DNA from: Peristeroidobacter soli
GTDB lineage: Bacteria > Pseudomonadota > Gammaproteobacteria > Steroidobacterales > Steroidobacteraceae
Direction: 5' to 3'
DNA: 64,000 bases
Assembly (NCBI RefSeq): GCF_004138485.1
Contig: NZ_RYEV01000005.1
Span: forward strand, 558,001-622,000
A program made the translations under genes and the position numbers. The notes under the pieces are model-generated. The model searched no databases. It was not told the DNA's origin and was given only the letters and a program-made list of their open reading frames with translations. Below are positions 1 to 64,000 of the stretch, in pieces. Numbering within the stretch: the first letter of the stretch is position 1; each line of letters opens with the position of its first letter.

Positions 1-218
1 GAGACGCAGCGAGGCCGGCCGCGTTCAATGGCCTGCCTCATCACGGCGCGGGCGAGGGCGGACTCGGGCTCGCAAATCGCGAGATCCGCGGCGGGCTCTT
101 CGCTGTAGGTCCAGGTCGCGGCGGTTTTGCCTTCCACGAGCTGGAGCATCGATTTCACGCGCATCTCGTCGCGGATCGATAAGCCTATCGTGGTGAGTGT
201 CAACTGCCGCGCGGTCAT
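1..218 (-). CDS. hypothetical protein, N-terminal part only (runs off the left edge)
   Basis: On the minus strand a frame opens with ATG at 218 and stays open to base 1, giving 72 residues of an N-terminus that begins MTARQLTLTTIGLSIRDEMR. The composition looks like real protein (balanced charged and aliphatic residues, a likely amphipathic start), whereas the overlapping minus-strand frame is Arg-rich and typical of a shadow. There is no clear ribosome binding site before the ATG. I do not recognise the family. It is divergent from the DUF3187 gene, and the roughly 340 bases between them (219-555) hold only regulatory DNA, including a TATAAA-like -10 element near 471. Confidence 0.5.
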   Translation of the reverse strand, partial: MTARQLTLTTIGLSIRDEMRVKSMLQLVEGKTAATWTYSEEPAADLAICEPESALARAVMRQAIERGRPRCV

Positions 219-555
219 CGCGAAATGGGACTGTGATCCGAAGCAACCAGCGTTGTAAGCGAGCGGGAGAAATGTACAACGCGCGCGGGGAAAAAATGTG
301 ATCGACTCGGAAATCAGCGCGCCTTGCAGCGCTTTTTTTGCGAGTTGCGCCGATGCGGCCATGCTGGGAATCACCGCGGCCTCGCGTCAGTTTTCACCAG
401 ATAAGTACTCCTACGCATGTCGCGGGAAAGGGCGCCACCGACTCGAAGGTTCCCATCCGGGAAACCAACTATATAAAATGTCTCGCACTGCGATCCAAGA
501 CCCGCGTCACCCTGATAGTGCACGCTCCATCTGCCATCGAGATAAGGGAACCAAC

Positions 556-1659
556 GTGAAAAAACTGCCAGCCGCGACGCTGATGCTCGCCGGCCTCGCC
601 TTCGGCATGCCAATCGCGCACGCCGAGGACGGCCAACTGTACGGCCTGCTGCGCTCTCGCGACCTCACCCCCTTCGGCTTCCTGCGCCTGGACATGCGGC
701 CGGCGCACGCGGTGTCGATCGAGCCCGGCAACTGGGCGTTCGAGACCGAACTGGCCTATCAGAACACCTGGGCGCTGAGCCCCGAAGTGGAGAAGTACCT
801 CACGTCGAGGGAATCGCTCGGCCGGCACGATCTCACGGCGGCCGACGTGCAGGCCATTCGCGATCTGCCGGGCGAGAACTATCTGCTGGATCTGGAGCTG
901 GCGCTGCTCGACGTGACCTTCCACTACAAGTTCTCCAACGTCTTCACCGGTTACGTCATCGCCAGCGGCGTGTCGTTCCAGGGCGGTTTTCTCGACAGCA
1001 CCATCGAAGGCTTTCACGACACGTTCGGTTTCAGCTCGTTCGGCCGGCCGGCGGTCTCGAAGAATCAGGTCAACCTGATCTATGACTTGAAGTCGAGCCA
1101 ATACACCAGCCTCGGTACGCCGACGGATGGCGGCCTGCTCGATCCCACGTTTGGCTTGCGCTACACGGGTTGGACGTTGCCCGGCCGCTGGCATCTGTCG
1201 ACCGAGGTGGCGGTGAAGGTGCCGATCGCGGGCCGTCGCGCGCTGCTGTCGACCGGGCGTACCGACTATGGCGTGCAAATGTCGTTACAGCGCAAGGGCG
1301 ATCATCATGGGTTCTATGTGGATGCGGCCGCCGTTTACTACGATGGTTCGACTCAGGTCGCGGCCCAGGAACCCCAATGGATCCCGACCCTGATCGTCGG
1401 CTACGAGCGGATGCTGACCGCGCGCACCAACGTCAACCTGCAGGCCTATCTGAGCCAGAGTGTGTACTCGCACCAGGAGACCGATCTGGAGGAGTTGCTA
1501 GGGCTGAAGTACCAGTACAGCATCGGCATTCGTCATCGGCGCAACAACTTCCTGTTCACGTTTGGCATCACCGAGAATCTGCAGAACGTCAACAACACGC
1601 CGGACATCGGTTTCCAGCTGGGCCTCGCCTGGGTGCCGCTGTCCTCCCTGTCCCGCTGA
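556..1659 (+). CDS. DUF3187-like outer-membrane beta-barrel protein
   Basis: A secreted protein of 367 residues. I start it at GTG 556 because an AAGGGA box lies seven bases upstream and translation then opens with a clean signal peptide (MKKLPAATLMLAGLAFGMPIAHA, cleaved before EDGQ). The longer upstream ATG at 298 would bury this signal peptide. The mature part has alternating polar and aromatic residues and ends in a hydrophobic segment, as expected of an outer-membrane barrel. The opening GLLRSRDLTPFGFLRLDMRP resembles the DUF3187 family as I remember it, whose function is unknown. It stands alone and is followed at once by a strong terminator, so it is probably monocistronic. Confidence 0.7.
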   Translation: MKKLPAATLMLAGLAFGMPIAHAEDGQLYGLLRSRDLTPFGFLRLDMRPAHAVSIEPGNWAFETELAYQNTWALSPEVEKYLTSRESLGRHDLTAADVQAIRDLPGENYLLDLELALLDVTFHYKFSNVFTGYVIASGVSFQGGFLDSTIEGFHDTFGFSSFGRPAVSKNQVNLIYDLKSSQYTSLGTPTDGGLLDPTFGLRYTGWTLPGRWHLSTEVAVKVPIAGRRALLSTGRTDYGVQMSLQRKGDHHGFYVDAAAVYYDGSTQVAAQEPQWIPTLIVGYERMLTARTNVNLQAYLSQSVYSHQETDLEELLGLKYQYSIGIRHRRNNFLFTFGITENLQNVNNTPDIGFQLGLAWVPLSSLSR

Positions 1660-1688
1660 TTCCGCTCCCCTAGCCATCCTCGCGAACC

Positions 1689-1717
1689 CCGGCGTCGTCT
1701 GACGCTGGCGTTTTTTT
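1689..1717 (+). terminator. rho-independent terminator after the DUF3187-like gene
   Basis: The sequence CCGGCGTC-GTCT-GACGCTGG forms an 8-bp stem with one G-U pair and a four-base loop. After CG comes a run of seven T (1711-1717). It lies 30 bases after the stop codon at 1659 and isolates that gene from the next unit. Confidence 0.85.
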
Positions 1718-1785
1718 GTCGCCTATGTCAGATTTATAACTGAACCTTAGGGTGATGTTAGCTTACTGACAACCGGGAGACGGGC

Positions 1786-3195
1786 GTGGGGTCGAAGTGG
1801 ATGGCCGGGCTGTTGGGGATGGCGGTGCTGGGCGCCTCGGGCGCCTCGGCCGACGCCATCGACGACTTCGTGAATCAGGAGCTGGCCAGGCAGAAGGTGC
1901 CGGGCGTAGCGATCGGCATCATGGAACACGGCCAGCTGGCGCGAGCGGCCGGTTATGGGCTCGCCAATATCGAGCACGGCGTGCCGGTGCACGCGGACAC
2001 GGTGTTCCAGACCGGCTCCATCGGCAAGCAGTTCACCGCGGTGGCGGTGATGACGCTGGTCGACGAGGGCAAGATCAAGCTCGACGAATCCATCCGCACC
2101 TATCTGCCCAAGGCGCCGAAGAGCTGGCAGCCCATCACCGTCCGCAACATGCTCAATCACACCTCGGGCATCGGCGGCGATCCCGGCTTCGATCTGCGCA
2201 AGGACTACAGCGACGACGAGTTGCTGGACGTGATCTACAAGGTGAAGCTGGATTTCGTGCCGGGCGAGCGCTGGAGTTACAGCAACACGGCGTATGCGAC
2301 GCTGGGCCTGATGGTTCACCAGGTCACTGGCGATCAGACCTACGGCGACGTGTTGGCCAAGCGGGTGTTCGGTCCGCTGCACATGACGACCGCGCGCGTC
2401 ATCAGCGATCGTGACATCGTGCCGAATCGCTCGGCGGGTTACGAGATGACCAAGGAAGGCATCAAGAATCAGGAGTGGGTCGCACCGACCGGCAACTCGA
2501 CGGCCGACGGCTCGCTGTATCTCACGGTGCTCGACTATGCGAAATGGGACGCGGCTCTGCGTGAACGCAAGCTGCTGAAGCCGGCCTCCTGGGACGAGGT
2601 TTACAAGCCGGTGAAGTTGAACAGCGGCAAGACCTATCCGTATGGCTTCGGCTGGTCGCTGGAAAAAACGCCGGGCCCGCGTGGCGCGTATCAGCACGGT
2701 GGCTCGTGGCAGGGCTTCCGGACGTTTTATATTCGTTATCTCGACGCTGAGATTTCGGTGGTGGTGTTGGCCAACAGCACCAACGCCGATCCGGAAGCCA
2801 TCGCGCGTGGTGTCGCGGCTCGTTTCGAGCCGAAGCTGCAATTGCCCAATGCCTCGCCCATCGACGAGAGCGATCCGACGATCTCGCAGCGGCTGCGACG
2901 CATGATCGACGAGTTGCTCGCGGGCAAGCCGTCCGCGAAGGACTATGCGATGCCGCCGGAATCGCTGGCCCGCTACAGTGAGTACTACGGCGAGCGGCTG
3001 CGCGGCAAAGGCAAGTTGCAGGAGCTGCGTCTGTTCCGCCGCAACGAGCTGGGCAACGACATCGTTTATGCCTACCGGGCCCGCTTCGAAAACGGTTTGA
3101 TGGATATCGGACTCGTGCTCGACCCGGCTAACAAGGTTTCGCAGCTGCGTCTCAAGGCGCTCGATCAGTGGAATCAGCCGCTTTCGCCGCTGTGA
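1786..3195 (+). CDS. secreted serine hydrolase, beta-lactamase / D-aminopeptidase-like family
   Basis: A 469-residue protein of the class C beta-lactamase/penicillin-binding fold. After a short signal peptide (cleavage near residue 22) the three active-site signatures are visible: SxxK as S78-I-G-K81, YxN as Y165-S-N167 and HGG at 304-306. The region after about residue 345 is a C-terminal extension of unknown role. GTG 1786 is chosen for the GGGAG box seven bases upstream; ATG 1801 is possible. It is first in a unit with an N-acyl-D-amino-acid deacylase (32 bases downstream), a DgcN-like gene and an RpiR regulator. A role in hydrolysing D-amino-acid peptides or amides is therefore likelier than drug resistance, although family members include esterases. 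Confidence 0.85.
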   Translation: MGSKWMAGLLGMAVLGASGASADAIDDFVNQELARQKVPGVAIGIMEHGQLARAAGYGLANIEHGVPVHADTVFQTGSIGKQFTAVAVMTLVDEGKIKLDESIRTYLPKAPKSWQPITVRNMLNHTSGIGGDPGFDLRKDYSDDELLDVIYKVKLDFVPGERWSYSNTAYATLGLMVHQVTGDQTYGDVLAKRVFGPLHMTTARVISDRDIVPNRSAGYEMTKEGIKNQEWVAPTGNSTADGSLYLTVLDYAKWDAALRERKLLKPASWDEVYKPVKLNSGKTYPYGFGWSLEKTPGPRGAYQHGGSWQGFRTFYIRYLDAEISVVVLANSTNADPEAIARGVAARFEPKLQLPNASPIDESDPTISQRLRRMIDELLAGKPSAKDYAMPPESLARYSEYYGERLRGKGKLQELRLFRRNELGNDIVYAYRARFENGLMDIGLVLDPANKVSQLRLKALDQWNQPLSPL

Positions 3196-3227
3196 GCCGC
3201 GGTCACGATAACGAACCCGGGAGTGTC

Positions 3228-4790
3228 ATGAGCGTCGTCACCCGATCCAGAAGTCTTCTCGCCAGCAGCGTGCTGATGTTGCTCGCGTCCACCGCGAGCA
3301 TGGCGCAGAGCTCGACGTTGATCACGAATGCACGAGTCATCGACGGCACGGGCACGCCCGCGCAGCGCGTGTCGGTGCGCATCAGCGGCGAGAAAATCAC
3401 CGCGGTCGGCGACCTCGAGCCGCTCGAGAAAGAGACCGTGGTCGATGCCAAAGGCCTGGTGCTCGCGCCCGGTTTCATCGATTCACACAGCCATCACGAT
3501 GGTGGCATCTTCGAGCGGCGTGATACCCCGGAGGTCGTCAGTCAGGGCATCACCACGATCGTCGTCGGCCAGGATGGCGGTTCGCGCCTGCCGCTCGGAG
3601 ATTTTTTCAGCAAGCTGCAAGCAACGCCGGCGGCGGTGAACGTCGCGTCCTACGTGGGACACAACAGCCTGCGCGACGAAGTGATGGGGCAGGACTACAA
3701 GCGCGCCGCCACCGAGGCCGAAATGAAAAAGATGGTCGAGCTGCTGAAGCGCGACATGGGCGCGGGCGCACTCGGTTTGTCGACGGGCCTGGAGTACGAG
3801 CCGAGCGTGTATTCAGCGCCGAGCGAGGTGATCACGCTGGCGAAGACCGCGGCCAGCTTCGGCGGTCGCTACATCAGTCACATGCGTAGCGAGGACGTCG
3901 CGCTCGATCCGGCCATCGACGAGCTGATCAATATCGGCGCGCAGGCCTGCATGCCGGTGCAGATCTCGCATTTCAAGCTGGCCATTCGCAATCGCTGGGG
4001 CGATGCGCAGGACGTATTGAAGAAGCTGGACGCGGCACGGGCTCGCGGCATCGACGTGACCGCCGATATCTATCCTTATGAATACTGGCAGTCGACGCTC
4101 ACCATCCTGTTCCCGGACCGCAATTACCAGGATCGCCGGCAGGCCGAGAAGGTGATGACGGAAATCGCCTCGCCCGAAGGCCTGATCCTGGCCGATTTCG
4201 AGGCCGAGCCGGCGCTGGTCGGCAAGAGCATCGGCGAGGTCGCGGTCGCGCGTAAGAGCGATCCGGCGAGCACGCTGATGGCGTTGATCGACGAGTCCCT
4301 CAAGTTCAACGGGGGCAAGGGCGGTCGCGAGGGCGTGATCGGCAAATCGATGAGCGAAGACGACATCGCCACGCTCATGGCCTGGCAGCACACCAACATC
4401 AGCTCCGACGGCGCCATGGGCGATGCGCATCCGCGCGGTGCGGGCGCCTTCCCACGCGTGCTGCGTCAGCAAGTGCGTGAGAAAAAGACGCTGACCCTGG
4501 AGCAGGCCATTCATAAGATGAGCGGTCTCACGGCCCAGCACGTCGGCATCCAGGATCGAGGCACGATTCGGGTCGGCGCCGCTGCCGATCTGGTGCTGCT
4601 GAATCCCGATACGGTGGCGGACCGCGCGACGCTGAAAGATCCGTCGCAGCTGTCGGTGGGCATCGAGCGCGTGTGGGTCAACGGCCAGCCGGTCTGGCAG
4701 CAAGGCAAGACCACCGCGGCTCATCCCGGAAAATTGATCAAGCGCGCCGCGAGCGCGAAACCTTTCACCTGTGCACGAGCGACTCATTGA
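3228..4790 (+). CDS. N-acyl-D-amino-acid deacylase (D-aminoacylase), exported amidohydrolase
   Basis: Predicted to remove the acyl group from N-acyl-D-amino acids. Starting at ATG 3228 (GGGAG box six bases upstream) gives 520 residues with a signal peptide ending ...STASMA near residue 26; a longer upstream frame would spoil this. It belongs to the metal-dependent amidohydrolase superfamily. The metal-binding H-x-H is H87-S-H89 in GFIDSHSHHDGG, and further family blocks are ISHFK and SSDGAMGDAHPRGAGAF. The stop overlaps the next start by one base (TGATG at 4788-4792), showing translational coupling to the DgcN-like gene. Periplasmic location is inferred from the signal peptide. Confidence 0.88.
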   Translation: MSVVTRSRSLLASSVLMLLASTASMAQSSTLITNARVIDGTGTPAQRVSVRISGEKITAVGDLEPLEKETVVDAKGLVLAPGFIDSHSHHDGGIFERRDTPEVVSQGITTIVVGQDGGSRLPLGDFFSKLQATPAAVNVASYVGHNSLRDEVMGQDYKRAATEAEMKKMVELLKRDMGAGALGLSTGLEYEPSVYSAPSEVITLAKTAASFGGRYISHMRSEDVALDPAIDELINIGAQACMPVQISHFKLAIRNRWGDAQDVLKKLDAARARGIDVTADIYPYEYWQSTLTILFPDRNYQDRRQAEKVMTEIASPEGLILADFEAEPALVGKSIGEVAVARKSDPASTLMALIDESLKFNGGKGGREGVIGKSMSEDDIATLMAWQHTNISSDGAMGDAHPRGAGAFPRVLRQQVREKKTLTLEQAIHKMSGLTAQHVGIQDRGTIRVGAAADLVLLNPDTVADRATLKDPSQLSVGIERVWVNGQPVWQQGKTTAAHPGKLIKRAASAKPFTCARATH

Positions 4791-5794
4791 TGCAAGCGCC
4801 TTATCTGCTGTTTCTAGGGGACGTCACCGATATCACCGATGCCAAGACGGCGGCGGGCATCAAGCAATGGCGTGGTGAGTTGTGTGGCGGTCAGTTACGC
4901 CTGCCGGGCGGCACGGTCGATCTGGGTCTGCCGGATCTCACGCTCGCGCAAGCGGCGGAGCGTGGCATCAAGACGATGGTCATCGGCATCGCCAACGATG
5001 GCGGTTTCATCGCGGAGCACTGGATCACCTCGATCGTCGGCGCGCTGGAAGCCGGGTTGGATGTCGCTTCGGGATTGCACGAGCGTTTGGGCGACGTGCC
5101 TGCAATTGCCGCCGCGGCCAGGCGCACGGGGCGAGAGCTCATCGAAGTGCGTCAGCCGGAAAACATCTTCAAGCCGGGCAGCGGTCGTAAACGTTCGGGC
5201 AAGCGCCTGCTCACCGTCGGCACCGACTGCGCCGTCGGCAAGAAGTACACCGCGCTCGCCATCGAGAAAGAGCTGCGAAAGCGCGGCGTGAATGCCGATT
5301 TTCGTGCCACGGGCCAGACCGGCATTTTCATTTCCGGCCGAGGCGTGGCGATCGATTCGGTGGTCGCGGATTTCATTTCGGGGGCCGCCGAATGGCTGTC
5401 GCCGGAGAACACGCCCGATCATTGGGACGTGGTCGAAGGGCAGGGCTCGTTGTTTCATCCCTCCTACGCGGGCGTGACGCTGGGCCTGGTTCATGGCACG
5501 CAGCCCGATGCGATGGTCGTCTGTCACGACGCGCGTCGCTCGACGCTCATGGGGGATTACAACTTTCCCATCCCAAACTTCCACACCTGCATCGATACGT
5601 ACGTCGCCGCCGCGCGGCTCACGAATCCGCGGGCGCGAGTGGTCGGCATCAGCTTGAACACGTCGCATCTCAAGGACGATCGCGAGGCTCGTCAGTTGCT
5701 GGAAAAGACGGCGCAGGAGACGTCGCTGCCCTGCTGCGATCCAATTCGTTTCGGGGTGGGCGAGATCGTGGATAATCTGCTGCGTCAAAGTTGA
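4790..5794 (+). CDS. dgcN: DUF1611 family protein, DgcN-type D-glutamate N-acetyltransferase
   Basis: A 334-residue cytoplasmic protein of the DUF1611 family. It has an N-terminal nucleotide-fold half, then a P-loop at 144-153 (GTDCAVGKK followed by Y-T), and the closing family motif CDPIRFGVGEIVDNLL. Members were long annotated as NAD-dependent epimerases. The characterised marine enzyme DgcN acts in D-glutamate catabolism with the dipeptide-epimerase-like DgcA; this specific substrate is inferred here from family and context. ATG 4790 overlaps the stop of the D-aminoacylase gene. No dgcA is visible in the window, which is odd for the pathway; it may lie elsewhere, or the substrate may differ. 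Confidence 0.75.
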   Translation: MQAPYLLFLGDVTDITDAKTAAGIKQWRGELCGGQLRLPGGTVDLGLPDLTLAQAAERGIKTMVIGIANDGGFIAEHWITSIVGALEAGLDVASGLHERLGDVPAIAAAARRTGRELIEVRQPENIFKPGSGRKRSGKRLLTVGTDCAVGKKYTALAIEKELRKRGVNADFRATGQTGIFISGRGVAIDSVVADFISGAAEWLSPENTPDHWDVVEGQGSLFHPSYAGVTLGLVHGTQPDAMVVCHDARRSTLMGDYNFPIPNFHTCIDTYVAAARLTNPRARVVGISLNTSHLKDDREARQLLEKTAQETSLPCCDPIRFGVGEIVDNLLRQS

Positions 5795-5806
5795 TCCCAG
5801 CAGTTC

Positions 5807-6700
5807 ATGGCCGCCCCCAGACAGGACCTGTTCTCGAAGCTCGAAGCCCGGCTGGAGCAATTCACGCCGGCCGAGCGACAGATCGCCAATCACATGCTCG
5901 GCAATCGCAACGAGCTGCCGTTCGAGACGGCGGACTCGCTGGCCAAGAAGCTGGGCGTGAGTGCGGTGACGGTTGGCCGCTTCTGCCGGTTGCTGGGGTA
6001 CAAGCATTTCCGCGCTCTCAAGGAGGAGATGCGCAAGGTCGGCACGGCCAGCGCGCCGTGGCTGGTCGGCGATCAGCTGGCGCAGTACATGGATCGCTTC
6101 GGCGACCAGGATCAGCTGCGTCGCAGTCTCGAGATGGAGATGGCGGCGCTGGTCGAGGTGTACGGCATGGTGGACACGCCGGCCTGGAAGGCCGCGACCC
6201 ATCTGATCGTGAAATCGGAGCAGGTGCAGATCGCGGGCTTTCAGACCGAGCGCGGTCTGGCGCTATTGCTCGCGAACCTGCTGCAGTACGTGCGGGAAGG
6301 CGTGCAACTGGTCGACATGGCGGCCGGCAACTACGGTGACGTGTTCGCCAGCCAGCCGAAGTCGCGTTGCCTGATCCTGCTCGACATGCGGCGCTATTCG
6401 CGCCAGTCGCTGCTGCTGGCCGAGCGGGCCGCGAGCCAGTCGATTCCGCTGATCCTGATCACCGACAAATACTGCGACTGGGGCCGGCGCTATACCCAGC
6501 ACCTGTTCGCGTTGCCTTCGGAAAGCGGCCAGTTCTGGAGCTCGTCCGTGGCGATGAACTGTTTCATCCACCTGCTGGTCGCCAGCGTCGTGGCGCGCTC
6601 GGGCAAGACGGTCGAGAAACATCTCGAACAGCTCTCCGAGCTGTACGAGCACTTCACCGGTTTCGTCAGCCCGGGCAAGCCACGCAAGAGCCCGCGCTAG
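5807..6700 (+). CDS. MurR/RpiR family transcriptional regulator
   Basis: A 297-residue regulator. The N-terminal RpiR helix-turn-helix domain spans about residues 1-78, with the typical core SLAKKLGVSAVTVGRFCRLLG. The SIS sugar-phosphate-binding domain follows at about 125-255. It starts 12 bases after the DgcN-like gene in the same direction, so it is almost certainly in the same transcript and is the likely local regulator of the D-amino-acid unit. RpiR proteins usually sense phosphosugars. MurR itself senses N-acetylmuramic acid phosphate, which would fit peptidoglycan-derived D-amino acids, but the ligand here is not shown by sequence. Confidence 0.88.
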   Translation: MAAPRQDLFSKLEARLEQFTPAERQIANHMLGNRNELPFETADSLAKKLGVSAVTVGRFCRLLGYKHFRALKEEMRKVGTASAPWLVGDQLAQYMDRFGDQDQLRRSLEMEMAALVEVYGMVDTPAWKAATHLIVKSEQVQIAGFQTERGLALLLANLLQYVREGVQLVDMAAGNYGDVFASQPKSRCLILLDMRRYSRQSLLLAERAASQSIPLILITDKYCDWGRRYTQHLFALPSESGQFWSSSVAMNCFIHLLVASVVARSGKTVEKHLEQLSELYEHFTGFVSPGKPRKSPR

Positions 6701-6961
6701 CGTTGCTCACGCCAGCGCAAACAGGTAATCGACGAACGAGCGCGTCGCGGTGGCCATGCCGCCGATCTTCGATGGTCAGCGTCGGCTGAGAGACGGTCTT
6801 GGCCAGCGACTGGCGCCAGTCGAGATCGTGCTTCCACACTTTCACGCCCCCTTTCATTGCGACTCGCGTGACAGGCTGTCAGCGTAGCACTCACAAGTGG
6901 GCGGGGCGCAAGCCGGTAAGGCTTGCGAGAGTGGCGGGGCGATGTTATCTAGCGGCCCCTC

Positions 6962-7615
6962 ATGACTGCGCTCGCTTCTGAATCCATCGTCGCCGCCGGC
7001 CCGTTCAGTGCCTGGCTGCGAGCAATGCGCCGCTCGCTCCTGGGCAACGAAGGTATGGACGTGCCTTGTGGAAGTTGCGTCGGCTGCTGCGTGTCCGGTT
7101 ACTCGGTGCAGTTGCGGCCCGAGGATCGCCAGGCGGCGGCACGCATTCCCGCGACCTTCATCGTGAGCGCACCTGGATTCACCAAGGGGCATCTCACGGT
7201 GCGGCCCTTGTCGAATGGCTCGTGTCCCATGCTCGATGATGGCAAATGCTCGATCTATTCCGTCCGACCGCAGACCTGTCTCGACTACGATTGCCGGATC
7301 TTCGCGGCGGCGGGCATCGATGCGGGCGAGGGTAAGGACGTCATCAACAAGCGCGTGCACGAGTGGCGCTTTTCATACCCCGGGCGCGCCGATGAACAGG
7401 AGCACGCCGCCGTGCGGGCGGCGGCGACGTTCATTCGCGATCGGCGAGAGAGCTTCACGGTTCGCGTGCCGGCGGGGCCGATGGGCATCGCGGTGTTCGC
7501 GATCAAGTCGTACGAAGTATTTCTCGATGTTGAGATCGGCGACCAGAGCGACGCCGACGTTGCGCGCGCCATCATCGAGGCCGTGCGCGCTTTCGATTCA
7601 CTTCAAACTGGCTAG
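6962..7615 (+). CDS. YkgJ family cysteine-cluster protein
   Basis: A 217-residue protein with the YkgJ (zinc- or iron-chelating) cysteine cluster. C36-x2-C39-x2-C42-C43 lies near the start, and a second group follows in SCPMLDDGKCSIYSVRPQTCLDYDCR. Function is generally unknown; metal or Fe-S binding is assumed for the family. No good ribosome binding site precedes ATG 6962. The 3' end overlaps the convergent allophanate hydrolase gene by 18 bases (7598-7615). The 261-base gap upstream (6701-6961) holds no gene I can support. Confidence 0.82.
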   Translation: MTALASESIVAAGPFSAWLRAMRRSLLGNEGMDVPCGSCVGCCVSGYSVQLRPEDRQAAARIPATFIVSAPGFTKGHLTVRPLSNGSCPMLDDGKCSIYSVRPQTCLDYDCRIFAAAGIDAGEGKDVINKRVHEWRFSYPGRADEQEHAAVRAAATFIRDRRESFTVRVPAGPMGIAVFAIKSYEVFLDVEIGDQSDADVARAIIEAVRAFDSLQTG

Positions 7616-9409
7616 ATAAGCGCGCCAGCCGCCGAACGACGTGATGTCGCGCGCGCCCTGCAATCCGATGGGCTCGCAGATGAATCCTTTCACGATTCGT
7701 CCGTCTTCCAGCTCCAGCGAGCCGATGCCCAGCGGTGCGGGAATCTCCGCCACGAACCATCCGAAGGATTCGACGGGCACATCCCACAGCTCGACTTCGA
7801 TGGGCGCGCCGGTAGTCATTGCCTTGACCAGGCCGGGCTTCGGCGGCGTCGTGTTCGCGAGCGCGTACAACTGATAGGTCGAGGCAGTTCTGCATCGCTC
7901 GACGAATACGGCGCTGCGCGACGTGAGCTGATGATTGAGCGGCATGCCGGTGAGATGCGCACCGACGACGGCGAGTCGCACCGTCGATGTCGGCAGGGCC
8001 GGTTTTGTTTCTTTCGCCATCGACGTCAAGGCGCGATGAGTGGCGCCGAGCGGTAAAGCCAGGTGCTGTTGCCAGCGCTTGCCGAGTCCGGCGAGAGCCC
8101 GATCGTGCCAGGCCGGCGCGATCAACGTGATTCCGGCGGGGAGCCCGTCGTCGCGAAAGACTGCGGGCAGCGCGAGCGCCGAGAGATCGGCGAGATTGGT
8201 GAAGTTGGTGTAGGTGCCCAGGCGTGAGTTGAGGCGCACCGGATCCGCCATCACCTCGGCAATGGTGTAGATGCTGGGCGTCGTCGGGACCAGCAGCGCA
8301 GTGAATGCATCGAGCGCCTCGTTGATGCGGCGGGCGAGCGCCGCGCGTCGATATTCGTATCTGAATGTATCGATCGCGTTGAAGCTCGTCGCCGTCGCCA
8401 GAATGGAGCGCAGCACCGGCTGTAGCGCGGCGGGATCGCTTTTCAACAAAGATTCGGCGACGGTGTAGCGTTCCGCGACCCAGGGCCCTTCGTACAACAG
8501 CGTCGCGAGCTGCTGAAAGGGCGAGAAATCGATGGGCACGATCTCGGCATCCAGCGCCCGCCAGGTTTGCACGGCCTGTTCGAATGCATGCTGGGCACGC
8601 GTGTCGCCAAAGAACTCCAGCGACTCTGGCACGGCCAGTCGCAAGGGCGCGCGCTCGACGGGCATCGCAGGAAACGTTCGCGAGTAGGGATCGCTCGCGT
8701 CATAGCCGCCCGCGATCGTGGCTATCTCTTCGGCATCCTCGACGCTCAGTGCGAACACGGATACGCAATCGAGCGTGCGACAGGCGGGCACGACACCGCT
8801 CGTGCTCAACCAGCCGCGCGTGGGCTTCAGCCCGACGATGTTGTTGAATGCGGCCGGAACGCGCCCGGACCCTGCGGTGTCCGTGCCGAGCGAGAAGGGC
8901 ACGAGCCCACGCGCGACGACGGTGGCGGAGCCGGCGCTCGATCCGCCGCTGATGTATTCGCTACGAAATGCGTTGCTCACTGCGCCGTAGGGCGAGCGCG
9001 TGCCGACCAGGCCGGTGGCGAACTGATCCAGATTGGTCTTGCCGATCAGAATCGCGCCGGCTTCACGCAAGCGTCGAATCGTCGTCGCGTCTGCATGAGC
9101 GGTGTAGCCGAAGGCGGGGCACGCGGCCGTCGTCGGCCAGCCCGCGGCGTCGATGTTGTCTTTGGCGGCGAATGGAATCCCATACAACGGCAATCGCGCG
9201 AGGTCGCCGCCGACGTCGGCCAGGCGTCGTTCCAATTGCTGGAGCTGAGTGCGCAACCGGGTGTCGTCGATTCGGGCGATCCACGCTGTGTCCGGCTCAG
9301 CGAAATGTACGGCGTCGTAAACATCGTTCAGTTTCAGTTGGCCGCTGCGATAGGCGGCGCGCCAGTCGGTGAGGGTCCAGCCGGTCCGGGCGGGCGATGC
9401 AAAGGGCAT
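7598..9409 (-). CDS. atzF: allophanate hydrolase
   Basis: Hydrolyses allophanate to ammonia and carbon dioxide, the second half of urea amidolyase and s-triazine degradation. The 603 residues hold an amidase-signature domain (about 1-460) with the Ser-cisSer-Lys triad K83, S157 and S181 in FAAKDNID, SGGSSAGS and TDTAGSGRVPA. The C-terminal allophanate-hydrolase domain follows (about 485-600). I use ATG 9409, preceded by GGAAGAAA, rather than the longer frame to 9529 whose extra residues are Arg/Ser-rich. No urea carboxylase, biuret or cyanurate hydrolase gene is nearby, so its partner enzyme must lie elsewhere, or it acts on endogenous allophanate. Confidence 0.9.
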   Translation of the reverse strand: MPFASPARTGWTLTDWRAAYRSGQLKLNDVYDAVHFAEPDTAWIARIDDTRLRTQLQQLERRLADVGGDLARLPLYGIPFAAKDNIDAAGWPTTAACPAFGYTAHADATTIRRLREAGAILIGKTNLDQFATGLVGTRSPYGAVSNAFRSEYISGGSSAGSATVVARGLVPFSLGTDTAGSGRVPAAFNNIVGLKPTRGWLSTSGVVPACRTLDCVSVFALSVEDAEEIATIAGGYDASDPYSRTFPAMPVERAPLRLAVPESLEFFGDTRAQHAFEQAVQTWRALDAEIVPIDFSPFQQLATLLYEGPWVAERYTVAESLLKSDPAALQPVLRSILATATSFNAIDTFRYEYRRAALARRINEALDAFTALLVPTTPSIYTIAEVMADPVRLNSRLGTYTNFTNLADLSALALPAVFRDDGLPAGITLIAPAWHDRALAGLGKRWQQHLALPLGATHRALTSMAKETKPALPTSTVRLAVVGAHLTGMPLNHQLTSRSAVFVERCRTASTYQLYALANTTPPKPGLVKAMTTGAPIEVELWDVPVESFGWFVAEIPAPLGIGSLELEDGRIVKGFICEPIGLQGARDITSFGGWRAYLASLK

Positions 9410-9583
9410 GACTTTCTTCCAGGGTCGCGAGCAGCCTCGAGAGGCTGAATGCAATCCTGGTGCCGCCCATTGGGGCGCGGATTGCCGTGTTCCTGCACTA
9501 CAACGGGTCCGCGGCGCGCCCATTTGCACCGCCTGTGACCGCCAGCCCGGGGCGGTTCGGCTTGAGTGTTATCATCCGGCCCC

Positions 9584-10138
9584 ATGCAACGAGATCTCGA
9601 CAAGATGCGCCGGCGGCCGTTCTTTTTCCCGCTGGTGCTCCCGGTACTGTTGTTCATCGCTTTGGTGGCGGCCGCGGCGTGGCTGTTCGATGCCCGTGCG
9701 ACCACGGTCGTGTTCGTGGTCCGTCATGCCGAAGTGGAAGCGGGCAACGATCCGGATCCGCCGTTGAGTGTTCAGGGCCGCGAGCGCGCGGCCCATCTGG
9801 CGACCATGCTTTCCAAGGCGCGCCCGGTGCGCGGCCTCGATGCGATCTTTGCCTCCGAGTTTCGTCGGGCTCACCAGACCGTCACGCCGCTGTCCGAAAC
9901 GCTGGCTTTGCCGGTGAATGTGGTGCCGTCGGCGACCTGGGCCGATCTGGCCAAGCGCATCACTCGCGAGCATCGCGGCGAGTATGTGCTGGTCGCCGGC
10001 AACACCAACAACATCCCGCAGCTGGTGCACGCATTGAGCGGCGAAACCGTGACGGTGAGCGAGGACGACTACAGCACCATGTTCGTGGTGTTCGTGCCGC
10101 AGGTCTCGAAGACCAAGGTCGTGCGGCTGAATTATTGA
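9584..10138 (+). CDS. membrane-anchored histidine phosphatase family protein
   Basis: A 184-residue protein. One hydrophobic segment (about 13-33) after a positively charged N-terminus should anchor it with the rest in the periplasm. The phosphoglycerate-mutase-like core carries the RHxE signature (R47-H48-A-E50), and EFRRAHQT supplies the second arginine region. The domain is short, so substrate is unknown. ATG 9584 is preferred over GTG 9566. A TATCAT element at 9570-9575 sits so close to the ATG that the message may be leaderless (inference). It is divergent from the allophanate hydrolase gene and is followed by the tRNA-Ala promoter. Confidence 0.8.
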   Translation: MQRDLDKMRRRPFFFPLVLPVLLFIALVAAAAWLFDARATTVVFVVRHAEVEAGNDPDPPLSVQGRERAAHLATMLSKARPVRGLDAIFASEFRRAHQTVTPLSETLALPVNVVPSATWADLAKRITREHRGEYVLVAGNTNNIPQLVHALSGETVTVSEDDYSTMFVVFVPQVSKTKVVRLNY

Positions 10139-10140
10139 GC

Positions 10141-10168
10141 TTGCCAGCCGCAGGGCCGGTGCTACAAT
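10141..10168 (+). promoter_or_regulatory. sigma-70 promoter of tRNA-Ala
   Basis: TTGCCA (10141-10146) and TACAAT (10163-10168) are 16 bases apart, and transcription would start about 7-8 bases before the tRNA. The bases after the -10 box (TCGCGCCC) are GC-rich, like the discriminator of stringently controlled stable-RNA promoters. Confidence 0.65.
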
Positions 10169-10182
10169 TCGCGCCCTTCGGT

Positions 10183-10258
10183 GGGCCCGTAGCTCAGCTG
10201 GGAGAGCGCCTCGTTCGCAATGAGGAGGTCAGGAGTTCGATCCTCCTCGGGTCCACCA
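10183..10258 (+). tRNA. tRNA-Ala (anticodon CGC)
   Basis: A 76-base cloverleaf with encoded CCA (10256-10258). The acceptor stem GGGCCCG/CGGGTCC contains the G3-U70 pair that identifies alanine tRNAs. The D arm is GCTC...GAGC, and the anticodon arm CCTCG-TTCGCAA-TGAGG carries CGC, reading GCG. The T arm contains the GTTCGAT loop. A 7-base anticodon loop and intact stems indicate a functional gene. GCG is a common codon in this GC-rich genome. Confidence 0.96.
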
Positions 10259-10281
10259 ACTTCCCTTTCTTGTTCAAATAG

Positions 10282-11307
10282 TTACGCCGGCTGAAGCGCC
10301 GCCGTCCGACGCGTCGCCAGGCGCGCTCCGAGCTTGATCGCTGGATGCTCGATCCAGTGGTACCCCAGCCCCGACAACGCACAGAGCGTGACCGCTGCCA
10401 CCGTCCATTGCAGCCAGTGGGGCGCGTCGGCGAGCACGATGCAGCCGACCCAGATCGCGATCACGTGAAACAGATAGATGCCGTACGAGTACTTCGCGAT
10501 GAAGGCACCGGCGGCGTTGAGCCTGGCGGCGGTGGAGTGGGCGAAGGACGGAATGATGGCGCCCACCAGCAGGCAGGTCAGCCATTGGGTCGGTGGAAAG
10601 TGGATGCTTTGCCGCTGCAGGACGAGGTAAGCGGCGCTGATCAGCAGCAAGGTGGGCAACCACATCCAGCCCGGCAGCTTGAATTTCGCCCGATCCGCCA
10701 GCGTGAACGCCAGGATGCCGCCCAGGAAGCAGGGCACGAACGCGAACACACTGAACCGGCCGAGATAGGTCGGCTGCAGCCACGCGACCGGCAGCGACAG
10801 CAGCCACAGCGCCAGCACCCAGGACGGCCGCTTGCGCACGATCAGATAAATGATCGGCAGGGCGATATACATCTGCACTTCGATGGGCAACGACCACATC
10901 GGTTGCAGCACCGGCTCGGCGTACAGCAGGTTGCTGGTCAGCGTCAGGCTGGTGACGATGGACGTGAGGCTGGCGTTGTATTCGCGCCAGGGCATGGTCG
11001 GGATGTTGAGCGCGACCACCAGCGCCACTGTTGCGATGGCAAGAGGATAGATGCGGAATGCGCGGCGGATATAGAACGACTTGATATCGTTCCAGTCCGT
11101 CAGCCCGGCGCGCGCCATCGAATGATTCAGTACCAGCGCGGTGTGCACGAAGAACAGCAGCACACCGAGGCGGCCCAGAATCAGATTGTATGGATGGATC
11201 GACAGCGCGGCGTTTTGCAACGCCAGCATTTCGGTGACGTGATCCGCCAGAACCATCAACACAGCCAACGCTCGCAGAATGTCTAGATTCGGCTCGGCGT
11301 CGTGCAT
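10282..11307 (-). CDS. acyltransferase 3 family membrane protein
   Basis: A 341-residue polytopic membrane protein of the OafA/YrhL-like acyltransferase-3 family. It opens with the family motif around LDILRALAVLMVLADHVTEM, containing the conserved arginine and histidine, followed by about nine to ten hydrophobic helices. Such proteins transfer acetyl or other acyl groups to surface glycans, but the acceptor cannot be read here. ATG 11307 has a G-rich box (GGACGGGG) just upstream. It faces the tRNA gene tail to tail, with 23 bases between. The upstream stretch 11308-11589 contains only the divergent start regions of this gene and the MscS gene. Confidence 0.85.
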   Translation of the reverse strand: MHDAEPNLDILRALAVLMVLADHVTEMLALQNAALSIHPYNLILGRLGVLLFFVHTALVLNHSMARAGLTDWNDIKSFYIRRAFRIYPLAIATVALVVALNIPTMPWREYNASLTSIVTSLTLTSNLLYAEPVLQPMWSLPIEVQMYIALPIIYLIVRKRPSWVLALWLLSLPVAWLQPTYLGRFSVFAFVPCFLGGILAFTLADRAKFKLPGWMWLPTLLLISAAYLVLQRQSIHFPPTQWLTCLLVGAIIPSFAHSTAARLNAAGAFIAKYSYGIYLFHVIAIWVGCIVLADAPHWLQWTVAAVTLCALSGLGYHWIEHPAIKLGARLATRRTAALQPA

Positions 11308-11589
11308 GCCCCGTCCCGTCCTCGGCGTTGTTTTTCAGCTGCCAGCAGTCTAGCCCACGCCCCCCATTATTAGGAGGGCGGCAGTTCACAGGAATTATGG
11401 AATATTCCAGGGTCTCACGCCGGTGTCACCAATGCTCTTAAGGGCATTGCCCGCGCTGCCGACCCGGTCCGCCGGCTGACCGGCGACGCCGGCCGATGTT
11501 TGCTGTCGTCGAACCGCGACCCTCTTGGCGGACGGGCTGGTCCTCTATAGTCTCGCGGCGTCCCGATCCACGGACGCAAGAGACCGTTC

Positions 11590-13476
11590 ATGCTCGCAAA
11601 AATCGCGTTGCTCGCCGCGCTGACGCTGCCCTTCGGCATGGCGGCCCAGGCGGCTGAACAGGCCCCCGCGAAGGCCGCGGCCGATCCCGTCGCCCAGCGC
11701 GCCGTGATGACGGGCGAGCAGGTGGTGCAGATCCTGGACGAGACCGTCGACTGGTACCGCACGCTCGGCACCCAGCAACAGGCCGCGACCCAGCCCAGCG
11801 ATTTGCTCATTCTCTATGCCAATCGCCAGACCGCGGACAAAGTCATGGCGCTCGCGTTCGAGATCGCCCGGGCCAATGCCGAGCTGATCAGCAGCGAAGC
11901 CGGCGTCAAGGAAGCGCAGCAGGAAGCCAGCACCCCGGAAGCGCAGTCGCTGACGCGCATCAGACAGAAGCTCGAGGAGCAACGCACCGAACTGCAGGCG
12001 GACATTGAAGGCGTGCGCCGACAAATCGCGGCGGCGTCGGGTACGGCAAAGAACGAGCTGCAGGCCAGGCTGTCGGTCTTGCAGGGCGAGCTGGATCTGA
12101 TCAACGCGCGTCGCAATCTGTTCTCGAACATGACGCAGTACGCGAGCGAGAACACCGGTGCCAACGCGCTCAAGGCTCACATCGATGCCATCGCGGCGTC
12201 GATTCCCGCCAGCATGGGGCCTGTCACCACGATGACTACGACCACGCCGGCGGCCGGTTCAACGTCGGTGAGCTCCGCGGTGAGTACGTCACTCAGTCAG
12301 TTCGGCATTTGGGATTTGACGGCGACGGTGCTGCGTCTGTCGGCGAAGGCACGCACCATCGAGACGATCGACCGGCGCACCGAGGACTTGCAGGAAGTCT
12401 TCACCCAGATCCGCGAGAAACCGCTGGAACAGCTCAAGGCGCTGACCACGCGAGGCGACGAGTTGGCGGCAGAGGCGGAGCAGGACAGCTCCAAGTTGAA
12501 GTACGTGCGCGATCAGTACGACACGATCGCCTGGCTGTTCCAGCAAACCTCCTCGATCGTGACGCCGCTGAGCAAGGCCGAAGTCCTGCTCACTCAGTAT
12601 CGAAACAATCTCAACAACTGGCGGGATGCCACGCAGCGTCAATATCGGGACGCGTGGCGCGCGCTCGGCATTCGACTCGCGATCTTTGCAGGCTTGCTGG
12701 CGCTGGTATTCACTGCCGCTGAAGTGTATCGGCGCGCGGTGTTCCGATACGTGCAGGACGTGCGCCGTCGGTCGCGCTTGTTGCTGTTGAGGAAGATTCT
12801 ATTGTGGGCGCTGGTCGTCGCGATTGCGGCGGCGACGTTTGCAACCGAGCTGGGATCGCTCGCCACGTTCGCCGGTCTGATTACCGCCGGTCTGGCGGTG
12901 GCCATGCAGAGTGTGCTGGTGTCGGTGGTCGGTTATTTCTTCCTGATCGGCAAGTACGGCATTCGCGTCGGCGATCGGGTGCAGGTCGGCAGCGTTACGG
13001 GCGAGGTGATCGATCTGGGTCTGGTTCGCCTGCACTTGATGGAACTGGGCGGGCAGGACGGCGCGATGAGTCCGACCGGACGCGTCGTGGCGTTCGCGAA
13101 CTCCATCGTGTTCCAGTCCTCGGGCGGTCTGTTCAAACAGATCCCGGGCATCAACCTGGCCTGGCATGAGATCACGGTGCGGTTGCCGAGCGGGGCCGAT
13201 GCCGCGGCGTTGAAGACCCGGCTCATCGAAGCGGTCAGCAGCGGGCTGCAGGATTATCGCGACGACATCCTGCGCCAGACTCAGGAAATCCAGCGCACGG
13301 CGCAGGTCCACGGCAGCACCGACGCGCGGCCGCAGGTTCAGCTGCGATTCTCGGCGGAAGGCGTCGATGCCATCGTGCGCTACCCTGTCGAGCTGCTGCA
13401 CGCCGCCGAGATCGACGAGCGTGTCTCGCGCGAAGTGTTGCAGGTGATTTCGTCGGAGACGAGGCCGGCGGCGTAA
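11590..13476 (+). CDS. MscS family mechanosensitive ion channel with long periplasmic coiled coil
   Basis: A 628-residue inner-membrane channel. A signal peptide (about 1-21) precedes a long, largely helical periplasmic region with coiled coil at about 90-175. There are membrane helices near 357-380 and 400-425, then the MscS pore block with SLATFAGLITAGLAVAMQSV and FFLIGKYGIRVGDRVQVGSVTGEV (about 425-470). A cytoplasmic beta domain makes up the rest. Release of solutes on osmotic downshock is the family role; the large N-terminal region resembles MscK-like or YbdG-like variants. It is monocistronic as far as I can see. Confidence 0.88.
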   Translation: MLAKIALLAALTLPFGMAAQAAEQAPAKAAADPVAQRAVMTGEQVVQILDETVDWYRTLGTQQQAATQPSDLLILYANRQTADKVMALAFEIARANAELISSEAGVKEAQQEASTPEAQSLTRIRQKLEEQRTELQADIEGVRRQIAAASGTAKNELQARLSVLQGELDLINARRNLFSNMTQYASENTGANALKAHIDAIAASIPASMGPVTTMTTTTPAAGSTSVSSAVSTSLSQFGIWDLTATVLRLSAKARTIETIDRRTEDLQEVFTQIREKPLEQLKALTTRGDELAAEAEQDSSKLKYVRDQYDTIAWLFQQTSSIVTPLSKAEVLLTQYRNNLNNWRDATQRQYRDAWRALGIRLAIFAGLLALVFTAAEVYRRAVFRYVQDVRRRSRLLLLRKILLWALVVAIAAATFATELGSLATFAGLITAGLAVAMQSVLVSVVGYFFLIGKYGIRVGDRVQVGSVTGEVIDLGLVRLHLMELGGQDGAMSPTGRVVAFANSIVFQSSGGLFKQIPGINLAWHEITVRLPSGADAAALKTRLIEAVSSGLQDYRDDILRQTQEIQRTAQVHGSTDARPQVQLRFSAEGVDAIVRYPVELLHAAEIDERVSREVLQVISSETRPAA

Positions 13477-13550
13477 TCGCGAGGATCTTTAGCCGCTGAC
13501 ATCATGTTTCAAGCGGCGGAAGTCCGCGGGAAACAGGCGGCGTCTAGGCT

Positions 13551-13582
13551 GTAGTCGACGAAGAGATCCGCTCTTCGACTAC
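13551..13582 (+). promoter_or_regulatory. leader hairpin before the GPVLQ-repeat gene
   Basis: GTAGTC...GAAGAG (13551-13565) pairs with CTCTTCGACTAC (13571-13582), giving 12 base pairs with a three-base bulge (13557-13559) and a five-base loop. It ends two bases before the GGAGA ribosome binding site (13584-13588) of the small repeat protein gene. It could control transcript stability or translation; no function is shown. Confidence 0.45.
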
Positions 13583-13597
13583 GGAGAACTCTGACAA

Positions 13598-13858
13598 ATG
13601 CTCAGCCTCAAGCGAATTTTCGGAATGATCGCGACCGCCGCCGCTCTGGCCTGCGGCGTCGTCGCGCACGCCGGTCCGGTCCTGCAAGGGCCGGTGCTCA
13701 ACGGCCCGGTGCTGCAAGGACCAGTGTTGCAAGGGCCGGTACTGCAGGGGCCGGTGTTGCAGGGGCCGGTGTTGCAAGGACCGGCGCTCAACAGCCAGAC
13801 CATCGGCCGTCCGGTCGCGGTCACGCTACCGAACGGCGAGACGATCGCCGTCCGCTGA
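13598..13858 (+). CDS. small secreted protein with eight GPV(L)Q/N pentapeptide repeats
   Basis: An 86-residue protein. A signal peptide (about 1-25) is followed by eight tandem five-residue units of the pattern G-P-V-L-Q or G-P-V-L-N (residues 26-65), the last being GPALN. A short tail SQTIGRPVAVTLPNGETIAVR ends the protein. Synonymous codons differ between units (all four Gly codons and three Val codons are used), so selection appears to act on the protein. The L-[QN]-G-x-x periodicity is unlike canonical A-[DN]-L-x-x pentapeptide-repeat proteins. I recall similar L-N/Q-G repeats in myxobacterial ADYC-domain proteins; an ADYC gene is the next gene here. GGAGA lies nine bases before the ATG. 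Function is unknown. Confidence 0.75.
   Translation: MLSLKRIFGMIATAAALACGVVAHAGPVLQGPVLNGPVLQGPVLQGPVLQGPVLQGPVLQGPALNSQTIGRPVAVTLPNGETIAVR
13673..13792 (+). repeat. eight tandem 15-bp coding repeats (GPVLQ/N)
   Basis: Eight in-frame 15-base units with no spacers, of the general form GGN-CCN-GTN-YTN-CAR or AAC. Units 2 and 8 end in AAC (Asn) instead of a Gln codon. Units differ mainly at third codon positions, which argues against very recent slippage. Confidence 0.9.
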
Positions 13859-13876
13859 ACCCGTTAGCGGCGCCTG

Positions 13877-13906
13877 CGCCCGACGGGTCCTGACACCCGT
13901 CGGGCG
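13877..13906 (+). terminator. strong hairpin between the GPVLQ and ADYC genes
   Basis: CGCCCGACGGGT (13877-13888) and ACCCGTCGGGCG (13895-13906) form a perfect 12-bp stem with loop CCTGAC. No T-run follows, so it is either a weak terminator or a transcript-stabilising 3' structure that separates the two genes. Confidence 0.6.
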
Positions 13907-13948
13907 TCTGCCGTCGCTCGACCCATCGTCACATTCCGAATCTTGCCC

Positions 13949-14755
13949 ATGAAGTTCAAGCAGTGCGTGCTTGTCGCCGCCGCCGCGTTATCGCTGCTGA
14001 TGTTTCGTGCTCACGCCGAACCCACCTTGAGAGTCGAGGGCAGCGCCTTTGTGCTCGAGCTGGCCGATGGCCGCGTGTTGCGCGGTACTGAGCTGGCGGG
14101 TGCGGTGGTCCACCTTGCCTTCGGAGCGAACCAAACAATAGCGCTGAAGCTGGCAGCCATCGTTGCCGATGAGAAATATCCAGACCTGCTCCGGCACGAC
14201 TTCCAGGTGATGGATGAGCTCGGCGGCTGGAAGCCGGCCTGTGGGCCCGATGCCCACGGTGGACGCTGGGGTTTTCCCGTGGTGCTGCCGGAGGGACACC
14301 CTGGGCGCGAACATGCCATCACCATTACCTGTTCCTCGGGCGCGGTCGGAAAATGTGCGACTTTCGGGTATCGTCCCTGGGCGAGGGCGGCGCAAGGCGA
14401 GGATCTCATGCCGCTGCACGCGGCCTGCGTTCGTATGGTCCGTGCCGATTACTGCGGCGATGGCATGCCCCATACCAAAGAGCGCACCACGATCGATACC
14501 TACGACGATTACGGCGTACAGACGCGCGGCTTAACAAACGACGTGAGTTATATGTTCGAGGCGGGTTGGACGGAGCAGGGAGCCGTCTGCGTGCATCACA
14601 CGCGCTGGGCCGATCTGTTGTCGCGCGAGCAGTTGCTGGAGCGATGCCCGTCGCTGGCGAAGATACCGGTCTGCGACGAGACCAACGCTCGTGCGCTCGG
14701 TGCCCGCATTTTCAATACCTCACGACTGTTGCCCGCACCTCAGGTTGAAAAATGA
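13949..14755 (+). CDS. secreted ADYC domain-containing protein
   Basis: A 268-residue exported protein whose signal peptide ends ...LMFRAHA. It contains the signature R-A-D-Y-C-G-D-G that names the ADYC domain, plus a cysteine-rich centre ([19 protein letters not shown]) suggesting disulfides. ATG 13949 is preferred over TTG 13943. The last codons overlap the start of the hybrid kinase by four bases (ATGA), so the two are translationally coupled. This suggests the secreted protein and the two-component system act together, for example as effector and regulator, but the domain's function is unknown. The first gene of this group may be the GPVLQ-repeat gene upstream. Confidence 0.8.
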
Positions 14756-17277
14756 ACGTTGCAGACGCCGGACGCGGCCCGGTCTCCGACTTCGATCAAA
14801 AGCGGCTCCAGGACATCATCGCCAGCATCCCCGGCGCCGTGTATCAGTTTCGCGTGCGGCCCGACGGTGGATACGAGGCGACCTACATGAGCCCCGGCGC
14901 GCTGGCACTCGCGGGAATAGCGCACATGGACGACAGCGAACAGCTGGCCAGGACGGTCTTGTCGTTGGTGGCGGACGATCCCACCGAAATCCACGAGGAA
15001 ACATTGCGTGCCGCGCGCGAACTGGCGCCGCTGCGTACGGAGTTCCGCATCCGGCACGCCACGACCGGTGAATTGCGTTGGATTCTCAGTATGGGCACAC
15101 CACAACGGCAGGACGATGGCAGCACCATCTTCAACGGTTTCTGGCAGGATGTGACGGAACGTCGCGAGCTGGATGCCGCGTTGGCGGCGGCACGCGACAG
15201 TGCCGAGGCGGCACAGCAGCGCCTGCGGGCGATCTTCGATCACACTCGGATCGGCCTGGTGATGATCGATGAGGAATATACGTTCTCGGGGGCCAATCCC
15301 TCGCTGCGCGAACTGCTGGAGATCGAAGACGAGCAGGAGTTCACCCGCGACTTTCCGTCCTTCTCGCCACCGTTCCAGCCCGACGGAAGTGCGTCGATGG
15401 ACAAGGCCAGGGAAATGATCTCGCTCGCGTTCGAGCGCGGTTACAACCGCTTCGACTGGATGCACAAGACGCGCGACGGCCAGCTTCGGCCTTGCGAAGT
15501 CGCGCTGACCCGTGTGCAGCTCGGCGGCAAGGCGCAGATCTTCGCGACGATGACCGATCTGCGCGAGCGCGTGCGCCACGAGCACGAACTGCGCAAGGCG
15601 ACCGAGGAGGCGCACGCGGCATCGAAGGCCAAGAGCGAGTTCCTGGCCAATATGAGCCATGAGATCCGCACGCCGTTGAACGCCATCGTCGGGCTGACTC
15701 ATCTGGGCGTGACTTCGAAGGAGCCGGAGCGCTGGCGCGACTATCTGGGCAAGATCGACGGCGCGGCGCGGACGCTATTGCAGATCGTCAACGACATCCT
15801 CGATTTCTCGAAGATCGAAGCGGGCAAGCTGCAGCTGGAGTCCATGCCTTTCGATCTGTACGCGGTGCTCGACCATCTCGGCGACCTCATGAACCTGCCG
15901 GCGGCCAACAAAGGGTTGCAACTGCTGTTCGCCGTCGAGCCGGGACTGCCGTCGCAATTCATCGGCGATCCGCTGCGGCTCGGCCAGGTGCTGCTCAACC
16001 TCGCCGGCAACGCCATCAAGTTCACCGAAGCCGGTCAGGTCGTGGTGCGAGTGAAGACGGCCAAGCGGGGCCGCGATTTCGTCCGGTTGTGCTTCGAAGT
16101 GGCGGATACCGGCATCGGCCTGACGCCGGAGCAGATTGCCCATCTGTTCGAATCGTTCTCACAGGCCGATACCTCGACGACGCGCCGCTATGGCGGCACC
16201 GGCCTCGGCCTGGCCATTTCGCAGCGGCTGGTCGATCTCATGGACGGGGAAATCGCTGTAAAGAGCGAGCCCGGACAGGGCAGCACATTTTCGTTCTCCG
16301 CGCGTTTCGGTCTGGCGCTCGCAGCCAGTAGTCATACCGCGACGCTGAAGTCGCAGCGAGGCATGCACGTGCTGGTGGTGGATGACAATTCTCCGGCCGT
16401 GTCGATTCTGGAGACTCACCTCGAATCCTTCGGCTTGAGCGCCTTCAATGCGACCGGGACATTTCCCGCGTTCGAACCGCATCCGGCGGCAGAACCGGCG
16501 CTGCTCGCGAATCGACACGTGCTGCTGGTGGAGGACAACGAGATCAACCAGGAGGTGGCGCGTGAGCTCCTGCAGCGCGCCGGTCTGATCGTGGATGTCG
16601 CGGTCAACGGACACGAAGCGGTGGCTCGGGTGGCGGAGGTCGACTACGAGGCCGTGCTGATGGATGTGCAAATGCCGGTGATGGACGGCGTCGAGGCGAC
16701 GCGCCGGATTCGAGCACTCGATTCACCGCGCGCCTGCGTTCCCATCATCGCGATGACCGCCAACGTCATGGCCGAAGATCGTCAGCGCTACCTCGATGCC
16801 GGCATGAACGACTATCTGGGCAAGCCGGTGGACGTGCAGTTGTTGAACGAAGTGCTGCTCAGGTGGATCGCGCCCGCCGAAACGAATTCAGGCATCGCAC
16901 GAGAGCGCACATCGGCGCCGTCGACGGAACGAGTCGATTATGACTTCGAAAGTGCGATCCGTCGCATGGGCGGTAATCGCGGCCTATGGGAGAGTGCTGC
17001 GCGCCGATATCTGATGTCGCCGCCCGCGTTCGAGCGAATAGTCGACGCTTGCAGAGCCGGTCGGCATGAGGCTGCGTGTCGCGAAGCGCACACACTCAAG
17101 GGCATCGCTGCCATGCTCGGATTGCTCGCGCTGCAACGAGCGGCCACGGATGTCGAGGCAGGGTTGGGCGAGGTGCCCGAGGATGTGGAAAGCGAGTTGA
17201 CTGTGCTCGCCGGAATGGATGAAGCCGCGCGGCGCAGGATCGCACGGCATATGGATCAGGAGAGGAATGCTTCTTGA
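14752..17277 (+). CDS. soluble hybrid histidine kinase (PAS-PAS-HisKA-HATPase-partial REC-REC-Hpt)
   Basis: A cytoplasmic 841-residue phosphorelay kinase with no membrane segment. Domains in order: PAS at about 15-140; a second PAS at 155-275; HisKA with phospho-acceptor H303 in SHEIRTPLN; HATPase at 400-520 with DTGIG and [10 protein letters not shown]; a truncated receiver at about 538-570 ([20 protein letters not shown] only); a full receiver at 589-706 with D638 in [11 protein letters not shown]; and an Hpt domain with H780 in [12 protein letters not shown] 14752 overlaps the ADYC stop, and its own stop overlaps the response regulator's TTG start. The relay would run H303 to D638 to H780 to D53 of the partner regulator (inference). 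The signal is unknown. Confidence 0.92.
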
Positions 17278-18020
17278 AATCCTGTATCGCGATCGTGGAC
17301 GACGATGCATTGACGCGCGAAGTGGTCGTTGAATATCTGTCCAAACAAGGATACGAAGTCCTGAGCCTCGAGAGTGGACCGGCCTTGCGTGCGGCTTACC
17401 GCGCCCGGCCGCCGGATTGTGTGATTCTCGATCTGGTGATGCCCGACGAGGATGGCCTGACGGTGTTGCGCTGGCTGCGAGCGCAGTCGGACGTGCCGGT
17501 GATCATGCTCACTGTGAACGACGCGACTGCCGACCGTGTGGTCGGACTCGAGCTGGGTGCCGACGATTACGTGGCGAAGCCGGCGGATCTGCGTGAGTTG
17601 CTAGCCCGTGTGCGCAGCGTGCTGAGGCGAAGAACGGGCATGCCCCGGCCGACGCCGCTGACTGGGGCCGCTGTTTCCAATACTTCTACAGCAGTGCCCG
17701 GTGCGCGAGAAGGCTGGTTCGGACGCTGGCGTCTGGATCGCGCCCGCCGGCGCCTGGTCGATCGCGAAGGAGAAATTCTCGCGCTGACCGGCGCGGAGTT
17801 CGGATTGTTATGTGCATTCGCCGATCATCCCGGCGTGGTGCTGTCGCGCGAGAAGCTGTTGACGCTGTCCGGCACCGATCCGGGAGAGATCTTCGATCGC
17901 GCGATCGATCTCCGCATCACGCGGCTGCGCCGTAAGATCGAGCCGGCGCCGGCCAATCCCACCGTGATTCGCACCGTGCGCGGCCACGGCGGTGGCTACG
18001 AGTACGTGCCTTCGGCCTAG
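17274..18020 (+). CDS. OmpR-type response regulator
   Basis: A 248-residue DNA-binding response regulator. The receiver domain (1-120) has acidic residues DDD near 9-11, phospho-acceptor D53 in [12 protein letters not shown] and K101 region in [11 protein letters not shown] winged-helix output domain occupies about 145-245 ([17 protein letters not shown] ... [12 protein letters not shown]). The start is TTG 17274, overlapping the kinase stop as TTGA, with AGGAGAGG about ten bases upstream; a nearby ATG is out of frame. It is the final gene of the ADYC/kinase/regulator unit and the likely end of the phosphorelay. Targets are unknown. Confidence 0.9.
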
Positions 18021-18070
18021 ATCGCAGTGTCTGCGGTATGATCCCGGCAGGGTGGCGGTGGAGAGGATCG

Positions 18071-19489
18071 ATGGCGTCGGGCAGCGTGGCTGGAGCGATC
18101 GTAGCCGGGGTGAAGCGGCCGGTAGGGCCGGTGGTGGCGGCTGCGTTGCGTGAGCGGTTTGGTGATCGCTATGTCACCTCCGAATCGGTTCGCGAGCATC
18201 ACGGTCGCGACGAGTCCGCGTACGACATCACTCCGCCGGACGCCGTCATCTTCGCGCTTTCCACCGAAGACGTCGCCTTTACGCTCGCGCTGGCGAATCA
18301 ACACAGCGTGCCAGTGATTGCCTACGGTGCGGGGTCATCGCTCGAAGGGCACTTGCTCGCCGTTCAGGGCGGCCTCTGTCTCGACCTTTCCCGCATGAAC
18401 GACATTCTCGAAGTCAACGCGGCCGAAGGCGTCGCTGTCGTCGAGGCGGGCGTTACGCGGAAGCAGCTGAACGAACATATTCGTCAGGAAGGGGTGTTCT
18501 TCTCCGTCGATCCCGGCGCGGATGCAACCATCGGCGGAATGATTGCCACGCGTGCCAGCGGCACGAACGCCGTTCGTTACGGCACGATGCGTGAGAATGT
18601 TTTATCGCTTACCGCGGTTACTGCGGCCGGTGAGATCATTCATACGGGCACGCGCGCCAGAAAATCCTCCGCCGGTTATGACCTGACGCATCTGTTGATC
18701 GGCAGTGAAGGGACGCTCGCGATCGTGACTCAGGCGGTGGTCAAGCTGCGGCCGGTGCCGGAGGCCTCGAGTGTGGCGGTCGGTCACTTTCCCGATGTGG
18801 ACGCGGCGGTGCGCACGGCCAGCGAGATCATTCAGTATGGCTTGCCGATCGCGCGCTGTGAGTTACTCGATGAGATGACGGTGATGGCGCTGAATCGCTA
18901 CAGCAAGCTCACCTTGCTCGAGCGCCCGATGCTGTTGATGGAGTTTCATGGCAGTGAAACGTCGGTGGCCGAGCAGGCGGCGGTGGCGGAGGAGATCGCG
19001 AAACAGAACGGCGGCGAGGAGTTTCGCTGGACCAAGTTGCCGGAGGAGCGCACGAAGTTGTGGAGCGCGCGGCATAACGCGTACTTCGCGACGCTGCAGC
19101 TGCGGCCGGGATGTCGGGTGTTCTCGACCGATGCCTGTGTGCCGATTTCAAAGCTGGCGCAATGTATCGCCGAGTCCAGAGCGGACCTGTCCGCGTCGGG
19201 GCTGCTGGCGACCGTGTTGGGTCATGTGGGCGACGGTAACTTCCATGTTTCCTTGGTCATCGATCCGACCGATGAAAAGGAATGGCAGGCGTGTGAGCTT
19301 TTCAATGAACGGCTGGTGCATCGGGCGATCGCGATGGGCGGGACCTGCACGGGCGAGCACGGCGTCGGTCTGCACAAGAAACGTTTCCTGGAGGCGGAGC
19401 ATGGCAAGCCGGCGGTCGATATCATGCGGGCGCTGAAGCGGACCCTGGACCCGAACAATATCTTGAACCCAGGCAAAATCTTCGATTAG
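18071..19489 (+). CDS. FAD-binding D-2-hydroxyacid (D-lactate) dehydrogenase
   Basis: A 472-residue flavoprotein of the GlcD/DLD/LDHD family. The PCMH-type FAD-binding domain spans about 35-215, with YGAGSSLEGH and DPGADATIGGMIATRASGTNAVRYGTM shown here in two blocks. The C-terminal FAD-oxidase domain ends with the conserved CTGEHGVGLHKKRFL and PNNILNPGKIF. It oxidises D-lactate or another D-2-hydroxyacid and passes electrons to the respiratory chain. ATG 18071 has GGAGAGG seven bases upstream, better than the longer frame to 18038. It stands alone. The 232-base gap after it (19490-19721) contains an 8-bp hairpin (GGCCCATA/TATGGGCC, 19513-19541) without a T-run. Confidence 0.88.
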   Translation: MASGSVAGAIVAGVKRPVGPVVAAALRERFGDRYVTSESVREHHGRDESAYDITPPDAVIFALSTEDVAFTLALANQHSVPVIAYGAGSSLEGHLLAVQGGLCLDLSRMNDILEVNAAEGVAVVEAGVTRKQLNEHIRQEGVFFSVDPGADATIGGMIATRASGTNAVRYGTMRENVLSLTAVTAAGEIIHTGTRARKSSAGYDLTHLLIGSEGTLAIVTQAVVKLRPVPEASSVAVGHFPDVDAAVRTASEIIQYGLPIARCELLDEMTVMALNRYSKLTLLERPMLLMEFHGSETSVAEQAAVAEEIAKQNGGEEFRWTKLPEERTKLWSARHNAYFATLQLRPGCRVFSTDACVPISKLAQCIAESRADLSASGLLATVLGHVGDGNFHVSLVIDPTDEKEWQACELFNERLVHRAIAMGGTCTGEHGVGLHKKRFLEAEHGKPAVDIMRALKRTLDPNNILNPGKIFD

Positions 19490-19721
19490 CCCTGGCCGCC
19501 TTCGGCGGGCGGGGCCCATACAGATGACTTATATATGGGCCGCCTGGCGGCGGCCCGCGCTGACTAAGAGCGAGCCGGCCGGCACATGTAACAAGTGCGC
19601 TTCGGCCCAAGAATATTGAAGAGCGGTCGTGGCGCCATAAAGCTGCAATCTTTCCGCGACGATTCTGTAAAACGCCGCCGGCATAGTGCCGGGCCAGTAG
19701 CGTCATTGCAGAGGAGTTGCC

Positions 19722-21533
19722 ATGCGTTCACGGTCCGTGTTGTTGGTCGCGGCGGTCGCGGCCACGGTTTCTGTCGCCGCTCAGGCGCACGATCAGTCCC
19801 ACTCCAACGAATCGGATCAATTCGAGGAGCGGCTGGAAGGGATCGGGGTTCGCAACAAGGCGGCGCAGCGGCTCACGTGGCGCGACTCTCGCTGGAAGCA
19901 CGACCCGGTCGTGAACATCAAGCTCCTCGGTATCAACGATTTCCACGGCCAGCTGTCGCCTCGCGCGGTCGGCACGCGTCCGGCCGGTGGTGCCGCCGTG
20001 CTCGCCTCCTATCTGCGAGTGGCCTCGGCAGCGGCGAAGGATGGCGCGATCATCGTTCATGCCGGCGATCACGTCGGCGCCTCGCCGCCGAATTCGGCGC
20101 TCCTGCAGGACGAGCCGGCGATCAGCGTGTTGAATCAGCTGGCGAACAAGCAATGTTTGCCGGTGCGTCTGTTCCGCAAGCTGCCCTATGAGCTGCAGGC
20201 TTACACCCAACCTCGTTGCAACATCGTCGGCACGTTCGGCAATCATGAGTTCGACGAAGGCATCGGCGAAGCGCTGCGCCTGGTGTATGGCGGCAATCAC
20301 GAAGACGGTCCGTTCCTCGAGAAACGCTGGCAGGGGGCGGAGTTCCCGTACATCAGCGCCAACGTCATCGATCAGTCCACCGGTCGGCCGGTGCTGCCGC
20401 CTTACACCATCAAGCTGGTGGACGGCGTCGCCATCGGTTTCATCGGCGCGGTGCTGAAGGAAACGCCGACCATCGTGACGCCCACGGGCGTGGCCGGCCT
20501 GAAGTTCATCGATGAGGCCGACGCCATCAATGCTTCGGTGAAACAGCTCAAGCGTCAGGGCGTGAAGACCCTCATCGTCACCATCCACCAGGGCACGGGT
20601 CAGACCAGCTACACCGGTCCGACCGATCCGGAAGTATTGCCGCCGACCGGTCCGATCGCGGACATCGTGAAGCGTCTGGACAGCGAAGTGGACGTGGTCG
20701 TTTCCGGTCACGCGCACGGTTTCACCAATGCGTTGGTGCCGAATGCCGCGGGCAAACAGATTCTGTTGACGCAAGCATTCTCGGCCAGCACGGCGTACGG
20801 CGATATCGATCTCGCCATCAGCCGCAACAGCGCCGATGTGGTGGAGAAGTCCGCCGCCATCGTCACGACCTGGGGCGATGAAGGCCCGGGCCTGGTGCCG
20901 GATGTGAAAGTTGCTGAGATCGTGGCGCAGGCCGATGAGCGGGTCGCGCCGCTGGTGAATCGCGTGGTCGGCACCGCGACGACGGCGTTGACCCGGACCG
21001 AAAGCAGCGCGGGCGAATCGTCGCTCGGCAATCTGATCGCCGACGCGCAGCGTGTCACGACCAATGCCGAGTTCGCGTTCATGAACCCGGGCGGCATTCG
21101 TGCCGATTTGAATGCGGGCGAAGTGACCTGGGGCGAGCTGTTCACGATCCAGCCGTTCGCCAACGACCTGGTGTCCATGGATCTGAGCGGGGCGCAGATC
21201 AAGACGCTGCTGGAACAGCAGTGGCAGGGGCAGAGCTTCCCGAAGATCCTGAAGAGCTCGGGTCTGACCTACACCTGGGATAACGCCCGCCCGGTCGGCG
21301 ATCGTGTCACGCAGATTCTCCGGGCCGACAGCACGCCGCTCGATCCGGCGGCGACCTATCGCGTGACGGTCAACAGCTTCATGGCCGCCGGCGGCGACGG
21401 ATTCCTGGTACTGCCCTCGGGCACGAACCGGGTGATCGGTCCGGTCGATCTGGCGGCGCTGGTCCAGTATGTCGAATCGTTGCCGCAGCCGTTCAGCGCG
21501 GCGATCGAAGGCCGGATCCTCCGAACCAACTGA
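19722..21533 (+). CDS. periplasmic bifunctional metallophosphatase / 5'-nucleotidase
   Basis: A 603-residue exported enzyme of the UshA/5'-nucleotidase family. The signal peptide ends at about residue 22 (...VAAQAHD). The metallophosphatase domain (about 63-340) shows NDFHGQL at 72-78, HAGDHVGAS, GNHEFDEG and SGHAHG, which bind the two metal ions. The 5'-nucleotidase C-terminal substrate domain (about 400-570) contains NPGGIRADL and AAGGDGFLVL. It likely salvages extracellular nucleotides or nucleotide sugars in the periplasm. ATG 19722 has AGGAG seven bases upstream. A weak hairpin (21560-21577) follows the gene. Confidence 0.9.
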   Translation: MRSRSVLLVAAVAATVSVAAQAHDQSHSNESDQFEERLEGIGVRNKAAQRLTWRDSRWKHDPVVNIKLLGINDFHGQLSPRAVGTRPAGGAAVLASYLRVASAAAKDGAIIVHAGDHVGASPPNSALLQDEPAISVLNQLANKQCLPVRLFRKLPYELQAYTQPRCNIVGTFGNHEFDEGIGEALRLVYGGNHEDGPFLEKRWQGAEFPYISANVIDQSTGRPVLPPYTIKLVDGVAIGFIGAVLKETPTIVTPTGVAGLKFIDEADAINASVKQLKRQGVKTLIVTIHQGTGQTSYTGPTDPEVLPPTGPIADIVKRLDSEVDVVVSGHAHGFTNALVPNAAGKQILLTQAFSASTAYGDIDLAISRNSADVVEKSAAIVTTWGDEGPGLVPDVKVAEIVAQADERVAPLVNRVVGTATTALTRTESSAGESSLGNLIADAQRVTTNAEFAFMNPGGIRADLNAGEVTWGELFTIQPFANDLVSMDLSGAQIKTLLEQQWQGQSFPKILKSSGLTYTWDNARPVGDRVTQILRADSTPLDPAATYRVTVNSFMAAGGDGFLVLPSGTNRVIGPVDLAALVQYVESLPQPFSAAIEGRILRTN

Positions 21534-21660
21534 GCAGGTGCCAGCAGGGATGATGAGGAGGGAACAAGGAGGTTCCCGCCCGCGCCACACGAAAAAGTAA
21601 CGATGACGGGCTGGACGGCTGGGGTATCCTTGGTGCACCTGTCACATCAATGACCCGCCA

Positions 21661-22719
21661 GTGTCACATTCGCCGTCGGAAATCACGGACGCGCGGCCCA
21701 AGCCGATGCCCGCTGTGCTCAGCGAGAGCCTGGGCGCGGACCGCGGTCTGATCTGCGGCTTTCGGCTGCGGCCCCACGCCGCGCCCCAGGAAATCCCGTC
21801 CGAAGAGATCGCGCCGGCTTTGTTACAGGTCCAGGCGGGGTCCGATGCGCTGCTCTGGCTGCATTTCAATCTGAGCGATGCGCGTGCCCGGCGATGGCTG
21901 CTCGATGCGGCGTTTCTGCCGGACGCACTGCGAGAGCTGTGGCGAGAGCACGATGGCAATCGCCGGGTCGAGATCGTCGATGACGGCCTGTTGCTGGTGG
22001 TCAGCGACTTCTCTTATGACGACGCCTCCGATCCCTCCGAGGTCGCGCCGCTGTGGTGTTTTGCCAGCCAGCATTTGCTGATCACGGCCCGGCTGCATCC
22101 GCTCAGGAGCGCCGACGAGCTGCGCCTGCAGATGCGCTCGAATCTCACAGCGGCTTCGGGTATCGACCTGGCGGCGCAACTGCTCGACATCCGCACCAGT
22201 CGGGTGAAGCGGCTGGCCAATGAAATGACCGATCAGCTCGACACCATCGAGGATCGGATTCTGGCCGGTAACATCGAGCAGCAACGTGAGCTGCTGGGTC
22301 GCAATCGACGCTTGTGCGCCCGGCTGCGTCGTGAGTTCGCGCCCGAACGCTCGGATTTGAATCGTTTCCTGCATCGGCCGACCGGCACCCTGGCCGAAGC
22401 CGATCGCGAAGCGTTGCAGTCGTCCACCGATACATTGGCGTTCGCGCTCGAAGAAGTCTCCGAGCTGTACGAGCGCTCCAAGCTCTTGCAGGAAGAGCTG
22501 GCATCGCGCCTCGCCGAGAACACCGGCCGCAACTTGTATGTATTGTCCATCGTCACGGCGGTGATGCTGCCTATGACGCTGGTCACCGGCATCTTCGGCA
22601 TGAACGTCGGAGGCCTGCCGGGCTTGCACGGCGGTCACGCGTTCTGGTGGGTGATGCTGCTGATCCTCGCCAGCGGCGGCGTCACGCTTGCCGCGTTCTT
22701 CTGGCGGCGGTTGCTATAA
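21661..22719 (+). CDS. zntB: CorA family transporter, ZntB-type
   Basis: A 352-residue cation transporter. A large cytoplasmic N-terminal domain ends in a long helix (about 200-290). Two C-terminal membrane helices follow, the first ending with the ion-selectivity motif G313-M314-N315 and continuing VGGLPG, as in ZntB zinc transporters rather than Mg-specific CorA. Predicted to be a homopentamer. The start is uncertain: GTG 21661 gives the full frame but lacks a ribosome binding site, and ATG 21706 is an alternative. It stands alone between the nucleotidase and the secretion locus. Confidence 0.85.
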   Translation: MSHSPSEITDARPKPMPAVLSESLGADRGLICGFRLRPHAAPQEIPSEEIAPALLQVQAGSDALLWLHFNLSDARARRWLLDAAFLPDALRELWREHDGNRRVEIVDDGLLLVVSDFSYDDASDPSEVAPLWCFASQHLLITARLHPLRSADELRLQMRSNLTAASGIDLAAQLLDIRTSRVKRLANEMTDQLDTIEDRILAGNIEQQRELLGRNRRLCARLRREFAPERSDLNRFLHRPTGTLAEADREALQSSTDTLAFALEEVSELYERSKLLQEELASRLAENTGRNLYVLSIVTAVMLPMTLVTGIFGMNVGGLPGLHGGHAFWWVMLLILASGGVTLAAFFWRRLL

Positions 22720-22772
22720 CCCTTCCGATCTGATCTTTCGGTCGCATTTCGCGGCCAGAACACGGCGCCTGG

Positions 22773-22783
22773 TCGTGTCATAC
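22773..22783 (+). promoter_or_regulatory. putative operator copy (TGTCATAC core) upstream of tpsB
   Basis: TCGTGTCATAC matches 8 of 11 positions of the palindrome-like consensus GTNTGTCATAC seen elsewhere in intergenic DNA of this window. It lies about 135 bases before the chosen start of the TpsB gene. Inferred from recurrence only. Confidence 0.3.
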
Positions 22784-22917
22784 ATTCGTGCGTGAAATGA
22801 ATGCGCACGTTGTCACTGCTATGTCATCCGCTTCCAGTATCAAGTCGCGAATTCACAGCGACGATTCCCGTATCGACCTCAGTCGACGCGAAGGAGCCGC
22901 GTACCAGAAGGGTCATC

Positions 22918-24522
22918 GTGACATTGCGCTCAGCCACCGTTGCATTCCTGTCGTTATCCGTCATCGCCAGCCCGCGGCTGCTGGCTCAGGAAGTCAACGC
23001 CGACACTCCGCAAGACAAGTTCGCCATCACCGAATACCGCGTGCTCGGCAACACCGTGCTGCCGGCGACGGCGATCGAAACGGTCGTCTATCCATTCCTG
23101 GGCGAAGGCAAGACCATCGCGGACGTCGAAGTGGTTCGCCAGGCGTTGGAGAAGCTCTATAAGGACCGGGGCTTCGGCACGGTGTTCGTGGACATTCCCG
23201 AGCAGACCGTCAACGAAGGCATCGTGCGCCTGAAAGTGACCGAGGGTCGTCTGGATCGCGTGCGTATCACCGGCGCGCGCTATTTCGCCAACGGCGCCAT
23301 TCGCAGTGAGCTCACATCGTTGCAGCCCGGCACTGTGTTGAGCCTGCCGGAGCTGCAGAATCAGTTGGGCGAAGTGAATCAGCAGTCGCGCGACCGGAGC
23401 ATCACGCCGGTGTTGAAGGCGGGGCGCTCGCCCGGCACGGTCGATATCGAGCTCAAAGTGCAGGACAGCCTGCCGGTTCACGGCAGCGTCGAAGTCAACG
23501 ATCGTTACAGCGCCAACACCACGCACACGCGCGCCAGCGTCAATCTCAGCTACGACAATCTGTGGCAGAAGTTCCATAGCCTGTCGTTGCAATACCAGAC
23601 CTCGCCCGAGGATCTGGATGAGACACGCGTGATCGCCGGCACGTATCTCATGCCGCTGTCCAACGGCAACCTGCTCGCGGTGTACGCGGTCGACACCAAC
23701 AGCGATTTCGCGGTCGTGAACACGGGCGGCGATCTGTCCGTGCTTGGCACGGGAAACATTTATGGCCTGCGTTACATCGCGCGTCTGCCGCTGCTCGGCG
23801 GCTATTCGCAGAACGTCACGCTGGGCGCCGACTACAAGGATTTCAAAGACGACATCGTGCTGTCGGACGGCAAGAACGACACCACGCCGATTCGTTACAT
23901 GAGCTGGACCGCCGGCTATAGCGGCGTGCTCGGCCGCGATGGCAGTACCACGGGGTTCAATCTGAATGCCAACTTCGGCATGCGCGGCGTGATCAACAAT
24001 CAGGCCGAATTCACCTACAAGCGCGCCGACGCCAACGCGAGCTTCTTTTATCTGCGCGGCGACGCCTCGCATCTGCAGAGCCTGTGGTCGGGTTCGGCGA
24101 TCTACGTGAAGGCCGTGGCGCAGTGGGCGCCGGATCCGCTGATCAGCAACGAGCAATTCGCGAGCGGCGGTGCCGAGGGCGTGCGCGGCTATGTCGAATC
24201 GGCGTTGATGGGCGACCGGGGTATCGGCGGCACCATCGAGCTGCGCTCGCCGTCGATGCATGCGTGGTTCGGCAACGTGGTTCGTCAGCTCACGACGTTC
24301 ATTTTCTACGATGCCGCGCACGTCACTCAGCTCGCGCAGGTCGACGACGACGGCAATCTGGTCGCCCGCGGCATCAATTTGTACAGCGCCGGCGCCGGCT
24401 TGCGCCTGACCGGATTCGGCGGCCTCGAGGCCGCGCTCGACTGGGCCTATCCACTGCGTGATTGGGAAGACGTTGAGAAGGGCGATTCGCGCATTCATTT
24501 CCGGGTGCGCTACGCGTTTTGA
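22918..24522 (+). CDS. TpsB outer-membrane transporter (ShlB/FhaC/HecB family)
   Basis: The secretion pore of a two-partner secretion system: 534 residues in the outer membrane. GTG 22918 is preceded by AGAAGGG and gives a signal peptide ending ...SPRLLAQ; the longer frame from 22801 would add 39 residues before it. Two POTRA domains (about 35-190) include FAITEYRVLGNTVLP and RLKVTEGRLDRVRITG. The C-terminal FhaC-type barrel (about 200-534) ends in phenylalanine (FRVRYAF), the usual outer-membrane assembly signal. It overlaps the reading frame of its exoprotein partner, whose ATG starts 12 bases downstream. Its cargo is the giant TpsA next to it. Confidence 0.93.
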   Translation: MTLRSATVAFLSLSVIASPRLLAQEVNADTPQDKFAITEYRVLGNTVLPATAIETVVYPFLGEGKTIADVEVVRQALEKLYKDRGFGTVFVDIPEQTVNEGIVRLKVTEGRLDRVRITGARYFANGAIRSELTSLQPGTVLSLPELQNQLGEVNQQSRDRSITPVLKAGRSPGTVDIELKVQDSLPVHGSVEVNDRYSANTTHTRASVNLSYDNLWQKFHSLSLQYQTSPEDLDETRVIAGTYLMPLSNGNLLAVYAVDTNSDFAVVNTGGDLSVLGTGNIYGLRYIARLPLLGGYSQNVTLGADYKDFKDDIVLSDGKNDTTPIRYMSWTAGYSGVLGRDGSTTGFNLNANFGMRGVINNQAEFTYKRADANASFFYLRGDASHLQSLWSGSAIYVKAVAQWAPDPLISNEQFASGGAEGVRGYVESALMGDRGIGGTIELRSPSMHAWFGNVVRQLTTFIFYDAAHVTQLAQVDDDGNLVARGINLYSAGAGLRLTGFGGLEAALDWAYPLRDWEDVEKGDSRIHFRVRYAF

Positions 24523-24533
24523 GGTTTCTGGAG

Positions 24534-27500
24534 ATGGGCATGGTTGACTCGGTGACGCAGGGAACGAGGGTTCGTGTGCTGACTCAGGCGGTGCGCGCCG
24601 TGCTGCGTGGAGTGTCGCTGTCCGCCACGGCCAGTTTGTTTGTATCGACGGTGCATGCCGACCCGCTGCCGGTGATCTGTGTCTCCGGTGCGACTTGCGG
24701 CAACAGCAACAGCGTCATCAACAACGCCTTGCAAGGCGTGTCGGGCATTGCCATCGCCGGCAACTCGATGACCATCAATCAAAACGCCGCCAATGCGGTC
24801 CTGCATTGGCGCAGTTTCGATATCGAGCGTGGCGCCAGCGTCACTTTCGTCCAGCCCGACAGCAATTCGGTGGCGCTCAACCGCATCTATCAGAACGGTG
24901 CGTCGCAGATCATGGGCAACCTGTCCGCCAACGGCCGCATCTATCTGCTCAATCAGAACGGCATCATGTTCGGCAACGGCGCAGTGGTGAACGTCGCCGG
25001 CCTGATCGCCAGCTCGCTGGATATTTCCAGCCTGGCGCTCAATGCCGATGGCAGCACCAATCTGCTCGCGGCCGGGCAGCGCAACGAGGCAGCGTTCCAG
25101 TTGTACCGGGATGCGGGCGGCAACGCATTGACCAGCGGCGATGTGACGGTCGGGCAGGGCGCCACCATTACCACCAGGGACGGCGGTCAGGTATTCATGT
25201 TCGCGCCGAACGTTTACAACTACGGCAAGATTGCCACTCCGGACGGGCAGACCGTGCTCGCCGCCGGCGATTCGGTCTATCTGGCGAGCAGCGCGGACAA
25301 CAATCTGCGCGGCATCTGGGTGGAAGTCGGCACCGGCGGTACCGTGGTCAACGGCGTCGAAGCCAATTCGGGCGTTACTGATAAAACACAGCTGGTCGGC
25401 CAGATCATCGCCGAGCGCGGCAACATCACGTTGGCTGGCGCGGCGGTCAATCAGTTGGGACGGCTCACCGCGACCACGTCGGTGAACGAGGGCGGCTCGA
25501 TCCGCTTGGTGGCGCGCGAGGACGGCTTCGTGCAGGCCGCAGCGGGCACATCGGTCACGCTGACCGCTCGCACTGGCGGCACGTTGGTTCTGGGCAGCAA
25601 CAGCGTCACGGAAGTGGGGCTCGACAACAGCACTGCGACCACTGTGGACAGCAATCCGCAGCCCGTGTCGCGGGTCGTGGGCATCGGCCGTCAGATCGTC
25701 ATGCAGGACAATGCGAGCATCATCACGCCCCATGGCGATGTGACCCTGGCTGCATGTGCCGATTGCAGCAGCCTCACCGATGTTTCCTTGGCCAAGGTGC
25801 ACGAGCTGGCCGACGAAACCAGTTCCTCATCCGACGGATCGAGACTGTTCATTGCCGCTGGCGCGTTGATCGATGTGTCCGGCGCGCACATCGACAAGAC
25901 CATGGAGAGCAACGTGCTCAGGGTCGAGCTGCGCGGCGACGAACTGGCCGACAGCGAGCTGCAGCGAGACGGCGCATTGCGCGGCGAAACCGTTTATATC
26001 GACATCCGTCAGACCGGCACGCGTGCGGACGGCTCGACCTGGGTCGGCAGCCCCGTGGGCGATCTCGGCGGCTGGGTAGGCGGCATCCAAAGAAATGTTC
26101 AGGAGCGCAGCCTGACCGGCGGCACCGTCAATCTGCTGTCCCGAGGCGATGCGATTCTCGAGCGCGGCTCCACCATCGACATCTCCGGCGGCTCGATCAA
26201 TTTCGCCGGCGGCCACATCAACACGTCCAACGTGATCGGCGCCGACGGCAAGGTCTACGACATCTCCAGGGCGATCGCCGATCGCAGCTATGTCGGCGTG
26301 ACCAACAGCGGCACTCATACCGTGTTCGACCGGCGTTGGGGCGTGACGCGCACCTATTTCACCGGTGGCACGCAGGGCCGTTACGAGCAAGGCTATGTCG
26401 AAGGCAAAGATGCCGGCACCGTGCAGATCATCGGTAGCCAGACGGTGCTGGATGGTGCGATCCGGGCGGAAACAGTGGCGGGACGCTATCAGCGCGAGCT
26501 GAGCGGTACCGTCAACGCTTCGGCGTTGTACCGGCCGTACGATGAGCTCGCGCTCAGCGGCACGCTCATTCTCGGCAAGACCTCCGCCAGTGGCGACCAA
26601 GCCGACTTCGCGGTCGGCGATGTGACAATTGCGAACGGTGCGTTCTCGGCGCTGGCGGCGGACTTCGATCCACTCACCGATTCGCTCGGCGATATTGGCA
26701 GCACGGTGGTGCTGAGGAGCGACTTGTTCGGTGCCGACCGTGTCGGCAACCTGACCTTGCGGGCCAATGGCGCTGTCACGATTGCCCCGGATGCGAATGT
26801 GACTCTGTCGTCCGGCGGCGCGATGAACGTAACGGCCGGCGCCATTGACGTCGGCGGCTCGGTGACGAGTCACGGTGGCCAGATCGCGCTCACGGCGCGA
26901 CCCACTTTCACCACGCCTGAGCTGGACGATGGGCTGGTGGTGAGAAGCGGTGCCCGGCTGGATACCAGCGGCACGTGGGTCAACGATGCCGCCAACGCCA
27001 ATGGTGGCAGCGTCGGCATGGCGCCAATGTCCATCGATGGCGGCAGTGTACAGTTGCAAGCACAACGCAGCTCGCTCGCGTTGGAGACCGGCAGCGTCAT
27101 CGACGTGTCGGGCGGCGCGCAGCTCACCGGCGATGGCAAGCTGATCGCCGGCGAGGCGGGGTCGATTGAATTGACCAACACCCAGTCGCTGGCCTCGAAT
27201 GGTGCGGTCACCTCTCTGACCCTGGATGGCGAGCTGCGCGGCTATGGATTCGAGAACGGCGGCAGTCTGTCGTTGACGACGGCCGGAGCATGCATCGCGG
27301 CGACGGTCACCGGCTGTGAACAAACCTCCGCGGGGACGTTGTGGCTCAGGCCGGAGTTCTTTGCATCGGGCGGCTTCAGCGGCTATTCCATCCTGAGCAA
27401 CCGCGGCGGCATCGAAGTCGCCGCGGACACGACCGTGACATTGCGTCAACAGAACTGGCTCGTGCCGCTGTCCGGCGATTTGAGCCGTTTCGCGACCGGC

Positions 27501-30500
27501 ACGTCGATCGATCGTATCGCAACGACAAGGTTGCTCGAGGACATCGAGCGCCAGGCGGTGGATCTGAAGCTGTGGGCCGAGCCCACGCGGCCGGGCTCGG
27601 ACGGCAGATACACGGATATAACTTTCGCCGATGCTCCCGATCTGATCATCCGCACCGGCGCACGCATCGAAGGAGAAGTCGGTGCGACCATCGATCTGAG
27701 CTCGACCAGTCGCTTGCTCATCGATGGCACGGTTTCCGCGGCGGCCGGCACCATCAAGCTGGGCTTGAGTGGCGGCCTGGCGATCGAGCCGACCAGCGCC
27801 AATCCGTATTTCGCCGACCAGGGCATCTGGCTCGGCAACAACGCACAGTTGCTGGCGCGTGGCGCGGCGGTCACGGAGGTGGACAGCCAAGGGCGCGTCA
27901 TCGGCGAAGTCCGCAATGGCGGCACCATCGCCATCGATGCCGATCGTGGTCACGTGATCACTTCCTCCGGCTCGCTCATCGATGTTTCCGGCACGTCGGC
28001 GGCGCTGTCCGTGAAGTCGGACAAACAAGGGCATTATCAGGTCCGGCAAGTCGCGTCGGCCGGTGGCCGGCTGGACATCGAAGCTGCCGAAGCCATTGTG
28101 ATCGGCGGCGACATCCGGGGCGAATCGGGAGAGCCGGGCAGGCTCGCGGCCGGCACGCTGCGCATCGCGCTGGACATGTCGCTGCGTAACGATCCAGGAC
28201 TGTCGCGTGCCTTTCCCGCCAACCTGCCGCTGTTCCCGGGCGGTGACCGCACCATCGAAATCACCCAACGCCCGCTCGACATCAGTTTTGGCGACTCGAC
28301 GCTGGTGGGCTACCAGGGTCGGGCCGTGGTGGCGGCGGATCAGATTGCCGAGGGCGGTTTCGATGCGCTCGAGCTCGATGCCACGACGGTGTGGGTGAAC
28401 GAAGGCGGCCTGTCGCCGAATGTGGTGCACACGGGACGCATCGAGTTCGATGGCGATGTTTCTCTCGCGCTCGCTCGTAGCGCGGTGCTGAATGCCGCGA
28501 TCATCGCGTCGGACGGTGGCAACGCGGTGTTGAGTGCGCCGCGAGTGGCCTTGGGCAACTCGAAAATCGATCTGAACAACGTTCAGTATCAGCCGCCGAC
28601 GCTGGCGGGTACTGGAACGTTGCGCGTCGACGCCGGGCAGATCGACGTTATCGGCAGCAGCGTTCTGCAAGGCTTTGCCTCGACCACTCTTCGATCCAGC
28701 GGAGACTTGCGGCTGACCGGCGTGCTGATCGATCCGCTCGGCGATCAGGGATTGAAGGTGCTGCAAGGTTCGCTGCGCACCGCAGGCGATCTCACTTTGA
28801 GCGCAGCTCAGGTGTATCCGACGACGATGTCCGAGTTCACGGTGGCCGCCGGCGTCGGTGGCACCGATGGAACATTGCGTATCGAACAGAACGGCGTCGC
28901 GGGCGATGCGCTGTCCGCGGGCGGCGCATTGACGCTGTCGGCGCCCAATGTCGTGCAATCGGGCACGGTACGGGCACCCTTCGGCACCATCACGATCGAT
29001 TCGCCGAGTATCACGCTCGCCGATGGCAGCGTGACATCCACCAGCGGCGCGGGCTTGGACGTGCTGTACGGCGAGACCGAAGGCGGTCTCAACTGGGTGT
29101 ATGTGCTGGGCGGCGACAAAATCGTCTACGGCGCGAACGGCCGGCAGATCTCCACTCAGCGCATCGAGCTCAACGGCGACAACGTCGCTCTGGAGGAGGG
29201 CGCGGTACTGGACGTGAGCGGCGGTGGCAATTTGCTCGCCACCGAATTCAATTCCGGAACCACCGGCAAGCAGGATGTTTTGGGCAAGGACAACACCGCT
29301 GGCAACTTCGCCATTCTGCCGGCGAACAGTCTGGCGGCCGCGGCCTATGACGAGACCATCTACACCGTGGCGGAGTTCGAGGGCGGCAAGAGTGTTTATC
29401 TCTCAGGCACGAAGGATCTGCCGGCTGGTGAATACATCGTGCTGCCGGCCAAGTACGCACTCTTGCCGGGCGCGTATCTGGTGCGGCCGGTCTCTGGGTA
29501 TGGAGATATCACCGCGGCTGAGTCGTACAGCCTGGCCGACGGCAGCAACGTCGTTTCCGGTTATTACACCTACACCGGCAGCGGTCTGCGCGACGGCGCG
29601 CGCACCTCGGGATTCGCGGTCCTCAAAGGCACGCAGGTTCAGAACAAAGCCAGGTACACGCTGGCCAACGCCAACGAGTTTTTCGCCCCGCCGGACGGTG
29701 AGCTGCTCACTCAGCGTCTGCCGAAGGACGCCGGCACCGTGGCGATTACCGCCACTGAGTCGCTGATCCTCCAAGGAACATTGCAGGCCGACGTCGCTCA
29801 GGGCGGCCGCGGCGCGGCTCTGGATATCGCGAGCAGTGCCATTCAAGTGGTCGCCGACGCCGGCAATGCCGGTAACGCCGGTGGCGCGCTCGTTCTGGAC
29901 GCAGCGGATTTGAATGCGCTCGGTGCCGAGTCGATTCTGTTGGGCGGCGTGCGCCAGGAAGACGGGCAGGGACTGGATATCGATACCAGGTCCTCGAATG
30001 TATCGATCGCGGCAGGCGCAGCGCTGCAGGCGCCGGAAGTGATGCTGGTCGCGACCGATACAGTCACGGTCCAGCAGAATGCGAGCGTCACCGCGACCGG
30101 TGTGGAAGTGCGCTCGCAGGATATCCACTTGAGTGGCGACGGCGCCTTTGTGCGCGTGGCTACGGGCGAAGCGGCGAACGTCGCACGCACCAACTCCACC
30201 AACAATGGTCGCGTGGTCCTCGCTGATGGCTCGACGCTGACCGCTACATCCGGCTCCATCAGCCTGGAATCCGCGGGCGATGCGCAGCTCGCCGGTGCGT
30301 TGTCGGCGGTCGGCGGCGAAGTGTCCATGACGGGTAACGTGATCAGCCTGGGCAACGTGGATCCCTCGGTCAGCGGCTGGGTGCTGGATGCGGCGCAGTT
30401 GTCGCAACTCGACGCGGGTACATTGAGCCTGAACAGTCGCAGCACCATCGACTGGTACGGCAACGTCTCACTCGCACTCACCAATCTGAGTCTGAGCGCT

Positions 30501-33500
30501 CGGGCGATCCGAGGTTATGACGATGGAGCAGTGTCGATTGCCGCGAGTGGCGACGTCGCTTTCCGTGGCGGCGGGGCGCTGATCGATCCAGTCGATTCCG
30601 TCGCCGGCGGTCAATTCCATCTCACTGCGAACAATGTGATTTTCGACGACGGCGCGCTCGAGCTGTCCGGCTTCGATTCGGTCGCGCTGTTGGCTGCTCG
30701 CGAAGTGCGCGCCGAGCAAACGACGACGGTCAGTATCGTTGGCGGCGGTCTGCAGCTCGGCGCGCAGCGTATTACAACCCGGTCGGGCGTGGATCTGTCG
30801 ATCACCGCCGGTGGTACGGCCACGCTCTCGAACAGCGCTTCGACGCAGGCGCTCGCCGCGGTCAACGATCTTGGCGGCTCGTTCACGTTGAATGCCAATG
30901 CGATCGAATTGGCCACCCGGATCGAGTTGCCCTCGGGTCTGGTGACGTTGAACGCGACCGACGCCACCCAAGGCGGCATCACGCTGAGCGGTAATGCGGC
31001 GATCGATGTCAGCGGTCGAAGCACGCAACTGGGCGACCAGGTGGCTTACAGCCACGGTGGCAAGGTGAATCTGGAAACCGTCAGCGGCAATCTGGCGCTG
31101 GCCGCAGGTTCGAGCATCGATGTTTCCGCGAACGGCGGCGCGAACGCCGGCAGCATCGAGCTGACGGCCGCCAATGGCAATCTGCAACTGGCTGGCACGC
31201 TCGATGGCAGCGCGGAGGGCGCGGGCTCCGCTGGCAGCTTCAGCGGCGATGCGCAGCAACTCGGTGATTTCAGCGCGCTGACACAACAGCTCGCCAGCAG
31301 CGGCTTCGCGGGCGATTTGAGTTTCCGTCAGCGCGGCGCTGGTGATCTGACGGTGGCAAGTGGTGCCACTGTGCGCGGCACGTCGGTGTCGATGACGGCC
31401 GATCAGGGCAGCGTCGTGGTCGCCGGCGGCATCGTTGCTCACGACGACGACGGTGGTCGCATCAATCTGTCGGCCCGCAATGGCATGACGATCAGTGGCA
31501 CGCTCGATGCGCGCGCGACCGGCACTACGGAGCGTAACGGTCGCATCGATCTGAATGTGACCAACGGCGGCCTGAATGTGACCAACGGCGCGGTAATCGC
31601 CACGGTTGCCTCGGGCGCCAAGCAAGGCTCGAGCGGGGACGGCGATGTTTCCATTCGTCTGCCGCAGTCGTCGTTGCTGACTGTCATCGATGCCGATACT
31701 GCCAACGACGCCGTGCATCTTGGCGGCGACTGGAGCAGAACGGCCGACGTGAGTGTCGAGGGCTTCGCGGTGCATGTCGATGCCGACGGCATCCTCGATG
31801 GCAACGACACTGTCGCCATGGCTGGGAATGCCATTTATGACGCCGCTGTTGCCTTTGCCGCGCGCACCGATGAGATCGCGACGGCCCTGAGCAATCCGAG
31901 CCTGACCGGGCTCGACGTCCTCACCGGCATCGAAATTCAATCCGGCGCCAGCGACGGCAGCCTGTCCTTGAACGCGGATTGGAACATGGCCGCGTGGCGC
32001 TTCGCCGACGCTTCGGGCGGGGCTCCGAAGTCCGGCGTGCTCACGCTACGCGCCGCGGGCAATCTCACTTTCAACGAGTCGCTCAGCGACGGCTTCAGCG
32101 ACCAGAACGACTTCACGCTCGACCTCGACCCGAACTTCGGCGACAGCTGGTCCTACAACCTGGTCGCCGGCGCGGATACCGCCAGCGCCAATGTCATGGC
32201 GACGCAAGCGTCGAATGCTGTCGGCAGCGTTCTCATCAACGGCGTCGACAGTTCTTCGGAAGCTGGCTACACCGTCGTGCGCACCGGCACCGGCAGCATC
32301 GACGTGGCTGCGGCTTCGGACATCGTGTTGAGCAACGACGCGGCGATGATTTATACCGCGGGCGAAGCCAGCAACGGAATGATCTACGGCACCGTGCGAG
32401 GCCAGGGCAATCAGCTCGGCGGGTTCTACTATCCGGCCAACGGCGGCGACATCACGCTCACCGCGGGGCGCGACGTGATCGGTGCGCCGACCCGTCAGCT
32501 GCTCACCGAATGGCTGTGGCGCATCGGCAAGGATTCGGAAACCACCGGCAATCCGAGCCGCTCCACCGCCTGGACCGTCAACTTCGCGAAATTCCACCAG
32601 GGGATCGGCGCGCTCGCCGGCGGCGATGTCAGCGTGACCGCGGGCAACGACGTTCGCGACTTGTCCGTGGCGAGCACCACGATCGGCCGGCAGCGAACCA
32701 ATCCCACCAACGACAAGACCGCCGCGGCCAACGATCTCGAAGTGATCGGTGGCGGCAATGTCAGGGTCGCATCGGGTGGCGACGTGCTCGGCGGCACTCA
32801 CTACTCCGGCCGCGGCCAGATCGAGTTGCAGGCGGGTGGTGAGGTGGGCAAGAGCCAGCAGACCAGCTTCGGGCCGATGCTGCTGCTCGGCGATACCCAG
32901 GCCAAGGTCGCCGCGCGGCAGGATGTGAGTCTCGGCGGCGTGGCGACGCCGACTCTGTTGCCGCAGGGAACCACACAAGGATCGCTGGCATCGACGGATA
33001 GCATGTTCTCCACCTACTCGGCGCAGAGCTCGTTGACGGTCGAGTCCACGGCAGGCGACGTATCGCTGGTTCCCGATAAAGGCGCGATCAACGACTACTA
33101 CGCGTGGAGCGGCAACAACGCCAACCAGAGCGAGCTGGCATTCACGCTGTTGCCAGGTACCGTCGACATGCTCGCTCTGCGGGGCGGCGCGAGAGTGACG
33201 GGCACGCTGTTGCCGAACGAGAACGGCGCTCTGAGCGTGCATGCCTATCGGGATGTGGATTTCGACGTCATCGTGTCCGATGTCGATGTCGACGCATTGC
33301 CCGACCAGGACCGGCCGGCGGCCAGCGGTGCGTTCGATCGATTCGGCTCCGACCTGTACACGGCGCTGACTCAATGGAATGGCAACATCAAACAGATCTT
33401 CAACGCGCAGACGCCGGTGAGGCAGCGGGCCGCGGAGGCGGGCACGCTGCTCTCCTCGCGCATCGTTTCCGCCAACGGCGACGTCAAGGGCTCCGGCTAT

Positions 33501-34913
33501 TTCGGCGCGCCGGTCGACATTCAGGCCGGCGGCGACATCGTCGATCTGGATGTGGTCATCCAGAACCTGGTGGCTGCCGACGTGAGCGCCATTACTGCGG
33601 GCGGCGACATCCGCTACACGACGTCGAGCGCCTCGGGCGGACTGGCGCCCAATAACGCGGGCATCAGGGTCGACGGCCCCGGCCAGCTGTTTCTCATCGC
33701 CGGTGGCGACATCGATCTGGCGACCTCACAGGGTGTGATCACTCGCGGCAACGAAGTGAATCTCGCGCTGCCGGAGGGAGGTGCCAGCATCACGGCACTT
33801 GCCGGCTTGAATGGCGAAAGCCCGGACTATGCAGCGTTCGCCGAAGACTACGTGGCACAGAGTGATGACTACATCGCCGCGCTCACGGCCTACATCGAGA
33901 CGCTGACCGGCGATCGTCCCGCCAATGCGACCGAGGCTCGCGCTGCGTTCACGGCTCTGAATTCCAAGCAACAGCGCGCGTTCCTGTATCGCGTGCTGCT
34001 CTCGGAAGTGCGTGAGTCGGCCGAAGAAGCCGCGTCGGTAGAGATGAAGGATGACTATTCGCGCGGCTTCGCGGCGCTCGAGACGTTGTTCCCTGGCAGC
34101 ACGGATACCGAAGACAATCCCTACAGCGGCGATATCAGTCTCTACTTCAGCCGCATCTATACGCTCGACGGCGGCGATATCAATTTGCTGACGCCGGGTG
34201 GCGGCGTGAATGCTGGCCTGTCCGCCGCGACGCTGGAAAGATTCCGTATCACCAAGGATTCCAGCGAGCTGGGCCTGGTGACTCGCCGTGGCGGCGACAT
34301 CGGCATCGTCACCGACGGCGACGTGCTGGTGAACGAGTCGCGCATCTTCGCGATCAACGACAGCGACATCGTGGTGTGGTCCTCGAACGGCGACGTCGAT
34401 GCCGGCCGAGGCGCGAAAACGGCTATCTCGGCACCGACGTTTGCGGTCGCCTACGACCTCGACGGACGCGCGCACGTTACTTACGACGCCGCGCTGTCGG
34501 GCAGCGGCATCCAAACGCGTGCCACCACGGCCGATCACAAGCCGGGGGATGTGGTGCTCGCGGCGCCTCGGGGCGTCGTCAACGCAGGCGATGCGGGCAT
34601 CGTGGCGGGCAATCTCACGATCGCGGCAACCGCCGTGCTCGGTGCCGACAACATCTCAGTCAGCGGCATCGCGGTCGGCGTGCCAGTCGATACCGGCGGT
34701 TTGGGTGCGAGCCTCGCGGGTGTCGCATCGGCGGCGAGCAGCGCCAGCAACTCGGCGGCGACCGCGGTCGACGATACCGGCTCTCGCGAACAGTCCAGCG
34801 CGCCGATGTCACAGGCCGCGCTGTCGTGGCTGGATGTATTCGTGATCGGGCTGGGCGAAGAGGGCTGTAAGGGCGACGATGTGGAATGCTTGAAGCGCCA
34901 GTCGACGATGTGA
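24534..34913 (+). CDS. TpsA exoprotein, giant filamentous haemagglutinin family protein
   Basis: A 3459-residue secreted surface protein. An extended signal region (about 1-43, ending ...VSTVHA) precedes the TPS secretion domain (about 44-300) with LLNQNGIMFGNGAVVNVAGL, the NQNGI variant of the NPNGI motif. A very long beta-helical repeat region is rich in G-x-I-x-L and GDV strands. Near residues 2950-3400 the C-terminal region matches the DUF3739 type (GGDINLLTPGGGVNAGL, WSSNGDVDAGRGAKTAISAP). All eight cysteines I found are close pairs: 49/55, 408/411, 920/928 and 3445/3452. The last pair ends the protein, as in HMW1-type anchored adhesins. ATG 24534 or ATG 24540 may be the start; GGAG at 24530 fits the latter. 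No toxin domain is evident. Confidence 0.92.
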   Translation: MGMVDSVTQGTRVRVLTQAVRAVLRGVSLSATASLFVSTVHADPLPVICVSGATCGNSNSVINNALQGVSGIAIAGNSMTINQNAANAVLHWRSFDIERGASVTFVQPDSNSVALNRIYQNGASQIMGNLSANGRIYLLNQNGIMFGNGAVVNVAGLIASSLDISSLALNADGSTNLLAAGQRNEAAFQLYRDAGGNALTSGDVTVGQGATITTRDGGQVFMFAPNVYNYGKIATPDGQTVLAAGDSVYLASSADNNLRGIWVEVGTGGTVVNGVEANSGVTDKTQLVGQIIAERGNITLAGAAVNQLGRLTATTSVNEGGSIRLVAREDGFVQAAAGTSVTLTARTGGTLVLGSNSVTEVGLDNSTATTVDSNPQPVSRVVGIGRQIVMQDNASIITPHGDVTLAACADCSSLTDVSLAKVHELADETSSSSDGSRLFIAAGALIDVSGAHIDKTMESNVLRVELRGDELADSELQRDGALRGETVYIDIRQTGTRADGSTWVGSPVGDLGGWVGGIQRNVQERSLTGGTVNLLSRGDAILERGSTIDISGGSINFAGGHINTSNVIGADGKVYDISRAIADRSYVGVTNSGTHTVFDRRWGVTRTYFTGGTQGRYEQGYVEGKDAGTVQIIGSQTVLDGAIRAETVAGRYQRELSGTVNASALYRPYDELALSGTLILGKTSASGDQADFAVGDVTIANGAFSALAADFDPLTDSLGDIGSTVVLRSDLFGADRVGNLTLRANGAVTIAPDANVTLSSGGAMNVTAGAIDVGGSVTSHGGQIALTARPTFTTPELDDGLVVRSGARLDTSGTWVNDAANANGGSVGMAPMSIDGGSVQLQAQRSSLALETGSVIDVSGGAQLTGDGKLIAGEAGSIELTNTQSLASNGAVTSLTLDGELRGYGFENGGSLSLTTAGACIAATVTGCEQTSAGTLWLRPEFFASGGFSGYSILSNRGGIEVAADTTVTLRQQNWLVPLSGDLSRFATGTSIDRIATTRLLEDIERQAVDLKLWAEPTRPGSDGRYTDITFADAPDLIIRTGARIEGEVGATIDLSSTSRLLIDGTVSAAAGTIKLGLSGGLAIEPTSANPYFADQGIWLGNNAQLLARGAAVTEVDSQGRVIGEVRNGGTIAIDADRGHVITSSGSLIDVSGTSAALSVKSDKQGHYQVRQVASAGGRLDIEAAEAIVIGGDIRGESGEPGRLAAGTLRIALDMSLRNDPGLSRAFPANLPLFPGGDRTIEITQRPLDISFGDSTLVGYQGRAVVAADQIAEGGFDALELDATTVWVNEGGLSPNVVHTGRIEFDGDVSLALARSAVLNAAIIASDGGNAVLSAPRVALGNSKIDLNNVQYQPPTLAGTGTLRVDAGQIDVIGSSVLQGFASTTLRSSGDLRLTGVLIDPLGDQGLKVLQGSLRTAGDLTLSAAQVYPTTMSEFTVAAGVGGTDGTLRIEQNGVAGDALSAGGALTLSAPNVVQSGTVRAPFGTITIDSPSITLADGSVTSTSGAGLDVLYGETEGGLNWVYVLGGDKIVYGANGRQISTQRIELNGDNVALEEGAVLDVSGGGNLLATEFNSGTTGKQDVLGKDNTAGNFAILPANSLAAAAYDETIYTVAEFEGGKSVYLSGTKDLPAGEYIVLPAKYALLPGAYLVRPVSGYGDITAAESYSLADGSNVVSGYYTYTGSGLRDGARTSGFAVLKGTQVQNKARYTLANANEFFAPPDGELLTQRLPKDAGTVAITATESLILQGTLQADVAQGGRGAALDIASSAIQVVADAGNAGNAGGALVLDAADLNALGAESILLGGVRQEDGQGLDIDTRSSNVSIAAGAALQAPEVMLVATDTVTVQQNASVTATGVEVRSQDIHLSGDGAFVRVATGEAANVARTNSTNNGRVVLADGSTLTATSGSISLESAGDAQLAGALSAVGGEVSMTGNVISLGNVDPSVSGWVLDAAQLSQLDAGTLSLNSRSTIDWYGNVSLALTNLSLSARAIRGYDDGAVSIAASGDVAFRGGGALIDPVDSVAGGQFHLTANNVIFDDGALELSGFDSVALLAAREVRAEQTTTVSIVGGGLQLGAQRITTRSGVDLSITAGGTATLSNSASTQALAAVNDLGGSFTLNANAIELATRIELPSGLVTLNATDATQGGITLSGNAAIDVSGRSTQLGDQVAYSHGGKVNLETVSGNLALAAGSSIDVSANGGANAGSIELTAANGNLQLAGTLDGSAEGAGSAGSFSGDAQQLGDFSALTQQLASSGFAGDLSFRQRGAGDLTVASGATVRGTSVSMTADQGSVVVAGGIVAHDDDGGRINLSARNGMTISGTLDARATGTTERNGRIDLNVTNGGLNVTNGAVIATVASGAKQGSSGDGDVSIRLPQSSLLTVIDADTANDAVHLGGDWSRTADVSVEGFAVHVDADGILDGNDTVAMAGNAIYDAAVAFAARTDEIATALSNPSLTGLDVLTGIEIQSGASDGSLSLNADWNMAAWRFADASGGAPKSGVLTLRAAGNLTFNESLSDGFSDQNDFTLDLDPNFGDSWSYNLVAGADTASANVMATQASNAVGSVLINGVDSSSEAGYTVVRTGTGSIDVAAASDIVLSNDAAMIYTAGEASNGMIYGTVRGQGNQLGGFYYPANGGDITLTAGRDVIGAPTRQLLTEWLWRIGKDSETTGNPSRSTAWTVNFAKFHQGIGALAGGDVSVTAGNDVRDLSVASTTIGRQRTNPTNDKTAAANDLEVIGGGNVRVASGGDVLGGTHYSGRGQIELQAGGEVGKSQQTSFGPMLLLGDTQAKVAARQDVSLGGVATPTLLPQGTTQGSLASTDSMFSTYSAQSSLTVESTAGDVSLVPDKGAINDYYAWSGNNANQSELAFTLLPGTVDMLALRGGARVTGTLLPNENGALSVHAYRDVDFDVIVSDVDVDALPDQDRPAASGAFDRFGSDLYTALTQWNGNIKQIFNAQTPVRQRAAEAGTLLSSRIVSANGDVKGSGYFGAPVDIQAGGDIVDLDVVIQNLVAADVSAITAGGDIRYTTSSASGGLAPNNAGIRVDGPGQLFLIAGGDIDLATSQGVITRGNEVNLALPEGGASITALAGLNGESPDYAAFAEDYVAQSDDYIAALTAYIETLTGDRPANATEARAAFTALNSKQQRAFLYRVLLSEVRESAEEAASVEMKDDYSRGFAALETLFPGSTDTEDNPYSGDISLYFSRIYTLDGGDINLLTPGGGVNAGLSAATLERFRITKDSSELGLVTRRGGDIGIVTDGDVLVNESRIFAINDSDIVVWSSNGDVDAGRGAKTAISAPTFAVAYDLDGRAHVTYDAALSGSGIQTRATTADHKPGDVVLAAPRGVVNAGDAGIVAGNLTIAATAVLGADNISVSGIAVGVPVDTGGLGASLAGVASAASSASNSAATAVDDTGSREQSSAPMSQAALSWLDVFVIGLGEEGCKGDDVECLKRQSTM

Positions 34914-34915
34914 TC

Positions 34916-35479
34916 ATGGGGCGACTCTATCGGGCGCACGCGCTGTTGTTCGTGTGCGCCTACCTCGGGTTGCTGGGGTACTCTGCGTTGACGGATCCAC
35001 GCGATCCGGTCGCCGCGTTGTTCGGGGAAAACTCCCAGACAGTCGAGCACGCGGCTGCCGTCGCGTTCGCGCCGCCACCGTCGGTCGTGTCGAAGCCCGT
35101 CAGCAGAAATGTTTCCGGCGAGCCGGTGGCGAGCCCGGAAGACACCGAGCGACAGCAGGAGCGTGTGCGTCTGAGCGAAGTGAGTCAGCAGGCGATTCGC
35201 GCCGAGGCACCACAGGAGCGGGCGGCGGCCATCGACCAGCTGAGCTCGGCCACACCCGAGGCGTTACAGGCACTGCAAACAGTCGTGACTTCCGACTCCG
35301 TCGTGCGCAATCGCGTTCGCGCGCTCAATTCATTGCGCGCCCTTGCCGAGCAGGAAGGCGCGAAGGACGCCGTTCTCTCGATCGTGCAGCTGGCGACGTC
35401 GGATGCCAACACCGGCGTGGCGTCGCGTGCCAACGAAGTCATTCGTGAGCTCACCGAGCAAACAGCGGCGAGCGAATGA
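34916..35479 (+). CDS. membrane-anchored protein with HEAT-like helical domain
   Basis: A 187-residue protein. An N-terminal hydrophobic segment (about 8-27, AHALLFVCAYLGLLGYSAL) acts as signal anchor. A low-complexity linker follows, then from about residue 75 a helical region with repeated hydrophobic heptads and phrases such as ERAAAIDQLSSATPEALQAL, resembling HEAT or ARM repeats. I place the start at ATG 34916, two bases after the TpsA stop; ATG 34886 would overlap TpsA. Its position directly after tpsA implies a role in exoprotein handling, but there is no recognisable catalytic motif. Confidence 0.7.
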   Translation: MGRLYRAHALLFVCAYLGLLGYSALTDPRDPVAALFGENSQTVEHAAAVAFAPPPSVVSKPVSRNVSGEPVASPEDTERQQERVRLSEVSQQAIRAEAPQERAAAIDQLSSATPEALQALQTVVTSDSVVRNRVRALNSLRALAEQEGAKDAVLSIVQLATSDANTGVASRANEVIRELTEQTAASE

Positions 35480-35483
35480 TTGC

Positions 35484-35494
35484 GAGTGTCATAC
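35484..35494 (+). promoter_or_regulatory. putative operator copy upstream of the DUF2341-ExbB gene
   Basis: GAGTGTCATAC fits the GTNTGTCATAC consensus at 9 of 11 positions. It sits five bases after the preceding stop and 145 bases before GTG 35639, in a 159-base AT-richer gap that must hold the promoter of the energy-transduction genes. Confidence 0.35.
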
Positions 35495-35638
35495 AGGTGC
35501 ATGACGCCCGAAATTCATAGTGTATTTGTCACGAAATCATCACGTCGGATCGAAATAATTCCGGCCGCGGTTCGCTGGCTGCGAAGCGCACATCACTAAA
35601 TACATCGTCGTTTAGACCAAGCCGAGACGCCCAATCCC

Positions 35639-37453
35639 GTGCGCAAGTTACTTGCAGTGCTGTTCTGTTGTCTGCCGATGGCGAGTCACGCCTGGTGGAA
35701 TGACGAGTGGAATTTCCGCAAGGAAATCACCTTTGATTCGACCCCCGCGGCCGCCGACATCGCGGCGACGCCGGTGGATGTGCCGGTGCTGATTCGCCTG
35801 CACCTCGGCAACTTCGGCTATTTCGGCGACACGCAGCCCGACGGCAGCGACATGCGCGTGGTGGCGGGCGATGACAAGACGCCGCTGAAATTCCACATCG
35901 AGCGTTACGATCCCACCAATCAGATGGCGTTCATCTGGGTACGCGTGCCGCGCATCGCCGGCGCCAGCAACGCCGAAAAGATCTATCTCTACTACGGCAA
36001 TCAGAAGGCCACGACGGCGCCGCCGGCTGCCGATACCTACGACGCCACGCAGGCGGCGGTTTATCACTTCGGTCCGGACGACGCGGCGCTCGCCGACAGC
36101 ACGGCCAACGACAACGACGCGGCCTCGTCGACTGCTGAAATGACACCGGCTTCCTTGATCGGGGGCGGCGCGAAGTTCGCGGGCAGCTCGGTCATCAGCA
36201 AGCCGTCGACTGCGTCGCTGCGCCTGATTCCCGCCAAGGGCGGCACGCTGTCCGCCTGGGTGCGCATCGACCAGCCGCAAGGCAATGCTCAAGTGGTCGG
36301 CCTGGATGATCAGGGCAAGCGTTGGGTCATCGGCATTCGTGGCGCGCAGGTTTATTCCGCGCTGACCGGCGCGAGTGGAGAGGTCGAGGCGCTGAGCCCG
36401 GAGCAGATCGCGACCGGTGCCTGGCATCACGTCGCCGCGACGGTGGGCGGCGGCAAATTGATTCTGTTCGTCGACGGCAAGGAAGCAGCGAACGTGGCTG
36501 CGCAGCCGGTCGAGGTCGCTGGTACGTTGAACATCGGCAACAGCACCGCGGGCAACAGCGGCCTGGTCGGTGAAGTCGACGAAGTGCAGGTCGCCAACAG
36601 TGCGCGTGCACCGGAATGGATCGCGGCCTCGGCGAAGGCACAAGGCCAGGAATCGCCGCTGGTGGTGTACGGCGCCGACGCACAGAAAGAAGGCGGCGAT
36701 GTTTCCTATTTCAAGGTGACGATGCAGAACGTCACCGTCGACGGCTGGGTGGTCATCATCATTCTGGCCATCATGTTCGTGATCGCGTTGCTGGTCATGA
36801 TCGCCAAGGCGCTGTACCTGTCCAAGATCAAGAAACAGAACGCCGCGTTCCTGAAGGAATATCAGGCCATGCACGGCGATCCGACTGCGCTGGATCACGA
36901 AGAGAGCAAGGACGAGGCGGGCGATGCCGCGCTGGATGAATCGCCGTTCATGCCGCACTTCGGCGAGAAGGGCGAAGCGAAGTTCAAGTTCTCCACTCTG
37001 TATCGTCTGTATCACCACGGCGTGCAGCAGATGGTCGGACGCGTCGGCTTGAAGTCGGCGGGCGCCCGCGCGGCGACGACGCTCACGCCGCAGTCGATCG
37101 AAGCGATCCGCGCCACCATGGACGCCACCATGGTGCGCATGACACAGAAACTACAGTCGCAGATGGTGTTGCTCTCCATCGCCATCGCCGGCGGTCCGTT
37201 CCTGGGTCTGCTCGGCACGGTCGTCGGCGTGATGATCACGTTCGCGGCCATCGCGGCCAGCGGCGACGTTAACGTCAACGCGATCGCACCTGGTATCGCC
37301 GCAGCGCTGGCCGCGACCGTCGCCGGCCTCGGCGTCGCGATCCCGGCCTTGTTCGGCTACAACTGGTTGAACACGCAGATCAAGGAAGTGAACGCCGACA
37401 TGCGCGTGTTCGTCGACGAGTTCGTTACGCGAGTCGCGGAGCACTACAGCTAA
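35639..37453 (+). CDS. DUF2341-LamG-ExbB fusion (MotA/TolQ/ExbB proton channel family)
   Basis: A 604-residue inner-membrane protein. Signal peptide 1-18, then DUF2341 (about 19-125, WWNDEWNFRKEITFD ... KIYLYYGN). A LamG/concanavalin-like domain follows (about 140-345, GGTLSAWVRID, WHHVAATVGGGKLILFVDGKE). Then comes a membrane helix (369-391), a cytoplasmic stretch with charged residues (395-505), and the MotA/TolQ/ExbB core with two further helices (about 512-540 and 550-577, including GGPFLGLLGTVVGVM). ExbB proteins use the proton gradient with ExbD to drive TonB. Here the periplasmic side carries domains common in glycan binding. Its stop overlaps the ExbD start (TAATG). GTG 35639 lacks a strong ribosome binding site. 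Confidence 0.9.
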   Translation: MRKLLAVLFCCLPMASHAWWNDEWNFRKEITFDSTPAAADIAATPVDVPVLIRLHLGNFGYFGDTQPDGSDMRVVAGDDKTPLKFHIERYDPTNQMAFIWVRVPRIAGASNAEKIYLYYGNQKATTAPPAADTYDATQAAVYHFGPDDAALADSTANDNDAASSTAEMTPASLIGGGAKFAGSSVISKPSTASLRLIPAKGGTLSAWVRIDQPQGNAQVVGLDDQGKRWVIGIRGAQVYSALTGASGEVEALSPEQIATGAWHHVAATVGGGKLILFVDGKEAANVAAQPVEVAGTLNIGNSTAGNSGLVGEVDEVQVANSARAPEWIAASAKAQGQESPLVVYGADAQKEGGDVSYFKVTMQNVTVDGWVVIIILAIMFVIALLVMIAKALYLSKIKKQNAAFLKEYQAMHGDPTALDHEESKDEAGDAALDESPFMPHFGEKGEAKFKFSTLYRLYHHGVQQMVGRVGLKSAGARAATTLTPQSIEAIRATMDATMVRMTQKLQSQMVLLSIAIAGGPFLGLLGTVVGVMITFAAIAASGDVNVNAIAPGIAAALAATVAGLGVAIPALFGYNWLNTQIKEVNADMRVFVDEFVTRVAEHYS

Positions 37454-37860
37454 TGTCTGCATCAGCCGAAGAGAAAGACGTATACGACGAGATCAACATC
37501 ACCCCGATGCTCGATCTCGCGTATGTGCTGCTGGTGATCTTCATCATCATGACCACCGCGTCGGTTCAGGGCATCAAGGTGAACCTGCCCAAGGCGAGCG
37601 AGACGCCGGCGCTGGCGAAGCCTAAAACCAAGGCGATTTCCATCACCGCCGACGGCACGGTCTATCTCGACACGTATCCAGTCACGCTGCCGGAGCTCGA
37701 GAATCTGCTGCGTCAGTATAAGGCCCAGGATCCGGAGCTGCCGGTGATCATCAAAGCCGACTCCACGATTCAGTATCAGAAGGTGGTCGACGTGCTCGAC
37801 CTGGTGGGACGGCTGGAGATCACCCAACTCGGCCTCGTGACGCAGCGACTGGTCAAGTAG
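37453..37860 (+). CDS. exbD: ExbD/TolR family biopolymer transport protein
   Basis: A 135-residue inner-membrane protein with a short cytoplasmic N-terminus. A single membrane helix (about 20-42) contains the essential aspartate D21 in the family motif NITPMLDLAYVLLVIFIIM. A periplasmic ExbD domain makes up the rest. It pairs with the ExbB-type protein encoded immediately upstream (one-base overlap) to form a proton-driven motor. The TonB-like gene follows after 13 bases, completing an ExbB-ExbD-TonB set. Confidence 0.95.
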   Translation: MSASAEEKDVYDEINITPMLDLAYVLLVIFIIMTTASVQGIKVNLPKASETPALAKPKTKAISITADGTVYLDTYPVTLPELENLLRQYKAQDPELPVIIKADSTIQYQKVVDVLDLVGRLEITQLGLVTQRLVK

Positions 37861-37873
37861 CGGAAGGCGTGTT

Positions 37874-38503
37874 GTGAACAAACACCGCTGGCAACGCTAC
37901 GTGCCGCTCGCCGCCGGCACGGTCATTGTGCTCGTGGTCGGTGTGCTGCTGATCAAGTTCGTGATGAACCTGATGGCGCAGAAGCCAGAGGGGCCGCAGC
38001 GTCAGGTGGCGCAGGTGGTGAAGATCGTGCGACCGCCCGAGGATCAACCGCCGCCGCCGCCGCCGCCACCGGAAGAGAAGATCGAGGAGCCGCTCGAACA
38101 GCAGGAGCCGGACCAGGCCCCTGAAGAAGCTGCGCCTGCCGAGAGTCTGGGCGTGGATGCCGAGGGTAGCGCCGGCGGCGACGGCTTCGGTCTCGCCGCT
38201 CGCAAGGGCGGTCGCGATCTGGTCGGCACGGGCACGGCGCCGTTTCGCTGGTACACCGATCTGGTCGCGAAGAGTCTGGAAGGCTGCTTCTCTGAAGACG
38301 AAGCGGTCCGGCGCGGCAGTTACAAGGTCGACGTGAAAGTGCAGGTCGACAAGGACGGCACCATGCACGTGCTCGACCTGGTCGGCAGCTCGGGTAACAC
38401 CGCGATCGATACGGCGATCCGTAACCGCAAGGGCTGCAACATCGGTCAGGGCCGGCCGGTGGAAGTGCCGGCGCTGGCGACGGTGCGGGTCACCTCGCGC
38501 TGA
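37874..38503 (+). CDS. TonB-like energy transducer
   Basis: A 209-residue protein with the TonB layout: N-terminal membrane anchor (about 10-32), proline-rich spacer with eight consecutive prolines then a Glu/Gln-rich stretch (about 55-90), and a C-terminal domain (about 125-205) with KVDVKVQVDKDGTMHVLDLV, SSG and AIRN. Two cysteines in this domain (EGCFSED and RKGCNIG) could form a disulfide. The usual YP at the start of the TonB domain is replaced by WYTD. GTG 37874 follows ExbD by 13 bases. It would transmit energy from ExbB/ExbD to an outer-membrane partner, which could be the TpsB pore or the nearby porin (inference). Confidence 0.82.
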   Translation: MNKHRWQRYVPLAAGTVIVLVVGVLLIKFVMNLMAQKPEGPQRQVAQVVKIVRPPEDQPPPPPPPPEEKIEEPLEQQEPDQAPEEAAPAESLGVDAEGSAGGDGFGLAARKGGRDLVGTGTAPFRWYTDLVAKSLEGCFSEDEAVRRGSYKVDVKVQVDKDGTMHVLDLVGSSGNTAIDTAIRNRKGCNIGQGRPVEVPALATVRVTSR

Positions 38504-38541
38504 CAAACATATTTGCGAATTGGCATTACAAGAGAATGGGA

Positions 38542-40209
38542 ATGTCGAACCGAACCCGATTGAGCGTGACGATCGCCGCCATCCTGGCGTGCGCCGCTCA
38601 CAGCACCGCGTCCGCGCAGACCAGCGAAACGCAATCGCTGCAGGAGCTGCGTAACACCGTCATCAATCTGCTGGACGGCCTGGTGAAGCGCGGCGTGATC
38701 ACGCGCGAGCAGGCGGAGCAGATGGTCGCCGACGCGCAGTCGAAGGCTGAGACCGATGCCAAGGCGAAGGCCGACGTCGACGCGGCGGAGAAAGATGCCG
38801 TGCGCGTCACTTACGTCCCGCAGATCGTGCGCGATGAAATCAGCAAACAAGTGCGCGCCGAGTTGAAGCCGGAAGTCACCAAGGAAGTGCTCGCCCAGGC
38901 CAAGGAAGAGAAGTGGGGCGTGCCGGGCGCGCTGCCGGACTGGGTCAGTGGCATGCAGCTGTTTGGCGACATCCGGCTGCGTGAGGAGCGCTATGACCAG
39001 GAAATGCCGACCGTGCCGTCGGACTGCGGGCTGGGGCCGGATTTCTGTGTGCTCGACTACCAGGCCATCAATGAGGCCGGCGGCATCGCGGTCAATGACC
39101 TGAGCAGCATCTATCGAAATATCACCACCGAGCGGGTCCGCACGCGCGTTCGCTTGCGCGCCGGGCTGAAGGCTCAGGTCAGCGATGGCATCACCGCCGT
39201 CGTGCGTCTGGCCACGGGCAATCCCGGCGATCCGGTGTCGACCAATCAAACGCTCGGTCAGTACGGCAGCCGCTTCGACATCGCGGTCGATCAGGCTTAT
39301 CTGCGCTTCGACGCCGGCGCTCATTCGGAGCTGCCATGGATGACGGTGTATGGCGGTCGCAATCCGAACCCGTTCGTGTCCACCGATCTGGTATGGGATG
39401 CCGATCTGAACTTCGACGGCGTCGCCGGCACGTGGCGACTCGGCTTCGGCGGCGCAGGCGCCGAGCCCAGCTATGCATTCATCACCGCGGGCGCGTTCCC
39501 GCTTCAGGAAATCGAGCTGAGCACCGATGACAAGTGGCTGTACGCCGGACAGCTGGGCGTGGATTGGTCGTGGGCGGATCGTGCGCGCTTCAAGTTCGCC
39601 GCGGCTTATTACTACTTCGAGAACATCACCGGCATCCGTAATCCGGTGCTCGACAGCCGGGTGTTCGATTACACCGCGCCCAAGTTCATGCAGAAGGGCA
39701 ACACGCTGTTCGACATCCGCAACGACAACAACACGTCCACTTATCTCTTTGCGCTGGCCACCGAGTATCACCTGGCGAATGCCACCGCGATGCTCGAAGT
39801 GCCGATGGGAAGTTACAAGTTGTTCGTGACCGGCGACTACGTGCGCAACCTCGGTTATGACGAGAGCCAGGTGCTGGCGATCGCAGCGGTGGATCGCACG
39901 ACGGATGGCCGGGAGCGTAGCACGGGCTATCAGGGCGAGATCGGTTTCGGTACGGCTCGCACCGGCAGCCGCGGCGACTGGCGTGCGTACGTCGCTTACA
40001 AACATCTCGAGCGCGACGCGGTGGTCGACGCGTTCACGGACTCCGACTTCAATCTCGGCGGCACCGACGCCAAGGGTTATGTGTTGCGCGCCGACTGGTG
40101 GTTCCGAAATCGAGCCGCGCTGTCGTTGCGTTACATCAGCACCAAGTCCATCGACGCGGTGCCGGTGAACGTGGACACCGCGATGCTCGACATCAACGGT
40201 TCGTTCTAG
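38542..40209 (+). CDS. putative porin (Porin_5-type outer-membrane barrel)
   Basis: A 555-residue outer-membrane protein. The signal peptide ends ...STASAQ. A helical N-terminal part (about 25-130) has the recurring LLDGLVKRGVITREQAEQMV motif of this porin family and a coiled-coil stretch. A large barrel follows (DWVSGMQLFGDIRLREERYD onward) ending in F (MLDINGSF). ATG 38542 is preferred because AGAG at 38531 is seven bases away; ATG 38536 is too close to it. It follows the TonB-like gene by 38 bases, so it may be the outer-membrane partner energised or organised by this system. Confidence 0.85.
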   Translation: MSNRTRLSVTIAAILACAAHSTASAQTSETQSLQELRNTVINLLDGLVKRGVITREQAEQMVADAQSKAETDAKAKADVDAAEKDAVRVTYVPQIVRDEISKQVRAELKPEVTKEVLAQAKEEKWGVPGALPDWVSGMQLFGDIRLREERYDQEMPTVPSDCGLGPDFCVLDYQAINEAGGIAVNDLSSIYRNITTERVRTRVRLRAGLKAQVSDGITAVVRLATGNPGDPVSTNQTLGQYGSRFDIAVDQAYLRFDAGAHSELPWMTVYGGRNPNPFVSTDLVWDADLNFDGVAGTWRLGFGGAGAEPSYAFITAGAFPLQEIELSTDDKWLYAGQLGVDWSWADRARFKFAAAYYYFENITGIRNPVLDSRVFDYTAPKFMQKGNTLFDIRNDNNTSTYLFALATEYHLANATAMLEVPMGSYKLFVTGDYVRNLGYDESQVLAIAAVDRTTDGRERSTGYQGEIGFGTARTGSRGDWRAYVAYKHLERDAVVDAFTDSDFNLGGTDAKGYVLRADWWFRNRAALSLRYISTKSIDAVPVNVDTAMLDINGSF

Positions 40210-40233
40210 GACTTGCGTTAGGAGAGACCGATC

Positions 40234-40878
40234 ATGACCGTTCTGTCACGACTGACGCTGGGCGCTTTGAGCTTGCTGCTGGCATCCGGCGCCATGGCGC
40301 AGGTACAGCGCAGCGGCAACGACAATGCTCGCGTCATGCAGCAGCTTCAGCAGCTCACGGCGGAGAAGGCCGCGATGCAGGCCGAGAACACCAAGCTCAA
40401 GACGGATGTGGACAACCTGAAGGCGCAGCTGGCCAGTGCCGCTGCGGCGTTGTCCGCTTCGGAGCAGCGTGCGAAGAAGGTTGCAGCCGGAGCAACGGCC
40501 AAGGAATCGGCGGCCGCGCAGGAGCTCAACGACGCGTTGACTCGCAATCGCTCGCAGATGCAGGAACTCGTGACCCGGTATCGCGAGACTGGCGAGACGC
40601 TGAAGACGGTCGAAACCGAGCGCGACAAGTTGCGCGCGGAGACCTCGACTCAGCAGCGCGACCTCAAGACCTGCGTCGATCGCAACGCCGGCATGTATCT
40701 GCTGACCGATGAGATTCTGCGCAAAGTCGAAGACCGTGGCGTGTGGAGCTCGCTGACCGACAAGGAGCCGTTCACCAGGATCAGCCGCACCCGCCTGGAA
40801 AATCTGATCGACGATTACCGCTATCGGGTCGACGAGCTGCGGGTCAAGGACAAGACCGCGGTGGCTCCGGCGAATTGA
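40234..40878 (+). CDS. periplasmic coiled-coil protein of the secretion locus
   Basis: A 214-residue exported protein. Signal peptide 1-22 (ends ASGAMA), then a long coiled coil (about 30-145) rich in Ala, Gln, Lys and Glu heptads. A conserved-looking C-terminal segment includes LKTCVDRNAGMYLLTDEILRK and LIDDYRYRVDELR. A good ribosome binding site (TAGGAGAG) precedes ATG 40234. It lies 24 bases after the porin gene and 11 before the TPR lipoprotein gene, so all three are probably co-transcribed. It could act as a periplasmic spacer or chaperone. No family is recognised with certainty. Confidence 0.75.
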   Translation: MTVLSRLTLGALSLLLASGAMAQVQRSGNDNARVMQQLQQLTAEKAAMQAENTKLKTDVDNLKAQLASAAAALSASEQRAKKVAAGATAKESAAAQELNDALTRNRSQMQELVTRYRETGETLKTVETERDKLRAETSTQQRDLKTCVDRNAGMYLLTDEILRKVEDRGVWSSLTDKEPFTRISRTRLENLIDDYRYRVDELRVKDKTAVAPAN

Positions 40879-40889
40879 GAGAGGTTGCC

Positions 40890-43313
40890 ATGACGATTTC
40901 ACGCCTGGTCCGATGGACGGCGATCGTTGCCACGGTCGTCGCATCCGCAGCCTGCAGCAATGGCGAAGCGCGCAAGGTCGGTTATCTGGAGCGCGGCGAG
41001 AAATATTTCGCCGCAGCGAATTACGACAAGGCTCGTATCGAAGCACGCAACGCGTTGCAGATCGATCCGAACTACGTCGAGGCGCGTTATCTCGCCGGTC
41101 GCGTGGCGGAGAAAAAGGCCGAGATTCGTGAAGCGGCGGGTAACTACCAGGCCGTGCTCGACGTGAATCCGAAGTTCAGTCCGGCACGCGCGGCGCTGGC
41201 CCGGTTGCTGCTGTTCGGTGGCATGCCCGACAAGAGCCTGGAGCTGGTCGAGGCCGGCCTCAAAGACGATCCGCAGAACGCCGCGCTGTTGACCGTGCGC
41301 GGCGCCGTGCAGGCACAGCGGGGACTCATCCCCGCGGCGCTTGAAGATGCCGAGACCGCCATCAAGGTCGCGCCCAACGATGAGTTCACCATCTCGCTGC
41401 TGGCGTCGCTGTACAAGCAGAGCGCTCGTCTGGACAAGGCCATCGAAGTGATCAATCGCGGGCTCGAACAGCTGCCGAAGAATGTCGAGCTGCGCATCGT
41501 GCTGGCCGATCTGGAAGCGAGCCGTGAGAACTATGCCGCCGTGGAGCAGCAGCTCAAGCAAGTCGTGACACTGGAGCCGAAGAGTTTCTCGCACCACGCC
41601 CGTCTGGCGCGGTTCTATCTGTCCCGCAAGGATCTGCCGAAGGCCGAGGCTACCTGGCGCGACGCCATTGCCGCGGTGGCCGACGGCAAGAGCGAGCGCA
41701 AGGGCAGCGATATCGCGCCCAGGCTCGCGCTGATCGATCTGCTCTGGTCGCAGCGGGGCGAGGAGGCGGGCTTGCAGGAGATGCAGGCCATGATGGCCAA
41801 GGACCCCAAGGATGCCGAGCTGAAGCTGGCCATCGGCGGCTATCTGGAAAAGCAGGGCAAGGCCGACGAAGCCGAAAAGCTGTATCAGGAGGTGTCGAAG
41901 GCCGACGACAAGGATGCGCAGGGATTGAATGCGCGCACTCGCCTGGCCTCGCTGTACCTGAAGCGCAATGACATCGAACGTGCCCAGTCCTTGATCAATC
42001 AGGTGCTCGAAGAGAATCCGCGTGACAACGATGCACTGGCTCTGCGTGCTAACCTCGCATTACAAAAAGGCGATACCAGCACGGCCATCACCGATCTGCG
42101 CGCCGTGTTGCGCGACCAGCCGAATTCGACGCCGGTAATGCGGGCGCTGGCGCAGGCCCATCTGAAGAACAATGAAGTCGCGCTCGCGGAAGAAACATTG
42201 CGCAGCGCCCTGCAAAGCAATCCGAGCGAGGCGCCGACGCGCAAGGCGCTGGCTCAGCTGCTGTTGCAACAAGGCAAGGCGGACCAGGCGCGACTCATCC
42301 TGGATCCGGTCGCCGGCATGCAAGGACTGAGCGACGATCCGGAGATTCTGGACGCGCAGTTCAAGGCGCAACTGGCGACCAGGGATTTCGCTGCCGCTCA
42401 GCAAACAGCGGAGAAGGCCCAGCAGTTGCGACCCAAGGCAGCGATGGGCTGGTATTACGCGGGTCTGGTGGCGGAAACGCAGAAGAATGCCGAGCTCGCG
42501 CGCCAGAACTATGAAAAGGCGTTGGAACTGCAACCGCAAGTCAACGAGCCGCTGACCGCGCTGGTGCGTCTGGATGCAGTCGCGAAAGACAACAAGCGAG
42601 CACTCGCACGCCTCGCGACCGCCATCGAGCGCACACCGAACAACGCCGTGGCACACAATCTGCGCGGCGAGCTGCTCATCGCCGAACGCCAGCCGGATGC
42701 AGCGATCGGCGCGTTCGAAACGGCGATCGAGCATGCCCCGGAGTGGTGGATGCCGTATCGGGGGCTGGCGTTGGCGCAGTTGTCACAGAAACAGAACGAC
42801 GCGGCGGTCGCTGCGTTCCAGCGCGGTATCGAGCGCACCAAGGCAGGCGCTCTGTCCATCGATCTTGCGGCGCTATATGAGCGTGCCGGCAAGCCCGATG
42901 ACGCGATCAAAGTTTATGAGCAATGGGTGAGCCGCGAGCCCAAGTCGTCGCTCGCCAACAGAAACCTGGCGATGCTGTTGTTGAACTATCGCGAAGACCG
43001 CACCAGCGTGCAGCGCGCGACCCAGCTGGCGGAGAGTCTGGCGAATTCCAACGATCCGGCCGCGCTCGAGATTCGCGGCTGGGCCAAGTACAAGAACGGC
43101 GATTTCCAGGGCGCGGTGAACCTGCTGCGTGACGCTGCGTCCAACAGCAAGGAGTCCGCGACGGTTCGCTATCACCTCGGCATGGCGCAGCTGCGAGCGG
43201 GCGACAAGGCCGGCGCGCGGGAAAGCCTGCAAGCCGCGCTCGACCACGGCAAGCCGTTCTTCGGTATCGACGAGGCGCGCGCCACGCTCGATCAGCTCAA
43301 ACAATCCGGTTGA
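40890..43313 (+). CDS. large TPR-repeat lipoprotein (PrsT-like)
   Basis: An 807-residue protein. A signal sequence with a lipobox-like end (VASAAC, lipidated C22) is followed by about twenty tetratricopeptide repeats across the rest (for example YFAAANYDKARIEARNALQI and LALQKGDTSTAITDLRAVLR). It resembles the PEP-CTERM/exosortase-associated TPR lipoprotein PrsT in length and layout, but here it is embedded in a two-partner secretion locus. ATG 40890 follows GAGAGAGG; the frame continues upstream but overlaps the previous gene. It likely scaffolds protein assembly at the periplasmic face of a membrane. Its last bases almost touch the DsbC-like gene. Confidence 0.85.
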   Translation: MTISRLVRWTAIVATVVASAACSNGEARKVGYLERGEKYFAAANYDKARIEARNALQIDPNYVEARYLAGRVAEKKAEIREAAGNYQAVLDVNPKFSPARAALARLLLFGGMPDKSLELVEAGLKDDPQNAALLTVRGAVQAQRGLIPAALEDAETAIKVAPNDEFTISLLASLYKQSARLDKAIEVINRGLEQLPKNVELRIVLADLEASRENYAAVEQQLKQVVTLEPKSFSHHARLARFYLSRKDLPKAEATWRDAIAAVADGKSERKGSDIAPRLALIDLLWSQRGEEAGLQEMQAMMAKDPKDAELKLAIGGYLEKQGKADEAEKLYQEVSKADDKDAQGLNARTRLASLYLKRNDIERAQSLINQVLEENPRDNDALALRANLALQKGDTSTAITDLRAVLRDQPNSTPVMRALAQAHLKNNEVALAEETLRSALQSNPSEAPTRKALAQLLLQQGKADQARLILDPVAGMQGLSDDPEILDAQFKAQLATRDFAAAQQTAEKAQQLRPKAAMGWYYAGLVAETQKNAELARQNYEKALELQPQVNEPLTALVRLDAVAKDNKRALARLATAIERTPNNAVAHNLRGELLIAERQPDAAIGAFETAIEHAPEWWMPYRGLALAQLSQKQNDAAVAAFQRGIERTKAGALSIDLAALYERAGKPDDAIKVYEQWVSREPKSSLANRNLAMLLLNYREDRTSVQRATQLAESLANSNDPAALEIRGWAKYKNGDFQGAVNLLRDAASNSKESATVRYHLGMAQLRAGDKAGARESLQAALDHGKPFFGIDEARATLDQLKQSG

Positions 43314-43318
43314 AGATC

Positions 43319-44050
43319 ATGAACAAGATTTTTCCGATCGCGCTCACAGTGCTGGGCGCGATGTATTCGGCTGTGCTGCCCGCGGCCGACGATGTGGCCA
43401 CGACACTGCGGAAAACGCTGGCGGAGCGCTTTCCCGACATCAAGGTCGAGCGCGTCGGGCCGTCGGTGTTGCCCGGCCTGTACGAAATCGTCACCCCGAG
43501 CGAGATCGTTTATTCCGACGCCAGGGGCGACCATCTGGTGCTCGGCCAGATCATGGATGTGAAGACGCGCGAGAACCTGACGCAGACGCGCTGGAACGAG
43601 CTCAACAAAGTGGACTTCAATGCGCTGCCGTTCGAGCAGGCCATCAAACTGGTCAAGGGGCAGGGGCGGCGCAAGTTCGCGATCTTCGAGGATCCGTTCT
43701 GTCCGTTCTGTCAGGAGCTCGAGAGAACGCTGGAGAGCCTCGACGACGTGACCGTTTATATCTTCCTGTACCCGCTGGAAGGCTTGCATCCGGGCGCCTC
43801 GGATGCGGCACGCGACATCTGGTGCGCGAGCGACCGCGCGGCGGCGTGGAGCAACTGGATGTTGAACAAGAAAGCACCGCCCGAGGCGGCGAATTGCAAG
43901 GACACGCCGGTCGCGAACCTGGTGGCGCTGGGCGAGAAGCTGCGCATCAACTCCACGCCGACCCTGTTCTTTCCGGACGGCTCGCGCGTCCCCGGCGCGA
44001 TCGCGCTCGATAAATTAGAAACAAAGATCGCCGCGACCAACAAACGGTAG
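43319..44050 (+). CDS. DsbC-like periplasmic thioredoxin-fold disulfide isomerase
   Basis: A 243-residue exported protein. The signal peptide ends near residue 22. An N-terminal dimerisation-like domain (about 25-100) contains PSVLPGLYEIVTPSEIVYSDARG, as in DsbC, and the thioredoxin-like domain has the redox motif C128-P-F-C131. A further pair of cysteines (WCAS and NCKD) follows, and INSTPTLFFPDG is the cis-proline region. It shuffles or reduces disulfides of exported proteins. As the last gene of the locus, five bases after the TPR gene, its likely client is the TpsA with four local Cys pairs or the Cys-containing TonB-like protein (inference). Confidence 0.88.
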   Translation: MNKIFPIALTVLGAMYSAVLPAADDVATTLRKTLAERFPDIKVERVGPSVLPGLYEIVTPSEIVYSDARGDHLVLGQIMDVKTRENLTQTRWNELNKVDFNALPFEQAIKLVKGQGRRKFAIFEDPFCPFCQELERTLESLDDVTVYIFLYPLEGLHPGASDAARDIWCASDRAAAWSNWMLNKKAPPEAANCKDTPVANLVALGEKLRINSTPTLFFPDGSRVPGAIALDKLETKIAATNKR

Positions 44051-44091
44051 TAAATGCCGGCGCGCGTCGGGAGTCTTTACGCTCGCGACGC

Positions 44092-44134
44092 GTGTGTCAT
44101 ACGTTTGTTCTCCATCCTGCCGCGTTTGTCATAC
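44092..44134 (+). promoter_or_regulatory. two putative operator copies upstream of the first VPLPA-CTERM gene
   Basis: GTGTGTCATAC (44092-44102) and GTTTGTCATAC (44124-44134) are 32 bases apart, about three helical turns, on the same strand. They lie in the 447-base gap between the DsbC-like gene and the VPLPA-CTERM gene at 44498, which contains no gene I can support. Both match the consensus GTNTGTCATAC fully. Confidence 0.45.
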
Positions 44135-44224
44135 GCGATGCGCGCGTTATACAAATTGTTCACTACGCAGTAACAAACAATTCCTAGATTGCTCAGGCGT
44201 GGTGCGCGACGTGCGGTCAAGCAC

Positions 44225-44235
44225 GTGTGTCACAC
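44225..44235 (+). promoter_or_regulatory. third, symmetric operator-like site
   Basis: GTGTGTCACAC is a near-perfect inverted repeat around the central base. It differs from GTATGTCATAC by symmetric A-to-G and T-to-C changes, which would keep the same dyad. It lies 101 bases downstream of the second site in the same gap. Confidence 0.35.
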
Positions 44236-44339
44236 ACCAGGGTCGATGAACGTGGCTGAAGTCGCAAAACGTTAAAGCGGCGTTCAAAGGCGAGACATGG
44301 CGCATCGTTAGATTTCCAGTATCGAAAGAACACGAGGTC

Positions 44340-44468
44340 GATCCGCCTCAACGCAGGCGAGGCAGGCAGGAAGCCGTCTTTGAATCGGGTGGCGCGCTTT
44401 GGCGGCGTGCGTAGGGCATGCCAGGGACTGCAAGGGCGCGTGTTGTTTTCAGGCGGATCGCAAGATCC
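44340..44468 (+). promoter_or_regulatory. candidate structured leader RNA with alternative pairings
   Basis: GATCCGCCT (44340-44348) is perfectly complementary to AGGCGGATC (44451-44459), closing a domain of about 120 bases that contains smaller complementary segments (for example GGCATGCC). The 3' strand of that stem overlaps a second hairpin, GGATC-GCAA-GATCC (44455-44468), so the two are mutually exclusive. The element ends 29 bases before ATG 44498. This is the layout of a switchable leader, but no known riboswitch signature was recognised. Confidence 0.35.
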
Positions 44469-44497
44469 ATTTCTCACTAGGCTAGGGGACTTATCTC

Positions 44498-45310
44498 ATG
44501 AAATTTTCTTTGAAGCAGATTGTTGCGGCGAGCACGCTGCTGGCGGCCTCGACCGCGGCACTCGCCGACGTGACGGTGCCGGCGGGCTACGGCAACTCCG
44601 CCACGGCTCCGGCGGGTTTCACCACCAATACGGACACCGATGGCGGCGTGGTGTTCCATCTGTTCAACACGGGCGACACCATCCTCTCGGTGAGCTACTA
44701 CCTGGGTCTGGATCTGTCCGAGTTCACGTTCGACGAGACCAATCAGGCGGGTCTGTCGCTCAGCTGGACGATCAACCCGGCAACGTATGCCGGAGCCGAT
44801 CTGTCGCAGATGCAGTGGGGCGTGGTTGCTGGCGATAACGGCAGCCAGAACACCGCTGGTTCGACCCGCTTGCTGAGCACCGTGGCCAACGGCTCCGTGA
44901 CCAACCTGATCAACACCAACATCATCACGGCGGCCGCGCTGGTCGACAACTCGTACAACGGCGCCAACGAAGACGACAGCCCGCTCGATCGCAACACGCT
45001 CGCTGGCACGCGCGACACCCGCGCCGTGCTCGGCAACTTCGGTATCGCCGGCTTCGACTGGACGGCGGACGCGAGCGATGCCGATGCCACGTTGGCGATG
45101 TACCTGTACGCCCAGAACGGTGGTCGTAACCAGGGTAACAACCCGACCATCCAGACGCAGTATGCAGGCGTGTGGTCGTTCGATGCCGCCACGGGCGTGC
45201 TGAACTACTCCGTCGCTGCCGCTCCGGTCCCGCTGCCGGCTGCTGCCTGGTTGCTGCTCTCGGCCCTCGGTGGCCTGGGCGCGGTTAGCCGCCGTCGCGT
45301 CGCTGCCTGA
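44498..45310 (+). CDS. VPLPA-CTERM sorting-domain secreted protein
   Basis: A 270-residue surface or secreted protein. Signal peptide 1-23 (ending STAALA) is followed by a beta-rich, Asn/Thr/Asp-rich domain of unknown function and the C-terminal sorting signal: VPLPAAAWLLLSA, a short hydrophobic helix, then RRR. VPLPA-CTERM tails are recognised by an exosortase (XrtD type) that cuts and processes them. Ribosome binding site AGGGGAC lies ten bases upstream. The long regulatory leader before it, with three operator-like sites and a possible RNA structure, suggests tight control. A hairpin follows the gene. Confidence 0.85.
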   Translation: MKFSLKQIVAASTLLAASTAALADVTVPAGYGNSATAPAGFTTNTDTDGGVVFHLFNTGDTILSVSYYLGLDLSEFTFDETNQAGLSLSWTINPATYAGADLSQMQWGVVAGDNGSQNTAGSTRLLSTVANGSVTNLINTNIITAAALVDNSYNGANEDDSPLDRNTLAGTRDTRAVLGNFGIAGFDWTADASDADATLAMYLYAQNGGRNQGNNPTIQTQYAGVWSFDAATGVLNYSVAAAPVPLPAAAWLLLSALGGLGAVSRRRVAA

Positions 45311-45325
45311 TCGATCTGTCGAATC

Positions 45326-45354
45326 GGGGAGCGACCGCAGCCGCGGCGCTCCCC
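45326..45354 (+). terminator. hairpin after the first VPLPA-CTERM gene
   Basis: GGGGAGCG (45326-45333) pairs with CGCTCCCC (45347-45354), and inside it CCGC pairs with GCGG, so the stem is effectively 12 bp with one bulged A. A pyrimidine-rich tract (CTCTCTCTTCTCTCTG) follows, not a pure T-run. It may partly terminate before the next gene. Confidence 0.55.
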
Positions 45355-45404
45355 TCCGAATCCTCTCTCTTCTCTCTGTCCACATCGATCCACGGAGAAT
45401 CGTG

Positions 45405-47033
45405 ATGAAAACTTCCCTCAAGGTTGCTGTCGCCGGCGCCTTGGCGCTGGCTGGCGCCAACGCCCTCGCAACGTCCCCGGCCGACATCCAGGCCGCCGCT
45501 GCCAACGGCACGCTGGTGACGCTGTACGTCAGCGGCGCCACCGCGACCGACGGCGCGCTCGAAAATCTGTTCAAGCTCGACGACCCGAACGTCCGCGTCT
45601 GCGTGCCCGACACGCTCGACATCTACTACTACCGCTCCACCAGCTCGGGCACGCCGTCTCAGCGCGCGCTGACCTGCACGGCTGCTTTCAGCGGCACTGG
45701 CATCGTTTCCGGCACGACCAAGCTCGCGCTCCTGAAGGAGTCGGCGGGTGGTTCGGCCAACGGCATCGTGCAGCCGGCGAACCTGCCGGGCACCCCGCAG
45801 CTGCAGTTCATCGACCTGTCCGCCGCGACCCTCCCGACCGCTTGCGCGACGGTCACCACCAGCTCCGGCTTGACGCTGCCGACCGGCACGGGCCATTTCA
45901 ACACCCGTGATTGCGGCGCGACCAGCACCACCGCGTCGACCGTCGTTCGCACCGCCCGCACTTCTCAGGCCGGTATCTCGGACGTCGATCCGACCACCTT
46001 CGTCGGCACCGGTGGCGTGACCGCTGCTCATGACGCCGCGCTGACCCGCAAGCGCACGTCGGTCGCCGTGACGTTCAACCCGATCGTCAGCGTGCCGCTG
46101 TTCACCGTTCTTCAGCGCGCCTACGGCACGATCACGGACAACGACCTCGAATCGACCAGCAGCCTGGCCTCGATTCCGTCGCTGCCGAGCTCGGTGCTGC
46201 GTGCGGTGTTCAACGGCACGTCGGTGCTGAATGCCAACGAGATCAACCTGAACGGCCAGAACCTGGCTGATCACATCGGCTCGGTCGGCGGCTTCGATGA
46301 CAGCGGTGATATCTATATCTGCCGTCGCGGCGATACCTCGGGCACGATGACCAGCTTCAAGCTGCACTTCCTGAACCAGGGCTGCAGCAAGACGCCGTCC
46401 ACCACCGTTCTGTTCGTCGCTCCGGACACCGCCAGCTGCCAGACCTCGGGCTGCACCTGGAACAGCACCACGTATGGCAACGACTACGTGTTCGCCGGTG
46501 CGGGCTCGGGCGATGTGCGCCAGTGCATCGACTATCACACCACGCAGGGCCGTCTGGCGATCGGCATCGCCAGCACCGAGTCCAAGCCGGGCACGACTCA
46601 GAACACCCGCTTCCGTTACATCAAGGTGGACGGCGCGGAGCCGACCCTGAAGGCCACGATCGAGGGCCGTTACAGCTTCTTCACCGAGAACACTTTCAAC
46701 GACCGCTTCCCGAGCACCTCGGCCAGCGGCTCGCAGACTCTGTGGGACAAGCTGTACGCCTCCATCGGCAACCCGACGGCGATCTCCGAGCTGAACCGTC
46801 CGTGGCGCACCTCGGCGGCGCTGACGCTGCCTGGCGCTTCGGATACTGGCGAAGCCGACACCGGCATTCTGGATACGGCCTCTTCGGCCAATGCCGTGGC
46901 CATCAACACGATGTTCAACGATCACACGATCACTGGCGGCGAAGTGCGTGCTACGCCGATCAACAGCCAGACTCGTCAGACGTTGAGCGGCCAGGCCAAC
47001 AACTGCAATCCTCCGTACCAGGCTTATCCGTAA
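45405..47033 (+). CDS. secreted periplasmic-binding-protein-like protein
   Basis: A 542-residue exported protein. Signal peptide 1-23 (ALAGANALA), then a region starting TLVTLYVSGATATDGALENL that resembles the start of the phosphate-binding-protein-like superfamily, where it would form the ligand cleft. Several cysteines in pairs suggest disulfides. It has no C-terminal sorting tail or membrane segment and ends NNCNPPYQAYP. ATG 45405 has GGAGA nine bases upstream. Codon use is strikingly uniform (GCC/ACC/GGC), consistent with high expression, and a near-ideal terminator follows. Ligand and function are unknown. Confidence 0.7.
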   Translation: MKTSLKVAVAGALALAGANALATSPADIQAAAANGTLVTLYVSGATATDGALENLFKLDDPNVRVCVPDTLDIYYYRSTSSGTPSQRALTCTAAFSGTGIVSGTTKLALLKESAGGSANGIVQPANLPGTPQLQFIDLSAATLPTACATVTTSSGLTLPTGTGHFNTRDCGATSTTASTVVRTARTSQAGISDVDPTTFVGTGGVTAAHDAALTRKRTSVAVTFNPIVSVPLFTVLQRAYGTITDNDLESTSSLASIPSLPSSVLRAVFNGTSVLNANEINLNGQNLADHIGSVGGFDDSGDIYICRRGDTSGTMTSFKLHFLNQGCSKTPSTTVLFVAPDTASCQTSGCTWNSTTYGNDYVFAGAGSGDVRQCIDYHTTQGRLAIGIASTESKPGTTQNTRFRYIKVDGAEPTLKATIEGRYSFFTENTFNDRFPSTSASGSQTLWDKLYASIGNPTAISELNRPWRTSAALTLPGASDTGEADTGILDTASSANAVAINTMFNDHTITGGEVRATPINSQTRQTLSGQANNCNPPYQAYP

Positions 47034-47073
47034 TCCGGATCGGCTGCAGACGGAACAGTTGAGCTGCAAGCAG

Positions 47074-47106
47074 GCGGCGCCACTTCGGTGGCGCCGCTTC
47101 TTTTTT
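47074..47106 (+). terminator. rho-independent terminator with UUCG tetraloop
   Basis: GCGGCGCCAC-TTCG-GTGGCGCCGC is a perfect 10-bp stem capped by a UUCG tetraloop and followed by TTCTTTTTT (47098-47106). It is the strongest terminator in the window and fits high expression of the gene before it. Confidence 0.95.
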
Positions 47107-47196
47107 GACATCTCTTTTTTATTTAGCGCGCGGCAATGATGTCGCAATGATCGTTGGTTACGTTATGCCCGCGTCCAAATCCAACAAGAGCCCGAC

Positions 47197-47457
47197 GTGA
47201 ACCGATCTTTGCTCAGCGGCCGCAGCCAGCAGCGGCTCATCGAGTTGCATCGTGCCGCCAACGTCGCCATGCAGGAGTTGAATCAGCACCATAGTCTGCT
47301 GATCGGCGCGCTGCTGGGTTGTGACAACGCCACGCAGCGGATCATGCTCGACGAGCATCGCGCCATCTCGGCGGCTGCGGTCGAGGCGCTGTTGAAATTG
47401 GGAACGTTCCTGAATCATTGCCGGATCGCCGAGACCTCGGTCGATTCCACTACCTGA
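47197..47457 (+). CDS. small uncharacterised helical protein (86 residues)
   Basis: A predicted 86-residue cytoplasmic protein that is mostly alpha-helical (LIELHRAANVAMQELNQHHSLLIGALLG and later AISAAAVEALLKLGTFLNHC). There is no signal peptide. It starts at GTG 47197 with only a weak AAGAG upstream, but its own terminator begins 48 bases after its stop, which supports it being a real gene. Family and function are not recognised. Confidence 0.5.
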   Translation: MNRSLLSGRSQQRLIELHRAANVAMQELNQHHSLLIGALLGCDNATQRIMLDEHRAISAAAVEALLKLGTFLNHCRIAETSVDSTT

Positions 47458-47504
47458 GCCGGTCCCCACGGTGTCCCCCGATCCCGATCGGTTGGACATC
47501 GCTT

Positions 47505-47546
47505 ACTCCGGCCCCCACCAGGATTGGCGGAGGCCGGAGTTTTTTT
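47505..47546 (+). terminator. rho-independent terminator after the 86-residue gene
   Basis: ACTCCGGCC (47505-47513) pairs with GGCCGGAGT (47532-47540) across an 18-base loop, followed by seven T. The T-run is on the plus strand, so it serves the plus-strand gene rather than the convergent minus-strand gene ending at 47565. Confidence 0.85.
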
Positions 47547-47564
47547 GTTTTATCGATTCACGGA

Positions 47565-48461
47565 TTATTTTTTGCGGCGGCCGAAACCGGCCACGCCGGC
47601 GATGCCCGACAGCAACAGCCACGCGGCGGCCGGCAGCGGTACCGGCGTCGGCGTGAGGATATACATGTTCGGGGTTTCGTCGACGATGTAGATCACGCCG
47701 TTACGGTCGATGGTCACGCCTTCGGCGGAGTCGGTGATGCCGGCCAGGCTGTACATGCTGAGCACGGTACCGGTGCGGCTCACTTCGAGCAGGCGCGCCG
47801 ACTCCTGGCTGTAGATCAGCAGATTGCCGTAGTCCGCCGACGAAGGATCCAGCACCGTCGACAGCACCTGCACGTCCGACAGATCGGACAGGCCGAGGCT
47901 GGCGGGATCGAACAGCGAAGTCACATTGGCGGTGCCGGAAGTGCCGGTGCCGAAGTTGAGGGTCGCGGCATTCACTTGCTGCGGGGTCTTTTCCTTGACG
48001 ACGACGTACTGGCCGGTGCTCGGATCGTACGAAATGCCCTCGAGACCGACGTTGCCGACGGTCACGCCGAGCGACGCGGAGGCGAGGCTGGCGCGAGAGA
48101 CGGCGCCACCGGCGTTGTACGTCAGCACATAAGCGTCCTGCAGACGCTCTTCGACGACCACGAAGCGGCCACCGCCGATGTATGTGAGACCTTCGGTGTC
48201 GTCGAAGCCGACCAGCGACATGGAGCTGAGCAGTGTGCCGTTGCGATCGACTTCGACGATGGCGTCGCCTTCGTCGCCGACCACGAACAGCGAGTCACGG
48301 TCCCAGTTCCACGTCACCGCGGAGGCCTCGGAGGCCGGACCGGCCGGCAGGCCGACCGTGCGAGTGAGTTGATAGTTGGCGAGATCGATCGACGCGACCT
48401 GCGCGCCGGCGAGCGCCGGTGCCAGCAGCACGGCCGACGCGATCAAAGAACGAATCTTCAT
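47565..48461 (-). CDS. SdiA-regulated-type beta-propeller protein with VPLPA-CTERM tail
   Basis: A 298-residue exported protein. After the signal peptide (1-20) the body carries six-bladed-propeller-like repeats (FVVGDEGDAIVEVDRNGTLL, NVGLEGISYDPSTGQYVVVKE, GVTIDRNGVIYIVDE) typical of the SdiA-regulated/YjiK family. It ends with TPVPLPAAAWLLLSG, a hydrophobic helix and RRKK, a VPLPA-CTERM sorting signal. A strong GGAGGAG ribosome binding site precedes ATG 48461. It lies 27 bases after a second minus-strand VPLPA gene, so the two are probably one operon. Substrate is unknown. Confidence 0.85.
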   Translation of the reverse strand: MKIRSLIASAVLLAPALAGAQVASIDLANYQLTRTVGLPAGPASEASAVTWNWDRDSLFVVGDEGDAIVEVDRNGTLLSSMSLVGFDDTEGLTYIGGGRFVVVEERLQDAYVLTYNAGGAVSRASLASASLGVTVGNVGLEGISYDPSTGQYVVVKEKTPQQVNAATLNFGTGTSGTANVTSLFDPASLGLSDLSDVQVLSTVLDPSSADYGNLLIYSQESARLLEVSRTGTVLSMYSLAGITDSAEGVTIDRNGVIYIVDETPNMYILTPTPVPLPAAAWLLLSGIAGVAGFGRRKK

Positions 48462-48488
48462 GAGTATCTCCTCCCGAGACGGCTTGAA

Positions 48489-49169
48489 TCAGGCGCGACG
48501 GCGGAAACCGGCCAGACCGGCGACACCGGACAACAACAGCCACGCGGCGGCCGGCAGCGGCACCGGAGCGGGGGCGAGCGCGAATGTGCCGGGGTTGCCG
48601 ACGTCCACGTTGTTGAGGTCCACGTACGAGCCGTACACGTCGCCGAGCGACGAGAAGACCCAGCCGAGCGCGCTGTTGGTGCCGAGCACGTCCAGGCTCA
48701 GCGGATTGCCGCTGACGTTCTGGGCGCGGATCGAGCCGGGGATGTTCTGATCGCCGTAGCTGAGGCGGTCGACCAGCAGGCCGGCGCCGTCATAGAGATT
48801 GATCTGGTCGTTGCGGCCGAGGTTGGTGGTGTTGTTGCCGATCACCTTGACTGAGCTGTCGAGGTTCCACACCGAACGGAAGGAGGCGGCGCTGGCCTCG
48901 GTGAGGATCACGGATTCACCCGGATTCACCAGGCCGAAGGCGCTCAGATTAACGGTGCGGGGATTGTTCGAGTCGTCATCGAAGCTCCAGCCGGTGAAAT
49001 CGACGGCGCTGGTGCCGAGGTTGGTGAACTCGATGTACTCGCCGGTGGTGCCGTTGCCGTTGTACATCCATTCGGTGATGTAGACCTGGGCGGAGGCGAG
49101 CGGGGCGAAAGCGGCGGCGCTCAGCGCGGCGCCGGTGAAAATAAACTTACGCAAGCAAGAAACATTCAT
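48489..49169 (-). CDS. lamin-tail-domain protein with VPLPA-CTERM tail
   Basis: A 226-residue exported protein. Signal peptide 1-27, then a lamin-tail (LTD) immunoglobulin-like domain beginning VYITEWMYNGNGTTGEYIEF with GWSFDDDS and LNPGESVILTE-like strands (VNPGESVILTE). It ends APVPLPAAAWLLLSGVAG then RRR. LTD domains occur in bacterial secreted proteins, often linked to surfaces or nucleases; no catalytic site is visible here. GAGG lies seven bases before ATG 49169. It is divergent from the DUF4114 VPLPA gene across 335 bases. Confidence 0.85.
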   Translation of the reverse strand: MNVSCLRKFIFTGAALSAAAFAPLASAQVYITEWMYNGNGTTGEYIEFTNLGTSAVDFTGWSFDDDSNNPRTVNLSAFGLVNPGESVILTEASAASFRSVWNLDSSVKVIGNNTTNLGRNDQINLYDGAGLLVDRLSYGDQNIPGSIRAQNVSGNPLSLDVLGTNSALGWVFSSLGDVYGSYVDLNNVDVGNPGTFALAPAPVPLPAAAWLLLSGVAGLAGFRRRA

Positions 49170-49296
49170 GGTCGAGCCTCGTCATATATTCGTATTGAAA
49201 AGTGTCATGCGGCGCTGAACACACCGCCGCGAGACGACCGTACGAAACCGCTGTTGCGTGACAATTAAGAATACGAACGACAAGCGCGACACCGTC

Positions 49297-49307
49297 GTAT
49301 GTCACTC
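49297..49307 (+). promoter_or_regulatory. operator-like site in the divergent VPLPA promoter region
   Basis: GTATGTCACTC matches GTATGTCATAC at 9 of 11 positions. It lies in the 335-base region 49170-49504 between divergent VPLPA-CTERM genes, which holds no other feature I can support apart from AT-rich patches around 49260-49285 and 49440-49490 that should contain the two promoters. Confidence 0.25.
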
Positions 49308-49504
49308 GCGTTGCAGAAGCTCCAGGGATGACGCAGCAGACGCTCGCAAGTCCTTGTCTGACGATGTTTGTACTTTCGCGCGACTATCGTGGCGCAACGG
49401 TACTGCAAGATTGCCGTAAAGGTTTCAACCTGGCATAACGTCGGTTTAATTCACAAAACGCATGCTGCCGCCATCGATAAGTAACAATCGGGTGGAGAGC
49501 GGGT

Positions 49505-50257
49505 GTGACGAACAGGTTTTCCAGATTGCAGCTCGTTTCGCTGGCCGCCCTGGGATTGGCGGCCGCTCAGGCGAATGCGCTGTGTACCTTCGATGGCTCC
49601 GCTGAGCCGTCCCTGCAGGGAAGCTTCAACTCTTTGCTCGGCGCCAACACGCTGAGCGCCACGGCTTCATGCCTGGACGATGGTGACGATGCGGCGTGGA
49701 CCACGGTGGGCTCGATCGGACAGATCGACATCATGCTGGAGCTCGCCGGCAACGCCGACACCAACGTGTTCGGTGTCTACGATCTGAACAATCCGAACGC
49801 ACGTCTGTCGATTTTCGACGGCGCCGCCTCGGCGGGCGATCAGGCCATCCTGCGGTTGCGCCAGACGGTCAACGGCTGGCGGGTCAGCGTGCAGGAAGTC
49901 GGCGCGACCACCTGGGCGCACCAGTTCATTTCCACGTCGGCTTTCGGTTTCTATCTGAGCGTGCAGGGTGAAGGCACGTTCTATAGCCAGACCGCGCACA
50001 ACGCCGACGGCGTCGATCACATGTATGCCTATCAGGGCACGGGCACACCGTTCCTGAGTGGCCCGCTCGCGGGCGAGTTCTTCAGCCGCCAGGATTACAT
50101 CCTCGCGTGGGAAGACCTGCTCGGCGGCGGCGATCGCGACTATCAGGACTTCGTCGCGGTCGTGCAGGACATCACTCCGGTGCCGCTGCCGACGGCGGTG
50201 TGGCTGCTGATTTCCGGGCTGGTCGGCCTGGCGGGGGTGTCGCGCCGGACCGCTTGA
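49505..50257 (+). CDS. DUF4114 protein with VPLPA-CTERM tail
   Basis: A 250-residue exported protein. Signal peptide 1-26, beta-rich body, and toward the C-terminus the DUF4114 signature ILAWEDLLGGGDRDYQDFV, whose acidic residues probably bind calcium. It closes with TPVPLPTAVWLLISG, a hydrophobic helix and RRTA. GTG 49505 has GGAGAG eight bases upstream. DUF4114 with CTERM tails is a common pairing for cell-envelope or matrix proteins in exosortase-containing bacteria. Confidence 0.85.
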   Translation: MTNRFSRLQLVSLAALGLAAAQANALCTFDGSAEPSLQGSFNSLLGANTLSATASCLDDGDDAAWTTVGSIGQIDIMLELAGNADTNVFGVYDLNNPNARLSIFDGAASAGDQAILRLRQTVNGWRVSVQEVGATTWAHQFISTSAFGFYLSVQGEGTFYSQTAHNADGVDHMYAYQGTGTPFLSGPLAGEFFSRQDYILAWEDLLGGGDRDYQDFVAVVQDITPVPLPTAVWLLISGLVGLAGVSRRTA

Positions 50258-50340
50258 AGAGCAAATGGAGTTTGCTGGATAGCCCCGAGGCGTTCTGATT
50301 CTCTTTAAGGAGATCAGGATGCCGCGGTAAAAACAAACTA

Positions 50341-50381
50341 CCCGGTCAACGGGAAAGCGGAGGCCAGGCCTGGCACTCCGC
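50341..50381 (+). promoter_or_regulatory. paired hairpins between the DUF4114 gene and the RHH-like gene
   Basis: CCCG-GTCAA-CGGG (50341-50353) is followed after AAA by GCGGAG (50357-50362) pairing with CTCCGC (50376-50381), with GCCA-GGCC-TGGC inside. The CAAAC before and AAAGC after the first hairpin loosely recall the c-di-GMP-I riboswitch layout, but its GGGACG core is absent. There is no T-run. It may be a terminator-like 3' structure for the gene before or a leader for the gene after. Confidence 0.3.
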
Positions 50382-50500
50382 CGCCAGTGCTTGCGTCACG
50401 CTTTCATCATTTGTTCAAAGTCCTGTCACTTGCCTACCGGAGTATTCCCGACCGCGGCCACGCCGGTCGCACCTAACGTGTAGCGCAGGGGACAACAACC

Positions 50501-51043
50501 ATGGACAGCCGCAAGCAGGCCGTCTCGATTCGCATGAGCGCAGCTGATATCCGCAGCGTCAAGCGGCTGGCTGAGCGGCTCGGAGTTCGTGATTCAGATG
50601 TCATACGTTTCGCGGTCAAGGTGATGCTGGGGCGGCTGGCGCCGTTGCATGACCTGGGCGTGCGAGGCAAGAGCCTGGTGCCGGTGTTCGTCGAATCGGG
50701 CACCGACATCTTCCGTCATTTCGAGCTCGACGCCCTGCGTCTGGACTCGATCATCAATCAAGGCGCCGATCCGGACGCGCGCGTCGACTCGGACGACATT
50801 CAACTCATCGCGATGAGCGGCATCCAGCAGTCGTACGCCAAGCTGCGCCTGTCGAGCATCAGCCACAACTACAACCAGGGGCAGGCCAGGAGCGCCGCCA
50901 GCCCCGTCATCGATAAAGCGGGCCGGGCCGGCAAGCCCGGAGAAGAAGACGAGCTGGGCAACAGCTTGCGCAAGTATCTGTACGAAAAGTACGTCTACCG
51001 AAACAACAACGGCGGGCTGCGCTCGCCGGTCGAACTGGAGTGA
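50501..51043 (+). CDS. ribbon-helix-helix-like regulator of the surface cluster (predicted)
   Basis: A 180-residue cytoplasmic protein. The first 45 residues (QAVSIRMSAADIRSVKRLAERLGVRDSDVIRFAVKVML) have the beta-strand, helix, helix pattern of a ribbon-helix-helix DNA-binding domain. A central part follows (about 60-120) and a basic C-terminal tail with RKYLYEKYVYRNNN. RHH dimers bind short palindromic DNA. The gene sits between VPLPA-CTERM genes and the polysaccharide operon and ends against the next VPLPA gene. It is therefore a candidate controller of the nearby operator-like sites. One TGTCATAC word lies inside its own coding region (50599-50606). Confidence 0.6.
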   Translation: MDSRKQAVSIRMSAADIRSVKRLAERLGVRDSDVIRFAVKVMLGRLAPLHDLGVRGKSLVPVFVESGTDIFRHFELDALRLDSIINQGADPDARVDSDDIQLIAMSGIQQSYAKLRLSSISHNYNQGQARSAASPVIDKAGRAGKPGEEDELGNSLRKYLYEKYVYRNNNGGLRSPVELE

Positions 51044-51048
51044 AGCAT

Positions 51049-51588
51049 ATGAAGGGTGTATTCAAGTTTGCCGCCATCGCCTCGCTGGTGCTGGGTCTGT
51101 TCACGATGTCGATGGCCGCGCGTGCCGAGCACGTGCAGGCCGAAACGCCGTGGTTCTCCGGCGTGCCGCTGGAGTCGCTGGTCAAAGGTCCGATCGGGGA
51201 CTCGATCAACTCGACCCTGGTGCTGTGGGGCACGAGCCTGTCGGTCAATGCATTGAGCGCGCCGAGTGCCGGCCAGGTCACCGTGAAACTCACCGATTTC
51301 GAGTTTCCGAGCCCGCTGCAGTCGTTGTCGCTGCTGGTGACGGATTTGAACGGCTTCTGGAAGAAGATCGACGGCGGCACCGGTGCCGATGGCCTGATCT
51401 TCGATCTGACCGGCCCGGCGAACCTGTTCGTCGCCGTGTTCGCGCAGACCACCGACAAGTACACGCCGGGTGTCTACAACCTGCAGGCGAGCTTCTCGCC
51501 GGTGCCGTTGCCGGCCGCCGCGTGGCTGCTGCTCTCCGGCCTGGGTGGTCTCGCCGCGTTCCGCCGCAAGCGTCTGCTCGATCGATAA
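51049..51588 (+). CDS. small secreted protein with VPLPA-CTERM tail
   Basis: A 179-residue exported protein. Signal peptide 1-27 (SMAARA), a beta-rich body of about 115 residues without a recognised domain (VTVKLTDFEFPSPLQSLSLLV), then SPVPLPAAAWLLLSG, a hydrophobic helix and a long basic tail RRKRLLDR. ATG 51049 has GGAG eight bases upstream, inside the end of the RHH-like gene, so the two are coupled. A terminator follows before the polysaccharide operon. Confidence 0.8.
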   Translation: MKGVFKFAAIASLVLGLFTMSMAARAEHVQAETPWFSGVPLESLVKGPIGDSINSTLVLWGTSLSVNALSAPSAGQVTVKLTDFEFPSPLQSLSLLVTDLNGFWKKIDGGTGADGLIFDLTGPANLFVAVFAQTTDKYTPGVYNLQASFSPVPLPAAAWLLLSGLGGLAAFRRKRLLDR

Positions 51589-51607
51589 CTCACATATATA
51601 AGAGTGA

Positions 51608-51649
51608 AAAGCGCGGGCGGCCGACCCGGTGGCCGTACCGCGCTTTCTT
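51608..51649 (+). terminator. terminator between the VPLPA gene and the polysaccharide operon
   Basis: AAAGCGCGG (51608-51616) pairs with CCGCGCTTT (51638-51646), with an inner GGCC/GGCC pairing, followed by CTTG. The stem is strong but the T-tract is short (TTTCTT). It separates the RHH-VPLPA pair from the Wza-like gene. Confidence 0.7.
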
Positions 51650-51691
51650 GTGCCTGGTCTGTCTTGCTTTTGAAATTCAGCGGTCATACGA

Positions 51692-52273
51692 ATGCGTCGC
51701 CCCAATACTGTCATCTTCCATCGATACGCTCTCGCGCTGTTACTCACGCTCTGCGCGCACATCGGTCTGGTGCAAGCCGACGAGCCCGAGCCGTATCGCA
51801 TTCAGCCCGGAGATGTCTTGATGGTTTCGGTGTGGAAGGAAGAGGCGCTGATGGCGGAGGTGCTGGTGCGCCCCGACGGCGGCATGTCCTTTCCGCTGGT
51901 CGGCGATGTGCGTGCGTCTGGCCGCACCGTCGAAGAAGTGCGCGCTCAGGTCAACGAGCGCCTGAGCAAGTTCATTCCCGATCCGTCGGTCACGATCGCG
52001 GTCAAGCAGATCGGCGGCAACCGGGTTTATGTGATCGGCAAGGTCAATCGGCCCGGGGAATTCACCTTCAGCCGGCCGCTCGATGTAATGCAGGCGCTGA
52101 GCATGGCGGGCGGTGCGACTTCATTTGCTTCGCTCGACGACATCCAGATCCTGCGTCGTGACGACAATGGCAAACAGTCGGCGCGGCGCTTCCGCTACAG
52201 CGAGGTCGAGCGTGGCCGCAGTCTGGATCAGAACATTCTGCTGAAGAGCGGCGACACCGTCGTGGTGCCGTAA
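51692..52273 (+). CDS. polysaccharide export protein (Wza/EpsA-type)
   Basis: A 193-residue periplasmic protein that forms part of the outer-membrane polysaccharide export channel. The signal peptide ends near residue 29 (GLVQA). The poly-export domain (about 33-108) has YRIQPGDVLMVSVWKEE and VLVRPDGGMSFPLVGDV. A SLBB domain (about 115-190) contains VYVIGKVNRPGEF and LLKSGDTVVVP. No lipobox is visible, and the length is that of the short exosortase-associated export proteins. GGTCATAC at 51682 is one mismatch from the operator-like core, just before ATG 51692. First gene of the exopolysaccharide cluster. Confidence 0.9.
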   Translation: MRRPNTVIFHRYALALLLTLCAHIGLVQADEPEPYRIQPGDVLMVSVWKEEALMAEVLVRPDGGMSFPLVGDVRASGRTVEEVRAQVNERLSKFIPDPSVTIAVKQIGGNRVYVIGKVNRPGEFTFSRPLDVMQALSMAGGATSFASLDDIQILRRDDNGKQSARRFRYSEVERGRSLDQNILLKSGDTVVVP

Positions 52274-52278
52274 CGGAC

Positions 52279-53448
52279 ATGCTGCGAGCGGGGACGCAAC
52301 TGACGTGTATGGCGCTGTGCTCGGCGAGCGCGGCGCTGTTCGCTCAGCAGGCTTCAGCCGCTGAGTGGCGCGTGATGCCGTCCGCCTACGTCGGCACGTC
52401 GTATGCCGAAAATCCGCGCTTGCGTGTCGATGACAACGATTCCGTGTCGGGCGCCATCGGCGAGTTGAAGGCGAGCCTGCAACGCGTGACTGAGCGATCG
52501 GAGCTGAGCTTGCGGCCTCGCTTCGTTGCTGCCCGCTACAGCGACGATGAATCGCTCGACAGCGACGATCAATTCGTCACCGGCGGCTATCGCTGGATGG
52601 GTGAGCGCTCCGAATACAACATCGAGCTCGGCCTGACCCGCGACACGACGCTGACCAGCGAGCTGGGCTCGACCGGCCTGGTGGATTCCAACCGCCGCCA
52701 TCAAACCGGCACCTTCACGGTCGCGCCGAAAGTGATGTTCACCGAGCGGGTCAGCGGCGGCCTGCAAATGTATCTGGCCGACAACCGGTATATCGACGCC
52801 GATGCCACCGGCCTGGTCAATTACCGGTACGGCGCGCTGTCGCTGTTCTCCTCGATCGTCTTGACTGACGCGGGCAGCTCCCTGACGGTCACCGCGCAAG
52901 CCGGCCGGCTGACGACCGAGGGCCTTTTCGCACAGGAGACGCGGGACGGCACCTTGCGGCTGGGCTGGAGTTTTCAGCCCTGGCTGCTGTGGTCGGCGTC
53001 GCTGTCGGCCGGTCCGTCGACCGTCGAAACGGCTCTCGCCAACGATACCGGCTGGGTGTTCGATGGCGAAATCAAACGACTGGGCGATCGCTGGTCGCTG
53101 ACGGCGGCAGCGAGTCGCAACCAATCGCCGACCGGTCGCGGCGTACTCACGCGTCGTGACGAAGCGAAGTTGAGTTTCGATCGCGCGCTGACCGAGCGCT
53201 TGAGTGCGAGCATCGCGGCGCGCTGGATTCGCAGCGAGGACTTGCTGCCGCAGCAGGGCAGGGTCAAGGCGTATCAAGCGGATTTCGCCCAACTGAGCAT
53301 GGCCACGAGCTGGCGTCTGTCGCGGGACTGGAGCCTGTCGTTGCAGCTGACGGGTAACACACAAGATTTCGAGCTCGCTACCGAGCGGGCCAATGGCTAT
53401 CGAGCTTCATTCAACGTCCTATGGAACGGTCAACCTCAATCCCTGTGA
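52279..53448 (+). CDS. exopolysaccharide-system outer-membrane beta-barrel protein
   Basis: A 389-residue outer-membrane barrel. The signal peptide ends near QQASA (residue 27); the rest alternates short amphipathic strands with acidic turns (YVGTSYAENPRLRVDDND, WRLSRDWSLSLQL). It corresponds in position to the outer-membrane barrel genes found in PEP-CTERM-linked polysaccharide operons and probably guides the polymer through the outer membrane. It is five bases after the export protein gene and overlaps the chain-length gene by 28 bases (53421-53448), indicating coupling. Confidence 0.8.
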   Translation: MLRAGTQLTCMALCSASAALFAQQASAAEWRVMPSAYVGTSYAENPRLRVDDNDSVSGAIGELKASLQRVTERSELSLRPRFVAARYSDDESLDSDDQFVTGGYRWMGERSEYNIELGLTRDTTLTSELGSTGLVDSNRRHQTGTFTVAPKVMFTERVSGGLQMYLADNRYIDADATGLVNYRYGALSLFSSIVLTDAGSSLTVTAQAGRLTTEGLFAQETRDGTLRLGWSFQPWLLWSASLSAGPSTVETALANDTGWVFDGEIKRLGDRWSLTAAASRNQSPTGRGVLTRRDEAKLSFDRALTERLSASIAARWIRSEDLLPQQGRVKAYQADFAQLSMATSWRLSRDWSLSLQLTGNTQDFELATERANGYRASFNVLWNGQPQSL

Positions 53449-55184
53449 ATCCGCCGTCGCGGTCGCTGGCGGACTATCTCCTGGCGGTCCGGCGCCGGCG
53501 TGTGCCCGCGATCATCGCGGCGGCATCGATATTGATGGTCGCGGTGGCGGCGGCGATGCTGTGGCCGGCGACCTATCGCTCCACCGGCACCATCCTGATC
53601 GAACAGCAGGAAGTGCCGGTCGATCTGGTGCGCTCGATGGTGTCGAGCTATGCCGACCAGCGTCTGCAGGTGATCAGTCAACGCGTCATGACCTCCGAAA
53701 ACCTGATGCGCATCATCGATCGCTATGAGCTGTATCCGGATCGTCGACGCAAGGATCCGCGCGAAGTGCTGCTCAGTCGCATGCGCGACGACGTGCATTT
53801 CTCGATGATCAGCGCCGACGTCGTCGACCCTCGCATGGGCCGTCCCACCAAGGCGACCATCGCGTTCTCGGTGAGCTACGACAGCCCCTCGCCGGTGCTG
53901 GCCGCCAAGGTCGCGAACGAGCTCGCCACGTTGTATTTGAACGAAAACCTCACCAGCCGGCGGCAGACCGCCGACGACACCGCCACGTTCCTGACCGCCG
54001 AAGGCGACCGGCTGAGCAAACAGATCGACGAGCTGGGCGGCAAGCTCGCGGTCTTCAAGGAACAGAACATCAACAATCTGCCCGAGCTGTCGCAGCTCAA
54101 CATGCAACTGATGAATCGCGCCGAAGAGGAATTGCGCGAGACCGACACGCGCGTGCGCTCGCTGGATCAGCAGATCGTCTATCTCGATGCGCAGCTGGCG
54201 CAACTGACACCGACGGAGCAGCTCTACACGGAAACCGGGCAGCGCATCCTGTCGCCGGCCGACCGTCTCAAGACGCTGAAGTCGGAATACGCGCGCGCGA
54301 CGGCGATCTACGCGCCGACGCACCCCGACATCCTGCGCATGAAGCGTGAGATCGACGGTTTGGAGAAGCAGGTGGGCCGCGTCGATACCGCCAACGATCT
54401 GGTTCGGCAGCTGGACGATGCCAAGAGCCAGCTCGCCGCGGCTCGCGAGAAATATGCATCGGACCATCCGGACGTTCAGCAACTGGAGCGTCTGGTGGCT
54501 TCGCTGGAAACGACGATGCGCAATGCGCCGCTGACCTCCGAGGCGGTGCGTGCCGATCCGGACAATCCCGCTTACATACAAGTGAGCGCTCAGCGTGAGG
54601 CGTCGGCCAACGAGCGCGCGGCGCTACAGAAAAAAACCGGGTTGTTGCGCGAACGGATCGCCGACTACGAGCGCCGGCTGTCGGCCTCCCCGGAAGTTGC
54701 ACGCGAGTACAGCAGCATCATGCGAGAGCTCGAGAACGCGCAATTGAAGTACAGCGAAGTACGCCAGAAACAAATGGAAGCCACACTGGCCAAGAATCTG
54801 GAGACCGAGCGCAAGGGCGAGCGCTTCACCTTGATCGAGCCGCCGATGGCGCCTGAGCAGCCGGCCAGCCCGAATCGCAAGGCCATCGTCGCGCTCGGCG
54901 TGGTGCTGTCATTGGGCGCGGCGCTCGGCATGGTGTTGTTGCTCGAAGCTCTCGATACCAGCATCCGTGGCCGGCGTGACATCGAGGCCCTGGTCTCGGT
55001 GCCGCCGCTGGCGGTGCTGCCCTGGATCGAAACGCCGGCGGATCGTGCCGCCAGATCCAGGATCCGTCGTCTGTCGCTGGCGGGCGCGGCGACCAGCGTC
55101 GTGGCTGCGGTGGTGATGGTGCACTTCTTATATCGTCCGCTGGACGTGCTCTGGGCCGTGGCCTGGCGCCGCTTTTTCGGTTGA
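53421..55184 (+). CDS. Wzz-type polysaccharide chain-length determinant
   Basis: A 587-residue polysaccharide co-polymerase. Cytoplasmic N-terminus, first membrane helix about 30-52, large periplasmic coiled-coil domain with GNVR-like region, and second helix about 487-509 preceded by PEQPASPNRK, the Wzz proline-rich signature. An extra hydrophobic segment lies near 551-571. The cytoplasmic kinase domain is separate (next gene), as in many Proteobacteria of this type. It sets polymer length and links the export channel to the kinase. ATG 53421 lies within the preceding gene. Confidence 0.9.
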   Translation: MERSTSIPVNPPSRSLADYLLAVRRRRVPAIIAAASILMVAVAAAMLWPATYRSTGTILIEQQEVPVDLVRSMVSSYADQRLQVISQRVMTSENLMRIIDRYELYPDRRRKDPREVLLSRMRDDVHFSMISADVVDPRMGRPTKATIAFSVSYDSPSPVLAAKVANELATLYLNENLTSRRQTADDTATFLTAEGDRLSKQIDELGGKLAVFKEQNINNLPELSQLNMQLMNRAEEELRETDTRVRSLDQQIVYLDAQLAQLTPTEQLYTETGQRILSPADRLKTLKSEYARATAIYAPTHPDILRMKREIDGLEKQVGRVDTANDLVRQLDDAKSQLAAAREKYASDHPDVQQLERLVASLETTMRNAPLTSEAVRADPDNPAYIQVSAQREASANERAALQKKTGLLRERIADYERRLSASPEVAREYSSIMRELENAQLKYSEVRQKQMEATLAKNLETERKGERFTLIEPPMAPEQPASPNRKAIVALGVVLSLGAALGMVLLLEALDTSIRGRRDIEALVSVPPLAVLPWIETPADRAARSRIRRLSLAGAATSVVAAVVMVHFLYRPLDVLWAVAWRRFFG

Positions 55185-55194
55185 AGGTGATGAC

Positions 55195-56025
55195 GTGGAA
55201 CGTACGACTACTCCCCGAGCTGTTGATCTGACGACGTTCGCTCACCGCGAAGCGCGCGCCGAAGCGCCGGTGTCGGTCGTGCCGCCGCGCGCGGTCGCGA
55301 CCGAGAACAACGTCGACTTCACCGATACCATCAAATTCAGCTCGCCGCTCGTCCAGTTCGACGGGCAAGACCGCGAGAACGCACGCATTCTGCCGCCCGG
55401 AGCGACCGGGCCGCATGGCGCCGCTTATAAGATGCTGCGCACCCAGGTGCTGCGCAAGCTGGATCAATTAGGCGCGAACTCGCTCGGGGTGATGAGCGCG
55501 CAGTCCTCCGAAGGCAAGACGTTGACCGCGATCAATCTCGCGATCGCCATCTCGGCGGATCCGGCACGCACCGTGTTGCTGGTGGATTTCGATCTGCGCA
55601 ATCCCAACGTGGCCCGGCGCTTCTGTTATGAGCCCGCGGTGGGCGTGGATGATTGCCTGCGTCAGCGCCGTCCGGTGCAGGAAGCGATGTTCAAGGTTGC
55701 GGGCTACGATCGCTTGACCATCCTGCCGGCGCGCGAGCGGGTCGAGCATTCCTCGGAGCTGCTGTCGTCGCCGGCGATGGCCGATGTCATCAACGAGATG
55801 CGGATGCGCTACGCCAATCGCATCATCATTTTCGATGTGCCGCCGGTGTTGATGGCCGACGATGCGCTGGCGTTCGCGCGCTACATGCAGGCGGGGCTGC
55901 TGGTGATCGGTGAGGGCAAGACGCGCCGTGACGACGTTACTCGCACGTTCCAGTTGCTGCACGATCTGCCGTTCGTCGGCACGGTCCTCAACGGATCGCG
56001 CGAGCCGGTGCGCACGCCTTACTGA
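55195..56025 (+). CDS. CpsD/CapB family bacterial tyrosine kinase
   Basis: A 276-residue cytoplasmic kinase partner of the Wzz-type protein. A variable N-terminus (1-60) precedes the ATPase core with Walker A SAQSSEGKTLT (101-111), Walker A' VLLVDFDLRNP (127-137) and Walker B IIIFDVPPV. The usual tyrosine-rich C-terminal cluster is missing; only the last residue is tyrosine (RTPY), so autophosphorylation may use another site. GTG 55195 follows GAAGG; the gene starts ten bases after wzz. Confidence 0.88.
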   Translation: MERTTTPRAVDLTTFAHREARAEAPVSVVPPRAVATENNVDFTDTIKFSSPLVQFDGQDRENARILPPGATGPHGAAYKMLRTQVLRKLDQLGANSLGVMSAQSSEGKTLTAINLAIAISADPARTVLLVDFDLRNPNVARRFCYEPAVGVDDCLRQRRPVQEAMFKVAGYDRLTILPARERVEHSSELLSSPAMADVINEMRMRYANRIIIFDVPPVLMADDALAFARYMQAGLLVIGEGKTRRDDVTRTFQLLHDLPFVGTVLNGSREPVRTPY

Positions 56026-56048
56026 CCGAGCGACGATGCCATTCACGC

Positions 56049-56059
56049 GTATGACATAC
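56049..56059. promoter_or_regulatory. palindromic operator-like site before wecG
   Basis: GTATGACATAC is a perfect inverted repeat around its central base (GTATG and CATAC) and contains the TGTCATAC word on the minus strand. It lies in the 97-base gap between the tyrosine kinase and the WecG/TagA gene. It is the most symmetric member of the motif family found in this window. Confidence 0.4.
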
Positions 56060-56122
56060 ACGTCACATCAGCGTCATTCCGCCTGGATACCGTGACGGGC
56101 CTCACGGTGCCGGAAGATCACG

Positions 56123-56920
56123 ATGGCTGTCGTTTCTGAAACGCGATTGCCCGCGCGGCGGATGCTGGGCATCTCCATCGGCGTCGACAGCCTGGACTCG
56201 CTGCTGGATTCGGTGAGTCATGCCGTGCAGACCGGCACGGGCCCGTTCACCGTCGCTTGCGCCAATCCGCATTCGCTGGTGGTCGCACAACAGGATGAAA
56301 CATTTCGCCGCGCGCTGCAGGCGTGCTCGGCGGTAGTGGCCGACGGCTCGGGTGTGACATTGGCCGCCCGCTTGCTGAAGCTGGAAGTGGGGCCGCGCAT
56401 CACCGGGACGGATTTTTTCCTGGGCACGATGCAACGGCTCGATCGGGTCGGCGGCAAGGCTTTCTTTCTGGGATCGGTGGATCCCGTGCTGGAGCTGGTC
56501 AAACAACGCGTGGCGCGAGAGTTTCCTCGCGTGACGGTGGAAACATTGTCGCCGCCGTTCGGCATCTGGTCGGCCGAGCAGCAGGCCGAGGTCATGCAGC
56601 GGATTCGTGCTGCGAAGCCCGGCGTGCTCTGGGTGGGCATGACTGCGCCCAAACAGGAAAAGTGGATCCACGCGCATGTCGAAGAATGCGGCGTGCCGGT
56701 GGTCGGCGCGATCGGCGCGGTGTTCGACTACTACGCGGGCACGGTGCGTCGGGCGCCGCAGTGGATCTGCAAGCTCGGTTTCGAGTGGCTGTATCGATTG
56801 CTGGGGGAGCCGCGCCGGCTGTGGCGTCGAACCCTGGTTTCGGGGCCGCAGTTCGCCTGGCTGCTGTTGCGCGAACGGTTGCAGGCGGGTGGACAAAAAG
56901 AAAGGGTAGCGTGCGAATGA
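56123..56920 (+). CDS. WecG/TagA/CpsF family glycosyltransferase
   Basis: A 265-residue enzyme that adds the second sugar (N-acetylmannosamine- or uronate-type donor) to a lipid-linked N-acetylamino sugar. The family blocks are TVACANPHSLVVAQ, VADGSGVTLAARLL with D74, GTDFFLGTM and VGMTAPKQEKWIHAH. ATG 56123 has GGAAG eight bases upstream. It overlaps the FkbM gene by four bases (ATGA). Donor and acceptor specificity cannot be read from sequence. Confidence 0.88.
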   Translation: MAVVSETRLPARRMLGISIGVDSLDSLLDSVSHAVQTGTGPFTVACANPHSLVVAQQDETFRRALQACSAVVADGSGVTLAARLLKLEVGPRITGTDFFLGTMQRLDRVGGKAFFLGSVDPVLELVKQRVAREFPRVTVETLSPPFGIWSAEQQAEVMQRIRAAKPGVLWVGMTAPKQEKWIHAHVEECGVPVVGAIGAVFDYYAGTVRRAPQWICKLGFEWLYRLLGEPRRLWRRTLVSGPQFAWLLLRERLQAGGQKERVACE

Positions 56921-57642
56921 ATGCCGCCTCCACGATGAAACGGGCCCTGCATCGACTCCAGCGCGATACCAGTCGGGCCATGGGCCGGGATGCGCTCACC
57001 GGGCTGCGGATTCAATCCCGTCACGATCTGGTGCGACTCGGCTCGGGCTACGGTGGCTGGATCGTGCCGTCGTCGGCGATCAATCCGCATTCGGTGTGCT
57101 ACTGCGCGGGCGTGGGCGAGGATATTTCTTTCGACCTCGCGCTGATGGAACGTTTTGGATGTGAAGTGCACGCGTTCGATCCCACGCCGCGGGCCATCGA
57201 GTTCGTGCGCCGGACCGTCGCCGATGTGCGCGGCTTCCATTTCCATCCGGTCGGTCTCTGGGAACGGGATGAGCAACTGCGTTTCTACGCGCCGAGCGAT
57301 CCCACGCACGTGTCGCATTCCGTGATGAATCTGCAGCAGACGGATTCTTTCTTCGAAGCGCCGTGTCGTTCCCTGCCATCGCTGATGAATGAGTTCGGCC
57401 ATGCGCGCATCGATCTGCTGAAGCTCGACATCGAGGGCGCCGAGCAGCACGTGCTCGCGGCCATGCTGAAGGATGGCTTGATCGTCAAAGTGCTCTGTGT
57501 CGAGTTCGATGAGGCGACTCTGGAATGGACGCCGGAAAGAAAGCAGCGAATTGCCGCGACGGCCGAAGCGTTGCTCAGCCAGGGGTACCAGCTGGTCGCG
57601 CAGGAAGGACGCAGCAACTATACGTTCCTGCACGGGGAGTGA
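56917..57642 (+). CDS. FkbM family methyltransferase
   Basis: A 241-residue SAM-dependent methyltransferase. The SAM-binding start is AGVGEDISFDLALMERFGCEVHAFDPTP, and the FkbM signature ARIDLLKLDIEGAEQHVLAAML lies near residues 163-184. It probably methylates a sugar hydroxyl on the repeat unit. It overlaps the WecG-type gene and is followed after six bases by a GT4 gene, so it belongs to the assembly operon. Confidence 0.9.
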   Translation: MNAASTMKRALHRLQRDTSRAMGRDALTGLRIQSRHDLVRLGSGYGGWIVPSSAINPHSVCYCAGVGEDISFDLALMERFGCEVHAFDPTPRAIEFVRRTVADVRGFHFHPVGLWERDEQLRFYAPSDPTHVSHSVMNLQQTDSFFEAPCRSLPSLMNEFGHARIDLLKLDIEGAEQHVLAAMLKDGLIVKVLCVEFDEATLEWTPERKQRIAATAEALLSQGYQLVAQEGRSNYTFLHGE

Positions 57643-57648
57643 GCGCTC

Positions 57649-58926
57649 GTGGTCAGCACTACACGGCGCTTGAAAGTGCTGGTGTCCGCTTATGCCTGTC
57701 ATCCTGAGCAGGGCTCCGAGCCGGGCGTCGGTTGGAACTGGCTGAAAGAGATCGCTCGTCATCACGACGTGTGGCTGCTGACCGAAGCGCAGCGATTCGC
57801 GCCCGCCACTGAGAGCGCCATTCAGACGGATCCACAACTGCGCGACGCCGTGAAGGTGATCGGTGTGCCACGCGAACGGCGCGCCGAGCGCTGGTTGAAA
57901 GCGCTCGCTTATTACCACACGTACGAGAAATGGCAGCGCGCCGCGCTCGCGCGCGCCCGCGAGCTGCATCGTCAGGTGGGCTTCGACGTGGTCCATCAGC
58001 TGAACATGATCGGCTATCGCGAGCCCGGGTTCCTGGGGTCGCTGGATGTGCCGTTTGTCTGGGGGCCGATCGGCGGCTTTGCGCAGATGCCCTGGCGATA
58101 CCTGCATGCAATGGGGACGTCGGGCGCGGTATCGCTCGGCCTGCGTAACGTGGCCAATGAAATGCAGATGCGGCTCAGTCAGCGAGTGCGCACGGCGATG
58201 CAGGCCAGCGATGTATTGATTGCCGCAACGTCCGTGGATCGGGTCGCGATCGCGAAGTTGTATGGTCGGCAGGCGCCGGTCGTGCATGAGACCGGCACGG
58301 CCCCGGACCCCGAGCCGATCGTCCGCACGATTGCGCAGGGCGAGCCGCTGCGGGTCCTCTGGTGCGGACGCATGGTTCCGAGCAAGGCGGTGGGCGTGGC
58401 GGTGCGTGCCGTCGCGCGTGCCAGCCGGACGATTCCGATCGAATTTCATCTGTGCGGCGATGGGCCTCAACAACCGTTCGCTCGCGCGTTGGCACAGCAG
58501 CTCGGCATCGACGGGCTTTGTCATTTTCATGGGCAGGTGCCACGCGTCGCGGTCATCGATCGGATGCGCTCTTCCCACGTGCTGTTGTTCCCGAGCCTGA
58601 AGGAAGCAACGTCGGCGACCGTGCCGGAAGCGTTGGCAACCGGTTTGCCGGTGCTCTGTCACGACACCTGTGGACACGGCGACATCGTGACGGAGGAGGT
58701 GGGGGTTGGTGTGCCAGTCACAGATCCGCCACGAAGCGTCGAGGCATTCGCGGAGGCGCTCGTCTCTTTATCGCGCGAGCCCGAACGGCTGCGGGCCTGT
58801 TCGATCGCCGCGGCCCAAGGCGCGCCACGACTCGCGTGGTCTGCCAAGGGCGACGCGGCGGATGCCTGGTATCGCGAGGCGATCGAGAGTCGGCAGTCAC
58901 GTGTGAACCGGGTATCTGCGGGCTGA
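57649..58926 (+). CDS. glycosyltransferase family 4
   Basis: A 425-residue GT-B enzyme. An N-terminal acceptor domain has LVSAYACHPEQGSEPGVGWNW. The C-terminal donor domain includes RVLWCGRMVPSKAVGVAV and FHLCGDGPQQ, and the GT4 EX7E region appears as FPSLKEATSATVPEALATGLPVL. GTG 57649 follows GGGGAG by nine bases. It transfers a nucleotide-activated sugar during repeat-unit assembly; donor unknown. It converges with the beta-helix gene, 12 bases apart. Confidence 0.9.
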   Translation: MVSTTRRLKVLVSAYACHPEQGSEPGVGWNWLKEIARHHDVWLLTEAQRFAPATESAIQTDPQLRDAVKVIGVPRERRAERWLKALAYYHTYEKWQRAALARARELHRQVGFDVVHQLNMIGYREPGFLGSLDVPFVWGPIGGFAQMPWRYLHAMGTSGAVSLGLRNVANEMQMRLSQRVRTAMQASDVLIAATSVDRVAIAKLYGRQAPVVHETGTAPDPEPIVRTIAQGEPLRVLWCGRMVPSKAVGVAVRAVARASRTIPIEFHLCGDGPQQPFARALAQQLGIDGLCHFHGQVPRVAVIDRMRSSHVLLFPSLKEATSATVPEALATGLPVLCHDTCGHGDIVTEEVGVGVPVTDPPRSVEAFAEALVSLSREPERLRACSIAAAQGAPRLAWSAKGDAADAWYREAIESRQSRVNRVSAG

Positions 58927-58938
58927 TCGACTCGAGGT

Positions 58939-60396
58939 TTATTTGCTATCGGGTTCGTAGGCTCCCACGGCGGGTGTTTCGGGCCGGAGATTCTTGAGGA
59001 AATCGAAGACGAAAGGCGTGCCGACGTTCGGTTCGATGTAGCCCGAGAGACTCTTGCCGGCGACCGCCGTCAATACCGCCCATGATCGGGCGCTGCGCGG
59101 ATCGGTGCCTGCGAAGTTGGGATTCGCGGTCAAGGTGTTGAGGGTCGTGTTCAGCGCCGGCTGTCCGAACTCATATGTGCTGGCATTGCGCCAGCTCAGG
59201 TTGGTGTCCCAGACGTTGTTGGGATGGTAGCCATACCCCGCCATGCCGACGTTGCAGCCGGACACGATGTTGTTGACGAATTCACCGCTCGTTTCGTACG
59301 CAGCCAGGCAGTAGGCCGGCGCGACCTGGCCGTTCTCTCCCGCGACCGCCACGATGGTATTGCTCGCCACCAGGGCCCAGGGGCCGGGCTGTCCGGTGGC
59401 CAGAATGCCGACGTCGTGAAACTGGGTCACCACGTTGGCGACGATATAAGGGCCGGCGGCGGCGATGCCGATGCGGGCACCGGTGACGAAGTTTCTGGCT
59501 ATGAGCACGTTGGGCTCGGCGACGGTGATGCCTTTGGTATCCAGGCCGTCATACGGCGGCATGAAGCAGGTGTTCTCCTCGATGCGGCCGCCGGCCGTGG
59601 CGTCGAACACGGTGCCGTCGGGAGGCGCGACGATGATGCAATGTTTCTCATTGGCGGCGAGGTGATCGCAGCGATTCCTGGAAATATTGAACTGTCGGGA
59701 GACGCCGGCCAGCTGAATACAATCGCCGGTCTCCACCGGCCCGATGCCGACCCCGGCGATGGCGTTGTTGCGGATACCGACCGAATCGCCCACCCACCAG
59801 AGGCCATCGTCGCCGCAGTTCTGGATCCTGGAGTTTTCGATGACGGCCTGGTGGCCGTAGCCCCAGATGCAGGTCGGATAGCTGCCGCCGCCGGCGATGT
59901 CGTGCACGAACACGTTGTTGACGAAGGCGCCGCCCATCGGCGCCCGATCCACGCCACGGCCGTTGTCGAACTGCAGGCCGCGATTGAGGCAGTGACCCAC
60001 CTCGAGGTTCAGGATCGACAGGTAACTATGGTTGTTGTCGGTCAGACACACGTCGAGCGTGCCGCCGCCATCGATGATGCCTCGTTCCGCGCCGGCCTTG
60101 TCGCCTCGAATCGTGATGCGTCGTGCCGAGGTGCCGCTGCGGCCGACGACCAGGCCGGCATTGTGTTGCCCGACGATGTACAGCGAGTCGCCGGGCTGGA
60201 GAGCGGACCAGTTGATCGACGTGAAGCCCCTGAATGCGCCGGCCATGCCTCCGTCAGCCGCACAGGCGGCGGTGGTGCCGTCGCCATTGTTGGCGCATTC
60301 AGTCGCCGGTCGAACGTGGAAGTCCGCGGCCGACGCGACGGCGTAGATCGTCAATCCCAGGATGAGCGCAATAATCCGATAGCAAACAGCTCGCAC
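58939..60396 (-). CDS. secreted right-handed parallel beta-helix protein
   Basis: A 485-residue exported protein. GTG 60396 has AAGGAAGG four bases upstream and gives a signal peptide ending ...YAVASA; the frame to 60432 would add 12 residues before it. The body has repeated short strands ending in Asn or turn residues (AVIENSRIQNCGDDGLWWVGDSVGIRNNAIAGVG in two halves, and NNIVSGCNVGMAGYG), typical of pectate-lyase/epimerase folds, and several cysteines. In a polysaccharide locus such proteins act as lyases, epimerases or glycan-binding proteins; no catalytic set is certain. It is oriented against the surrounding genes. Confidence 0.8.
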   Translation of the reverse strand: MRAVCYRIIALILGLTIYAVASAADFHVRPATECANNGDGTTAACAADGGMAGAFRGFTSINWSALQPGDSLYIVGQHNAGLVVGRSGTSARRITIRGDKAGAERGIIDGGGTLDVCLTDNNHSYLSILNLEVGHCLNRGLQFDNGRGVDRAPMGGAFVNNVFVHDIAGGGSYPTCIWGYGHQAVIENSRIQNCGDDGLWWVGDSVGIRNNAIAGVGIGPVETGDCIQLAGVSRQFNISRNRCDHLAANEKHCIIVAPPDGTVFDATAGGRIEENTCFMPPYDGLDTKGITVAEPNVLIARNFVTGARIGIAAAGPYIVANVVTQFHDVGILATGQPGPWALVASNTIVAVAGENGQVAPAYCLAAYETSGEFVNNIVSGCNVGMAGYGYHPNNVWDTNLSWRNASTYEFGQPALNTTLNTLTANPNFAGTDPRSARSWAVLTAVAGKSLSGYIEPNVGTPFVFDFLKNLRPETPAVGAYEPDSK

Positions 60397-60574
60397 GTTA
60401 CCTTCCTTAGTAACACATCCGATCGCCAGCATCGCCGGCAGGTATTGCGCGGCCGTTAAGAGGGCAGCCGACAGCCGTCAGCCGGATGTCATCGCTTCGT
60501 AATATCTCCAACCAACGCGCCACTGTAACAAACACGCCATACAGTGCCGCCAACACCCTTTCTGCCTGTTCATC

Positions 60575-61510
60575 ATGATCGACGTCGACGTGTTGGTACT
60601 GACCTACAAGCGGCCCGCGCTGCTTGCCGACACGCTCGACAGCCTGGCCCGGCAGCAGCTGCCGCCCGGGTATGGGATGAACATAATCGTGATCGACAAC
60701 GATGCCGCGCAATCGGCGCGGGCGACGGTGAGTCGATTCCAGGCCGAGTTCGGCGCGGTCCGCTATGTGTGCGAAACCGAAGCGAACATCGCCAAGGCCC
60801 GCAACCGGGCGCTTGCGGAAGCTCGCTCGCGCTATGCCGCTTTCATCGACGACGATGAAGTGGCCAGTCCGCAATGGCTGGCGACGTTGCTCCGCGCTCG
60901 GGAGCAGTACCGGGCATCGGTCGTAGTGGGGCCCGTAATGCCGTTGCTGCCGGTGGACACGCCTCGCTGGGTGATTGCCGGCCGCTTTTTCGACCGGCCC
61001 CGGCGTGTGACCGGAACCATCGCGAATCCTGGGGCCGGCGGCACCGGCAATGTGCTTCTGGATCTGCACGAAGTGAGTCGGACTCGCGTGCTGTTCGATG
61101 CCTCGTATGGGATCTGGGGCGGTGAAGACACGGACTTCTTCCAGCGTCTCGCCGCCGCGGGCGTCAATGCTGTCTGGTGTGATGAGGCAGAGGCGCACGA
61201 ATACGTGCAGCCGCATCGGTTGAAGATCCGCTGGCTGATGCGTCGCTCGTTCATCGGTGGGCATTGTTTCGCGCGCATCTTCGATAAGGAGCAGAACTCG
61301 TGGTGGCACGCCACGCGAGCGCTGAAGTACGCGGGCATTTCGGCGAGCTTTCTGCTGCTCGTTCCTGTGAGTGCCTTTGGCGGAATGACCGGCATCGCAC
61401 GCACGCTCTGTCGCAGCTCCCGGCATTGGGGGCGCAGCGTCGGGCTTTGGGGTTTGTTTGCTGGCTCGGCCAGCGGCAAACAGCAAAGGCGGGTGGCTCA
61501 TGCGGGATGA
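60575..61510 (+). CDS. glycosyltransferase family 2
   Basis: A 311-residue GT-A enzyme. It begins VDVLVLTYKRPALLADTLDS, carries the metal-binding D-D-D at 92-94 (FIDDDEVASPQW), and has GGEDTDFFQRLAAAG as the acceptor/catalytic region. A hydrophobic segment near the C-terminus (about 262-285) may tether it to the membrane. ATG 60575 is about 180 bases from the divergent beta-helix gene; no operator-like site was seen in that gap. It overlaps the ligase gene by 11 bases. Confidence 0.9.
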   Translation: MIDVDVLVLTYKRPALLADTLDSLARQQLPPGYGMNIIVIDNDAAQSARATVSRFQAEFGAVRYVCETEANIAKARNRALAEARSRYAAFIDDDEVASPQWLATLLRAREQYRASVVVGPVMPLLPVDTPRWVIAGRFFDRPRRVTGTIANPGAGGTGNVLLDLHEVSRTRVLFDASYGIWGGEDTDFFQRLAAAGVNAVWCDEAEAHEYVQPHRLKIRWLMRRSFIGGHCFARIFDKEQNSWWHATRALKYAGISASFLLLVPVSAFGGMTGIARTLCRSSRHWGRSVGLWGLFAGSASGKQQRRVAHAG

Positions 61511-62816
61511 CCTACGCAGCTGGTGGGGCCTCGGGCCCATGGCCATATTCGTTGTCGCGTGCGGTCTCGCCGGAATGTTCGGCGAGGTTGCAATCAGCGG
61601 CGGCGCTGCTGCGTCCGGTCGTGGCTTCACCGAAGATCCGCGGCGCCTGATCATTTTCGGACTCGCCTATGTCTGGGCGCTGGTGTGGTTGCTGTCCCGG
61701 TTCTCGGATGTCGTAAAGCTCGCGCAACGCATCTGGTTGCTATGGGTGCTGGTGGCCTATGCGGCGGCCTCCATGCTGTGGTCGCCGATTCCCTTCAAGG
61801 TCTTCATCAATTGCGGTCACTACGCCGGCGAAACACTGGTCGCGCTCGCAGCCGTGTGCGCCGTACGAGATGACCTGCGCCGACTGGTGATGTTGCTGGT
61901 TACCGTACTCGGCAGCACTGTCGTGGTCTCAGTGATCGCCGTCAGGCTCGGCTGGCCGAATTCTCTGGATGCTGAATCCGGTCGGTGGGCGGGGATTGCC
62001 GGCAACGCCAACGCTCTAGGCTTCACGAGTGCCATCGTCCTCGGCGCCGCTGCAAATATCTTCCTCGCGCCCGGCGCATGGTTCGTCCGGCTCGGCAGCG
62101 CTGTGCTTGGCGTTGCCGCAGCGCTGGCATTGCGGGGCAGTGGCAGCGCCACGTCGCTGATCTTCGGGCTGGTGCTGACGGCGGGTGTCGTGTGGTTCCA
62201 ATTCGGCAGAAACATCACCAACACCGGCATAGCGACCCGCGTGGCCACCGCAGTGGTCATCGTGTTCCTGATCGCGATCGTCGCGATCACGTTCATGCCG
62301 CAGGCGTTCGAGGCGGGCACCTGGCTGGGCATGCTCGGCAAAGACGGCACGTTGACCGGTCGCACCTATATCTGGGCCTACGGCTGGAATCTGTTTCAGC
62401 AGCGCCCCTGGTTCGGCTACGGATTCGATTCGCTCGCGTCCGTCATCGGCGAGTTCGGCAAGCTGGGCCACATGCACGATGGCTATCTCGATCTGCTGGT
62501 ACGCGGCGGCATCGTCGCGGTCGCTCTGTATCTGGTCGTGCTGGTGCGCGCGATCTATCGGCTCATGAAGTTGACGGCGCGTATGCCGCAAGCTGCCTTC
62601 TGGCTGATGTTCCTCGTGGGCGACATGGCATTCGAAGTGGCTGAAGCGACGCTCATGCGGCCCGTGAACATCGTGTGGCTGCTGTTTCTGATCTCAGCCA
62701 TCGTGGCGGAAAAGGATGGAGTTCTTCAGCAGGCGGCGAGGCCGGACGACGCAAGGGTTCGCTCTCGCGGTCATCCCATTGGCGGTCGCGTCGCGTTTCC
62801 CAACCTGATGCGTTGA
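61500..62816 (+). CDS. O-antigen ligase / polymerase family membrane protein
   Basis: A 438-residue polytopic membrane protein with about eleven helices and the Wzy_C-type segment (GRTYIWAYGWNLFQQRPWFGYGFDS, then HMHDGYLDLLVRGG), whose Arg and His residues are typical of ligases and Wzy polymerases. It polymerises or transfers the assembled repeat units in the periplasm. ATG 61500 (also in the GT2 tail) is preferred over the longer frame. It is followed after eight bases by the BNR_4-type gene. Confidence 0.88.
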   Translation: MRDDLRSWWGLGPMAIFVVACGLAGMFGEVAISGGAAASGRGFTEDPRRLIIFGLAYVWALVWLLSRFSDVVKLAQRIWLLWVLVAYAAASMLWSPIPFKVFINCGHYAGETLVALAAVCAVRDDLRRLVMLLVTVLGSTVVVSVIAVRLGWPNSLDAESGRWAGIAGNANALGFTSAIVLGAAANIFLAPGAWFVRLGSAVLGVAAALALRGSGSATSLIFGLVLTAGVVWFQFGRNITNTGIATRVATAVVIVFLIAIVAITFMPQAFEAGTWLGMLGKDGTLTGRTYIWAYGWNLFQQRPWFGYGFDSLASVIGEFGKLGHMHDGYLDLLVRGGIVAVALYLVVLVRAIYRLMKLTARMPQAAFWLMFLVGDMAFEVAEATLMRPVNIVWLLFLISAIVAEKDGVLQQAARPDDARVRSRGHPIGGRVAFPNLMR

Positions 62817-62824
62817 GCGAAGCC

Positions 62825-64000
62825 ATGTCGAATCATGCGGGCGTCTTTGGAGGATTGCTGGTCGCAACGGGCATGGTTGCACCGATCCCGGTGCTTGCCG
62901 CCGCCACGCCGTCGGCGCCTGTCATCATCACCGAAGGCAGAGTGACGCCGGGCGCCCGCCTCGAAGCGGTCGTGGTGCTGCCCGACGTTCCCGTCTCGCC
63001 ACAGGCGCGCAATTTGTTTTCTACTCCGGTCGGGCTGTGCGGCGACAAGCTCGTCGTCGCCGCGGTCGAGGACGGATCGCGCTTCGCCAATCGCCTGACG
63101 ACCGTGGTCCGGCTCGGCGAACCGCAGGACGGGCGCTGGCAATGGCAGCGCACCGTGCTCGAGGAAAGAACGTTGCCCGACACCTGGCACACGCAGCCCT
63201 CGGTGGGCATCGACTCCAGGCAGCATGTCCACGTTGCTTACAACATGCACAACATGCCGTGGCAGTACGGTCTGTCTCGCATGCCTTGCAGCATCGACGA
63301 CTTCGAGTTTCGGGGCAGGCCGATGAGCGACGCGGACCTGCACACGGCCTTCGAGGAGAACCGTTCGCCCTGGGGTGACGCCGGCGCGGCCGCCATTCCC
63401 GGCAATCAGATCACCTATCCGGGGTTCTTCAACGATCGCAATGGGGAGCTGTATGTCACGTATCGATTCGCGGTTCGACCGGCTCGCACGTGGCTGGAGC
63501 GCGCTTTCGGCAGCGGCATCGCCCGTTTCGACACCGGCACACAACAATGGTCCGCCGTTGGTGGCGAGGTACCACTGACCAGCCGCGACGCGCAGCCCGC
63601 CGCTGCCGATACGGCTTCCCGTCCCTTTGCCTGGGAGCCGGGCTGGACGGTCTACCATTCGCGCCTGTGGTTCGATCGTAACAATGCGATGTATGTAACG
63701 TGGATGTGGCGAAAGGAACAAGCCGGCCTCGATACGGCACATCCGAGCTTCGCCATGCGACCCGATCCGCAAGCTCCGTTCCAGCGCGCGGACGGCTCTT
63801 CCTACGAGCTGCCCATCCGGCTCTCCACCGTAGGTGAGATCGACGCGTTCGAGCCTGGCCATGCATATCAGGCCGGCACATCCATTACTACTGACGCGCG
63901 CGGCACGCCGCTGGTGGTGCTGGAATCCAATGACAAGACGCCTCGCACGATCGTGACCTATGACACGAAAGCCAAGCGCTGGCGGGTCGCGGAACGCTCT
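62825..64000 (+). CDS. secreted BNR_4-type beta-propeller protein, 3' end outside the window
   Basis: An open frame from ATG 62825 to the window edge, 392 residues with no stop. Signal peptide 1-26 (PVLAAA), then propeller repeats with the BNR_4 pattern: WHTQPSVGIDSRQHVHVAYN with MHNMPWQYG, ITYPGFFNDRNGELYVTYRF, WTVYHSRLWFDRNNAMYVTW and ITTDARGTPLVVLESND. BNR_4 proteins include polysaccharide lyases of marine and soil bacteria, so a lyase that trims or releases the exopolysaccharide is plausible; catalytic residues cannot be assigned. It is co-directional with the ligase gene. Confidence 0.82.
   Translation, partial: MSNHAGVFGGLLVATGMVAPIPVLAAATPSAPVIITEGRVTPGARLEAVVVLPDVPVSPQARNLFSTPVGLCGDKLVVAAVEDGSRFANRLTTVVRLGEPQDGRWQWQRTVLEERTLPDTWHTQPSVGIDSRQHVHVAYNMHNMPWQYGLSRMPCSIDDFEFRGRPMSDADLHTAFEENRSPWGDAGAAAIPGNQITYPGFFNDRNGELYVTYRFAVRPARTWLERAFGSGIARFDTGTQQWSAVGGEVPLTSRDAQPAAADTASRPFAWEPGWTVYHSRLWFDRNNAMYVTWMWRKEQAGLDTAHPSFAMRPDPQAPFQRADGSSYELPIRLSTVGEIDAFEPGHAYQAGTSITTDARGTPLVVLESNDKTPRTIVTYDTKAKRWRVAERS

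Follow-up and report, generated by a model that had tools for sequence, protein, structure and literature searches.

A two-partner secretion locus that may have its own Ton motor in Peristeroidobacter soli

Textbooks present two-partner secretion (TPS) as the prime example of protein export that needs no energy source, and there is still no settled account of how the giant chain is moved across. With a motor-linked branch, this question becomes testable by gene deletions. The window analysed here, a stretch of 64,000 nucleotides from Peristeroidobacter soli, carries an ExbB/ExbD/TonB motor side by side with a TPS pair, and the locus raises the question of what such a motor could do there. The ten adjacent same-strand genes of the original prediction were all recovered as open frames between 22801 and 44050 in the claimed order, and Pfam supports most of the families. 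Adjacent genes either overlap, by 1 or 28 bases, or leave gaps of 5–32 bases, with the exception of 159 bases upstream of exbB; 447 bases follow dsbC. The features are:

22801..24522 (+), TpsB outer-membrane transporter, 573 aa, with POTRA_2 and ShlB
24534..34913 (+), giant exoprotein TpsA, 3459 aa, ATG at 24534, with TPS domain (PF05860), beta-solenoid, DUF3739 (PF12545) and disordered tail
34821..34856 (+), conserved tail motif of TpsA, LSWLDVFVIGLG, residues 3430–3441, assigned by the strict pattern and followed by the Cys pair
34886..35479 (+), locus-specific 197-aa product, partly helical, with a single likely membrane helix
35639..37453 (+), motor subunit of the ExbB type carrying a DUF2341-LamG domain in the periplasm (DUF2341, Laminin_G_3 and MotA_ExbB)
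37453..37860 (+), ExbD motor subunit (PF02472, E 1e-30), Asp within NITPMLDLAYV
37874..38503 (+), TonB-like protein with N-terminal hydrophobic helix, Pro-rich linker and C-terminal TonB_2 domain (PF13103, E 3e-5)
38536..40209 (+), Porin_5 porin (PF16930, E 4e-151; model pLDDT 83)
40234..40878 (+), periplasmic coiled-coil protein with a C-terminal part conserved in the alignment (C..KN..LY ... EPF....R)
40890..43313 (+), TPR lipoprotein, PrsT-like, with TPR repeats, accessory
43319..44050 (+), DsbC-like disulfide isomerase with DsbC_N (PF10411) and thioredoxin (PF13098) domains, accessory

TpsB shows the POTRA and Omp85/ShlB-barrel domains of type Vb transporters (POTRA_2, E 2e-17; ShlB, E 3e-19), and TpsA carries the N-terminal TPS domain of type Vb exoproteins (PF05860, 77 bits). 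The longest tpsB frame begins at 22801; position 22918, previously given as its start, is a possible internal one. The GTG start of the exbB fusion retains a signal peptide. The 197-aa product had been labelled a HEAT-like membrane protein, an identity that is unproven because no Pfam or NCBIfam model matched it; tblastn at E 0.01 found no homologue across loci L030–L149. No reliable family assignment was obtained for the coiled-coil protein in searches that included Pfam, and the nearest model to the TPR lipoprotein was PrsT of XrtA/PEP-CTERM systems, with a score under that model's cut-off. For U2 (45402), a first reading as PstS-like is unproven, since Pfam gave nothing for it up to E 1. 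A promoter/terminator scan of 34700–45600 yielded no + strand matches, which weighs little as the host's promoters are not established.

Which of these genes belong together? A set of seven recurs: TpsB, DUF3739-type TpsA, DUF2341-LamG-ExbB, one or two ExbDs, TonB, the Porin_5 porin and the periplasmic coiled-coil protein. Judged by sequence comparison, the conserved unit is this set of seven, and the TPR, DsbC and 197-aa genes are lineage-specific accessories; of the ten genes first listed for the locus, these three drop out. Of 369 genomes of the class, 23 have DUF3739, 22 the ExbB fusion and 24 full-length Porin_5. All three markers are present in 21 genomes, in 19 of which they share a contig and lie no more than 30 kb apart. 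DUF3739 and porin occur as a pair only in two genomes (G492 and G586), ExbB and porin in one (G495), and full-length Porin_5 was found in 0 of the 369 without DUF3739 or the fusion ExbB. Pairwise co-occurrence gave hypergeometric p values of 6e-31 to 1e-35 with kinship among the 369 genomes ignored. In the reciprocal check, all 13 further genomes with DUF3739 in the phylum sample had the fusion ExbB (in G284 it was counted from its second half only, at a contig end), and 18 of 19 further genomes with the fusion ExbB had DUF3739. At the 80 named loci, counting those with room, we found ExbD in 75/75, TonB in 74/74, the porin in 72/73 and the coiled-coil protein in 69/72; a TPS gene was in view at 75 of the 80, and two ExbDs were present at 14. 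Gene order is mostly kept across Gamma-, Beta- and Alphaproteobacteria and Verrucomicrobia, so the arrangement is not unique to this genome, and together with the marker co-occurrence this bears out the predicted non-random association of motor and TPS genes. The host genome's other DUF3739 locus also carries TpsB, ExbB, ExbD and the porin, with TonB and the coiled-coil protein assigned by clustering; its four TPS loci without DUF3739 showed no motor genes within the 20 kb examined at each.

Other elements vary. A PpiC foldase cluster, with the family confirmed for one member, adjoins the module at 24 of the 80 loci, homologues of the TPR lipoprotein lie beside it in L070, L073, L074, L076 and L084, and a DsbC homologue lies ∼5 kb past the module of G019. 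TpsA follows TpsB, follows the coiled-coil gene or is distant. No motor gene was found in the 31–39 kb fetched for the DUF3739 TpsAs of G379 (C17), G200 (C124) and G284 (C24), each of these genomes having one motor elsewhere, and in G268 motor and DUF3739 TpsA are on different contigs. Two ExbB-ExbD-TonB trios (L177 and L178) lie far from any DUF3739 TpsA and have no porin; along with the 5 of 80 loci without a TPS gene in view, they indicate that this motor type has other clients. Mirror-tree correlations (TpsB–porin 0.81, ExbB–TpsB 0.69, ExbB–TpsA C-terminus 0.32) were computed without species-tree control and have no evidential weight.

By Pfam and residue conservation, ExbB, ExbD and TonB constitute a Ton system with its channel residues. 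T527 and T560 of ExbB, which we take to be the channel threonines, are invariant in 11 of 11 sequences; a crude pattern count of 63/80 for the threonines carries no weight. The ExbD aspartate was matched by pattern in 87 of 94 sequences, and of the seven misses five show it by eye and two do not.

On the side of the exoprotein, the C-terminus of motor-linked TpsAs is a disordered tail, in which a short strand of approximate sequence [ILV]xVxVLGFG[DE] is conserved. The strict pattern, which was drawn up after inspecting the tails, matched 47 of 58 motor-linked tails versus 0 of 12 tails of TpsAs without DUF3739, the tails of relatives not being independent; its background is 2.9% of shuffles and 37 of 1455 body windows. 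A model of the last 340 TpsA residues shows solenoid and then disordered tail, and a fold search with the C-terminus gave no significant match (top E 0.26). We regard the conserved strand as a candidate handle. The window TpsA also has two cysteines 8 and 15 residues from its C-terminal end. A general cysteine hook with HxuA-type anchoring, prompted by this pair and by DsbC, was rejected: the pair is a minority feature, present in 12 of the 39 complete tails from named loci and in 3 of the 20 remaining ones, the window's TpsA included, and G019 has DsbC with no TpsA Cys pair. HMW1 and CdrA are presumably further cases of C-terminal cysteine anchoring. As for TpsB, no H1-like plug helix was seen before POTRA1 in the window's protein; by eye, such a helix was present in 0 of 14 motor-linked TpsBs versus 8 of 13 other TpsBs from the same genomes; 30 of 42 places were readable in this comparison and three BamA-like rows were dropped.

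The gene after tonB was modelled as a 16-strand barrel with no plug and an N-terminal helical periplasmic domain (pLDDT 83). On this model, its product is a Porin_5 porin and not a TonB-dependent receptor; in the window genes scanned, no TonB-dependent receptor domain (plug and barrel) turned up. A Porin_5 gene lies directly 3′ of tonB in most named loci. On a flexible stretch preceding the barrel, the porin carries a strand-like VRVxYVP-type segment that was matched by a strict pattern in 33 of 87 sequences. A relaxed pattern matched 54 of 73, and many other rows show variants by eye. V89, R90, V91, Y93 and P95 are at least 90% conserved in an alignment of 42 porins, a figure that is biased because the set consists of the window's porin and 41 of the 54 pattern matches. 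The segment is suggestive of a candidate TonB box.

We favor, at a probability of roughly one in two, the reading that a dedicated Ton motor serves this variant of TPS and acts on TpsA late in its export, in its anchoring or in its release. TpsA would enter TpsB via its N-terminal TPS domain and the solenoid would fold outside, as in other TPS systems, with the last ∼75 residues (unfolded linker and conserved strand) staying in the periplasm as a handle or anchor. Through TonB, the ExbBD motor would pull on this tail or on a TpsB/porin assembly holding it, and pulling might complete export, set an anchored state or release TpsA. The plugless porin with its helical periplasmic extension, the coiled-coil protein and the LamG part of ExbB could bridge the motor to the outer membrane, and PpiC, DsbC or TPR proteins may be lineage-specific helpers. 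We put forward more tentatively a PMF-driven type Vb branch, in which TonB would grip the TpsA tail strand, and perhaps the porin VRVxYVP segment too, and ExbBD would complete, lock or reverse export. There are precedents: PopC secretion is TonB-dependent (PMC6434023), and for HxuA, anchoring within its TpsB is assumed and one step of the system is proposed to require TonB energy (PMC4873976). However, characterized TPS export proceeds without an energy source and reconstituted systems translocate without any (PMC5422565). Transposon mutants of P. aeruginosa tonB (PA0695) and PA0696 had wild-type virulence in zebrafish, a readout other than TpsA export (PMC2729926). Moreover, export has no obvious need of a dedicated porin.

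The main rival to motor-driven export is an HxuCBA-like uptake, in which TpsA is exported unaided and catches a nutrient, perhaps a phosphorylated one, at the surface while the Ton motor energizes its uptake through the Porin_5 channel. We consider this rather unlikely. The restriction of full-length Porin_5 to genomes with DUF3739 or the fusion ExbB would fit such a role, as would a TonB box in the VRVxYVP-type segment and the coupling of a TPS pair to TonB-driven uptake in HxuA/HxuB/HxuC (PMC4873976); PBP-like proteins and type II secretion genes adjoin some loci (as clusters, Pfam-checked in L035 only), and PhoB controls the P. aeruginosa locus. However, the porin is modelled as an open plugless barrel, so that there is no visible gate for TonB to open, no inner-membrane importer was found among the recurrent neighbour clusters checked, and pho-box-like matches occur in the window about as often as chance predicts. 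It is improbable that the locus encodes an envelope-spanning mechanical or attachment structure, with the motor moving or tensioning a surface fibre and the porin and helical stalk anchoring the machine, comparable to gliding motors or OmpM tethering. The coiled-coil partner at 69/72 loci would suit it, the ExbB motor part scored best versus TolQ among solved chains and a Foldseek search with the porin gave as its first match Veillonella OmpM1, an outer-membrane attachment porin, but this barrel likeness is generic (TM-score 0.41 by query length, with many porins scoring close) and Pfam detected no peptidoglycan-binding or SLH domain in the porin.

Still less probable is a cell-surface signalling circuit of the STN/ECF sigma/FecR-like (VreA/VreI/VreR) kind, sensing TpsA or a nutrient, that the Ton genes would serve. 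Such genes stand beside a number of loci, and VreA combines a TolA/TonB-like domain with one for signalling (PMC2729926). Against this, L073–L084 carry the motor with no regulator of these types in view, the window genes scanned (14752 to 50254) gave no STN or FecR matches and none of them is a member of the ECF and FecR protein clusters, and VreA is not required for sigma-VreI activation (PMC7035377). Mere co-regulation of neighbours with no joint mechanism would accommodate the varying position of TpsA and the trios that occur alone, but co-occurrence and proximity across many orders make it very improbable.

If motor-driven export is true, DUF2341-ExbB motors, Porin_5 and DUF3739 gain roles, and the finding bears on the uncharacterized exbB2-exbD2-tonB4 of P. 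aeruginosa. The function of the extra genes had been said to appear undescribed. We found no published role for the motor or the porin in a literature coverage that left most subscription journals outside, but the association itself was noted beyond P. aeruginosa in 2009: that paper reports the same neighbourhood in six further genomes, always with PUMA3 regulators there (PMC2729926). The layout is thus not wholly new, being shared with these genomes and with the P. aeruginosa Pdt locus.

In that locus, pdtA/pdtB-exbB2-exbD2-tonB4-PA0696/PA0697 of the PUMA3/VreI regulon, all genes but pdtA are expressed from one promoter (PMC4971064, PMC7035377 and PMC2729926). There, as here, a TPS pair, ExbB, ExbD, TonB, a putative outer-membrane porin and a signal-peptide protein lie side by side. 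The gene pdtA differs in having its own promoter and preceding phdA-pdtB, whereas here TpsA comes after TpsB and before ExbB; the P. aeruginosa locus has PUMA3, Hxc type II secretion, YbjN and PpiC genes beside it, in contrast to TPR and DsbC here, where PUMA3 genes were not found. The fetched Pseudomonas loci read TpsB-ExbB-ExbD-TonB-Porin_5-coiled coil with recurring YbjN, PpiC and DUF772/Phd-like genes, and the window shares the core families of this Pdt/PUMA3 type with the Pseudomonas loci among L121–L146. From gene order only, we infer that PA0696 and PA0697 belong to these porin and coiled-coil families. HxuCBA of Haemophilus influenzae likewise ties a TPS pair functionally to a Ton system, and HxuA carries near its C-terminus a Cys pair that is believed to serve as its anchor; the window TpsA likewise ends with a pair. 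However, HxuC is a TonB-dependent receptor in a three-gene operon without motor genes, whereas here the motor is co-encoded, the barrel is modelled plugless and no HxuC-like receptor partner was found among the window genes scanned. Oar/PopC of Myxococcus xanthus also requires ExbB/ExbD/TonB to secrete a protein across the outer membrane, and its Ton system has two ExbDs, as do 14 of the 80 loci; it employs a TonB-dependent transporter instead of TpsB, and its cargo is a protease. With type Vb secretion in general the locus shares a POTRA/Omp85 TpsB and a TPS-domain TpsA, but here the pair is regularly accompanied by a motor, a porin and a coiled-coil protein, and no H1 plug helix was evident by eye in TpsB.

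DUF3739 (TpsA), DUF2341-LamG-ExbB (fusion ExbB) and Porin_5 were each searched independently in 369 genomes of the class. Using the DUF3739 cut-off, E ≤ 1e-60 for fusion ExbB and at least 466 bits for Porin_5, we found these markers in 23, 22 and 24 genomes, respectively, with overlaps of 21 (DUF3739 and ExbB), 23 (DUF3739 and Porin_5) and 22 (ExbB and Porin_5); left out of these counts were a DUF3739 match under the cut-off in genome G609 and, from 30 other genomes, lower-scoring Porin_5 matches (≤118 bits), most of them partial. The survey suggested with the original prediction revealed all three in 21 of the 369 genomes, ≤30 kb apart on one contig in 19 of these and split between contigs in the other two, while G492, G586 (64% complete) and G495 (85% complete) carry two of the three. 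Pairwise co-occurrence has P = 6e-31 to 1e-35 if genome kinship is ignored. Among the class genomes full-length Porin_5 was not seen outside those with DUF3739 or fusion ExbB, and a second search found DUF3739 in 18 of 19 fusion-ExbB genomes. We conclude, with a probability of about 0.9, that motor, porin and TPS pair constitute one functional module.

Scanning GTDB contigs with an ExbB alignment, we kept the best 80 of the 300 relatives listed; since the query derived from the module itself, this locus set favours it. Where these loci had room, ExbD (75/75), TonB (74/74), the porin (72/73) and the coiled-coil protein (69/72) were present; 14 of the best 80 have two ExbDs. A TPS gene was in view in 75 of the 80, directly before ExbB (≤600 bases) in 62. 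TPS-bearing loci come from methanotrophs, Rhodoferax, Burkholderia, Bradyrhizobium, Sphingobium, Caulobacter, Pseudomonas, Spartobacteria and Opitutaceae. No TPS gene was in view in L070, which ends 6.8 kb upstream, in L080 and L149 (∼10 kb per side), or in the short contigs L088 and L100; L088, from Myxococcaceae, carries ExbB and ExbD only.

When 398 genomes of the phylum were searched for DUF3739, 14 had matches, the own genome among them, and the flanking DNA of the 18 loci besides the window's was retrieved. Fusion ExbB was in view at 12 of the 19 loci (window's included), as a rule beside TpsB, ExbD, a TonB-like gene and Porin_5, and often the coiled-coil protein. In further stretches, from adjacent or different contigs, fusion ExbB was also found for G200 (C105), G130 and G284. 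It is present in 13 of 13 other DUF3739 genomes (in G284 the second half only, at a contig end). Strict linkage of motor and TpsA is made less likely by the TpsAs of G379 (C17), G200 (C124) and G284 (C24), with no motor gene within the 31–39 kb retrieved, and by G268, whose motor genes lie on a different contig from TpsB, porin and coiled coil. Perhaps several TpsAs share one motor. In the own genome a motor stands at both DUF3739 loci, and no motor genes were found in 20 kb read around each of the four TPS loci lacking DUF3739. Second ExbB-ExbD-TonB trios, without porin and far from the DUF3739 locus of their genomes, were found in two fetched loci (V-type ATPase-like genes confirmed by Pfam for L177 only):

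L177, 7149–12143: DUF2341-ExbB-ExbD-TonB trio, V-type ATPase-like genes directly adjacent, no TPS gene or porin in view
L178, 3081–10805: DUF2341-ExbB-ExbD-TonB trio, V-type ATPase-like genes directly adjacent, no TPS gene or porin in view

A third trio (L179), next to a TPS-like fragment, sits ∼22 kb away from the G509 main module. This motor type thus has other uses.

In the window the ten genes lie on one strand in the order originally described. The original domain calls hold except for the 197-aa protein (34886–35479), which matched no family, and the coiled-coil protein (40234–40878), for which no reliable family was found. Spacing is tight: TpsB and TpsA are 11 bases apart, TpsA overlaps the 197-aa gene by 28 bases, exbB follows a 159-base gap and the genes downstream of it overlap by as much as 1 base or lie up to 32 bases apart, with 447 bases between dsbC and the next gene (a VPLPA-CTERM protein). 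The locus is likely a single predicted transcription unit. Its TPR lipoprotein has homologues beside the module in L070, L073, L074, L076 and L084; for DsbC, a homologue lies near the G019 module. Among the best 80 loci, clusters of PpiC-type foldases (24 loci) and YbjN proteins (16 loci) adjoin the module, one member of each being Pfam-confirmed; finding a foldase repeatedly next to TPS genes is consistent with, though indirect evidence for, a part in export.

Other neighbours were also observed. A secreted 542-aa protein without Pfam match (45402–47033) has homologues immediately upstream of TpsB in G019 (L043) and G360 (L049), and others close to the module in L088 and L095. VPLPA/PEP-CTERM-type proteins adjoin a PrsT-like TPR lipoprotein (44498–49169); in the closest relatives, L070 and L071, polysaccharide export/chain-length-like genes and PEP-CTERM-like proteins are adjacent (by eye). 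Upstream lie a 5′-nucleotidase/metallophosphoesterase gene (19722–21533) and a hybrid histidine kinase with response regulator (14752–18020), whose cluster mates occur near the module in G360 and at the second DUF3739 locus of the own genome.

The C-terminal TpsA model (340 residues, pLDDT 79) is a beta-solenoid to ∼265, and residues 268–324 fall below 50. This low-pLDDT stretch holds a conserved strand-like motif, 1–65 residues from the TpsA end, with a second copy (VQVLGAG) in some tails. A strict pattern, drawn up only after the tails had been inspected, matched 47/58 tails versus 2.9% of shuffled tails and 37/1455 TpsA body windows; the 11 tails missing it are mostly near variants by eye, e.g. 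NLLLEFLGFGSG. It was found in 0/12 complete tails of TpsAs without DUF3739 from the same 14 genomes. The closest solved chain to the ExbB motor part is TolQ, and to the periplasmic part LamG-like and similar domains. The TonB C-terminal domain (37874–38503) has a Cys pair, and 73/75 relatives have no Cys in the last 110 residues.

Type V translocation is described as powered by no hydrolysable energy source or gradient, and ExbB is absent from the accessible text (PMC5422565); PopC secretion is Ton-dependent (PMC6434023), and HxuA is described as probably anchored in its TpsB, a step of that system being proposed to require TonB energy (PMC4873976). An ExbB periplasmic extension contacts the C-terminal domain of HasB, a TonB paralogue (PMC9008036), and DUF2341 is listed among the appendages of the ExbB family whose function is unknown (PMC12505986). 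The original prediction had the motor energise export, maturation or release of the giant exoprotein, or couple the porin to it; we give even odds to the motor acting on TpsA late in its export, on its anchoring or on its release. HxuCBA-like uptake, with TpsA as surface catcher of a nutrient and the motor driving its passage through the Porin_5 channel, seems rather unlikely. In the porin model (pLDDT 83), helices precede a barrel of 16 long strands (own count), and there is no plug. Its top Foldseek hit was OmpM1, an attachment porin (E 8e-15; TM-score 0.41 when normalised by query length and 0.71 by target length), closely followed by MOMP, AlgE, DcaP and general porins, and the porin sequence matched nothing in the PDB at E ≤ 1.

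‘DUF3739’ occurred in no paper of the literature searched, a scope outside which lie most subscription journals and the PdtA secretion papers. PphdA transcribes phdA, pdtB, exbB2D2, tonB4 and PA0696–PA0701, and exbB2D2-tonB4 is termed a ‘still uncharacterized putative TonB system’ (PMC4971064, PMC7035377). Homologues of PUMA3, the regulators of the Pseudomonas aeruginosa pdtA/pdtB locus, are linked with TPS, ExbBD and PA0696 homologues in six further genomes; in zebrafish, tonB and PA0696 mutants matched wild type in virulence, and for VreA a two-lobed design (STN plus TonB-like part) was reported in 2009 (all PMC2729926). At L129:16438–17358, and in G379b and G200a, VreA-like proteins combine an STN domain with a C-terminal part that falls into the cluster of the TonB-like genes. 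In L035 (4–6412), secretin, GspE and GspF genes (type II secretion) and a PBP-like protein lie directly upstream of TpsA, a layout similar to that of PUMA3/Hxc.
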